Assembly (NCBI GenBank): GCA_014728225.1
Contig: WJLX01000002.1
Span: 1-33,398, forward strand
Source: Candidatus Coatesbacteria bacterium
GTDB taxonomy: Bacteria > RBG-13-66-14
Reading direction: 5' to 3'
Length of the DNA: 33,398 nucleotides
Part shown: positions 1 through 33,398 of the stretch, piece after piece
Layout of the letters: every line of letters starts with the position of its first letter
Position numbering within the stretch: position 1 is the first letter of the stretch
Made by a program: the position numbers and the translations under genes
The notes under the pieces: model-generated
Told to the model about the DNA's origin: nothing
Databases searched by the model: none
The model's input: only the letters and a program-made list of their open reading frames with translations

Positions 1-46
1 GGTTGGACCGGCGCCCCGCGCTCGAGGCCTGGCTGACGACGCTTCG

Positions 47-721
47 TCAGCGCGCCAGAGCCTTGATCTCGCCGAAGCTGGCCTGGCGAATCGGCGTTAA
101 CTCGTCGCCGCTGACCTCGACGTTGTCGATCAGCACACCGTCGTAGTTGTTAAAGGTGTTGTCACCGTAAAGGACGAAGCCCAGCTTGACGTTGCTCTCA
201 CCGTCGGCGTAGTCCGAGAGGCCGTAATCCACGGCCCCGTACGTGTGGGCGCCGCCTCAGCAATCGAAGTAGCCGACGCTGCCGTCGTAGTAATCATGGG
301 TCACGGCGATCTCGTGGCTACTCCAGTCGTCGCTGGAGACCCAAAGCTCGAAGACACCGCCGGGCGTAGTGTACCAGTCGAGGACGAAATCGAAGGCGAT
401 CGAGACGTTCTCGTAACCGCTGCAGTCGATGGAGAGGGTGTCCATCAGCAGCTCGAACTGGAAGTCGGTCTCCGTGGGCGAATAGGCGCAGTGGGCGCTG
501 TAGCCGTCGGAGAAGGTGTGGCGTTGCCAACCCAGGTTGCCGCCGGCAGCCTGGTCGTTGATCAACCAGCCGTCGGGCGGGGTGTTGATGTTCCAACTGC
601 CCGAGCCGTCCCAGCTTTCGCTGAATAGGGTGGCCGGCGGTCCGAAGTCCGTCGGGCCCAGGGCGTGGCCGGCGAAAACAACCGTGGCCAGCAGGCAGAG
701 CAGCAAAGGTAGTTTGCGCAT
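47..721 (-). pseudogene. Secreted MAM/jellyroll-like protein, interrupted by in-frame TGA
   Basis: The start at 721 is preceded by a good AAGGAG ribosome site. A signal peptide (residues 1-22, MRKLPLLLCLLATVVFAGHA) leads into a beta-rich extracellular domain resembling MAM or choice-of-anchor J folds: an early SESWDGSGSW block, then FELLMDTLSIDCSGYENVSIAFDFVLD without the run continuing long, and a late block GVLIDNVEVSGD. A TGA at 257-259 stops translation after residue 154. The same frame then stays open for 69 more codons and ends in the tail SFGEIKALAR, with a TGA stop at 47-49. That tail matches the SWGxIKxL ends of the DNRLRE proteins at the other end of the window. The simplest reading is a recent nonsense mutation or sequencing error. 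Readthrough or selenocysteine is less likely. The substrate or ligand is unknown. Confidence 0.6.
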
Positions 722-891
722 GGGCTCTCCTTTTCAGTTTAACGGTGCGTAGTGTTAAATTAGCAGAAGATGATGCCGTTCGCAAGCTCGCGGCCGAACT
801 TTTAACCGCTGAAGCACTCTAAAGCCTGGGCGCGAGGACCAAGCCTCCGGCTCACCAACTGTTCAAACCGTCGTTCACCAGAAACGCCGCG

Positions 892-922
892 TTGGTCTTG
901 TCCCGCGGCGACGTGTTATAAT
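892..922 (+). promoter_or_regulatory. Extended -10 promoter, probably for lepA
   Basis: TATAAT at 917-922 is preceded by TG at 914-915, giving a perfect extended -10 (TGTTATAAT). The only -35 candidate, TTGGTC at 892-897, is weak and has a 19-bp spacer. Initiation near 929 would give lepA a leader of about 600 nt that contains nested palindrome copy 1 and the three mini-ORFs. Confidence 0.5.
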
Positions 923-967
923 CCCAGCCTGTTTCGCAACAGCGTGTTATCGCTCCCCGTCGGCGCC

Positions 968-1153
968 GACCGTTGAAAAACACACTCCGCCGCCGACAGC
1001 GCCATCGCCCCGCCCGGAACTGGCACGGTTTTTGCGGAAGGCGCCACTGCGCCGCCGTTCGCTACGGCGCCGAGATGCAAAAACCGTGCCAGTTCCGGGG
1101 GCGCCGTATTTCACTGACCGTGACGCCGCGCCGGGACCCGTTTTTCAACGGTC
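968..1153 (+). repeat. Nested palindromic element, copy 1
   Basis: The outer arms are a perfect 14-bp inverted repeat (GACCGTTGAAAAAC at 968-981 with 1140-1153). The inner arms are a perfect 22-bp inverted repeat (1014-1035 with 1077-1098) built on GGAACTGGCACGGTTTTTGC. The inner arms enclose a 41-nt apical region that can pair GGCGCC with GGCGCC. Copies 2-5 carry GGAACCGG, so the T here and its A partner are a compensatory pair. The element lies between the lepA promoter and the lepA start repeats. Confidence 0.9.
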
Positions 1154-1281
1154 GGTACCGCAACCGTTGCGATCGTTGTCCGCCGAGCTCCGCGTCCCGA
1201 GCAGATAAGCAGCGCCGCACGGTTCAGCGCTATCCATAACACGGATTTGAACGGGCGGATGATCCGCCGCCCCACTGACCG

Positions 1282-1365
1282 ATGACGACCGAAATCAGCC
1301 GCAGCAGAAACTTCTCGCTCATCGCCCACGTCGACCACGGGCGGATGATCCGCCGCCCTTACTGA
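1282..1365 (+). CDS. Mini-ORF 1 copying the LepA N-terminus
   Basis: This 27-codon frame starts MTTEISRSRNFSLIAHVDHG, nearly LepA residues 1-20, and ends RMIRRPY before TGA. It is cut just before the P-loop lysine (GKS). The stop lies 3 nt before the next ATG, a layout that would allow reinitiation. There is no clear ribosome site and expression is unproven. Confidence 0.3.
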   Translation: MTTEISRSRNFSLIAHVDHGRMIRRPY

Positions 1366-1368
1366 CCG

Positions 1369-1452
1369 ATGGCGACCGAAATCAGCCGCGGCAGAAACTG
1401 CTCGCTCATCGCCCATCTCGACCACGGGCGGATGATCCGCCGCCCTTACTGA
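1369..1452 (+). CDS. Mini-ORF 2 copying the LepA N-terminus
   Basis: The second 27-codon copy begins MATEISRGRNCSLIAHLDHG and ends RMIRRPY then TGA, 3 nt before the next ATG. It differs from lepA mostly at amino-acid-changing positions (T2A, I8G, F11C, I13L, I17L), which argues against strong selection on the peptide itself. Confidence 0.3.
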   Translation: MATEISRGRNCSLIAHLDHGRMIRRPY

Positions 1453-1455
1453 CCG

Positions 1456-1539
1456 ATGGCGACCGAAATCAGCCGCAGCAGAAACTTCTCGATCATCGCC
1501 CATCTCGACCACGGGCGGATGATCCGCCGCCCTTATTGA
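1456..1539 (+). CDS. Mini-ORF 3 copying the LepA N-terminus
   Basis: The third 27-codon copy begins MATEISRSRNFSIIAHLDHG and ends RMIRRPY then TGA. The stop is 3 nt upstream of the lepA ATG at 1543, so ribosomes finishing here would be placed to reinitiate on lepA, which itself lacks a good Shine-Dalgarno sequence. Confidence 0.3.
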   Translation: MATEISRSRNFSIIAHLDHGRMIRRPY

Positions 1540-1542
1540 CCG

Positions 1543-3390
1543 ATGACGACCGAAATCAGCCGCATCAGAAACTTCTCGATCATCGCCCACATCGACCACG
1601 GGAAGAGTACCCTGGCCGATCGGATGCTCGAGCTCACCGGCACCGTCGACAAGCGCAAGATGCAGGAACAGGTCCTGGACACCATGGAGCTGGAGCGCGA
1701 GCGCGGCATCACCATCAAGGCCCAGAACGCCCGGATGAGCTTCACCGCCGCCGACGGGCGGACCTACGAGCTCAACCTGATCGATACCCCGGGCCACGTG
1801 GATTTCTCCTACGAGGTTTCGCGGGCTCTGGCGGCCTGCGAGGGCGTCCTCCTCGTCATCGACGCCACCCAGGGCGTCGAGGCCCAGACCGTGGCCAACA
1901 TGTACCTGGCCGCCGAGCACGACCTGGTGATCATCCCGGTCATCAACAAGATCGATCTGGACACCGCCCGACCGGAACACGCCGCCGAGGAGGCGCTGAG
2001 CCTGCTGGGCGACCCCGAATCCCCCTTCTTCTTCACCAGTGCCAAGACGGGCGAGGGCGTCGCCGGGCTGCTCCAGGCCGTCGTCGACCTCGTCCCGCAG
2101 CCGACGGGCGAGCTGGACGCCCCGCTGCGCGCCCTGGTCTACGACGCCTTCTACGATGACTACCTCGGGGTGATCACCGCCCTGCGCGTCGTCGACGGCG
2201 AGCTGTCCGAGGGCGACGAGATCGAGTTCCACGCTCACGGCGGGCGCTACACCGTCTCCGACGTCGGCTACTTCGCCGTGGATCGGCGCCACGTCGACAC
2301 CCTGACCGCCGGCGAGGTGGGTTACTTCACCGGTGCCGTCAAGGAGCTCGGTCAGGTACGCATCGGCGACACTCTGGTCCACGCGGGCCGGCGCGACAAG
2401 GTCCAGCGACTGCCCGGCTATGTCGAGCCGAAGCCCGTCGTCTTCTGCGGTCTCTACCCCACCGAAAACGATGACTACGACCTGCTGAAGAAGGCCCTGC
2501 AGAAGCTGGCCCTCAACGACGCCAGCTTCACCGCCGAGCCCGAGACCTCGGAGGCCTTGGGCTTCGGCTTCCGCTGCGGCTTCCTCGGCATGCTGCACAT
2601 GGAGATCGTCCAGGAGCGTCTGGAGCGCGAGTACGACCTGGACCTCGTCGCCACCACCCCCAACGTCATCTACCGTATCAGCACCGCCGACGGCGAGGTC
2701 CGCGAGGTCCAGTCCCCCGTCGAGATGCCCGACTTCGGCGAGGTCGAGCAGGTCGAGGAGCCCTACATCCGGGCCACCATCGTCACCCCGCCCACCTACA
2801 TCGGCAACATCATGAAGCTCTGCGAGGAGAAGCGGGGCGAGTACGGCTCGACGGAGTACCTGGACCCGGAGCGGGTGATGCTGGTCTTCGACCTGCCCCT
2901 GGCCGAGGTGGTCCTCGATTTCTACGACCGGTTGAAGAGCTGCACCCGGGGCTACGCCTCCTTCGACTACGACATCATCGGCTATCGGGCCAACGAACTC
3001 GACAAGCTCGAGCTGCTGGTCAACGGCCAGCCCGTCGACGCCCTTTCCGTGATTATCCACAAGGACAAGGCCTACCAGTACGGGCGCAACCTGTGCCTCA
3101 AGCTGCAGAAGCTCATCCCGCGCCAGCAGTTCGATGTCGCCGTCCAGGCCAAGCTCGGCGGGCGGATCATCGCCCGCGAGACCGTCAAGGCCCTGCGTAA
3201 GGACGTCACCTCGAAGTGCTACGGCGGCGACATCACCCGCAAGCGCAAGCTGCTGGAGAAGCAGAAGAAGGGCAAGCGGCGGATGAAGATGGTCGGCACC
3301 GTAGAGATCCCCCAGCGGGCCTTCATGAGCGTCCTGGGCGTCGAGGACGACCCCCACGAGATCAAGCAGAAGTACGGCAAGGGGCGCTAG
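1543..3390 (+). CDS. lepA: Elongation factor 4 (LepA), ribosomal back-translocase GTPase
   Basis: This 615-residue protein is the usual LepA length. LepA/EF4 is a membrane-associated translational GTPase that binds the ribosome and acts on stalled or misassembled states. The G1 motif AHIDHGKST is at residues 15-23. DTPGHVDFSYEVSR (G3) and NKIDLD (G4) follow, then the EF-G-like domains. The LepA-specific C-terminal domain is rich in Lys/Arg (RKRKLLEKQKKGKRRMK) and ends EIKQKYGKGR. The ATG at 1543 is chosen because the G domain begins directly after it and the in-frame TGA at 1537-1539 blocks any extension. There is no strong ribosome site. Instead three copies of its first 20 codons lie in tandem upstream, so initiation may depend on coupling or on leader structure. 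A hairpin terminator follows. Confidence 0.97.
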   Translation: MTTEISRIRNFSIIAHIDHGKSTLADRMLELTGTVDKRKMQEQVLDTMELERERGITIKAQNARMSFTAADGRTYELNLIDTPGHVDFSYEVSRALAACEGVLLVIDATQGVEAQTVANMYLAAEHDLVIIPVINKIDLDTARPEHAAEEALSLLGDPESPFFFTSAKTGEGVAGLLQAVVDLVPQPTGELDAPLRALVYDAFYDDYLGVITALRVVDGELSEGDEIEFHAHGGRYTVSDVGYFAVDRRHVDTLTAGEVGYFTGAVKELGQVRIGDTLVHAGRRDKVQRLPGYVEPKPVVFCGLYPTENDDYDLLKKALQKLALNDASFTAEPETSEALGFGFRCGFLGMLHMEIVQERLEREYDLDLVATTPNVIYRISTADGEVREVQSPVEMPDFGEVEQVEEPYIRATIVTPPTYIGNIMKLCEEKRGEYGSTEYLDPERVMLVFDLPLAEVVLDFYDRLKSCTRGYASFDYDIIGYRANELDKLELLVNGQPVDALSVIIHKDKAYQYGRNLCLKLQKLIPRQQFDVAVQAKLGGRIIARETVKALRKDVTSKCYGGDITRKRKLLEKQKKGKRRMKMVGTVEIPQRAFMSVLGVEDDPHEIKQKYGKGR

Positions 3391-3416
3391 GCGGGAACGC
3401 AGATGAGTAAACGCCG

Positions 3417-3440
3417 GGCGGGGTCGACGACCCCGCCTTT
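3417..3440 (+). terminator. Terminator of lepA
   Basis: A 9-bp stem (GGCGGGGTC with GACCCCGCC, loop GAC) lies 27 nt after the lepA stop and is followed by only three T. The stem is strong and the U-tract weak. Confidence 0.6.
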
Positions 3441-3699
3441 GCCTATCGCCCATGAGACTGTGCCGTCACTACAGCGGGTCGGTTGAACGGGCCGTGGATT
3501 GCCTAACCGACAACGGCGACGTTCTACGGGGGGACCTTACAGGCCCCCGTTCACGTCCAACTGCTGGCCAGTGGTCGACTGTGGGCGGGTGTCCGCCCAA
3601 CCACCACGGGCGGGGCGCTATACCTCCGCCCTCGCAGTTGCAAACGCTGCTGCTATCCGTGCGAAAATCCCCAGGTCCGCCGACGGCTCAGAGGTCTCA
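3441..3699. other. No recognisable gene
   Basis: No frame here reads as a convincing protein. The only structure seen is a hairpin pairing ACGGGGG (3526-3532) with CCCCCGT (3544-3550). Confidence 0.5.
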
Positions 3700-3999
3700 T
3701 CATCGCTTGTTCAGCAACCGCCGAGCAGCGGAGCCCCTGGCCGCCCATTCATCGATACGCTGTCTGGTTGTGGGTCTGTACGGCGGTGGTGGATAGGGAG
3801 GTTTTCTGGGCGGGTTCGGGGGCTCGTCATCATGCGCCTTCGACTTCTCCACCCCTGAAACAATGAATAGCGCGAAGACAAAGCCCCTGACACCGAAAGC
3901 AAATGCAGGGCCGCCGCCGCAGAGGAAGATAACTCCACCCAGAGCCCCGCCAACGATTAGACCGCTGAGGAATCTCTTCAGGTTTCTCGCGCAGCTATC
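3700..3999 (-). pseudogene. Relic of a small membrane protein with a Pro-rich tail
   Basis: Reading the minus strand to a double TGA at 3697-3702 gives about 98 codons with protein-like composition. A glycine/hydrophobic stretch (LIVGGALGGVIFLCGGG, then FVFALFIVSG) looks like two membrane segments. It is followed by a Pro-rich part (PPNPPRKPPYPPPPYRP) and a basic helix ending RRLLNKR. No start codon lies between the upstream in-frame TGA and the hydrophobic part. A hydrophobic start, MILLIIIPAMM, exists just upstream in another frame, so a frameshifted 5' end is possible. Function unknown. Confidence 0.3.
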
Positions 4000-4299
4000 T
4001 CATCATTGCGGGGATAATTATTAGAAGTATCATGGAACGTGTTAGGGCCAAATCAGACTGATTGGGCTCGAGCCGCTGGGCTGTTATTGACTCCCTAAAT
4101 GCGCCTTTTAGAAACGAGTGTTTATTTAGCATGCCCTTATTGCTTGTTAGGGATCATCACAGAAGATGAACACAGAAGATGAACATCAGCTATAGTAGTT
4201 GGGTTCTTCCCGCGGCGTGAACGGGTCTGTCAGCCCGCCACCGGCGCGACGGGCAATGTGGCGGGGAAGAGCGGGTCGGGGGAGCGGCACGCCAACCGT
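4000..4299. other. No gene seen
   Basis: This lower-G+C stretch contains a short direct duplication (ACAGAAGATGAAC repeated around 4158-4183). No coding signal was found. It may be the flank of the transposase relic that follows. Confidence 0.4.
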
Positions 4300-4975
4300 C
4301 CCGGCTGCGACAACCGCTATCACTACGACTGCGCCGACGGGCGGCCTCAGTGCGAGCGTCGCGGCAAGCCGTTCAAGTGTCGTCGCCGGGGCGTCGCAAC
4401 GAGCCGCCGGAAAAACGCGGCGAGATAGCCCGTCTGTTCCGGCTCGGCGTCTCGACCGTCCGAGCCGCCGCTCGCCAGGCCGAGCTGGAAAAGCTCGAAG
4501 GGCGCATGCTGTAAGCACAACGAAGTCGATGAGTCCTACTTTGGCGACCACGGCAGGGCAAACGTGGCCGGGGGGCCGGCGGCAAGACCCCCGTTTTCGG
4601 GCTGCTCAAGCGCGGTGGCCAGGTTCGGGTAATCCTGCCGCCCAACTGCAGCGAGAAGCGCCTGCTGGGCGCGATCCTGGAGAACGTCGAGCTGGACTCG
4701 AGCGTCTACTACGACGGTTTGAAGGTCTGTAACTGGCCGTCGCTCAATGGATTACACCACAAGCGCATCAATCATGACAAGACCCCGCTCAATGGCAAAG
4801 TGCATATCAAGGGCCTCGAGAGCTTCCGGGGCCGCGCCTGACGCCGCCTAAAAGCCGACCGCGGCGGCTTCAAGCGCAACTGCAGACTCTTTATCAAAGA
4901 GGGGGCATTCTGATTTAACAATCGCGACGACGAAAACGCGCTCAACCACCTCGGGAGCATACTTCGCACTTGTTG
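4300..4975 (+). mobile_element. IS1595-type transposase relic (copy A)
   Basis: The remnant is spread over several frames. It has a zinc-ribbon-like start (CDNRYHYDCADG), a helix-turn-helix-like part (EIARLFRLGVSTVRAAARQA), VDESYFG with the first catalytic Asp, and then KRGRGAGGKTPVFGLLKRGG. VYYDGLK carries the second catalytic Asp, followed by HIKGLESFRG and FNNRDDENALNHL. This block order is that of IS1595/ISXO2-like DDE transposases. Frameshifts near 4390 and 4550, stops near 4512, 4841 and 4912, and K for the usual N in HINGxESF show it is dead. Terminal repeats were not identified. A more deleted relative lies at 32281. Confidence 0.75.
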
Positions 4976-5170
4976 ATAATCCGGTGATAATCCCTGAACT
5001 TTAAACCATTATCGGCTACAGACGATGGTCGTCAACCGTAGTAAGCGGCTTGACTGGTTTTGAGAGGACCTTAACTGCTGAAGACTGCTGCTGCCTTACT
5101 GCTGCTGCCGTAAGACGGACTGCCCGAATAAGACCCGGCGACTGTGAGTGGTCGCCCGTAAATATACCCA
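4976..5170. other. No gene seen
   Basis: The stretch between the transposase relic and the prenyltransferase holds short repeats (GATAATCC twice around 4975-4991; CTGCTGC near 5085-5107) but no credible reading frame. Confidence 0.4.
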
Positions 5171-5195
5171 GGGCGGGGGGCTAATCCCCCCGCTC
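5171..5195 (-). terminator. Hairpin downstream of the prenyltransferase gene
   Basis: A 10-bp stem (one G-U) pairs 5171-5180 with 5186-5195 around the loop CTAAT, about 55 nt past the stop of the minus-strand gene. There is no clear U-tract, so it could be a terminator or only a 3'-end stabiliser. Confidence 0.35.
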
Positions 5196-5250
5196 CACGG
5201 TTATATGTCCATGCCTGTATGGCTATTGATGACTCCCGTCCCCGGCGGCG

Positions 5251-6270
5251 TCACGGGTATTTCAGCCGGAACTTCTTGCGGTAGTAGTAGCGCGTCAGGC
5301 AGATCACCAGGCCGAGGAAGAGCAGGAACCAGGGGTGGAGCACCCCGGCGGCGACGGCGTAGAGCAATGTCGTACCCTGGTAGGCCAGCTTGACGTGTTT
5401 ACGCTTGCCCCAGAGGGCGACGACGAAGAGGGGCAGGCAGACGACCCCGGCGACGAGGGCCGGTCGGTTGAGCCGGAGCAGTGCGGCGGTGACGCTGCCG
5501 GCCTGCAGGGTCAGGGCCAGCCAGCGGGTGAGGGCGGGGCCGCAGGTCACGGCGGTGGTGCGCTCGCCGGATTCCCGGTCGCCGGCGATGTCGACGACGG
5601 TGGTCAGGGCGAAGACGGCGCCCACGGCCAGCATGTAGGGCAGGGCGGTCAGCCAGAAGTCGGGCTGGAACTCGTGGACGATGACGTAGCCGATGGCGAC
5701 GTTGAAAAAACCGTTGCCGAAGGCGTTGGCGGCTATGTCGAGCAACGGTTTGCCCTTGAGCTTGACCGGCGGGGTGTTGTAGGCGAAACCCAGGGCGATC
5801 GAGGCGGCGACGATCCAGAGGTAGTCCCAGTCGGCGAAGTACAGGGCGCTCGCCAGGGCCAGGGCCTGGAGGATTATCTGGTAGGTCCAGGCGGCCCGGC
5901 GGGAGATGTAACCGTCGCAGACCAGGAACAGCTTACGGTTGCGGCGGTCGGTCTCGGCGTCATTGAGCTGGTTGTTGACGTAGATCCCGCCGACCAGCAG
6001 GGTGTAGGCGACGAAGCCGATCAGCAGATCGAGATCGGGCAGCAGTTGCTCGGTCCAGCGGTAGACCCCGGCGGATTGGAGGCCGTGGTAGTGGCCCAGC
6101 AGCAAGAACAGCCAGACGGGGATCAGGATCATCGGCCGCAGCAGGAAGAAGTAATCCAGCAGGGCGAACCAGCGCGGCAGGCCGAGGCCGCGGTTGGTCT
6201 TGGGCCGCTCGAAGGGCACCTCGCCATCGCCGTAGAGCGGTTGGCGGTCTGGTGGTTCGGGGATGCTCAT
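5251..6270 (-). CDS. UbiA-family prenyltransferase
   Basis: This 339-residue integral membrane protein belongs to the family that transfers polyprenyl groups to aromatic or other acceptors inside the membrane. The first Asp-rich motif is NQLNDAETD (N100, D104, D108) and the second is DIAGDRESGERTT (D227, D231). These bind Mg2+ and the prenyl diphosphate. Between and after them lie about eight or nine hydrophobic segments, and the C-terminus is basic (RYYYRKKFRLKYP). The ATG at 6270 was preferred; a GTG six codons upstream is also open and neither has a clear ribosome site. No quinone, heme or archaeal-type lipid genes lie beside it, so the acceptor cannot be named. The gene stands alone between degraded regions. 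Confidence 0.85.
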   Translation of the reverse strand: MSIPEPPDRQPLYGDGEVPFERPKTNRGLGLPRWFALLDYFFLLRPMILIPVWLFLLLGHYHGLQSAGVYRWTEQLLPDLDLLIGFVAYTLLVGGIYVNNQLNDAETDRRNRKLFLVCDGYISRRAAWTYQIILQALALASALYFADWDYLWIVAASIALGFAYNTPPVKLKGKPLLDIAANAFGNGFFNVAIGYVIVHEFQPDFWLTALPYMLAVGAVFALTTVVDIAGDRESGERTTAVTCGPALTRWLALTLQAGSVTAALLRLNRPALVAGVVCLPLFVVALWGKRKHVKLAYQGTTLLYAVAAGVLHPWFLLFLGLVICLTRYYYRKKFRLKYP

Positions 6271-6330
6271 CGGGGGCGATGATAGCACAGTCGGCCGGTC
6301 TCGGGGAGGGCGGATGTTCGTCCCGGGTAC

Positions 6331-6466
6331 GACGCCGCTATTGATGCGGTCCTCGTCGAGGAGCGGGAGCGGGTAGCCGGCGTGGAGATTGAACCCGGGT
6401 CCGGTCCGGGGCTGCCGGGTGAGTCAAACGGCGGACGGAGCATGCAGAAGGCGTCGGTCTGGCGCT
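6331..6466 (-). pseudogene. Decayed fragment of the outer-membrane protein gene at 8333
   Basis: About 135 bp align almost without gaps to roughly 8358-8500 of the intact gene. Shared blocks include GGTCCTCGTCG, TAGCCGGCGTGGA, GGGGCTGCC and GAAGG.GTCGGT. A 1-nt deletion near 6430 breaks the frame. Only the region encoding the last third of the protein (TWQPLVWLGFNVHAGYSF in the intact gene) is recognisable. The fragment lies 2 kb from its parent in the same orientation, so it is a remnant of a duplication. Confidence 0.7.
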
Positions 6467-6589
6467 GGATCGGTTAGCGCTGGTGTCTGTCACTCGAAGC
6501 GAGCTGAAGCCTTGAAACCTTTGGTGAGTTGCGATGCGGACGGCGTACATCGCTGTTCCAGCAGATTCGGCTAACAAGCAGGGGGCTTG

Positions 6590-6595
6590 TATAAT
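6590..6595 (+). promoter_or_regulatory. Promoter -10 for the trp leader
   Basis: A perfect TATAAT lies 15 nt upstream of the leader-peptide ATG at 6611. No good -35 is visible at 16-18 bp spacing. Transcription would start near 6602, leaving a very short 5' end before the leader peptide. Confidence 0.45.
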
Positions 6596-6610
6596 GAAAC
6601 CGCTTCTGCT

Positions 6611-6712
6611 ATGCTTTCGGCACTCATGACGCGACAATCCGACAGCTTCGTCTTGGGCGCCCGGCGCTGGTGGACCGTGAAACCGGTCGACCCGCGCATC
6701 GTCACGCCCTGA
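6611..6712 (+). CDS. trp leader peptide with tandem Trp codons
   Basis: This is a 33-codon frame (28 codons from the second ATG at 6626). Its interior reads GARRWWTVKPVDP, with two adjacent TGG codons at 6668-6673, and it ends at TGA 6710-6712. Trp is rare, so a WW pair in a short peptide just upstream of terminators and a tryptophan synthase gene is the classic sign of ribosome-mediated attenuation. The WWTxxP pattern recalls known trp leader peptides. No Shine-Dalgarno sequence is visible. With the -10 at 6590 the message would begin about 9 nt before the ATG, so translation may be nearly leaderless. Confidence 0.75.
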   Translation: MLSALMTRQSDSFVLGARRWWTVKPVDPRIVTP

Positions 6713-6741
6713 CGCAGCATCCAGAGCGCTGAGAGCAACGA

Positions 6742-6766
6742 GGTCGGCCCCGGGCCGGCCTTTTTT
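6742..6766 (+). terminator. Attenuator terminator 1 before trpB2
   Basis: A GC stem (GGTCGGC with GCCGGCC around CCCGG) is followed directly by TTTTTT at 6761-6766. It begins 30 nt after the leader-peptide stop. Confidence 0.85.
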
Positions 6767-6780
6767 GCACCCCCCGGCCC
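6752..6780 (+). promoter_or_regulatory. Candidate antiterminator pairing
   Basis: GGGCCGG (6752-6758, from the 3' arm of terminator 1) can pair perfectly with CCGGCCC (6774-6780, from the 5' arm of terminator 2). This pairing excludes both terminators at once, giving a plausible read-through state. Confidence 0.5.
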
Positions 6781-6801
6781 TGCAATGGTGCCGGGTTTTT
6801 T
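6773..6801 (+). terminator. Attenuator terminator 2 before trpB2
   Basis: A 6-bp stem (CCCGGC with GCCGGG) with an 11-nt loop is followed by TTTTTT at 6796-6801. It ends 41 nt before the trpB2 ATG, so most initiated transcripts must pass two terminators to reach the gene. Confidence 0.75.
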
Positions 6802-6842
6802 CTTACCATCCGTCACCCATAAAACCGAAGGAGAGCGAACCG

Positions 6843-8207
6843 ATGGAAAACCGACGCTATCTGCTGGAGAACCGCGACCTGCCCGACCGTTGGTACAACG
6901 TGGTCCCCGACCTGCCCGACGCCCTGCCGCCCATCCTCGACCCCGCCGACGACACCCCGCTGACGCCGCAGGCCCTGGCCCCCCTGTTTCCCGGGGAGCT
7001 GATCCGGCAGGAGGCCGCCGGGGAGCGCTACGTGACCATCCCGGAACCGATCCGCGACGTGCTGGCCGTCTGGCGTCCCACGCCCCTGGTGCGGGCCCGG
7101 GGTCTGGAGCGGGCGCTGCGGACCCGCGCGCGCATCTACTACAAGTACGAGGGGGTCAGCCCCGCCGGCAGCCACAAGACCAACACCGCCGTGGCCCAGG
7201 CCTACTACAACCGGCGCGAGGGCGTCCGGCGACTGGCGACGGAAACGGGGGCCGGACAGTGGGGGGCGGCCCTGGGCTTCGCCTGCGCCCAGTTCGACCT
7301 CGAACTCAAGGTCTACATGGTCCGCTGCAGCTACGAACAGAAACCCTACCGCCGGGCGCTGATCGAGACCTACGGCGCCGAGATCGTCTCCTCGCCCAGC
7401 CCGGACACGGTCTTTGGCCGCCGGGTGCTCGATGAGACCCCGGACACGCCGGGTTCCCTGGGGATCGCCATCAGCGAGGCCGTCGAGGATGCCGCCGGGC
7501 ACGAGGACACCCGCTACGCCCTCGGTTCGGTGCTCAACCACGTCCTGTTGCATCAGACGGTCATCGGCCAGGAAGCGCTGCAGCAGTTCCAGCGCGCCGG
7601 GGACTTCCCCGATGTGGTCGTCGGCTGCTGCGGCGGGGGCTCCAACTTCGCCGGCCTGGCCACACCCTTCCTGCCCCGGATCCTGGCGGGCGAAGGACCC
7701 AGGTTGGTCGGCGTCGAGCCCTGCAGTTGCCCGACCCTGACCCGGGGACGTCGAGCCTACGACTTCGGTGACGTGGCCCGGCTGACCCCGCTGCTCCACA
7801 TGCACACCCTGGGCAACGGCTTCATACCCCCGGCCATCCACGCCGGCGGGCTGCGCTACCACGGCATGGCGCCCATCGTCAGCGCCATGCTGGACGCCGG
7901 GCTGGTCGAGGCCGTCAGCGAGCACCAGACGGACTGCTTCGCCGCCGGGGTGCTGTTCGCCCGGACGGAGGGCTTTCTGCCGGCGCCGGAATCGACCCAC
8001 GCCGTGCGGCGGGCGATCGTCGAGGCCCGGCGTGAGCCCGGACGGGAGCAGGTCATCCTGATCGGCCTGTCCGGTCACGGCCTGCTGGACCTGGCCAGTT
8101 ACGGTCGCTACTTCGCCGGTGAACTGGAGGACTACGATTACCCGGCCGAGCAGATCGAGCGGGCTCTCAAGGGCCTGCCGCCGGTCAGGGTCACCGATCC
8201 GGTTTGA
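6843..8207 (+). CDS. trpB2: Tryptophan synthase beta chain, TrpB2 type
   Basis: This 454-residue PLP enzyme condenses indole with serine to give tryptophan. The length and the N-terminal extension (about 75 residues before the core) are those of the TrpB2 class, which lacks the usual TrpA contacts. The PLP lysine is K112 in SPAGSHKTNTA. The ammonia/substrate loop reads ETGAGQWG (TrpB1 has ETGAGQHG), and the phosphate-binding Gly-rich loop is CCGGGSNFAG. The start at 6843 has a good ribosome site (AAGGAGAG); an upstream in-frame ATG at 6765 lies inside the terminators and is rejected. No trpA or other trp gene is in the window, so the enzyme probably salvages indole or works apart from a TrpAB complex. 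Expression is likely controlled by the attenuator upstream. Confidence 0.95.
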   Translation: MENRRYLLENRDLPDRWYNVVPDLPDALPPILDPADDTPLTPQALAPLFPGELIRQEAAGERYVTIPEPIRDVLAVWRPTPLVRARGLERALRTRARIYYKYEGVSPAGSHKTNTAVAQAYYNRREGVRRLATETGAGQWGAALGFACAQFDLELKVYMVRCSYEQKPYRRALIETYGAEIVSSPSPDTVFGRRVLDETPDTPGSLGIAISEAVEDAAGHEDTRYALGSVLNHVLLHQTVIGQEALQQFQRAGDFPDVVVGCCGGGSNFAGLATPFLPRILAGEGPRLVGVEPCSCPTLTRGRRAYDFGDVARLTPLLHMHTLGNGFIPPAIHAGGLRYHGMAPIVSAMLDAGLVEAVSEHQTDCFAAGVLFARTEGFLPAPESTHAVRRAIVEARREPGREQVILIGLSGHGLLDLASYGRYFAGELEDYDYPAEQIERALKGLPPVRVTDPV

Positions 8208-8233
8208 CCGGCTCGACTAAGAACGATAAACGA

Positions 8234-8267
8234 GAGCGGGACGACCGTGGTCACAGTCGTCCCGCTC
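8234..8267. terminator. Hairpin between convergent genes
   Basis: A perfect 12-bp stem (GAGCGGGACGAC with GTCGTCCCGCTC) and 10-nt loop lies between the ends of trpB2 and the convergent minus-strand gene. Neither side has a proper U-tract. It probably ends or protects both transcripts. Confidence 0.55.
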
Positions 8268-8332
8268 CGTCATGCCAAGGTGCGGCGGGCGGTCTAGTCC
8301 GAAACACCGCTGGAGACGCCGCCGTCGACGCT

Positions 8333-8926
8333 CTAGGGCAGGCCGAAGTAGTAGAAACCGGCCCCGGCGAAGGCGCCGCCGGTGAAATGGTCCTCGTCGC
8401 CGAACATGAACGAATAGCCGGCGTGGACGTTGAAGCCCAGCCAGACCAGGGGCTGCCAGGTGAGCTCGACGGCGGGCTCGAGCATGAAGAAGGTGTCGGT
8501 GTAGCGCTCTACATGGTAGCGGTCGTCGTCCAGCTCCTCGAGCTCCAACTGGAAATAATACTCGCCGCCGCCGATCAACAGGGGCAGGGAGATACGGAAG
8601 TAACCGCCCAGACAGAAGCAGGGCTCGACAATCATCCCGCCGTAGTAGAAATCGGCGTCGACCCGCTCCTCGTCCTCGCCGACGAGGAAGTAGTCGACCC
8701 CGCCGCCGCCGATGCGCAGCCAGTCGGTGATGGTGCCGAAGCCCCGGTTGCCGACGGCGACCAGGGTGCCCTCGAAGTCGGGATGGATGCTCGTCGGATC
8801 GAAGAAATTGATCCGGCTGAAGAAGCCGTCGCCGCCCGAGAGCTCGAAACCGCCGCCGTCAGCGTCCTCCGCGGCCGCCGACAGGGCCAGGACCAGCAGA
8901 AGCAATCCAAGTGTCCTCTGTGACAC
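8333..8926 (-). CDS. Secreted, probable outer-membrane beta-barrel protein
   Basis: This 197-residue protein starts at GTG with AAGAGG upstream. A signal peptide (LGLLLLVLALSAAAE) is followed by alternating hydrophobic and aromatic segments typical of short barrel strands (VDYFLVGE, YYGGMIVEP, GGYFRISLPLLIGGGEYYFQLELEEL, AFAGAGFYYFGLP). The C-terminus is aromatic but does not end in Phe. It looks like one half of a small outer-membrane barrel or porin-like protein; no family can be named. A decayed partial copy lies at 6331-6466, showing past duplication. It is convergent with trpB2. Confidence 0.7.
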   Translation of the reverse strand: MSQRTLGLLLLVLALSAAAEDADGGGFELSGGDGFFSRINFFDPTSIHPDFEGTLVAVGNRGFGTITDWLRIGGGGVDYFLVGEDEERVDADFYYGGMIVEPCFCLGGYFRISLPLLIGGGEYYFQLELEELDDDRYHVERYTDTFFMLEPAVELTWQPLVWLGFNVHAGYSFMFGDEDHFTGGAFAGAGFYYFGLP

Positions 8927-9004
8927 GGTCCTCTTTTCTTCGTTTTAGGGCTTGCGGCACGCGTGTATCCGGCGGGTCGACCCGGACAGAAAAGCTGTAC
9001 GGGC

Positions 9005-9013
9005 ATTCTAGCA
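9005..9013 (-). promoter_or_regulatory. Extended -10 for the outer-membrane protein gene
   Basis: On the minus strand the sequence reads TGCTAGAAT, an extended -10, about 80 nt upstream of the GTG start. No -35 is obvious. Confidence 0.4.
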
Positions 9014-9056
9014 GAAATTACCCGGCTTCGGGGAGCGCAGCGTCAGACGACGATTA

Positions 9057-9256
9057 AGCGCTGAAAAACAGCGCCCTCGCCGCCGGACGCCGCCGGCGGC
9101 TCGACGGCTCGGAACCGGCACGGTTTTTGCGGAGGCGGACCGTTGCCGCCGCTCCAACGGGCGCCGAGATGCAAAAACCGTGCCGGTTCCGAGCCGGGGT
9201 GGTCGGCTACCCAGTTCAGCCGTGGGCTGGTGGCTTGGGCGCTGTTTCTCAGCGCT
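9057..9256 (+). repeat. Nested palindromic element, copy 2
   Basis: The outer arms are 19 bp (9057-9075 with 9238-9256; AGCGCTGAAAAACAGCGCC, one G-U). The inner arms are a perfect 25 bp (9106-9130 with 9171-9195; core GGAACCGGCACGGTTTTTGC). The apical stem CCGTTG/CAACGG lies inside the 40-nt loop. The element sits between tRNA-Gly and the outer-membrane protein gene, both on the minus strand. Confidence 0.9.
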
Positions 9257-9414
9257 GCTGCGGCGCCGCGGGAGCCTGGCGGGCCGTCGCGCCCGCTGCG
9301 GGGGGCTGTGACGCAGAACACAGAAATTGCCGTCCGGCGCACCTAGACTGGGCTAATTAAACGGGCGACAGCCGCCGTCGGCTTATCGCCCCTGGGCGCA
9401 AGTTTTGGAGGTTG

Positions 9415-9486
9415 AGCGGGGTACCGGGATCGAACCGGTGACGTTCAGCTTGGGAAGCTGACATTCTACCACTGAATTAACCCCGC
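9415..9486 (-). tRNA. tRNA-Gly (CCC)
   Basis: The minus strand folds as a 72-nt tRNA. The acceptor stem is GCGGGGT/ACCCCGC with discriminator T, as usual for Gly. The D-arm is short (TTCAGTGGTAGAA). The anticodon loop TTCCCAA sits on the stem TCAGC/GCTGA, and the T-arm holds GGTTCGATCC. CCA is not encoded (CAA follows). Confidence 0.95.
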
Positions 9487-9550
9487 TCGGGAAGCAGGAT
9501 ATTAGCATCCGCACCGCCGGCTGTCCAGTCGTCAGCCGACGTTGTCAACG

Positions 9551-9635
9551 GCGGTTCGTTAGCGGTTCGTTAGCGGTTCGGTTGTGGTTCGGTTGTGGTT
9601 CGGTTGTGGTTCGGTTGCGGTTCGGTTGCGGTTCG
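9551..9635. repeat. 11-nt tandem repeat, about 7.7 copies
   Basis: The unit GCGGTTCGTTA (first two copies) drifts to GTGGTTCGGTT and then GCGGTTCGGTT, all at exactly 11-nt spacing. It is non-coding. It lies between tRNA-Gly and the promoter of the envelope locus. Confidence 0.95.
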
Positions 9636-9675
9636 TCCGGCGGTCTGTGCCCGGCTCCGGAAGGCTGCAAAAACC

Positions 9676-9704
9676 TTGTCGATGAGCGCCGATTGTGCTA
9701 TACT
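9676..9704 (+). promoter_or_regulatory. Promoter of the envelope locus
   Basis: TTGTCG (9676-9681), a 17-bp spacer and TATACT (9699-9704), with TG one base upstream (TGCTATACT). Initiation near 9711 gives a leader of about 170 nt before the first gene. The 11-nt repeats end 40 bp upstream. Confidence 0.7.
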
Positions 9705-9878
9705 GTTCCAATTTACAAGACGTGAAGAAGTACATGAAAGTCGCAGTTCAAGTGAAGCAGATACGGTGAAACAGATACCGGATTGATTGCGGACCGTTTT
9801 CAAACAGAGTTCAGACAGAACCAACCCGTCGCCGCCGGCGGCGGATCGAGAGTGACACATAAGCGTTCGGGAGGAAAG

Positions 9879-10697
9879 ATGAGAAGACTCGTTATCGCCC
9901 TGCTGCTGCTGGCCATGCCCGTCGTGGTCTCGGCGGAAGATTGGGCAGGTATCCACCGAGAAACCTACGCCCCGACCACCCCCAACGATCGCGGCGGCGT
10001 CGGCGTGACCAACTGGGGTGAGCAAACCGTCTCGGCCACGGGTATCGGCGTCGTTTCGGACAACCCGGTCAACGCTGCCCGGGAGCGGGCCAGCGCCATG
10101 CGCGCCGCCAAGATCGTCGCCCTGCGCAACCTGCTCGAGCAGACCAAGGGCGTCCAGATCACCTCGCAGACCACCATCCGCAACTTCGAGACCGTCGACG
10201 ACACGATCATCGCCCGCGTCTCCGGCGTGGTCCAGGGGGCCACCGAAGTCGGCAACCCGCGCTACATGTCCGACGGCAGCATCGAACGTACCTTCGCCAT
10301 CAACCTCACCGGCCAGATCTCCGAAGCCGTGATGGTCGAGGACTTCAACGTCACCCCCCATCCGGCCGACGGCAGCCACGACGGCCTGATCATCGACGCC
10401 AAGGGCAGCGGCGTGATGCCGGCCCTGAGTCCCAAGATCTATTCCGAGTCCGGCGAGCTGGTCTACGGCCCCGTGAACTGCGACCGCGATTACGCCGTCC
10501 AGATGGGCGTGGTGGGCTACGTGCGCACCGTCGAGCAGGCCAAGTCCAACGACCGCGCCGGTTCCAACCCCTTGGTGATCAGCGCCGTCAAGGCCACCGG
10601 AGCCGCCGGTTGCGACATCGTGATCAGCAACTCCGACGCCTCGATGCTGCCCTACATCCGGGGTATCAACGAATGCAAGGTAACCGTCGTCCTCTAA
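9879..10697 (+). CDS. LPP20-like secreted envelope protein
   Basis: This 272-residue protein starts at 9879 with GGAGG. In-frame codons upstream back to 9783 lack a signal and are excluded. A signal peptide (residues 1-19, ending VVVSAE) is followed by a block like the LPP20/FlgP family: ATGIGVVSDNPVNAARER, then MRAAKIVALRNLLEQTKGVQ and a TIRNFETVDDTIIARVSGVV strand region. LPP20-type proteins line outer-membrane structures around flagella or secretion pores. No lipobox Cys is present, so it is probably periplasmic or membrane-peripheral. It is first in a same-strand series with TPR/SLH, FlgT-like and CsgG-like genes, which suggests a shared complex. No flagellar genes are present in the window. 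Confidence 0.75.
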   Translation: MRRLVIALLLLAMPVVVSAEDWAGIHRETYAPTTPNDRGGVGVTNWGEQTVSATGIGVVSDNPVNAARERASAMRAAKIVALRNLLEQTKGVQITSQTTIRNFETVDDTIIARVSGVVQGATEVGNPRYMSDGSIERTFAINLTGQISEAVMVEDFNVTPHPADGSHDGLIIDAKGSGVMPALSPKIYSESGELVYGPVNCDRDYAVQMGVVGYVRTVEQAKSNDRAGSNPLVISAVKATGAAGCDIVISNSDASMLPYIRGINECKVTVVL

Positions 10698-10757
10698 CCG
10701 GGGCGCTGCATGTTTGTATCGCGGCCCGTGGGGCCGGATGAAGAAAGGATTCGTGTG

Positions 10758-11897
10758 ATGCGCAAACTAGCCGTCATCCTGATCACCATCGCCGTGGCCG
10801 GGTTGCTGTTCGGCTGCCGCCCCGAGCCCGAGAGCTACGGCGACACGCCGGAGAGCCACGTGGCCACCGGTCACAAGTACCTCGATCAGCGCCAGTACGA
10901 CAAGGCCATCGCCGCCTTCGAGCGGGCTATCGAGCTCGATCATCGCTACGCCCCGGCCTATTCCGGCATCGGCTTCTGCTACCTGCAGCAGAGCTTCGAC
11001 TCCACCGGCGAGAGCCGCCTGGAGCTGCTGGACATGGCCCAGGAGAAGTTCAAGAAGGCCATGGGGATGGACCCCGACGACGTCTACGGCAAGATTGGCA
11101 ACGGACTGGTCCATATCGAGCACGGCGATCTGCGTCAGGCCCGCCTGCTGTTCCAGGCCGCCAGCCACGACGACACCGAAGATCCGATCGCCAAGATGTG
11201 GTGGGCCATCGGCGCCGCCCAGGTCGGTTACTTCAAGGAGGCCGACTACGTCCTCGAGGAGGCCATGGAGATGGCCCCGGACAACCCGCGCATCCAGCAG
11301 GCCTACGATCGGCTCAAGCTGGCCGAGCGGCTGATGCAGGGCGTCGAGGACGAGGACTACCGCCGGATCGCCTTCCTCTACAACCTCGGCCGGGCCGACG
11401 CCGCGGCCCTGTTCGCCCGGGAGCTCGACCTGACCCGGATCGAACGGCGCAACGTCACCAGCTACGGCGGCCCCGGCTTCACCGGTCCCGGTGAGCCCGA
11501 GACCGGCGCCGAGGAGTACTACGCCACCGACATCGCCGGCCACTGGGCCCTGCCCGAGATCAACCTGATGATCGAGACCGGCCTGATGGACACCTACCCC
11601 GACGGCGGCTTTTTGCCCGACGCCAAGATGAACCGGGCCGAGTTCGCCTATCTGGCCGCCGCCGTCATCGCCAAGGTCACCGGCGACACCGAGCTGCTGC
11701 TGCGCGGCATGAGCGGCGAGAGCCAGTTCAAGGACGTCCGCGCCGACAACTTCGCCTACGGCGCCATCATCGCCTGCACCACCCGAGGCATCCTCCAGGC
11801 CGACGCCGACGGCTTCTTCCGCCCGCTGGACTACATCAGCGGCACCGACGCTGTCAACGCCGTGCGGACCGTGGAGACGATTCTGGCCGCATACTAA
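10758..11897 (+). CDS. Lipoprotein with TPR repeats and SLH domains
   Basis: This 379-residue protein has a lipobox (LLFGC, Cys20) and TPR-like helices at about 35-210 (YLDQRQYDKAIAAFERAIEL and related repeats). A linker rich in Gly/Pro follows. At about 260-375 two S-layer-homology repeats are visible (DIAGHWALPEINLMIETGLM ... FKDVRADNFAYGAIIACTT). SLH domains bind cell-wall polymers, so a lipid anchor at one end and SLH at the other would tie the outer membrane to the wall while the TPRs recruit partners. The ATG at 10758 follows GAAAGGA; the in-frame ATG at 10710 has no signal-peptide logic. It follows the LPP20-like gene by 60 nt. Confidence 0.85.
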   Translation: MRKLAVILITIAVAGLLFGCRPEPESYGDTPESHVATGHKYLDQRQYDKAIAAFERAIELDHRYAPAYSGIGFCYLQQSFDSTGESRLELLDMAQEKFKKAMGMDPDDVYGKIGNGLVHIEHGDLRQARLLFQAASHDDTEDPIAKMWWAIGAAQVGYFKEADYVLEEAMEMAPDNPRIQQAYDRLKLAERLMQGVEDEDYRRIAFLYNLGRADAAALFARELDLTRIERRNVTSYGGPGFTGPGEPETGAEEYYATDIAGHWALPEINLMIETGLMDTYPDGGFLPDAKMNRAEFAYLAAAVIAKVTGDTELLLRGMSGESQFKDVRADNFAYGAIIACTTRGILQADADGFFRPLDYISGTDAVNAVRTVETILAAY

Positions 11898-12033
11898 ACG
11901 CCTGCTGGAAGGGGGGCGGGCAGCCGTCCCCCGAGCCGGCGAGACGTGTTTCCCTGCGAGGGGGCGGGAGGTGACGTCATTTCACCCCCGCGGCGCCTAC
12001 CGCCCCTGAGCTTGAACCTTACAAGGAGCAACC

Positions 12034-13272
12034 ATGCGCAAGCTGATCACAGCGCTTTCCCTGTTGGCGATCCTGGCCGCCGGACCCGTCGCGGCCGCCG
12101 AGACCGTCACCGTCCAGGCCACCGGAATGGGCGTCATCTACAACGGCGACGTGGCCAAGGCCCGCGACGACGCCGTCAAGGACGCCATCCGCCAGGCCGT
12201 CGAACAGACCACGGGGATGTTCATCGACTCCCAGACCCGGGTCGAGATGTTCCAGACCCTCGAAGACTCCATCTACGCCCGTTCCAACGCCTACGTCACC
12301 GACTATCGCGTCATCGACGAGGGCTACGGTTCCTTCGAGAACTCCTACGAGGCGACGGTCGAGTGCACCGTGGCCGTCGGGCTGCTCGAGGAACGCCTGG
12401 CCGAACTCGACGTGACCAGCATCGCCCCCCTGATCGGCAACCCGCGGATCATGGTCATCGTCGAGGAGGAGAACCTGCTTCAGGGCTACCATTACTACTG
12501 GTGGGACTGGAGCTCCCTCGATATGGGCACCACGGAGATGACCCTGCAGGAGATCCTGATCGATAACGAATTCGACCTGGTCGACGCCGCCCAGGCTCGT
12601 AACAACATCGACCGCGACATGGTGATGGCCGCCCTGACCGGCGACGCCATGGCCGCCGCCGAGATCGGCCTGCAGTACGGCGCCGAGTACGTCATCACCG
12701 GCAAGGCCGTCGTCAAGGGTTCCGACATCACCGCCTACGGTGTGACCTCGGGCAGCGGGATGCGCTCCTACCAGGCCACCGTCAACCTCAAGGCCTACTC
12801 CACCGGTTCGGCGCGGATGGTCGCCTCGACCTCCAAGAGCGCCAGCGCCGCCCACACCGACGACCTGACCGGCGGCAACGAGGCCCTGCGCCAGGCCACC
12901 CGCCAGGCCGCCGATAAGGTGATGGACCAGATCCTCAAGGCCTGGGCCAAGGAGGCCGCCTCCGGTCAACGGATCCAGGTCACCGTCTACAACGCCGACA
13001 GCGCCACCCTGAACAAGCTGATGGTCTGGATGCAGGAGCAGATCCGCGGCGTCGAGCGCGTCACCGTCCGCCAGCACTTCGGCCTGACCGCCAAGCTCGA
13101 GGTCGAAAGCGACTACGATGCCGGCCAGCTCGCCAAGGAGATCAACTACAAGCCCTGGGGCGAGGGCGACTTCGAGGTTCTGGTCTACGGTCAGAGCTAC
13201 GATCAGGTCCAACTGGCCGTGGCCCCCAAGGGCGAAGAGCCGCCCGACGAGGAAAAAATCAACATGGAATAA
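12034..13272 (+). CDS. FlgT-like outer-membrane-associated protein
   Basis: This 412-residue protein has a signal peptide (1-21) and a strong ribosome site (AAGGAG). Residues about 24-120 match the FlgT N-terminal fold (VQATGMGV ... AVEQTTGMFIDSQT, DSIYARSNAYVTDYRV). The middle part, about 130-300, matches the FlgT/CsgG-like domain (NPRIMVIVEEE ... MTLQEILIDNEFDLVDA, AEYVITGKAVV). FlgT in Vibrio builds the outer ring of the flagellar basal body. Here the gene sits with CsgG and LPP20 relatives and no flagellar genes, so an outer-membrane ring or pore role outside flagella is possible. A GC hairpin lies in the 136-nt gap upstream (around 11912-11930). Confidence 0.75.
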   Translation: MRKLITALSLLAILAAGPVAAAETVTVQATGMGVIYNGDVAKARDDAVKDAIRQAVEQTTGMFIDSQTRVEMFQTLEDSIYARSNAYVTDYRVIDEGYGSFENSYEATVECTVAVGLLEERLAELDVTSIAPLIGNPRIMVIVEEENLLQGYHYYWWDWSSLDMGTTEMTLQEILIDNEFDLVDAAQARNNIDRDMVMAALTGDAMAAAEIGLQYGAEYVITGKAVVKGSDITAYGVTSGSGMRSYQATVNLKAYSTGSARMVASTSKSASAAHTDDLTGGNEALRQATRQAADKVMDQILKAWAKEAASGQRIQVTVYNADSATLNKLMVWMQEQIRGVERVTVRQHFGLTAKLEVESDYDAGQLAKEINYKPWGEGDFEVLVYGQSYDQVQLAVAPKGEEPPDEEKINME

Positions 13273-13312
13273 CGGCCCCGCGCCGTTCGTCAGTCTTTAA
13301 CCGGAGGATGAC

Positions 13313-14197
13313 ATGCGTAAGACTACCACCCTAGTTCTGGTCGCCCTGCTGCTATTGGCCGGCGCCGCCGGCGCCATGGAGATGCGCAAGCGTATCGCCG
13401 TCTCCGCCCTGGAAGATAAGGCCGGCAGCTCCTACAATGTCGGCACCGGCCTGGCCGACGTGCTGACCACCGCCCTGGTCAACACCGGCAAGTTCCAGGT
13501 CTACGAGCGCGATCAGCTCGCCCGGGTCATGGAAGAGCAGGCCCTGGGTACCAGCGGTCTGGTCACCCCCCAGACCGCCCCGGAGATCGGCAAGCTCCTC
13601 GGCGTGCAGGCCATCGTCTACGGCTCGGTAACCGAGTTCTCCACCCAGGAAGACTCCGTCGGGCTGGGCACCATGATGGGCGGCATCGGTTTCAACCGCT
13701 ACACCGCCCGGGTCACCCTCGACCTGCGCATCATCGACACCACCACCGGCGAGATCATCTTCGCCCACTCCGCCACCGGTGAAGAAAGCGAGGCCGGCGG
13801 GGCCCTGATGGTTCCCGGTATGGTCATCGGCGCCGGCAGCGACTTCAATAACACCCTCGAGGGCCAGGCCGCCCGCCAGGCCATCGACGAAATCGTCGAG
13901 GCCATCACCGTCAAGATGCGCGACATCCCCTGGACCGGCGCCGTGGTCAAGGCCGACGGCGACAAGGTCTACCTCAACGCCGGCATGGAATCCGGTATCG
14001 AGACCGGGATGGAGTTCAAGGTCTACCAGAAGGGCGAAGAGCTCATCGACCCCACCACCGGGATCTCCCTGGGCGCCGAAGAGACCCTGATCGGCATCAT
14101 CCAGGTCATGGACGTCAAGGAAAGGTACGCCATCTGCCGCATCACCTCGGGCGGCGGCTTCACCGCCGGTGACATCGTCCGCGAGAAGGGCTACTAG
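13313..14197 (+). CDS. CsgG-family protein
   Basis: This 294-residue protein has a signal peptide (1-21) and GGAGG before the ATG. The CsgG core (about 25-210) is recognisable: KRIAVSALEDKAG, GLADVLTTALVNTGKFQVYE, RDQLARVMEEQALG and AIVYGSVTEFS. CsgG proteins oligomerise into outer-membrane secretion channels, as for curli. There is no lipobox, unlike classical CsgG. A C-terminal domain (about 215-294) follows, beginning PWTGAVVKADGDKVYLNAG and containing GEELIDPTTGISLG; it recurs in the next two genes. It lies 40 nt after the FlgT-like gene and is separated from its paralogue by nested palindrome copy 3. Confidence 0.85.
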   Translation: MRKTTTLVLVALLLLAGAAGAMEMRKRIAVSALEDKAGSSYNVGTGLADVLTTALVNTGKFQVYERDQLARVMEEQALGTSGLVTPQTAPEIGKLLGVQAIVYGSVTEFSTQEDSVGLGTMMGGIGFNRYTARVTLDLRIIDTTTGEIIFAHSATGEESEAGGALMVPGMVIGAGSDFNNTLEGQAARQAIDEIVEAITVKMRDIPWTGAVVKADGDKVYLNAGMESGIETGMEFKVYQKGEELIDPTTGISLGAEETLIGIIQVMDVKERYAICRITSGGGFTAGDIVREKGY

Positions 14198-14293
14198 ACC
14201 CTCTCGCCCGACGTACCCGGCGCGGCCGCGCCGACAGCTATTCCCCGGGGGTGGCCGACCACGCCGCCCCCGAACACTACCGCCCCGCCGCGG

Positions 14294-14484
14294 CCGCCGT
14301 TGAAAAACAGCCACCGGAGGCTTACACTACAATCAACAACGCAACGGCGGAACCGGCACGGTTTTTGCGGAGGCGGCACGTCGAGCGCCGCGGCGACGGG
14401 CGCCGAGATGCAAAAACCGTGCCGGTTCCGCCGGGCCCCGGGGGGTGACGGCGCGCGGTCGGCGGGGCTGTTTTTCAACGGCGG
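14294..14484 (+). repeat. Nested palindromic element, copy 3
   Basis: The outer arms are a perfect 19 bp (14294-14312 with 14466-14484; CCGCCGTTGAAAAACAGCC). The inner arms are a perfect 24 bp (14345-14368 with 14410-14433). The apical stem is CGTCG/CGACG. The element lies between two tandem CsgG paralogues. The remaining 190 nt up to the next gene shows no further feature. Confidence 0.9.
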
Positions 14485-14677
14485 TCCGCAGAGCGCCCGC
14501 TCGACCTCGACCCTGGGCGGCTCAAGCTCGGCCGTGCAACAGACAACGCTCTGCCGGAGTTGTCCGCTTCGAACCGCCGTAAGTGGAGTGAGCCACCGAG
14601 GGGTACCGCTGCGTTGCTGTTCCGCGATGTCAGATAAGTGAGCAACCAACGACCCTTACGACTGACCCGCAGGTGCG

Positions 14678-15655
14678 ATGAGACACCACAGACCACTCAA
14701 GCGTTTCACAGTCATGTGTTGTGCGATCTTCTTTCTGGTCGCTCTCGGCTCGCTTGCCGGTTGCGCGCCCAAGGAGCCGCCGCGGGTGCTCAGCCGCAAC
14801 CCGCGCTCCGGTGAGCTTTACCTGCTGCGCCGCATCGTCGTGGCGCCGTTGGAGGATCGCTCCGGAGCCGCGGCGAGCGTGACCGCGGCCCTGACGGACA
14901 AGCTGACCACCTATCTGGTCAAGACCAATATGTTCCGGGTGCTGGAGCGCGGCCAGTTGGAGCGGGTGCTGGAGGAGCAGGCCCTGGGTGCCGAGGGCTT
15001 GACCACGGCCGTGTCGGCGGCCCGCCTCGGCCGTCTGCTGGGTGCCCAGGCCGTCGTTCTGCCGGCGCTGACCGAGTTCGGCGTTTTGGAACACCACCTG
15101 GGTGACTGGCAGAGCGAGGACTTCGCCCTCGATATCCGCCGCATCATCATCGGGATGGACCTGCGCTTCGTCGACACGGCAACGGGTGAGGTCTTCTTCG
15201 CCCACCACGCCGAGGCGGCGGTTCGTTCGGCGGGCGCCCTGATCGTGGGCGACAACATGGCCCTGGGGCATCAACTCGAAGACGAGAGCAGCCAGGCTTC
15301 CGCGGCGGCCCGTCGGGTGATCGAAGAGCTGGTCGAGGCCGTCGTGGTCACCATGGAGGAGCCACCCTGGGTCGGCGCCGTGGTCAAGCAGAGCGACGAA
15401 AAGGTCTACCTCAACGCCGGCGCCGATATCGGTGTCGAGGTGGGGATGCGTTTCGCCGTCTATGCCACCGGCGAGGAGCTCATCGATCCGGCGACGGGGA
15501 TCAGCCTGGGACCCGTCGAGGAGCGTGCCGGCAGCCTCGAGGTCGTCGAGGTCCACGAACGGTTCTCGATCGCCCGGATCCTCGAGGGCGGCGCCTTCGA
15601 AGCCGGCGACTTCATCCGCCTACCGCCCCCGGCCGACGATGTTCCGACCAGCTAA
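14678..15655 (+). CDS. CsgG-family lipoprotein
   Basis: This 325-residue protein has lipobox GSLAGC (Cys29); a start at codon 13 (14714) is also possible and neither has a strong ribosome site. It parallels the preceding gene closely: RRIVVAPLEDRSG, LTDKLTTYLVKTNMFRVLE, RGQLERVLEEQALG, GAQAVVLPALTEF, then the shared C-terminal domain (PPWVGAVVKQSDEKVYLNAG, GEELIDPATGISLG). The lipid anchor plus CsgG core fits an outer-membrane pore subunit. A tandem duplication later split by the palindromic element is the likely history. Its 3' end overlaps the next gene by 17 nt. Confidence 0.85.
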   Translation: MRHHRPLKRFTVMCCAIFFLVALGSLAGCAPKEPPRVLSRNPRSGELYLLRRIVVAPLEDRSGAAASVTAALTDKLTTYLVKTNMFRVLERGQLERVLEEQALGAEGLTTAVSAARLGRLLGAQAVVLPALTEFGVLEHHLGDWQSEDFALDIRRIIIGMDLRFVDTATGEVFFAHHAEAAVRSAGALIVGDNMALGHQLEDESSQASAAARRVIEELVEAVVVTMEEPPWVGAVVKQSDEKVYLNAGADIGVEVGMRFAVYATGEELIDPATGISLGPVEERAGSLEVVEVHERFSIARILEGGAFEAGDFIRLPPPADDVPTS

Positions 15656-16532
15656 AACGCTACCCGCCGTCGGCCTGGCGCTGATGAGCGCCTGTCTGCC
15701 CGTCGACGGGGAAGGCTCGCACCTCGAGCGTCGGCTGGTGGTCGACGTGCGGTCGCGGGAGCCCGAGAACGAGGTCTGGGCCCGCGGCCTGGAGGAGCTG
15801 GCGGTTGCCGAGCTGGCCGAGCTGCCCAGCCTGGAGCCCCTGGGAACGGACTCCCTGCTGGCCGCGGCCGGCGGCCTGGCCGCTTTGCCGACGGAGACCG
15901 CGGACCCGGCCTCGACGGCCCCGCCCGTGTTGGTCGTCGGCGAGGAGCTCCACGGCCTGGATGTCCAGCTTTACCTGCTCGGTGAGTTACGCCGCTTCGC
16001 AGTCGGTGTCGACGAGCCCGGCGGCGCGTCCTCGATCCAGGGCTTCGCCACCCAAACCGCCGTGGCCGAGCTGCGTTTGCGGCTCTACCTGATGGGCACC
16101 GGCGAGCTGCTGGCCCAGAGCGACTACACCGCCGAGTTGACCGTCAGCGGCATCGAGCGCCACCGCCCCGGCGAGCCGATCGGCGACGACGCGACCTTCA
16201 CCGCCACCCTCGAGGGTCGGGCCCTGACCGCGGCCGCCGAGGGCGCCGTCGGCAGGTTGGTGCGCGAGATCGCCCGCGCCCCCTGGAACGGCTTCATCGA
16301 CGACTTGACCGCCGACGGCGGCGTCATCCTGCCCCTGGGCTACCGTGACGGCGCCGCTCCGGGCGATGTGTTCATCGTCTACGAGCCCGGCGCCGAACGC
16401 GGCCGGCGGGGCAACCGGGTCGGCAGCGTGCGCCTCGAGGCCCCCGGAAGCGACGAATCCTACGCCCCGCCCTTGTCCGGCGGCGGCTTCAAGCCCGGCT
16501 ACCTGGTCATCCAGGAACTCAAATCCCGCTGA
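15639..16532 (+). CDS. Divergent CsgG-related lipoprotein
   Basis: This 297-residue protein's ATG lies 17 nt inside the preceding gene, so translation is probably coupled. The frame stays open further upstream, but that part is a shadow of the neighbour. The N-terminus MFRPAKTLPAVGLALMSAC gives a likely lipid-modified Cys19. The core is weakly CsgG-like (VDVRSREPENEVWARGLEEL, TQTAVAELRLRLYLMGTGEL). The C-terminal part (APWNGFIDDLTADGGVILPL ... GDVFIVYEPG ... SGGGFKPGYLVIQE) is a diverged version of the domain shared by the two genes before it, without GEELIDP. Probably an accessory subunit of the same complex. Confidence 0.75.
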   Translation: MFRPAKTLPAVGLALMSACLPVDGEGSHLERRLVVDVRSREPENEVWARGLEELAVAELAELPSLEPLGTDSLLAAAGGLAALPTETADPASTAPPVLVVGEELHGLDVQLYLLGELRRFAVGVDEPGGASSIQGFATQTAVAELRLRLYLMGTGELLAQSDYTAELTVSGIERHRPGEPIGDDATFTATLEGRALTAAAEGAVGRLVREIARAPWNGFIDDLTADGGVILPLGYRDGAAPGDVFIVYEPGAERGRRGNRVGSVRLEAPGSDESYAPPLSGGGFKPGYLVIQELKSR

Positions 16533-16657
16533 CCGGCGTCAAGCGTTATCCCGGCCTCGCGAACCGCGGTTCGAAGTCATGGAAATCTCAACCCCTTCTT
16601 GACTAACCGACAGACCCGCCTCAGACCGCCGGCGCCGCCGGGGGAGGAGGATTACCG

Positions 16658-17533
16658 ATGAAGAAAACCGTTCTGTTACTGCTGCTGCTCCTGGCCCTGA
16701 CCGCCCTGGCCGACGCCGAGGTGACCTACCTCGTCGGCAGCGTCAGCTACTACCGCGGCGGCTCAAGCCATACGGCGAGCCTGAACACCGAGCTCAACAA
16801 CGGCGACGTGGTCATGACCGGCGCCCGCTCCCGGGTCGAGGTGACCTTTGGCGACGGTTCCCTGGTCCGGTTGGGCTCCAACGCCCAGTTGACCATCGAA
16901 CGTTCGTCCTCGGGCGGGCTGGGCGAGGCCACCGTGGTCAGTTGCTCCGGCGGCCGCGTCTGGAGCAACGTCACCCCCTTCACCAGCTCGGACTCCGGCT
17001 ACGCCGTCAAGACCCCGACGGCCACCGCCGCCGTGCGCGGGACCGTCTTCCGCGCCGACATCTACCCCGACGAGTCCACCCTGCTGCGCGTATACACCGG
17101 CAGCGTCGAGCTCTGGAACCCCATGGCCGCCCTCGAGGGACCCCACTTCTGGGAGACCGAGAGCGCCGAGGGCTCCGGCGGCACTGGTCGCCACGAGGTC
17201 GTCGGACCCCACGAAGTCTCCGGACCCGTCGAGGTCTCCGAGGAGGAGTGGGAGCAGCTGCTGCTGGAGAAGATGACCCAGATCTATATCGGCGGCGACG
17301 GCGCCGTCGGCGAGTCCGGCGAGTTCACCCTCCAGGAGGAGGCCGACGACCAGTGGGTCGCCTGGAACATCGAGCGCGACGCCGAGCTCGGTCTGGAGCG
17401 CGTCGAGGGCTCTGGGGCCTTCGACGATTCCACTGACGATTCCACTGACGATGACACAGATGATGCCGATGATTCCCCGGGCGAGAGCGACGCCGACGGT
17501 AGCAAAGCCCTCAACAACGGCGACGGTATGTAG
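16658..17533 (+). CDS. Secreted FecR-domain protein with acidic tail
   Basis: This 291-residue protein has a strong GGAGGAGG ribosome site and a Leu-rich signal peptide (1-20). A FecR-type domain lies at about 22-150 (GSVSYYRGGSS, LNNGDVVMTGARSRVEVTF, DGSLVRLGSNAQLTI, TPTATAAVRGTVFRADI, VYTGSVEL). This domain, often outside the sigma-regulator context, occurs in secreted ligand-binding or surface proteins. The last 40 residues are Asp-rich, with a 12-nt repeat encoding DDST DDST DDDT, which could bind Ca2+. It lies 125 nt after the CsgG-related genes and is followed by a strong terminator, so it probably ends the locus. Confidence 0.85.
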   Translation: MKKTVLLLLLLLALTALADAEVTYLVGSVSYYRGGSSHTASLNTELNNGDVVMTGARSRVEVTFGDGSLVRLGSNAQLTIERSSSGGLGEATVVSCSGGRVWSNVTPFTSSDSGYAVKTPTATAAVRGTVFRADIYPDESTLLRVYTGSVELWNPMAALEGPHFWETESAEGSGGTGRHEVVGPHEVSGPVEVSEEEWEQLLLEKMTQIYIGGDGAVGESGEFTLQEEADDQWVAWNIERDAELGLERVEGSGAFDDSTDDSTDDDTDDADDSPGESDADGSKALNNGDGM

Positions 17534-17557
17534 CCCGCGCGGCAAGACATTTCTGCG

Positions 17558-17585
17558 AACGGCGCCGGGAGACCGGCGCCGTTTT
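17558..17585 (+). terminator. Terminator of the envelope locus
   Basis: A 9-bp stem (CGGCGCCGG with CCGGCGCCG), loop GAGA, followed by TTTTC and a further TTT. It lies 25 nt after the FecR gene. A-A before the stem also pairs with T-T after it, so the signal is partly bidirectional. Confidence 0.9.
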
Positions 17586-17633
17586 CTTTGTATCAGTACT
17601 GTGGACGGCGTTACCGTCGCGCGGACTGCGCCG

Positions 17634-18467
17634 TCACTGCCACAGCCTTCGGCGACGCCGGGCTGCCCGGCGGGCGCAGCGGCGCAGCAGCTCAGCCGTG
17701 TGGCCCTCTCGTCCGGGGCCGTCGAGCAGCGGTGGGCCGTGGCCCGTGGCCAACACCCGGGGCTCCAGCTCGGCCAGAACGGCGAGGGTTTCCATCGCCC
17801 GCCGCTGGTCCCGGTTGGTGTACGGCGCCGGCGGCGAGACCCGCGCCCGGTTCGGTCGCAAGAAAGCCGCCGTCAGGCCGACGAGGGACCCGGCGTCGAC
17901 GGTCAGGACGGCGTCGCCGGCCAGCAGCACCCCGTCGTCGGCGCGCCGGAAGACCAACTGCCCCGGAGTGTGACCCGGCGCGGCGACAGCGGTCCAGCCG
18001 GGCATCCCCGGCACGCCGCCGGGTTTGAGGGGCCGGGCGCAATTCGCCAGGCTTTGTTCGGCCAGGATAGCTGAGACCTTCTCCTGCGACAGCCTCCGCA
18101 TGATGGGCAGGACGATCCAGTGGTCCAGCGGAATGGCGAAACGCTCCAGCGTCGCCAGGTCTTCGGCGATGGCCAGGGGCAGCTCGGGCTCCGGCACGTA
18201 GACCGGGCAGCCCCAGCTCCGGGCCAGCTCCGGTGCCGCTCCCGCGTGATCCGGATGGACGTGGGTCAGCAGGATGGCGGCGGGCGGAGTGTCGGAACCG
18301 CAGAGCCCGTCGGCGGCGCGCTTGATGGCCCCGGCGTTCCCGGCGACGGAGGTGTCGATCAGCGCCCAGTTCATACCCGAACGGACGAAGTAGACGTTGC
18401 CCGCCAACAGGCCGCAGGACAGCCAGTGCACGCCGGGGGCGATTTCTCTGGGCTTCGGGTTAAGCAT
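17634..18467 (-). CDS. Metallo-beta-lactamase-fold hydrolase
   Basis: This is a 277-residue protein from the chosen start (MLNPKPREIAPGVHWL); an upstream ATG at 18524 adds 19 residues without domain content. The metal motif THVHPDHAG (H69, H71, D73, H74) is followed by GHTPGQL, GDAVLT and GHGPP, the layout of glyoxalase-II-like and LACTB2-like hydrolases that cleave thioesters or nucleic acids through two zinc ions. A Cys-poor, soluble protein with an Arg-rich C-terminus (RRCARRAARRRRR). The substrate cannot be told. It is convergent with the FecR gene and downstream of the helicase, with palindrome copy 4 between. Confidence 0.85.
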   Translation of the reverse strand: MLNPKPREIAPGVHWLSCGLLAGNVYFVRSGMNWALIDTSVAGNAGAIKRAADGLCGSDTPPAAILLTHVHPDHAGAAPELARSWGCPVYVPEPELPLAIAEDLATLERFAIPLDHWIVLPIMRRLSQEKVSAILAEQSLANCARPLKPGGVPGMPGWTAVAAPGHTPGQLVFRRADDGVLLAGDAVLTVDAGSLVGLTAAFLRPNRARVSPPAPYTNRDQRRAMETLAVLAELEPRVLATGHGPPLLDGPGREGHTAELLRRCARRAARRRRRLWQ

Positions 18468-18730
18468 TGTTCTCACCCGAGCGCTTCCTGGTCGGCTGAC
18501 AGACAACGGCAGCGGATGATTCATGCGAGATAGTTCCAGCGTCTTGTAACAGAGCCGGAAGGCTTATCAGCGTTACTAGACGCCAGATAACAGCCCGGGT
18601 TGTTTGATGCGCCCGATGGAGACAATTCCCGTGCTGAGTCGCGGCTGCTCAATAATCTGTTAACGGCGGTCCGGCAGACCGAGACTCGCAAGTCCTCGTC
18701 CGCCGGGCGTGTAGCGCTGGACGGGTAAGC
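18468..18730. other. Intergenic stretch, nothing recognised
   Basis: Between the hydrolase start and palindrome copy 4 no gene, promoter or repeat was identified with confidence. Confidence 0.4.
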
Positions 18731-18916
18731 TCCGCCGGCGAGACCCGTCGAGACACCCTGCGGCACGGACCTGGTTCAAGCGGAACCGGCACGGTTTTTG
18801 CGGAGGCGGCACGTTGAGCGCCGCGGCAACGGACGCCGAGATGCAAAAACCGTGCCGGTTCCGCGGCGCCGGGAGTGGTATTGCGCTGAACGACGGCTAA
18901 CGGGTCTCGCCGGCGG
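18731..18916 (+). repeat. Nested palindromic element, copy 4 (overlaps helicase 3' end)
   Basis: The inner arms are a perfect 22 bp (18780-18801 with 18843-18864). The apical stem CGTTG/CAACG is a compensatory variant of copy 3. The outer arms (TCCGCCGGCGAGACCCG, 18731-18747 with 18900-18916) are unrelated to those of other copies. The right arm encodes the last codons of the helicase (SAGETR), so coding sequence has been copied into the left arm. Confidence 0.85.
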
Positions 18917-21335
18917 ACTGGTCACCCCGGGCCAGGATGGTCAAGGCCGCCTGCTTGCGTCGGGGGACGGGGATCACCCTGCCGCTGGGGCCGACGGTTT
19001 CCAGCGCCGGGCCGATGCAAGAGGGGCAGCCGTGGCTGCAGGGGCACTCGGCCACCCGCTGGCGCGCCCCCTCCCAGAGCTGGGCGTGCAGGGCGTAGAG
19101 TTTTTCCGAGAAGCCGATACCGCCGGGGTAGTTGTCGTAGAGGAACAGTTGGGGCTGAAACTCCTCGCCGACGGACTCGGCGAAGGGGTCGCCGGCGGAC
19201 CAGAGGTTCTTCAGCGGCTCGCCCTCGCGCTCGGCGCCCAGGGCGGTGCCCAGATCGCGCACCTCGCACATCAAGACGAAGGCCGCCAGGTTGTGCAGGG
19301 CGTACTTGGCCCCGTAGAGTCCGGCGACGAGTTCGGCTTTGTTGTAGTCCAGCCCGGCGAGGAAGCCGCCGTCGAGCCGGGCCCAGTAAGCCGTGGTCGA
19401 CATCTCGCGCTCGGGCAGTTCGACCTCGCCGTAGCCGACGTTCTCCTGGGTGTAGTAGCGGATCTTCTTGAAGCCGACGACCTTGTTGGCGACGTGGACC
19501 TCGCCGTAGTGGGGGCGGGCGGGGGTCGGCGGGCCCTCGTCGAAGATGTCGAGGACGTGGACCGCCGTCTTGTCCTCGGCGTCGGTGTAGTAATCGAAGT
19601 CGCCGCGACGGACGTAGGCCTTGCGGTTGTCGAAGTCCAGCTCCTCGACCTGGTACTGGACGCCGTCGTGGACGTAGACGGCCTTGGGAAAGATGTGGTA
19701 GAAGGCGCCGGAGTAATCGATCTCGCCGATGACCCGGGGGCGGTTGATGCCGGAGCGCTCCAGGCGTTCGTCGAAAGTCTCCCCCGAAGCGCCGCTGCCC
19801 ATGGCGGGGCGTCCGGCTCGTTCGACGATGACGAAGTTGTCCCGGGTCAGCGAACGCAGGGAGACCTCCTGGGCCGGGTAGGCGTCGGCCATCCAGTACC
19901 AGCGGTCCTCGGCCCGGTGGACCAGCTCGCCCTCCTCGAGCAGCTCGAGAATCTCCTCCAGGTTCTCCCCGCCGAAGGTCTCGCCCTCGGCGAAGGGCAT
20001 CTCGAAACAGGCGCACTTGACGTGCTCGAGCAGGATCAGCAGGTTGTCGGCGTTGATGCGGGCGTGCTCGGGGGACTGTTCGAAGAGGAATTCGGGGTGC
20101 TGGGCGACGTACTGGTCCAGGGGCAGGTTGCGGGCCAAATAGACGGCCACGGAGCTGCCCGAGCGCCGTCCGGCGCGTCCGGCCTGCTGCCAGGTGCTGG
20201 CCACGGAGCCGGGGTAGCCGGAGATAATGCAGCAGTCGAGCTTGCCGATGTCGATACCCAGCTCGAGGGCGTTGGTGGAGACCACGCCGCGAACGCTGCC
20301 GTCGCGCAGGCCGCGTTCGATCTCCCGGCGCATCCGCGGCAGGTAGCCGCCGCGGTAGCCGCGGACCCAGCCCCGGCGGTCCGGCGAGCGCTCGACGACG
20401 TCCTTGAGGTAGCGCACCAGGACCTCGGTGTTGATGCGCGAGGTGGCGAAGACGATGGTCTGGACGTCGGCCTCGAGGAACTTGGCCGCCAGCCGGCGGG
20501 CGTGCATGATGTAGGACTCGCGCATCCCGGTGTTGGCCTGGACGATGGGGGGGTTGTAGAGCAGGAAGTGTTTCTCGGCCGTCGGCGCGCCGGATTGATC
20601 GACCAGCTCGACGGGCTCGTCGAGCAAGGCTTCGGCCAGCTCGCGGGGGTTGGCGATCGTCGCCGAGCAGAGGATGAAAACGGGGTCCGCGCCGTAGAAG
20701 CGGGCCACGCGCCGCAGGCGCCGCAGGACATTGGCCATGTGGCTGCCGAAGACCCCGCGGTAGGTGTGCAGCTCGTCGATGACCACGTACTTGAGGTGCT
20801 CGAACAGGGACAGCCATTTGGTGTGGTGGGGCAGGATACCGGCGTGGAGCATGTCGGGGTTGCTGACGATGACGTTGCCCGAGCGGCGGATCTTGCGCCG
20901 CACGTCGGCCGGGGTGTCGCCGTCGTAGGTGTTGGCGGTGATCGCCGGGTCGAGCTTCTCGGCCAGCTTGGCCAGCTCGACCATCTGGTCCATCCCAAGG
21001 GCCTTGGTGGGAAAGAGGTACAGGGCGCGGCTGTCCGGATCGCGCAGCACGGCGTCGAGGACGGGCAGGTTGTAGCACAGCGTCTTGCCCGAGGCCGTCG
21101 GCGTCTGGATGACGACGTTTTCGCCGGCGCCGATCAACTCGATCGCCTCGCGCTGGTGGGTGTAGAGGCGCTCGATGCCCGTGGCGCGGATGACCTCGAC
21201 CAAACGGGGGTGGAGGAAGTCGGGAAAGTCGGCGTACTGGGCCGTCCGCGGCGGCAGCACCCGCCAGTGGGTGATGCTCTCGCGGTAGGGCGGCCGCTTG
21301 AGCGACGCCAGGACGCTGTCGATGCCTTTGGCCAT
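18897..21335 (-). CDS. mrfA: MrfA/YprA-type DEAD-box helicase (DUF1998)
   Basis: This is an 812-residue superfamily 2 helicase. Walker A TPTASGKT is at about 78-85, motif II DELH at 187-190, SAT at about 225, and motif VI QQAGRAGR later. The C-terminal zinc-binding part has CPCSHGCPSC at about 763-774, the four-Cys DUF1998 signature. In Bacillus subtilis MrfA (YprA) is a 3'-5' helicase that with the exonuclease MrfB repairs mitomycin-type DNA damage. Hrq1 and RecQ4-like enzymes are the eukaryotic relatives. The start MAKGIDSV was chosen; 54 further codons to 21497 are low-complexity and overlap a hairpin. A MrfB-like gene lies on the same strand at 26845. Its last codons overlap palindromic element copy 4. 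Confidence 0.9.
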   Translation of the reverse strand: MAKGIDSVLASLKRPPYRESITHWRVLPPRTAQYADFPDFLHPRLVEVIRATGIERLYTHQREAIELIGAGENVVIQTPTASGKTLCYNLPVLDAVLRDPDSRALYLFPTKALGMDQMVELAKLAEKLDPAITANTYDGDTPADVRRKIRRSGNVIVSNPDMLHAGILPHHTKWLSLFEHLKYVVIDELHTYRGVFGSHMANVLRRLRRVARFYGADPVFILCSATIANPRELAEALLDEPVELVDQSGAPTAEKHFLLYNPPIVQANTGMRESYIMHARRLAAKFLEADVQTIVFATSRINTEVLVRYLKDVVERSPDRRGWVRGYRGGYLPRMRREIERGLRDGSVRGVVSTNALELGIDIGKLDCCIISGYPGSVASTWQQAGRAGRRSGSSVAVYLARNLPLDQYVAQHPEFLFEQSPEHARINADNLLILLEHVKCACFEMPFAEGETFGGENLEEILELLEEGELVHRAEDRWYWMADAYPAQEVSLRSLTRDNFVIVERAGRPAMGSGASGETFDERLERSGINRPRVIGEIDYSGAFYHIFPKAVYVHDGVQYQVEELDFDNRKAYVRRGDFDYYTDAEDKTAVHVLDIFDEGPPTPARPHYGEVHVANKVVGFKKIRYYTQENVGYGEVELPEREMSTTAYWARLDGGFLAGLDYNKAELVAGLYGAKYALHNLAAFVLMCEVRDLGTALGAEREGEPLKNLWSAGDPFAESVGEEFQPQLFLYDNYPGGIGFSEKLYALHAQLWEGARQRVAECPCSHGCPSCIGPALETVGPSGRVIPVPRRKQAALTILARGDQSAGETR

Positions 21336-21440
21336 GCTGCTTCGCCTGGATGGGGGGTTGGTTTGGGACTCAAGGGTCGTTGGCCCGGAGACGGGCGTTC
21401 CGCCGGAGCTCGGCCGTCTATCAGCTTCGCCGCCCAGCCC

Positions 21441-21513
21441 GGCGCCGTCACGCTTCTTGCATTCCGCGGTTTTCGCCAGGGCGAAAACCGCGGGCAAGAA
21501 GCCCGCCGGCGCC
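21441..21513. repeat. Long intergenic hairpin upstream of the helicase
   Basis: CCGCGGTTTTCGCC (21464-21477) pairs perfectly with 21480-21493 over a 2-nt gap. GCTTCTTGC/GCAAGAAGC (21452-21460 with 21494-21502) continues the stem with a 3-nt bulge (ATT). GGCGCC ends can close it. It is unrelated in sequence to the nested palindromes and there is no U-tract. Confidence 0.75.
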
Positions 21514-21528
21514 TCGCCGAGTCGCCGG

Positions 21529-22599
21529 TCAGGCGTCGCCGGCGCGTTTGAGGATCGTCCAGACCAGCAGGGTCAGCCAGCGCGAGGGCCGGCGCTTCTG
21601 GACGAACTCCCAGCCCGACCAATTGACCAGGTCGTCGCCGACGACCTGGCCCGCGGGGAACTCCTCGTCGCCTTTGGGTTGTTTGGAGCTGCGGCCGTCG
21701 GGGTTCCATTTGAGCCAGACGGATTCGGCCTTGACGCGACCGTCGGTGTCCCGCTTACTCCGCAGATGGTCGAGGAGCTCGGCGAAGGCCGTTTCGTAGC
21801 GGCAGCGGGGGAAGCGGCTGAGGACGTCGGCGAAGTGGACGATATCGTACCAGATTCGCGGGGCCTTGGGGCGGCCGAAGGTGGTGCCGATACCGAAGAG
21901 GTAGTGTTTGCGTCCGGTCCGGCGCTCGCTCCAGTGCTGGAGCAGACAGTCGATCAGCCGGTCGGCGGCGGCGCTCTCGCGCAGCTCCGGCAGGGCCGAG
22001 AACAGACGCAGGGTTATCAGCGAGGCGTAGGGGCAGGGCTCGTCGCGCTTGCCGGGGCCGTTGAACTCGGGGCCGTGGGTCGGATCGGCATAGCAGGGGC
22101 TGCCGTAGTCTTCCTGGCGCGAGAGGATGTAATCGACACTGCGGCGGACGCGATCGTCGTTGCCCAGGCCCAGCTTGACCAGGGCGTAGCTGATCAGCGG
22201 GGCGTCGGTGGCGAACCACGTCCAGCGCTCGCGACCGTCGCCGCCGAAGGCTCTGGGCAAGCTGCTGCGCACCTGGAAGGGGCCCTCGCGCGACTGGTGG
22301 GCCAGGATGGTATCGATCGCGGGTTGCAGCCTCGCGGCGGGCACGCCGATCTCGGCCAGGAAGACCAGCTTGTGCAGCGGATGGGCGGCGTTGTTGTGGT
22401 TCTTGATCGGCGGCTGCTCCTCCCAGGCGTTGACCTCGTCGATCAGGCCGGCGACGAGGGGTTCCGTGGTCAACGCGGCCCGTAGCGCGTAGGCATCCCT
22501 GACGGTGACCACGGCGGGCAGCAGGTCCTCGAGCGCCCGGTAGCGCACGAAGGCCGGGCCCTTCATCAACCAGTCGGCGGTCTTGAGCGGCAGGTCCAT
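21529..22599 (-). CDS. Prenyltransferase/terpenoid-cyclase-like (alpha/alpha-toroid) protein
   Basis: This 356-residue soluble protein has no signal peptide. Helical repeats resemble the alpha/alpha toroid of squalene-cyclase and prenyltransferase repeats: AIDTILAHQSREGPFQVRS, ISYALVKLGLGNDDRVRRS, VDYILSRQEDYGSPCY and YASLITLRLFSALPEL. The classic DxDD cyclase motif was not found, so catalysis is doubtful. Conserved-looking WYDIVHF and WLKWNPDG blocks lie near the C-terminus. The start MDLPLKTADW was preferred because GGAGG lies 11 nt upstream, inside the longer ATG frame at 22617. Function unknown; it may read as a member of a hypothetical family found with many bacterial redox or DNA-repair genes. 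Confidence 0.6.
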   Translation of the reverse strand: MDLPLKTADWLMKGPAFVRYRALEDLLPAVVTVRDAYALRAALTTEPLVAGLIDEVNAWEEQPPIKNHNNAAHPLHKLVFLAEIGVPAARLQPAIDTILAHQSREGPFQVRSSLPRAFGGDGRERWTWFATDAPLISYALVKLGLGNDDRVRRSVDYILSRQEDYGSPCYADPTHGPEFNGPGKRDEPCPYASLITLRLFSALPELRESAAADRLIDCLLQHWSERRTGRKHYLFGIGTTFGRPKAPRIWYDIVHFADVLSRFPRCRYETAFAELLDHLRSKRDTDGRVKAESVWLKWNPDGRSSKQPKGDEEFPAGQVVGDDLVNWSGWEFVQKRRPSRWLTLLVWTILKRAGDA

Positions 22600-22724
22600 G
22601 GTCGGCGTTTCCTCCATCAGACGGGCTCTGTCGGGCCCGTTTCAGCGGGATTGTGCGTGCCGAGCTTACGCGGCCGCGAGCCGTTATCCGGTTGGGCGTT
22701 CGGCCCCGCCGCCGTCATGGAGCG

Positions 22725-22915
22725 GCCGGACCTTTGAAAAACAGGACGAACCGGGAACGTTTGAAGACCGCGGTCGGAACCGGCACGGTTTTTGCGGAGT
22801 TGACACCGCCGGGTTGTTGTCAGGTTCAGCGAGATGCAAAAACTGTGCCGGTTCCGGGGTGCGGAGGTCGTTGACGGTGCCGGGCCGCCGGGCGCCTGTT
22901 TTTCAAAGGTCCGGC
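22725..22915 (+). repeat. Nested palindromic element, copy 5
   Basis: The outer arms are a perfect 21 bp (22725-22745 with 22895-22915; containing CCTTTGAAAAACAGG). The inner arms are 21 bp with one G-U (22775-22795 with 22836-22856). The apical stem is TGACA/TGTCA, unlike the other copies in sequence but equal in place. It lies between the comF end and the toroid-like gene start. About 120 nt on the gene side shows nothing else. Confidence 0.9.
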
Positions 22916-22957
22916 GCGGCAGGCCTGGAGCAGACCGCTCGCGGGTGAGGGTGGCGG

Positions 22958-23698
22958 TCAACTGGAGGCCGGACGGGCGACGACGTAGGCGGCCACCTCG
23001 CGGGCGCCGGCGGCGCGCAGGGCGCGGGCGCCCTCGGCCAGGGTGGCCCCGGTGGTGGTGACGTCGTCGACGAGGAGCACCCGCTTGCCGTCCAGAGCCG
23101 TTGCTTCGTCGACGGCGAAGGCCTCGCGCAGGTTCTCCCGGCGGGCCTCGTCGGGCAGGCGCACCTGGGGCACGGTATCGCGGACGCGCAGCAGGCCGTC
23201 GGCGAGAGGCGCGCCCCACATCTCGGCCAGGGGGCGGGCCAGCAGCTCGCTCTGGTTGAAGCCGCGCCAGCGCAGGCGTTTGCTGTGCAGCGGTACGGGC
23301 GCGACGACGTGGGGGCGCCAGGAGCCGAAGAGGGCGTGGGCGCGCTCGACGAGGAGTTCGGCGGGTTGCCGCGCCGCCGTGGGCCAGAAATCGTACTTGC
23401 AGAGGTAGATCAGGCTGACCAGAGGTTCACGGTAGAGGGCGGCGGCCCGGATGACCAGGGGCGGCGGCAGCAGGCGGCAGTCGAAGCACAATCCCGCGGG
23501 CCGTTCGTCGTCGTTGAGGGGGCGGCCGCAGGTCTCGCAGACGGGAGCCTTGACGAGTTCGACGGACAGCCAGCAGGGGTCGCAGAGCCCCAGACGCCGT
23601 CCCGGCGGCAGGCGGTGACCGCAGAGGACGCAGGCCGGCGGATAGACGAGGCGCAGCAGGCCGTCGAGCCCTTCCTTGAGCGTTTGGGCGAGTTTCAT
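22958..23698 (-). CDS. comF: ComF-family phosphoribosyltransferase-like protein
   Basis: This is a 246-residue protein. The N-terminal zinc finger has four CxxC-type pairs (CVLCGHRLP, CDPCW, CETCGRPL, CFDC). The C-terminal domain has the PRPP-binding motif VLLVDDVTTTGAT and the block VPLHSKRLRWRGFNQSELLA. ComF proteins act in DNA uptake and also in replication-fork and helicase-linked steps (ComFC interacts with PriA). The start ATG overlaps the stop of the upstream gene (ATGA, 23695-23698), which shows translational coupling in a minus-strand operon. It is followed by palindromic copy 5. Confidence 0.9.
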   Translation of the reverse strand: MKLAQTLKEGLDGLLRLVYPPACVLCGHRLPPGRRLGLCDPCWLSVELVKAPVCETCGRPLNDDERPAGLCFDCRLLPPPLVIRAAALYREPLVSLIYLCKYDFWPTAARQPAELLVERAHALFGSWRPHVVAPVPLHSKRLRWRGFNQSELLARPLAEMWGAPLADGLLRVRDTVPQVRLPDEARRENLREAFAVDEATALDGKRVLLVDDVTTTGATLAEGARALRAAGAREVAAYVVARPASS

Positions 23699-24663
23699 GG
23701 TTCGAGGCCGTTTTTATAATCGTTGACGATAGCGCTGAGGTCCTTCAGGGCCGCGACGATCCGGGGCCCGGCCCGGGTGTGGAGGTCCGGATCGAGGGAG
23801 TAGACGCGGCCCCGGCGGACGGCGGGCAGCTCGCCCCAACCCGTTCTGCTCTCGACGTCCGCCGGGTTGGTGGCGCCGTCGAGGAGGATGATGATCTCCG
23901 GCGCGGCGGCCAGGACGGCCTCGGGCTCGACGCGATGGTAGGCCCGGGGCAGTTCGGCGAAGACGTTGACGGCGCCGACGGCGGTGAGCAGATCGTGCTG
24001 CAGACTGCCCCGGCAGGCGGCCATCAGCGGCTCGGCGCTGATTTCGAGGTAGACGCGGGGGGGCACGGCGGGGCGGCGTGAAGCGGCTTCAGCCAGTGTC
24101 CGTTCCAGTTCGGCGGCTGACGTAGCGGCGGTTTCCCGGCGGTCGAGGAGTATTCCCAGCCGCCGTAAGGCTTCGACCAGGTCGGTGAGTTTGGCGGGTT
24201 GGTGGACGTAGGCGGTCAGGCCCAGGGTGTCGAGCTTGGCCAGCAGCGGGGCCTGTTCCAGACCGGCCAGGATGACCAGGTCGGGCCGCAGGGCGGCGAT
24301 CAGCTCCGGATCTGGGTGGGAGAAGTCGCCGACGACGGGCAGCTCCAGTATCTCCGGCGGGTGGTCGGCGAAGCTGGAGCGGCCGACCAGCAGCTCGGCG
24401 TCCAGGGCGGCGACGACCTCGGCGGCGTCGGGGCTGCAGGCCACGATGCGGTGGGCCGGTTCGGTCAGGGCCACGGTGCGGCCGGCGTCGTCGACGACGC
24501 TCAGCGTCGTGGAGTCGGGCGTGCGGCGACCCTCGTCCGCGCAGGCGCCCAGGGCGCAGAGGAGGGCGAGGAGGAGGTGGTGGGCGTATCGCCGAAGCTG
24601 ACCGGAGGATGTTTCCGGGCGCCGTGCGCATCGGCGGCGTAGTGAAGGGCGGAGGTCGTTCAT
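23695..24663 (-). CDS. BtuF-like periplasmic-binding lipoprotein
   Basis: This 322-residue protein has a long basic N-terminus and then a hydrophobic segment and lipobox ALGAC (Cys41). The mature part is a class III (PF01497-type) binding protein: SVVDDAGRTVALTEPAHRIV, DAAEVVAALDAELLVG, HPDPELIAALRPDLVILAG, and a second lobe with PEIIILLDGA and RRGRVYSLDPDLHTRAGPR. These proteins deliver cobalamin, heme or ferric siderophores to ABC importers. No permease or ATPase gene is beside it, so the partner is elsewhere. It overlaps comF by 4 nt and begins 21 nt after the oxidoreductase stop. The ligand cannot be set; cobalamin is one possibility. Confidence 0.85.
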   Translation of the reverse strand: MNDLRPSLRRRCARRPETSSGQLRRYAHHLLLALLCALGACADEGRRTPDSTTLSVVDDAGRTVALTEPAHRIVACSPDAAEVVAALDAELLVGRSSFADHPPEILELPVVGDFSHPDPELIAALRPDLVILAGLEQAPLLAKLDTLGLTAYVHQPAKLTDLVEALRRLGILLDRRETAATSAAELERTLAEAASRRPAVPPRVYLEISAEPLMAACRGSLQHDLLTAVGAVNVFAELPRAYHRVEPEAVLAAAPEIIILLDGATNPADVESRTGWGELPAVRRGRVYSLDPDLHTRAGPRIVAALKDLSAIVNDYKNGLEP

Positions 24664-24684
24664 GACGGCGTTTCGTCGGTTGGC

Positions 24685-26046
24685 TCAGCCGAGCGCCAGT
24701 TCCTTTTCGGCGGCGCGGAAGAGGACCAGCAGCGGATCCCAGACGGGGGAGGCCGCGGGGTGGTAGGCGTAGTCCAAGCGGGCGGCCTCGCCGACGCTCA
24801 TTCCGGCGTGGATGACCGTGGCGGCTGAGTTGATGCGGTGGTTGGCGCCGTACTCCCCGGCTAGTTGGACACCCAGCAGGCGGCCCGTCGGGCGCTCGAC
24901 GACGGCGGCGCAGTCCAGGTAGGTCCGGGGCTTGTGGAAGGTGGCGTGGGGCAGAACGCGGATCTCGACCAGGGTGGTGTCGTAACCGGCGGCGGCGGCC
25001 TGGGCGGGGTCCAGACCCGTACGGCTCAGCTCGAAGCCGTGGAGCTCCGTGGCCCGGGTGCCCAGCACCGGCGTGGTTTTCTCGGCGTCCCCGGCGGCGT
25101 TGGCGCCGGCGGTGCGACCGGCCCGGTTGGCGTAGGCGCCGTTGGGCAGATGGAAGCGTCCGCTGCGCAGGGCGTGGCGCACGGTGGCGCAGTCCCCGGC
25201 GGCGAATACGCCGTCGACGCTGGTTTCCTGGCGGGCGTCGACGACCAGGGCGCCCGAGGAACGCTCGGTTTTCAGTCGGTCGCCCAACGGGACCAGGTTG
25301 GGGATCACACCAACGAGTTCCAGCGCGGCCTCGGCCTCCAGGCGTCCGGCGTCGGTTTCGACGGCGACGAGGCGGCCGTCGCGGCCGTGGAGGTAGCCGT
25401 TGACCCGGGCGCCGCGCTGGACGGTGATCCCGAGCTTCTCCAGGTGTTTGTTGAGGCGGGCGGCGACGGACGGGGCCAGGCCGAGGGGGTTGTCGGCGGC
25501 GCAGACCAGGGCCACTTCGCCGCGTTGGGCCAGGGCGCAGGCCGCACCGAGGCCCTTGAAGCCGCAACCGACGACGGCGATGCGCCGGGGCCGCCGCTCC
25601 TGCAGGTAGAGGTGGGCTTCGACGAGGTCGTCGTAGGAGTGCAGGGCGAAGACCCCGCCGGCGTCGCGACCGGGGATCTCGAGGCGGCGGGCCAGGGCGC
25701 CGGCGGTATAGACCAGGCGGTCGTAGCTCAGCTCGTAGGGCGCAGCCTCCCGTGGGGCGACGCGCAAGAGGCGTCGTGCCGGCTGGACCTCGACGACAGG
25801 GGACTCCAGCCGCAGGTCCAGGCCGCGGCCCTTACTGAAGTACTCGGGTGGGTGGGCGACGACGCGGGCGGGGTCGTCCAGGCGGCCGGAGAGGACGTAG
25901 GCGAAGTTGCAGTTGGAAACGCTGGGGACGGAACCGGCCTCGAGGACGACGACCGCGGCGGCGGGGTCGCGGCGTTTGGCCCGCGAGGCGGCGGCCAGAC
26001 CGGCGGCGTTGGCGCCGACGACGGCGATTCGTTTAGCGGGCTTCAT
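24685..26046 (-). CDS. CoA-disulfide reductase / NADH oxidase-like flavoprotein
   Basis: This is a 453-residue protein. The N-terminal FAD motif is VVGANAAGLAAA and the redox-active Cys is C46 in PSVSNCNFAY, the single-cysteine site of the CoADR/NOX group. A second dinucleotide motif (VVGCGFKGLGAA) binds NAD(P)H, and the FAD-binding AAGDCATV follows. The C-terminal dimerisation domain (about 330-453) is complete. Enzymes of this group reduce CoA disulfide, persulfides or oxygen. The start overlaps the end of ymdB by 14 nt, showing coupling. No rhodanese domain is fused. The physiological substrate is undecided. Confidence 0.9.
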   Translation of the reverse strand: MKPAKRIAVVGANAAGLAAASRAKRRDPAAAVVVLEAGSVPSVSNCNFAYVLSGRLDDPARVVAHPPEYFSKGRGLDLRLESPVVEVQPARRLLRVAPREAAPYELSYDRLVYTAGALARRLEIPGRDAGGVFALHSYDDLVEAHLYLQERRPRRIAVVGCGFKGLGAACALAQRGEVALVCAADNPLGLAPSVAARLNKHLEKLGITVQRGARVNGYLHGRDGRLVAVETDAGRLEAEAALELVGVIPNLVPLGDRLKTERSSGALVVDARQETSVDGVFAAGDCATVRHALRSGRFHLPNGAYANRAGRTAGANAAGDAEKTTPVLGTRATELHGFELSRTGLDPAQAAAAGYDTTLVEIRVLPHATFHKPRTYLDCAAVVERPTGRLLGVQLAGEYGANHRINSAATVIHAGMSVGEAARLDYAYHPAASPVWDPLLVLFRAAEKELALG

Positions 26047-26848
26047 CTTCCTCGCTTCGTTGCAGTCGCTGGATCGAGACGGCGCGAGCCGTCGCTTCGT
26101 CGAGGTCGACGATCACGCCGCGCAGCGCGGCCGGACCCTTGGCCGGGGTGGCGCGGAAGGGCAGCGCGGTCAAAAAGCGCGGCATGACCTCGGCCGGGGT
26201 GACGCCGATGACGCCGTCGCGGGGTCCGCACATCCCGGCGTCGGAGAGGTAGGCCGTGCCGTTGGGCAACAGGCGCTCGTCGGCGGTCTGGACGTGGGTG
26301 TGGGTGCCGACGACGGCGCCGACGCGGCCGTCGAGGTGCAGCCCCAGGGCGATCTTCTCGCTGGTGGCCTCGGCGTGGAAATCGACGAAGACTACGGCGG
26401 CTCCCTCGTTGGTCAGCCCGGTCAGGGCGGCGTCGGCGGCGCGGAACGGGCAGTCGGTGTTGGGCATGAAGACCCGGCCCTGGAGGTTGAGGACGCCGAC
26501 ACGGACGCCGGCGCCGCGACGACCCGGCGGGACCGCGAAGACGCCGCAGCCGCGGCCGGGAACTCCGGCGGGGTAGTTGCGCGGGCGCAGCAGACAGGGC
26601 TCGTTGTCGAGCAGCTCGTAGCCCGGCCGCTGGTCCCAGATGTGGTTGCCCGAGGTCATCACGTCGATCCCGGCGGCGCGGAGCTGCTTGAAGGGCTTGG
26701 GCGAGATCCCGGCGCCGCCGGCGGCATTTTCGACGTTGGCGATCACCAGGCTCGGCTCGAACTCCCGGCGCAGCCCGGGCAGCAGCTCGCGGACGACCCG
26801 GCGGCCGGGGCGGCCGAAAACGTCGCCGAGGAACAGCAGACGGATCAA
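26033..26848 (-). CDS. ymdB: YmdB-family metallophosphoesterase (cyclic-nucleotide phosphodiesterase)
   Basis: This 271-residue protein starts at TTG (26848) behind AGGAGG; the TTG overlaps the TGA of the upstream gene (TTGA), so coupling is tight. Metal-binding blocks are FLGDVFGRPGRR, VIANVENAAGG, DVMTSGNHIWDQ, VVGTHTHVQTADE and AYLSDAGMCGP, the full YmdB/TIGR00282 set. YmdB hydrolyses 2',3'-cyclic nucleotides and in Bacillus affects biofilm formation and RNA turnover; it is often near rny. No RNase Y gene is in the window. The length matches the family. Confidence 0.93.
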   Translation of the reverse strand: MIRLLFLGDVFGRPGRRVVRELLPGLRREFEPSLVIANVENAAGGAGISPKPFKQLRAAGIDVMTSGNHIWDQRPGYELLDNEPCLLRPRNYPAGVPGRGCGVFAVPPGRRGAGVRVGVLNLQGRVFMPNTDCPFRAADAALTGLTNEGAAVVFVDFHAEATSEKIALGLHLDGRVGAVVGTHTHVQTADERLLPNGTAYLSDAGMCGPRDGVIGVTPAEVMPRFLTALPFRATPAKGPAALRGVIVDLDEATARAVSIQRLQRSEEDEAR

Positions 26849-28338
26849 GGTTCTTCCTCCTGCGGCGGGGTAACATCGCGACCGGCCAGGCGGCGTCGCA
26901 GGCGTTCGCGGCGGTGCTCCAGGCGGGCGAGGTCCCGCTCGCGGCGCACCGGATCGGTCAGCACCCGTCGCGCCCGGCCCAGGGCCTCCTCGACCAGCTC
27001 GGCGGCTTCGGCGTAACGGCCGACGCGGTGTTCGAGGAACTTGGCCTCCTCTTCGTAGGGGCGGGCGTCGTAAGGACCGCGGCGCAGCTCGGCCCACAGC
27101 GGACGGGCCCGCTCGAAATCCGCGGCGCGCTTGTAGTGCAGGCTGAGTTCCCAGCAGGCCCGGCGGCGCAGCTCATCATCCAGGCCCTCGGCCAGGGCGG
27201 CCTCCCAGAGCTCGGAGCGCACGTCAGTGTAGTAATCGAGCAACCCGAGCCCAAATAGCTCGGTCGGGCACTGGTAGTGTTGGAGGGGCTCGGCGGCCAG
27301 GCGCAGGGCCCGGGCGGCCAGCACGGGCAGGCTGCAGATGTCCTGCTCGTTATGGTAGAAGATCCGGCCGAGGCGTTCGGTGACCGGGGCGCCGCGCAGA
27401 TAGGCGAAGTAGAGAGCCGGGATCTCGGCGCCGGGGATGTCGCCGTGGCGCTCGACGGCCAGCACGCCGCGCTCGACCTCGGCCAGGGAGCAGCTCGGCA
27501 GGCGGTGGCGCCACAGACGGCGGGCCCAGGCCAGCAGGTCGACGTGGTCCGGGGTGCGCTCGATGAAGCTCGGCCGCAGGCCGTTGAGCAGATAGCGGGT
27601 GCGCAGCAGGGGCCAGTCGAAGGCCCGGCCGTTGTAGGTCACCAGGCCGGAGCAGTCGTCGAGCCATTCGGCCAGCAGGTCGAGCTGGCCGCGCTCGGCG
27701 GCCGGGGAGTCGATGAACAGTTGCCGCAGCAGGTAGCCCGCGGCGGTGAAGCGGCCGACGCCGACGAGGAAGGGCAGCGTGCCCGTGCCGCCGGCCAGCC
27801 CCGTGGTCTCGGTGTCCAGAAAGACGGCCCGGGAGAAGTCGAAGTCCGCCGGGCAGCGGCTCTCCAGGCCGGCGAGCCCGGCGGTGCCGCAGTCCAGCAG
27901 GTCCCCGAGGCTGACCCCGGCGTGACCCTCGTCGAGGGGGTGCAGGTGTTCGACGACGAAGACGTGTCCGTGGGCGGTTTCACGCCAGTCGCCGTCGACG
28001 ACGGCGTCGAGGTCGAGGCGTTCGGCGCGGCGGGGCGCGGGACGGGGCGGAGCGTCGAGGCGCTTGACCGCCTCGGCGAACTCCAGCCCGCGGCCCTTGG
28101 CGGCCAGCAGGCGCCTGAGCCGCTCCTTGGCCGAGGCGACGTCCTTAACCGGAGCGATGTCCGATTGAGTACCCGGAGCGGCCTGCTCCCCCGCCCCCGG
28201 CGCGGCGGTGTCGTCGCTACCGACGGGGGTCTCTTCGGACGTTTCGTCGGACGTTTCGTCGCACGTTTCGTCGGCGCGATCGCGGGAGGTCGGCGCACCC
28301 AGGCGGGCCAAGCGTTCTTTGAGGTTTCTCTTTTTCAT
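26845..28338 (-). CDS. mrfB: MrfB/YprB-like DEDD exonuclease
   Basis: This is a 497-residue protein. The N-terminal region is acidic, with a 12-nt repeat encoding DET units (DETCDETSDETSEET at 23-37). An RNase-H-like exonuclease core follows: FLDTETTGLAGGTGT (D175, E177), TYNGRAFDWPLL (D241) and YHNEQDICSL (H329, D333). About 150 C-terminal residues form TPR-like helices. The layout equals YprB/MrfB of Bacillus, the nuclease partner of helicase MrfA in mitomycin-damage repair. Here the MrfA gene lies on the same strand 5.5 kb downstream, with ymdB, an oxidoreductase, a binding protein, comF and a toroid protein between. It is first in the minus-strand operon. Confidence 0.88.
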   Translation of the reverse strand: MKKRNLKERLARLGAPTSRDRADETCDETSDETSEETPVGSDDTAAPGAGEQAAPGTQSDIAPVKDVASAKERLRRLLAAKGRGLEFAEAVKRLDAPPRPAPRRAERLDLDAVVDGDWRETAHGHVFVVEHLHPLDEGHAGVSLGDLLDCGTAGLAGLESRCPADFDFSRAVFLDTETTGLAGGTGTLPFLVGVGRFTAAGYLLRQLFIDSPAAERGQLDLLAEWLDDCSGLVTYNGRAFDWPLLRTRYLLNGLRPSFIERTPDHVDLLAWARRLWRHRLPSCSLAEVERGVLAVERHGDIPGAEIPALYFAYLRGAPVTERLGRIFYHNEQDICSLPVLAARALRLAAEPLQHYQCPTELFGLGLLDYYTDVRSELWEAALAEGLDDELRRRACWELSLHYKRAADFERARPLWAELRRGPYDARPYEEEAKFLEHRVGRYAEAAELVEEALGRARRVLTDPVRRERDLARLEHRRERLRRRLAGRDVTPPQEEEP

Positions 28339-28469
28339 TGTTGTCGGTGCTTTGTCCGCCGTCTAGTATAGCACGGCGGACCGCCCCAGCGTCGTCTCGC
28401 GGCCGTCGTTTCGGGGCGCGGCTTTGGAGCCGTCAACGCTTCTTGGTTCATCCGCCGGTGTTCCACTCG

Positions 28470-28625
28470 ATTCAGCGTATGCTAACCGTAATATCAGCAG
28501 CAACTTATATCATGATGACAAGAAAACGGCCTTGACACTCACATAAGAAAAATCTACTATCATATAGCTTGAAAGTATCATATGCATATCCCTTATGCTA
28601 TTCCATCAACATTCCATCAACGGGA
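28470..28625 (+). other. AT-rich promoter island
   Basis: This 150-bp stretch is much more A+T-rich than its surroundings. It holds TATCATAT at 28558-28565 and again at 28576-28583, the palindrome ATATGCATAT (28580-28589) and two adjacent copies of ATTCCATCAAC (28600-28621). These flank the strong promoter and may be operators. Confidence 0.5.
28532..28560 (+). promoter_or_regulatory. Strong sigma-70-type promoter
   Basis: Consensus TTGACA (28532-28537), a 17-bp spacer and TACTAT (28555-28560), the best promoter in the window. The start point is near 28567, about 105 nt before the next gene. Confidence 0.85.
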
Positions 28626-28672
28626 CAATAGACGACTGGACAGTCAGACGCTTTCAAGGGAGACGGCGCTTT

Positions 28673-29386
28673 ATGGAAGAACGTGAGCTGATCCGGCACT
28701 TCATCGGGCTGGTGGGCGACTACCTGCCGCTGACCGGCCTCAAGGGCACCGCGCCCGAGCATCTGTCCCTCCACGTTCTCGAACACATCCTGCGTCCGGT
28801 GCCCAAGGCGCTCAACACCGGTCGGCTCGAGGCCGACGAGGCCCGCCTGTTCCTCGTCGGTTTTTTGCCGCTGGTGGGCGAGCTGTTCGGCGCCGACGGG
28901 CGGCAGGCGCTGCAGGCCGAGCTGGAGTCGCCCGTGCCGGAGGAGCTGACGGTGCAACTGGAGTACGGGCACGTTCGTCGGGTGCTGGCGCAGCGCGGTC
29001 TGGAGCCGCCGGCCTCGAGCCTGACCGGCCGGCCGGAGCTGCTGGCCGCCGCAGTTGTTTGGCGCCTGTTGGAGCTGCCCCGGGAGAAGCGCCTGCGGCC
29101 CTTCCTCGAGCTGTTCGGCGGTGGCTCGACCGGGGCGCTGAAACTGCGGGTGAAGATCGCCAGCGGCCTGGGGGCCCAGCCCGGACGCGTCAGTCTGGGC
29201 GGCGACGGACTCGAGGAGTACCGGACCCGCGAAAGCTGTTTGCTGGAGGGCGCCGACGGCGACACCGTCGAGCTGGAGATCGCCTGGGTCTCCGGCGCGG
29301 GCGAGGCCGCCCTGACCCCCGTCGACGCCAAGCTGCTGGGCGTCGGCAGGGGCGATACCGTCGGCGTGATCTTTCCCGAAGTGTAA
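28673..29386 (+). CDS. Hypothetical protein, possible helical N-domain plus small C-domain
   Basis: This is a 237-residue protein from MEERELIRHF, with GGGAGA about 10 nt upstream. Upstream in-frame codons to 28595 are not protein-like. It has no signal peptide or membrane segment. Residues 1-150 are helical and Leu-rich. The C-terminal 80 residues (KLRVKIASGLGAQPGRVSLG ... DAKLLGVGRGDTVGVIFPEV) look like a small beta domain; the final VGRGDTVGVIFPEV resembles an AbrB-like or barrel edge, without certainty. No family recognised. It is followed 33 nt later by a small membrane protein under the same strong promoter. Confidence 0.65.
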   Translation: MEERELIRHFIGLVGDYLPLTGLKGTAPEHLSLHVLEHILRPVPKALNTGRLEADEARLFLVGFLPLVGELFGADGRQALQAELESPVPEELTVQLEYGHVRRVLAQRGLEPPASSLTGRPELLAAAVVWRLLELPREKRLRPFLELFGGGSTGALKLRVKIASGLGAQPGRVSLGGDGLEEYRTRESCLLEGADGDTVELEIAWVSGAGEAALTPVDAKLLGVGRGDTVGVIFPEV

Positions 29387-29419
29387 GCGGTCAACCCAAC
29401 CCCAACAAGGGAGGAAACC

Positions 29420-29668
29420 ATGGGCAGCTTTCCCTGGATAAGACTGGTCAACCTGGTCTTCTGCATCGCCATCCTGATCCTGGGTGTCATAAAATACCGC
29501 AAGACCGACGTCAAGGCCTACCTCTACGTCGGGCTGGGTTTCACCATGTACGCCATCAGCCACGCTTTCAACATCTTCGGCATCGCCGGCAATCCGGGCA
29601 TCACCGAGACGCTGATCGGCGTTCGCTCCATCGGCTACATTCTGGTTATCATCGGCATGGCGGTCTAA
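29420..29668 (+). CDS. Small three-helix membrane protein
   Basis: This 82-residue protein has a very good ribosome site (GGGAGGAAACC). Three hydrophobic helices are visible: about 8-24 (LVNLVFCIAILILGVIKY), 33-53 (AYLYVGLGFTMYAISHAFNIF) and 66-82 (VRSIGYILVIIGMAV). A short basic loop (YRKTDVK) lies between the first two. No family recognised. The gene is directly downstream of the hypothetical gene, before a terminator, so the two probably form one transcript. Confidence 0.75.
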   Translation: MGSFPWIRLVNLVFCIAILILGVIKYRKTDVKAYLYVGLGFTMYAISHAFNIFGIAGNPGITETLIGVRSIGYILVIIGMAV

Positions 29669-29686
29669 CCGGACCGTCCGGGAGCC

Positions 29687-29712
29687 GGGACCGTCCGTGG
29701 GCGGTCCCCTTT
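29687..29712 (+). terminator. Terminator of the two-gene unit
   Basis: The stem GGGACCG with CGGTCCC, loop TCCGTGGG, is followed by CTTT and a further CCC. It lies about 20 nt after the membrane-protein gene. Confidence 0.65.
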
Positions 29713-29837
29713 CCCATTCAAAGGTACAGGGTGACCGTCGTTGTGGCAGACTGAACTGGACGTCGGGCGCTTCCGACTGCTAGACTGGATTGGACGAACG
29801 ACACCATGACCCTTCGGAAGTCGCCTCAGGAGCCGCC

Positions 29838-30467
29838 ATGAAACGCGCCGTCGTCTGCCTGCTCTGCCTCCTCGTCCTCGCCGCCACGGCGGAGACCGTC
29901 ATCCTCCAACCCGGACAGCAGAAAAGCTACGACGCCTTCTGCTGGGAGCTCTACCCGGACAACAACTACGGCTACAATCCGCTCCTGCGCGTGGCCACCC
30001 CGGACCATCAGGACCAGGGGCAGCACGCCCTGCTGCAGTTCATCGACCTGGTCTACCACGAGGGACGCCTGGTCCTCTCCGCTCTGCTCGAAGTCTACAC
30101 CGTCGGCGTCGAAGGCGACGGCGGGGAAGTCGAAATCGGGGCCTGCGACTACTGGTGGGCCGAGGACGCGGTGACCTGGAACACCTTCATGTCCATCCAT
30201 CCGCATACCGAACGCAGCGCAGCTTATCCCGGGGGCGGCGGGGATTGGCTGGCCGTCGAGGTCACCGACATCGTCCAGGAGTGGCTCGACGGCGGCCTGG
30301 CCAACTACGGCTTCATGTTCTTCGACGAGGACGCCGACAACCGCTACCTGTCCTTCAACTCCAGCGACTTCGGCACCGATGACACGGTGCGACCCAAGCT
30401 GACTCTGGAGCTCTCCGAGGAGGCCGTCCAGCCGGTAAGCTGGGGCGTGATCAAGGCCCTGGAGTAG
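29838..30467 (+). CDS. Secreted DNRLRE-domain (CBM96-like) protein 1 with SWGxIK tail
   Basis: This 209-residue protein starts at 29838 with GGAG before the ATG. A signal peptide (1-18) is followed by a single DNRLRE domain: QPGQQKSYDAFCWEL, YGYNPLLRV, ALLQFIDL, LSALLEVYT, WAEDAVTWNTF, WLAVEVTDIVQEWLDG, NYGFMFFD and RPKLTLEL. The domain is a beta-jellyroll that binds carbohydrates in CBM96 relatives. The final residues AVQPVSWGVIKALE are a short tail shared by its paralogues. The 3' end plus terminator hairpin is almost identical to that of paralogue 3. Probably a surface or extracellular protein; the ligand is unknown. Confidence 0.85.
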   Translation: MKRAVVCLLCLLVLAATAETVILQPGQQKSYDAFCWELYPDNNYGYNPLLRVATPDHQDQGQHALLQFIDLVYHEGRLVLSALLEVYTVGVEGDGGEVEIGACDYWWAEDAVTWNTFMSIHPHTERSAAYPGGGGDWLAVEVTDIVQEWLDGGLANYGFMFFDEDADNRYLSFNSSDFGTDDTVRPKLTLELSEEAVQPVSWGVIKALE

Positions 30468-30515
30468 CCCGTAGGACAGAGTCCGATCCGCGGCGGTCGC
30501 CCCCCGGCGGCCGCC
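30423..30515 (+). repeat. Duplicated 3' cassette, copy 1 (tail plus terminator)
   Basis: These 93 bp differ at only 4 positions from 31876-31968. They cover the last 14 codons (tail SWGVIKALE), the stop and the hairpin downstream, while the coding sequence before them is strongly diverged. Confidence 0.95.
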
Positions 30516-30516
30516 G
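30491..30516 (+). terminator. Hairpin after DNRLRE gene 1
   Basis: CGGCGG (30491-30496) pairs with CCGCCG (30511-30516), with extra GC pairing inside. Only TTCTC follows, so it is a weak terminator. Confidence 0.5.
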
Positions 30517-30557
30517 TTCTCACTGTGGGGGATTGGCGGATTCCGAGCGCAGACAGC

Positions 30558-30563
30558 TATACT
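30558..30563 (+). promoter_or_regulatory. Weak promoter before DNRLRE gene 2
   Basis: TATACT at 30558-30563 has a poor -35 (TTGGCG at 30533, 19-bp spacer), about 55 nt before the gene start at 30620. Confidence 0.3.
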
Positions 30564-30619
30564 TAACCTGGGAATAGAATCGTCTACAGGCTGAAGCCTA
30601 CTTTGAACGGGGGGAACCT

Positions 30620-31228
30620 ATGCGGCATTATCCGCTGATAGCCCTGTTGTTGCTCGTCTCTTTAGCCGGCGTCGCCGCCGCCGAGACCGTCGTCTTCCAG
30701 CCCGATGTCGAGACGGGGCGCGACACCTTCGTCGTCGCCAGCTTTCCCGGCACAGCGATGGAGGGTTGGGGCGTGTTGTGGGTCGAGGCCGAAGGCGGCC
30801 CCGATGAAACCCACGCCCATACCTACATCGCCTTTGACGCCCTCGACGAGCATCTCGGCCGTACCGTGGCCGCGGCGGAGCTGCAACTCTACGTCAAGAA
30901 CCTCGAAGGCGGCGGGACCTTCACCCTCGGCGCCGTCGACGGTGAATGGACCGAGAAAGATCTCTGCTGGAATAACCGCCCCGGCACCTACGAGCGCAGC
31001 CGTCAGCCTCTGGCCTACCCCGGCGAGCCGGACGCCTGGCATACCATCGACGTCACCGACTACGTCCAGGCCTGGCTCGACGGCACTATCCCCAACCACG
31101 GTTTCTGTCTCTACGACGACGACGACGAGGCCGCCTTCGTCAGCGCCTACGCCGCCGACAAATGGAGCGAGGCCGAGTATTTTCCCAAGCTGATCGTCGA
31201 GTTCACCAGCGCCGCTGTCGGACCATAG
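30620..31228 (+). CDS. Secreted DNRLRE-domain protein 2, lacking the SWGxIK tail
   Basis: This 202-residue paralogue has a signal peptide (1-21) and one DNRLRE domain (QPDVETGRDTFV, YIAFDALDEHL, AAAELQLYVKNL, WTEKDLCWNNRPG, HTIDVTDYVQAWLDG, NHGFCLYDDDD, FPKLIVEF). It stops at SAAVGP, exactly where the others continue with EPVSWGVIKALE, and no continuation is found in other frames after the TAG. The tail has been lost or was never added, which would change surface attachment if the tail is a sorting signal. GGGGG (AACGGGGGG) precedes the start. Confidence 0.85.
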   Translation: MRHYPLIALLLLVSLAGVAAAETVVFQPDVETGRDTFVVASFPGTAMEGWGVLWVEAEGGPDETHAHTYIAFDALDEHLGRTVAAAELQLYVKNLEGGGTFTLGAVDGEWTEKDLCWNNRPGTYERSRQPLAYPGEPDAWHTIDVTDYVQAWLDGTIPNHGFCLYDDDDEAAFVSAYAADKWSEAEYFPKLIVEFTSAAVGP

Positions 31229-31290
31229 CTCGACCGGCTTGATCCTCCGGCAATCCGGAACAACCCGGGGACCCGAACAGCGAGGTTCTT

Positions 31291-31920
31291 ATGCTGATAC
31301 GCGTTGTCATCATCCTGAGCCTGCCGCTGCTCTGCGCGACCTGCGCCGAGACTGTCACCCTGAAGCCGGACCACGAGGTCAGCAATGACGCTTTTTTCTG
31401 CGAGTCCGATCCGACGAGGAACTACGAGGGCGACGGCATCATCTCCGTGCAACCTCCCTGCGACACCCACCAGCGCCTCCAGGCCTACCTCGAGTTCACC
31501 GAGCTCGATGACTACCTGGGCTGGCAGGTCGACTCGGCGGAGCTGCGCCTGTATATCAACAACGTCGTCTCCTACGGCAGCTGGTTCCTGGCTGCCGGCG
31601 ACGCCGCCTGGGACGAGAACACTCTGAACTGGGACAACCGTCCCGGCGCCGTGGCCGGCAGCGAGGTTGAGCACGTCAATCCCACCCAGATGGAAACCTG
31701 GCTGAGCCTAAACGTGACCACCCATGTCGAGGAATGGCTCGACGGCAGTCTGCCCAATCACGGTTTCCACCTCTATGACAACGACTGGTGGAGCAGCTAC
31801 TGGTCGGCCATCGCCGCCGACGAGGGCGGGGACTTCGCCAAATTCCCCCAGCTGATCCTGGACATCGAGGATAGCGCCGTCGAGCCGGTAAGCTGGGGCG
31901 TGATCAAGGCCCTGGAGTAG
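31291..31920 (+). CDS. Secreted DNRLRE-domain protein 3 with SWGxIK tail
   Basis: This is a 209-residue paralogue. A signal peptide (1-18) leads into the DNRLRE domain (KPDHEVSNDAFF, LQAYLEFTELDDYLG, DSAELRLYINNV, WDENTLNWDNRPG, WLSLNVTTHVEEWLDG, NHGFHLYDND, FPQLILDI) and the tail AVEPVSWGVIKALE. It follows paralogue 2 by 62 nt. The tail and terminator copy those of paralogue 1. Confidence 0.85.
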   Translation: MLIRVVIILSLPLLCATCAETVTLKPDHEVSNDAFFCESDPTRNYEGDGIISVQPPCDTHQRLQAYLEFTELDDYLGWQVDSAELRLYINNVVSYGSWFLAAGDAAWDENTLNWDNRPGAVAGSEVEHVNPTQMETWLSLNVTTHVEEWLDGSLPNHGFHLYDNDWWSSYWSAIAADEGGDFAKFPQLILDIEDSAVEPVSWGVIKALE

Positions 31921-31968
31921 CCCGTCGGCCAGAGTCCGATCCGCGGCGGTCCCCCCCCGGCGGCCGCC
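31876..31968 (+). repeat. Duplicated 3' cassette, copy 2 (tail plus terminator)
   Basis: This is the partner of 30423-30515: 89 of 93 positions are identical, covering the tail, stop and hairpin. Confidence 0.95.
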
Positions 31969-31974
31969 CTTTTC
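31944..31974 (+). terminator. Terminator after DNRLRE gene 3
   Basis: A GC hairpin (GGCGG with CCGCC) is followed by CTTTTC. It has a better U-tract than the copy after gene 1. Confidence 0.6.
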
Positions 31975-32280
31975 TATTAGGGATCTTCTACCGTCTTCGG
32001 ACCGCTACCTGTCTGTAACCTGCTGATAACATAAGTGATGGGTAGGGCGCACCATAAGTTGGCCGATGGCAGATGAAAATGTAAGAGATGCGGCGGGAAA
32101 GATACTCGACGACCAAGATATGCAAAGCTATCTCAAGAGAAGCAAAAAGAGACAGCTCGCTTATTGTGGCTGCGCGTTGCGGCGGCCGCCGCGGCCAGGG
32201 CGGTCGGCATATCCGCTAATAAACAGCAGCCAAAGGTGCAATCGACTTACAATCGACTTACGATCGATTAAGTGAGCGCC
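31975..32280. other. Gap with one doubtful small reading frame
   Basis: The frame at 32066-32275 (+) begins with a plausible protein start (MADENVRDAAGKILDDQDMQ, then SYLKRSKKRQLAY) but loses protein character after about 40 residues. It may be the truncated end of a gene cut by the transposase relic that follows. Nothing else is recognised. Confidence 0.3.
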
Positions 32281-32569
32281 GCGCCGCCGCTCGCCAGGCC
32301 GAGCTGGACCCGATCAGCTACACCGTTACACCGACGGCCGGCGGGCCCACAAGAAACTCTCGTTCAACGGCTTCCACCACAGGCGCATCAAGCATCAGGA
32401 AGAGTACGCCAACGGAAAGAACCATATCAACGGGCTCGAGAGCTTCCGGGGCGACGCCGAGCGCGGCCGATAAGCCGATCACTGAGGATTCGAGCGTAAC
32501 TACAGACTCTTGATCACTAAAAGGTCGTTCCGCTTCAAGCATCGCGACGACGAAAACGCGCTCGACTAG
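32281..32569 (+). mobile_element. IS1595-type transposase relic (copy B, internally deleted)
   Basis: It begins with CGCCGCTCGCCAGGCCGAGCT, shared with copy A near 4464-4485, and then jumps over the catalytic centre. LSFNGFHHRRIKHQEEYANG, NHINGLESFRGDAERGR and RFKHRDDENALD follow. The part between the helix-turn-helix and the VYYDG region is missing, and stops occur near 32471, 32484 and 32567. HINGLESF keeps the Asn that copy A has lost. Confidence 0.75.
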
Positions 32570-32697
32570 CCGCAGGATGCACTGCTCAATTGGTCCGCTC
32601 AGGTTACATGATGCCTCTATTACTCCACTGTGGGCGGGTCGCCTGATCAAACGGAGCGACTCAAGCGCTGGAATAAAACAGGCGGGTCGGGTCCGAT

Positions 32698-32713
32698 AGT
32701 GACGATTGTCACA
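32698..32713 (+). promoter_or_regulatory. CRP/FNR-like operator before DNRLRE gene 4
   Basis: AGTGACGATTGTCACA matches the TGTGA-N6-TCACA pattern in 9 of 10 positions. Its centre (32705.5) is 41.5 bp upstream of the start expected from a -10-like TAAACT at 32735-32740, the class II activator position. There is no good -35, as expected for activated promoters. Confidence 0.4.
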
Positions 32714-32790
32714 TTATCGTGCCGGCTCAGCGGCTAAACTGCTGGGGCAATCGATCGATCCGCCGGCCCAACCACAACCCGGAGTAAACC

Positions 32791-33398
32791 ATGCGTCTGA
32801 CAATCCCGCTGTTGATCGTCGTTTTCGCCTGCGCCGCCCTCGGCGACACCGTCACCCTGCAGCCCGACGGAGCGCTGAGCAACGACACCCACACCTCCCA
32901 GGAGCATCCCGACACCCCCACCGACGACCTCTTCCTCTGCGTCGCCGCACCGGGATATGCCGACGGCGCCCATTGCATGTTCATCGAGTTCACCGAGCTC
33001 GACGCCTACATGGGGGCCACGGTCAACGAGGCCAAGCTGTGCATCTTCGCCGAGCACGTGATGAGCCCGGGCACCCTGCAGATCGGCCCCTGCGACGCCG
33101 CCTGGGACGAGGCGACCCTGACCTGGAACACCATGCCCGGCGTCCACGCCAGCTACCAGTTCGAGTACGTCACCATCTACCGCTGGCAGGAGATCGACGT
33201 TACCGGCTTCGTGCAGAATATGCTCGACGGCGTCTACGAGAATCACGGTTTCTGCCTCTTCGACAACGGCGGCGTCGACGAGATGCTTTCCACCCAGTCC
33301 GGCGAGACCGATGACGCCGACTACCGGCCCAAGCTGGAGCTGGACTACACCCCCAGCGCCGTCGAGCCGGCCAGTTGGGGCACGATCAAGACTCTGGA
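32791..33398 (+). CDS. Secreted DNRLRE-domain protein 4 (cut by window end)
   Basis: This gene starts at ATG 32791 with GGAG 7 nt upstream; it has no stop before the window edge, and 202 complete codons are visible. A signal peptide (1-18, MRLTIPLLIVVFACAALG) is followed by one DNRLRE domain (QPDGALSNDTHT, MFIEFTELDAYMG, EAKLCIFAEHV, WDEATLTWNTMPG, WQEIDVTGFVQNMLDG, NHGFCLFDNGG, RPKLELDY). The tail reads AVEPASWGTIKTL, so the end is probably one or two codons away. This is the fourth tandem paralogue, with its own possible CRP-type site. Confidence 0.85.
   Translation, partial: MRLTIPLLIVVFACAALGDTVTLQPDGALSNDTHTSQEHPDTPTDDLFLCVAAPGYADGAHCMFIEFTELDAYMGATVNEAKLCIFAEHVMSPGTLQIGPCDAAWDEATLTWNTMPGVHASYQFEYVTIYRWQEIDVTGFVQNMLDGVYENHGFCLFDNGGVDEMLSTQSGETDDADYRPKLELDYTPSAVEPASWGTIKTL

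Follow-up and report, generated by a model that had tools for sequence, protein, structure and literature searches.

Five long nested palindromes lie within the 33,398 nt of DNA analysed here (the window: contig C2 of G000, an uncultured Candidatus Coatesbacteria genome of 2.96 Mb in 181 contigs), raising the question of what kind of element they represent and what they might do beside the genes they adjoin. All five occur where the preliminary description had placed them, with inner arms of 20–26 nt, a loop of 40–41 nt and outer arms specific to each copy (Table 1). The palindrome family it proposed is real, far beyond chance, but is much larger than the five copies then counted: approximately 250 copies of a ~190-bp palindrome occur in G000, where 249 paired arms fit a general arm pattern (control 0) and the 14-mer inner-arm core GCAAAAACNGTGCC has 265 and 269 matches on the two strands (reversed control 0). 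Family members made up 92 of the 106 perfect inverted repeats in the 370 kb searched (arm ≥14, loop ≤230). A covariance model and a search of relatives, as the same description had suggested, extended the family to a second genus, represented by Candidatus Coatesbacteria MAG Bin_537 (WJMB01, here G001), which belongs to the same taxonomic family and shares a median protein identity of 68% with G000. At least 155 pattern pairs were detected in G001, along with 126 covariance-model matches, some on both strands of a single site. Genome G006 yielded 15 weak covariance-model matches and two pattern pairs, G002 yielded one pattern pair, and the general arm pattern was absent from every genome outside this taxonomic family among the 386 searched.

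All detected copies were intergenic and scattered among ordinary genes, one per ~7–11 kb, and regular chromosomal spacing was not seen in G000 (CV 0.79). Many contigs end within an element (e.g. C3:78823, C16:17, C17:28207, C21:14515, C94:1 and C23:1 in G000), implying that MAG assembly breaks at the palindromes and that the true copy number is somewhat higher. The copies themselves are not assembly artefacts, a concern raised at the outset, because in the second MAG the same orthologous gene pairs enclose elements whose arm sequences are different. The element statistics that follow cover 26% of G000 and 18% of G001, and a motif-free hairpin search supplied 96 and 67 elements, respectively.

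Table 1. Palindromic elements and predicted sigma-54 boxes in the window.
Feature	Position	Strand	Details
Copy 1, whole element	961..1160	.	Outer arms 961-981 / 1140-1160; inner arms 1014-1035 / 1077-1098
Copy 1, outer-arm core CCGACCGTTGAAAAAC	966-981 / 1140-1155		
Copy 1, left inner arm, predicted sigma-54 box GGCACGGTTTTTGC	1022..1035	+	From sequence; points right
Copy 1, right inner arm, predicted sigma-54 box GGCACGGTTTTTGC	1077..1090	-	From sequence; points left
Copy 2, whole element	9057..9256	.	Outer arms 9057-9086 / 9227-9256; inner arms 9109-9130 / 9171-9192
Copy 2, left predicted sigma-54 box	9117..9130	+	
Copy 2, right predicted sigma-54 box	9171..9184	-	
Copy 3, whole element	14292..14486	.	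Outer arms 14292-14312 / 14466-14486; inner arms 14347-14368 / 14410-14431; element also between orthologous genes in G001 (C101:2510-2580)
Copy 3, left predicted sigma-54 box	14355..14368	+	
Copy 3, right predicted sigma-54 box	14410..14423	-	
Copy 4, whole element	18731..18917	.	Outer arms 18731-18748 / 18900-18917; inner arms 18780-18801 / 18843-18864; right outer arm overlaps 3' codons of helicase gene (18897-21497); element also between orthologous genes in G001 (C346:9254-9318)
Copy 4, left predicted sigma-54 box	18788..18801	+	
Copy 4, right predicted sigma-54 box	18843..18856	-	
Copy 5, whole element	22725..22915	.	Outer arms 22725-22745 / 22895-22915; inner arms 22774-22795 / 22836-22857
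Copy 5, left predicted sigma-54 box	22782..22795	+	
Copy 5, right predicted sigma-54 box, variant GGCACAGTTTTTGC	22836..22849	-	Consensus R kept at the varied position
Family B hairpin, related	21447..21507	.	GTCACGCTTCTTGC / GCAAGAAGCCCGCC around a 14-bp perfect hairpin; degenerate boxes

Other repeats were observed in and beyond the window. Family B hairpins, in which degenerate sigma-54-like boxes (GGCGCG/GTCACG..TTNTTGC) surround a copy-specific perfect hairpin of 12–14 bp, were also present at C4:5266, C4:22196, C12:157, C12:12250, C16:5426 and C17:1450 in G000, and a rough count gives about 30 in 760 kb. At 1251-1602 of the window, 87-bp tandem repeats directly precede lepA (1543) and duplicate its 5' end, each unit encoding MTTEISR-like residues with a stop at the end, and an 11-bp tandem repeat (GGTTCGGTTGT) at 9542-9646 separates a tRNA gene (9415-9486) from the gene that follows. 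A nested palindrome at L046:13957-14093 (core CCGGAACCGGCACGGTTCCGG) looks like the element minus its central part, with outer arms retained.

From the outside inwards, the element consists of an outer arm of 18–21 bp, an unpaired spacer of ~30–35 nt, an inner arm of at least 22 nt and the centre. Loop length was 40–41 nt in 88/95 copies from G000 and 42–44 nt in 51/68 from G001, and the median distance between outer arms was 152 in both genera. Outer arms were 97% Watson-Crick within a copy, and paired with their own partner in 88/94 (G000) and 54/65 (G001) cases, versus 65/746 (9%) and 16/510 when swapped between copies. Pairing was 97.5% in register and fell to 28–46% when the arms were slid. 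The compensatory arm changes noted earlier were borne out, as 17 of 28 pairs had changed on both sides, compared with 5.3 in shuffles (0/500 reached 17), while the apical stems noted with them turned out to be only loosely paired. The accompanying notion that structure rather than sequence is conserved suits the outer arms but not the inner arm, where the sequence of a predicted sigma-54 box is kept across genera. Two accounts of this anatomy were rejected: the outer spacers are not a decayed palindrome, since the two spacers of a copy show no more pairing than spacers swapped between copies, and the core is not an insertion into a pre-existing outer palindrome, as there was no population of empty outer palindromes.

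The inner arm has the sequence of a predicted sigma-54 (RpoN) promoter, an identity overlooked in the preliminary description. Its box reads GGCACR-N4-TTGC, with GG at -24 and GC at -12, and GG-N10-GC fell in a single register in the inner arms of 93/96 elements from G000 and 67/67 from G001 (160/163). The G000 form is [C/T]GGCACG-GTTT-TTGC and the G001 form TTGGCACG-TTTC-TTGC; GGCAC and TTGC are ~98–100% conserved in both genera, the base after GGCAC is R in both, and only N4 (GTTT versus TTTC) and the bases directly upstream of the box differ between them. The -26 T of the TGGCACR consensus is present in part (C/T in G000, T in G001). Directly after TTGC, one arm has A and the opposite arm G in 91/95 (G000) and 51/68 (G001) elements, an apparently conserved asymmetry. 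The box matches ChIP-supported sigma-54 sites in Salmonella such as TGGCACGGTTGTTGC at rpoH, the site at gltI being TGGCACGTCTATTGC (PMC3844500). RpoN is encoded in both genomes (E 1e-56 in G000), each of which also has ~8–10 Sigma54_activat matches, the few weak ones probably being of Lon/Clp type. Because both inner arms carry the box, every element appears to present two predicted sigma-54 promoters face to face, ~40–43 bp apart, with predicted starts in the central loop.

Outside the detected elements the box is used singly, and was intergenic in 27/27 cases (control patterns, 0–5 hits each); these 27 include contig-end halves, family B hairpins and ordinary promoters. Ordinary single sigma-54 sites at C3:59517 in G000 and C80:4231 in G001 precede what we take, from the sequences, to be a sigma-factor gene (by 114 nt) and an Hsp20 gene (by 102 nt), which suggests a sigma-54-linked stress response in Coatesbacteria.

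We assessed how the outer arms are placed relative to the boxes. In both genera the outer-arm motif favours positions ~37 and ~48 nt away from the inner arm. The two spacers of a copy were shifted in register by 6–16, or about one helical turn, in 53/54 G001 copies, whereas reshuffled spacers would put 24.7 copies within a shift of 5 (p 1e-4). Shifts in G000 clustered near 0 and near 8–10, and the best period in pooled data was 10.75 bp (p 2e-4). Enhancer-type sites for sigma-54 would be expected to show helical phasing, and these distances point to proteins on duplex DNA. The outer arms are not, however, a single activator motif, as GACC or GAAAA is common to only about half of them. Read on the outward strand, both spacers are richer in G than in C (skew 0.20 and 0.24) and in T than in A, with both skews dropping to ~0.05 a few bases outside the outer arms. 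Outward transcription would be expected to leave such a skew, stopping at the outer arms; transcription-linked strand bias would give it, and selection on composition could too. Several copies look terminator-like by eye, and intrinsic terminators at the outer-arm T-tract were considered and rejected, as the hairpins ahead of the tract did not exceed their shuffled counterparts in strength (-6.1 versus -5.6); the T-tract is also mostly missing in G001.

Elements lie nearer to gene 3' ends (median 97 nt to the box) than to gene starts (170–191), and in G000 they are depleted between divergent genes. No gene-sense orientation was found in either genus: the A-side promoter points against the gene in 42 cases and with it in 20 in G000 (p 0.007), a bias that was not replicated in G001 (17 versus 14). 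Genes flanked by an element in one genus tend to be flanked in the other. On the 3' side, 8 genes were flanked in both G000 and G001, 9 and 17 in one only and 72 in neither, and on the 5' side the corresponding numbers were 7, 8 and 12, and 80, all from G001 contigs chosen for holding elements. Eleven element pairs (10 distinct G001 elements) adjoin orthologous genes, and four of the 11, including window copies 3 and 4, stand between two orthologous neighbours. The arms of all 11 shared-site pairs have changed to the genus type, and in most of these elements, albeit not in every one, the two outer arms still match each other. The many sites unshared between genera indicate that gain and loss also happen.

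The boxes, the fixed inner spacing, the fixed ~152-bp outer-arm distance, the phasing and the intergenic placement can be read directly from the DNA. The same is true of the strictly Watson-Crick match between the arms of each copy, of the orthologous positions occupied in both genera and of the outward skew, which does not extend past the element. On these grounds, we consider it probable that each copy belongs to a dispersed set of twin sigma-54 promoter elements, partly conserved in position, whose physiological role we infer as follows. Two RpoN-type promoters would face each other across a 40–43-bp centre, each side bearing an inverted-repeat arm of 18–21 bp whose distance follows the helical turn of the DNA. 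RNA polymerase-sigma-54 would bind both boxes and an enhancer-binding or other bridging protein the outer arms, ~60–90 bp upstream of each start. On activation, short transcripts would run outward both ways from starts in the central loop and, because the elements are close to gene 3' ends, could act as convergent or antisense transcription; alternatively, stalled closed complexes could act as roadblocks. Hairpin-templated correction of quasi-palindromes is well established, and such correction at the DNA level during replication may keep the arms identical.

Several findings count against this twin-promoter reading. N4 is nearly uniform within each genome while ordinary sigma-54 promoters vary in it, so something beyond sigma-54 homogenises the arms. 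About half of the outer arms are without GACC/GAAAA, which is odd for an activator site; the 3'-end proximity and the depletion between divergent genes in G000 are unlike ordinary promoters; and there are no intrinsic terminators at the outer arms. A broader proposal is that the palindromes constitute an undescribed class of chromosomal element, with twin facing sigma-54 promoters numbering in the hundreds in each genome and enhancer arms that are copy-specific, internally identical and helix-phased, forming a genome-wide switch that would bring about convergent or antisense transcription at gene ends upon activation by an enhancer-binding protein and that palindrome self-correction would have maintained across the divergence of genera. 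We put this forward tentatively, as a conjecture with a fair amount in its favour that could well prove wrong.

The same boxes could instead serve with little transcription, as a sponge or roadblock, in which ~500 of them hold RNA polymerase-sigma-54 closed complexes and so titrate sigma-54 or insulate the 3' ends of genes. Even when no activator is present, the sigma-54 holoenzyme forms closed complexes that are stable (PMC3844500). Twin facing boxes would also interfere with each other, and both the proximity to gene 3' ends and the many short-spaced facing boxes in phages fit such a role. We nevertheless regard it as rather unlikely, given that the outward skew suggests transcription and that a sponge would work without phased outer arms or palindromy.

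It is also unlikely, somewhat more so, that the palindromes are a non-autonomous mobile repeat (MITE/REP-like) amplified independently in the two genera, with the sigma-54 boxes as cargo or a secondary resemblance and the near-uniform arms reflecting recent spread from a master copy. The presence in each genome of ~250 cores that are nearly uniform and follow a consensus particular to the genus, the exclusively intergenic and irregularly spaced copies and the many unshared sites would all follow from such spread. However, the same sites are occupied in two genera despite their protein divergence, and helical phasing is left unaccounted for. Mobilisation by a RAYT/Y1 transposase, as envisaged earlier, is disfavoured further: Y1_Tnp had no match in G000 or G001 (it was found in 10/15 genomes searched), no arm stood alone inside any contig of the 0.76 + 0.53 Mb examined, so that there are no separated arms around a transposase, and, apart from the outer-arm consensus, no two copies resembled each other over 70 nt of flank. 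Moreover, the outermost arms differ between copies, unlike the conserved terminal inverted repeats of a MITE.

How the arms vary bears on the remaining readings. Ratios of G-U to A-C mismatches were 14:11 and 11:4 in the outer arms and 2:1 and 6:4 in the inner arms, and compensatory changes go from Watson-Crick to Watson-Crick with one-sided G-U changes almost absent. Single transitions yield G-U or A-C equally if only DNA complementarity counts, whereas selection on RNA favours G-U; pairing is thus kept at the DNA level rather than the RNA level. Arm identity without sequence identity, by Watson-Crick pairs only, would likewise suit a DNA cruciform or ssDNA hairpin target (attC-like) with arms selected for extrusion, an earlier suggestion that may still hold for arm maintenance but is improbable as the element's role, as it predicts neither sigma-54 boxes nor one-turn phasing of inner and outer arms, and the copies are scattered between ordinary genes in no cassette array. 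The structured RNA also suggested earlier, here a nested palindrome folding in read-through transcripts as an mRNA 3'-end hairpin, has large predicted hairpins (-130 to -170 kcal/mol), strong covariation and a position near gene 3' ends in its favour, but is very improbable, given that G-U is not favoured over A-C and changes pass almost without G-U intermediates, that only tRNA reached the gathering threshold in an Rfam covariance-model search and no family matched the element, that the A-side strand is not gene-sense, that helical phasing is a property of duplex DNA, that the spacers are unpaired, and that hairpins preceding the T-tract do not surpass shuffled ones in strength.

In the open-access literature we found no description of Coatesbacteria palindromes, nested extragenic palindromes or convergent or palindromic sigma-54 sites, and nothing matching on sigma-54 in MITE/REP elements or on phage sigma-54 decoys. 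As far as that literature goes, the design of the repeat, with facing predicted sigma-54 promoters within helix-placed matching arms, is new, and no described element known to us has this anatomy. A sigma-54 promoter normally stands alone as the switch of a specific gene. If the twin-promoter reading is true, most long palindromes here would be twin sigma-54 sites positioned by the turn of the helix at gene ends, and sigma-54 would act as a global architectural or antisense system. The element also offers a clean natural test of palindrome upkeep, as its arms change together, by Watson-Crick pairs only and with no RNA signature.

Among known systems, the element resembles the sigma-54 -24/-12 promoter in its GG-N10-GC spacing, TGGCACR/TTGC consensus and intergenic location, in the presence of genes for RpoN and activators, and in upstream sites at a helically constrained distance. 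It differs in that its boxes are always two, facing and inside nested palindromes, with ~250 elements per genome placed near gene 3' ends rather than starts and a near-uniform N4. REP/BIME, ERIC and other bacterial extragenic palindromes are likewise short, dispersed, intergenic and palindromic with a genus-specific consensus, but the element has no RAYT gene and differs from REP/BIME and ERIC in having outer arms that no other copy shares, arms phased by the helix, sigma-54 boxes and positions partly conserved between genera. Integron attC sites share nested imperfect palindromes and a structure that outlasts sequence; in the element, by contrast, the conserved part is an inner arm with a promoter box, the arms pair almost perfectly and the copies are scattered outside any cassette array. 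Two facing TGGCACR-N4-TTGC boxes also occur in phages. Viral contigs contain short-spaced facing palindromes (TGGCACRNNNNTTGC-N3..8-GCAANNNNYGTGCCA), often in tandem or ~93 bp apart, in at least 120 stretches, versus 1 for a scrambled half-site and 35 in back-to-back order (L119:3661-3779, L216:418-596, L218:55-227 and at least ~80 other loci), with R at the sixth position even though the search pattern left it free; they were absent from the 290 bacterial genomes tested. These differ from the element in their centre of 3–8 bp (37–45 in the element), their frequent tandem arrangement and the lack of noticed outer arms. They are possibly phage sigma-54 decoys or promoters and constitute a separate phenomenon, yet they speak for the facing of sigma-54 boxes as an arrangement that occurs naturally and suggest that it has been reached more than once.

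Follow-up and report, generated by a model that had tools for sequence, protein, structure and literature searches.

A probable ribosome-mediated transcription attenuator with two predicted terminators precedes a stand-alone trpB2 gene in a Coatesbacteria bacterium

Transcription attenuators with tandem tryptophan codons are classical elements of trp operons, as in Escherichia coli. The locus described here, which lies in a window of 33,398 nucleotides (the whole stretch of DNA analysed, from contig WJLX01000002.1 of a Candidatus Coatesbacteria bacterium), raises the question of whether such a switch can also govern a gene, trpB2, that stands alone. An original prediction, drawn from the sequence itself, had proposed that it does so by way of a short leader peptide and two terminators. 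The analysis reported here agrees in substance: a ribosome-mediated transcription attenuator very probably makes expression of trpB2 depend on how much charged tRNA-Trp is available, by a mechanism that is more intricate than the one first proposed.

The encoded protein belongs to the same enzyme family (TIGR01415 / NF009057) as other bacterial TrpB2 proteins, which have been termed indole-scavenging enzymes, for example in Geobacter (PMC2700814). As had been claimed, this trpB2 is a lone gene, being the single trpB-like match found in its genome (G000). Searches for trpA, trpC (IGPS), trpD and trpE (anthranilate synthase N-terminal domain) returned nothing above the cut-off in this genome or in that of a relative from another genus (G006), whose completeness is 97% and 99%, respectively; the same searches matched 14 of 14 control genomes each time. 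Because these four genes were not found, TrpB2 alone most likely converts imported indole to tryptophan, and it is probably an indole-salvage enzyme. With regard to tryptophanase, the strong PF01212 matches have an aldolase-like length, a judgement made on length. The leader of trpB2 is preceded by a divergently oriented UbiA-like ORF (5251-6288, minus strand), and the hairpins described below are thus without an evident upstream client gene on the trpB2 strand. A UbiA-like prenyltransferase gene also adjoins the leader in G006 (locus L084, 7657-8781, minus strand; identified from its C-terminal residues alone), where it lies upstream on the same strand as trpB2 rather than divergently. Elsewhere in the window, an 87-bp tandem repeat at 1251-1602 (four copies, 94% alike) extends across the beginning of the lepA ORF (1543-3390), and an 11-bp repeat, GCGGTTCGGTT, is present in 7.7 copies at 9551-9635, near a tRNA gene (9415-9486, minus strand).

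Between the UbiA-like ORF and trpB2, the elements named in the original prediction (an ORF with TGGTGG at 6668-6673, a TATAAT at 6590-6595 and a pair of hairpins with six T after each) all lie where they had been placed, and only the reading of some of them changes. The ORF of 33 codons from 6611, which reads MLSALMTRQSDSFVLGARRWWTVKPVDPRIVTP* and ends at the stop codon 6710-6712, is indeed present, but its start is more likely the ATG at 6626, which leaves 28 codons. Similarly, the TATAAT exists but is less favoured as a -10 element, as it has no good -35 box and overlaps the -35 hexamer of a candidate promoter that can be aligned between the two genomes (TTGTAT-17-TATGCT in the window, TTGCCA-17-TATAGT in G006, with TGC before the -10 in both). 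The leader ATG falls 8-10 nt past this -10 in both genomes (8 nt in G006), a spacing that, together with the aligned promoter, favours initiation at 6626 on a nearly leaderless mRNA. On this comparison, the leader probably starts at ATG 6626 rather than 6611 and its promoter probably differs from the TATAAT first proposed. A consensus promoter scan of the window listed no promoter here, and no Shine-Dalgarno sequence is recognisable upstream of the leader ORF.

The leader ORF is followed by two hairpins in series (Table 1). The first, T1, has a 10-bp stem (6740-6749/6753-6762) with a predicted stability of -20.4 kcal/mol, a value that includes a few flanking pairs, whilst the second, T2, has an 8-bp stem (6773-6780/6787-6795) of -16.2 kcal/mol. 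Compared with dinucleotide shuffles, these stabilities correspond to z = -3.5 and z = -2.1, respectively. A simple terminator scanner listed neither hairpin, and the evidence for both comes from the folds. The original prediction had noted that GGGCCGG in the 3' arm of T1 is the exact reverse complement of CCGGCCC in the 5' arm of T2, which was confirmed. It had omitted the classical switch of overlapping 1:2, 2:3 and 3:4 pairings, found here in both genomes. In the fold of the untranslated transcript, region 1 pairs with region 2 over 5 bp (6673-6677 with CGGTC at 6684-6688) and this helix overlaps the Trp codons; the same GACCG...CGGTC pairing is predicted in G006. In the fold of a transcript carrying a stalled ribosome, region 2 instead pairs with region 3 over 8 bp (6685-6692 with 6742-6749; 10 bp in G006), and this predicted helix begins just past a ribosome positioned on the last Trp codon. 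An alternative 4:5 pairing of 7-8 bp between the 3' arm of T1 and the 5' arm of T2 is available in both genomes (8 bp in G006). The predicted folds thus contain two mutually exclusive sets, 1:2/3:4/5:6 and 2:3/4:5.

Table 1. Features of the trpB2 leader and related elements (window positions unless a contig is named)
Feature	Position	Strand	Description
Candidate promoter	6587-6615	+	-35 TTGTAT 6587-6592, 17-nt spacer, extended -10 TGC-TATGCT 6607-6615 (-10 hexamer 6610-6615)
Leader peptide ORF	6626-6712	+	MTRQSDSFVLGARRWWTVKPVDPRIVTP, 28 codons from the probable ATG 6626; 33 codons if started at 6611
Tandem Trp codons TGG TGG	6668-6673	+	Three in G006; TGGTGGACCGT common to both leaders
Region 1, GGACCG	6672-6677	+	Directly after the Trp codons; would be covered by a ribosome stalled there; predicted to pair with region 2
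Region 2, CGGTCGACC	6684-6692	+	Predicted antiterminator 5' arm; alternative partners region 1 and the T1 5' arm
Region 3, GAGGTCGGCC	6740-6749	+	T1 5' arm or antiterminator 3' arm, from folds; 10-base identity with G006
Region 4 (T1 3' arm)	6752-6762	+	5' part GGGCCGG 6752-6758 can pair with region 5
T tract of terminator 1	6761-6766	+	Six T
Region 5 (T2 5' arm)	6773-6780	+	CCGGCCC 6774-6780 complementary to 6752-6758
Region 6 (T2 3' arm)	6787-6795	+	From fold; T2 hairpin kept in G006 with different sequence
T tract of terminator 2	6796-6801	+	Six T
trpB2	6843-8207	+	454 aa, PLP-dependent TrpB-like enzyme; NF009057 685 bits, TIGR01415 594 bits
Possible trpB2-trpS pair of G010	C59 8-838 and 1076-2323	-	

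In the mechanism that we infer from these parts, a ribosome supplied with ample tryptophan would pass the Trp codons and proceed to the stop codon, where it would cover region 2, so that T1 (3:4) and T2 (5:6) could both form and transcription would end before trpB2. When tryptophan is low, the ribosome would stall at the tandem Trp codons and cover region 1, leaving region 2 to pair with region 3; this antiterminator would open T1, and the freed region 4 would then pair with region 5, disarm T2 and allow RNA polymerase to reach trpB2. The original prediction held that one pairing removes both terminators. The 4:5 pairing on which it relied does exist, but it becomes possible only after 2:3 has opened T1, and the arrangement would therefore be a relay and not a single pairing. 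The sensing of charged tRNA-Trp fits an enzyme that consumes indole to make tryptophan in a cell from which the pathway is missing, and the cell probably activates indole salvage for tryptophan only during a shortage of charged tRNA-Trp.

The strongest evidence comes from the second genome. The phylum is sparsely sampled (14 genomes were examined) and, among the family genomes examined, only G006 shares this trpB2, with 78% identity. Absence of a WW ORF and of terminators from this site in relatives had been named as evidence against the original prediction; G006 has a WWW ORF and two hairpins there, and the order of its elements (candidate promoter, RRWWWTV ORF, hairpin 1, hairpin 2, SD, trpB2) matches that of the window. 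Its leader, ATG...CTG CGC CGG TGG TGG TGG ACC GTT...TAG, encodes MKTNTPVQTTLNDKALINPALSNLRRWWWTVSRRSISTG (the ORF MKTN...LRRWWWTVSRRSISTG) and is homologous to that of the window, the Trp codons lying in the context RRWWWTV instead of RRWWTV. After the ORF come GAGGTCGGCC-GAC-GGGCCGGCC, GCGGCCCGTACACCACGGGCCGCTTTTT and then GGAG with the trpB2 start. Four words are common to both leaders in the same order, TGGTGGACCGT, CGGTCGA, GAGGTCGGCC and CGGGCCGGCC, and the sequence between the shared words is largely diverged and hard to align; a MAFFT alignment of the whole leaders misplaces region 2. Shared words of at least 7 bases that are collinear up to the trpB2 start amount to 60 letters, as against a mean of 8.8 in local shuffles, none of 1000 of which reached 60. 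As only two leaders are known, covariation is not countable. A pattern search for further copies in the phylum gave, beyond the two trpB2 leaders, matches that read like coding sequence, and these were set aside.

The same comparison bears on the nature of the signal that is read. Both peptides contain RRWW(W)TV, as might be expected of a TnaC-like arrest peptide, whose nascent chain senses free tryptophan or indole. However, the two peptides diverge right after TV (KPVDPRIVTP in the window, SRRSISTG in G006) and differ in the number of Trp residues (two and three), and the codon phase of CGGTCGA is 1 in the window but 0 in G006. Preservation of this word in different reading frames indicates that it is the RNA that is conserved there, not the peptide. 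This speaks for selection on RNA pairing and fits codon-based stalling; an arrest peptide is accordingly very unlikely.

A rival explanation would be ordinary termination, or insulation, by the two hairpins in front of trpB2, with the WW ORF a chance frame. Hairpins built on GGTCGGCC/GGCCGACC do occur near other genes in G006, and the shuffle values of the single helices are modest. Nevertheless, the gene upstream of the window's leader is on the other strand, and the WW/WWW ORF with RR..TV, regions 1 and 2 and both hairpins have been kept in another genus. Nor is the combination a background feature of trpB2: within 350 bases upstream of 80 trpB2 loci of other phyla, WW ORFs were present at three and none was accompanied by a terminator (0 of 80). 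In G010 and G013, more distant members of the phylum whose trpB2 is about 50% identical, there is no WW ORF, and a promoter of the TTGACA type lies a short way from trpB2. Ordinary terminators before a chance frame are thus improbable, and an attenuator is the preferred reading.

Folding of the growing transcript, with a ribosome assumed either on the last Trp codon (stalled) or at the stop codon, reproduces the two states in both genomes. In the stalled case, 2:3 appears once region 3 has emerged, and 2:3 + 4:5 is the minimum free energy fold once region 5 has emerged; T1 is briefly the best fold when it is complete and region 5 is still absent. With the ribosome at the stop codon, T1 forms, followed by T1 + T2. 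Even in the stalled case, T1 + T2 is finally more stable (-49.3 kcal/mol for the transcript to 6803, compared with -42.5 kcal/mol for 2:3 + 4:5 to 6782); the best full-length fold is therefore T1 + T2, and the switch must be kinetic. The pairing segments are GC-rich and GGCC is self-complementary. Segment shuffles reached the length of the 2:3 helix in 3.1% of cases for the window (8 bp) and 0.26% for G006 (10 bp), shuffling of the T2 arm produced a helix as long as 4:5 in 9% of cases for the window and 3% for G006, and 14-17% of shuffled region-2 segments also displaced T1 in the fold. The main weight of the case is carried by the conserved, ordered set of elements, above that of single helices.

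How the work of termination is divided between the two hairpins is a separate matter. The his attenuator alternates between stems AB, CD and EF and stems BC and DE (PMC10989985), and the trpB2 leader could follow the same logic, T2 being the working terminator and hairpin 1 serving mainly as a relay that keeps region 4 from region 5, like the his CD stem. This variant is tentative, though it has real points in its favour: hairpin 1 of G006 has a weak U tract (CUUUCC), whereas T2 there has UUUUU, and the 4:5 pairing is possible in both genomes. Against it, hairpin 1 of the window has a perfect six-T tract and should terminate by itself. The fuller proposal, a two-terminator relay in which opening of the first disarms the second, acting on a stand-alone salvage gene from a nearly leaderless leader mRNA in a phylum member without a trp pathway, is held here with about even confidence.

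Other tryptophan-responsive systems offer little competition to attenuation by a translating ribosome. T-box elements and TRAP control trp genes in Firmicutes, and one of these could in principle act here. In an Rfam search of the leader, however, no family, T-box and trp_leader included, scored above the gathering threshold, the hits in 6560-6860 being chance ones with E = 1.3 or more, and the few GAG triplets that follow the window's stop codon have no counterpart in G006; either system is highly implausible at this locus.

A further tryptophan-related leader was observed at trpS, where a 22-23-codon upstream ORF with one invariant Trp, some 145-225 nt ahead of the trpS anchor motif, is conserved in five genomes of three genera of the family. 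These ORFs read MRYLFLPTGPVTVAFDWRSSPAP, MRYIFPPSGPIAVAFDWRSSPRR, MRYRYLPLSFLAVAYCWRTSRQ, MRYRYLPRKFLAVAYCWRTSRQ and MRYRYLPHSFLAVAYCWRPSRQ and their loci are L102 (G000), L101 (G006), L119 (G003), L120 (G005) and L127 (G004). No obvious T-tract terminator follows the ORF in G000 or G006. That residues on either side of the lone Trp are conserved suggests a leader of the nascent-chain or translational kind, and this may be the family's second leader responsive to Trp. In G010, a member of another family, trpB2 is immediately followed by a second copy of trpS in the same orientation (locus L098).

With trp operon attenuators, the leader shares the tandem-UGG ORF, the overlapping 1:2/2:3/3:4 pairings and, ahead of the first gene, a GC-rich terminator that ends in a U tract. 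It differs from them in that trpB2 is monocistronic and its genome has no detectable trpE, trpD, trpC or trpA, in the two terminators in series and in the leader ORF without a recognisable SD. Attenuators with Trp codons have been predicted in Actinobacteria (Corynebacterium, Streptomyces), one of them before trpB2A of C. diphtheriae, and share with the window's leader complementary gGCC-rGCy-GGCC triples (PMC1262725). The C. diphtheriae example is the closest precedent by gene name, but it belongs to a biosynthetic operon with trpA (PMC1262725). The his attenuator resembles the leader in its six-segment relay (off, 1:2, 3:4, 5:6; on, 2:3, 4:5), a structural analogy for which no common descent is claimed; the leader, in contrast, has Trp codons instead of seven His codons, and its middle stem, being followed in the window by six U, should be a terminator as well. 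In Chlamydia trachomatis, a leader peptide was predicted in the trpR-trpB gap of trpRBA, without firm experimental support (Merino and Yanofsky 2005, per PMC6504234). The likeness is that an attenuator was predicted ahead of a tryptophan synthase gene in an indole-salvaging tryptophan auxotroph, whereas the chlamydial operon includes trpR and trpA and the gene is the usual trpB (PMC6504234). A literature search, limited and not amounting to proof, returned no paper that joins tandem terminators, a leader peptide and attenuation. What is new here is the client gene with its context, together with two serial terminators linked by the relay.

If the proposal is true, a form of control familiar from complete biosynthetic operons, attenuation by codon sensing, also governs one salvage enzyme on its own, the cost of TrpB2 being paid only under starvation. 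It would also mean that a bacterium apparently unable to make tryptophan de novo encounters indole in nature. The leader would then represent a compact two-terminator relay and would extend trp attenuation to a sparsely sampled phylum.
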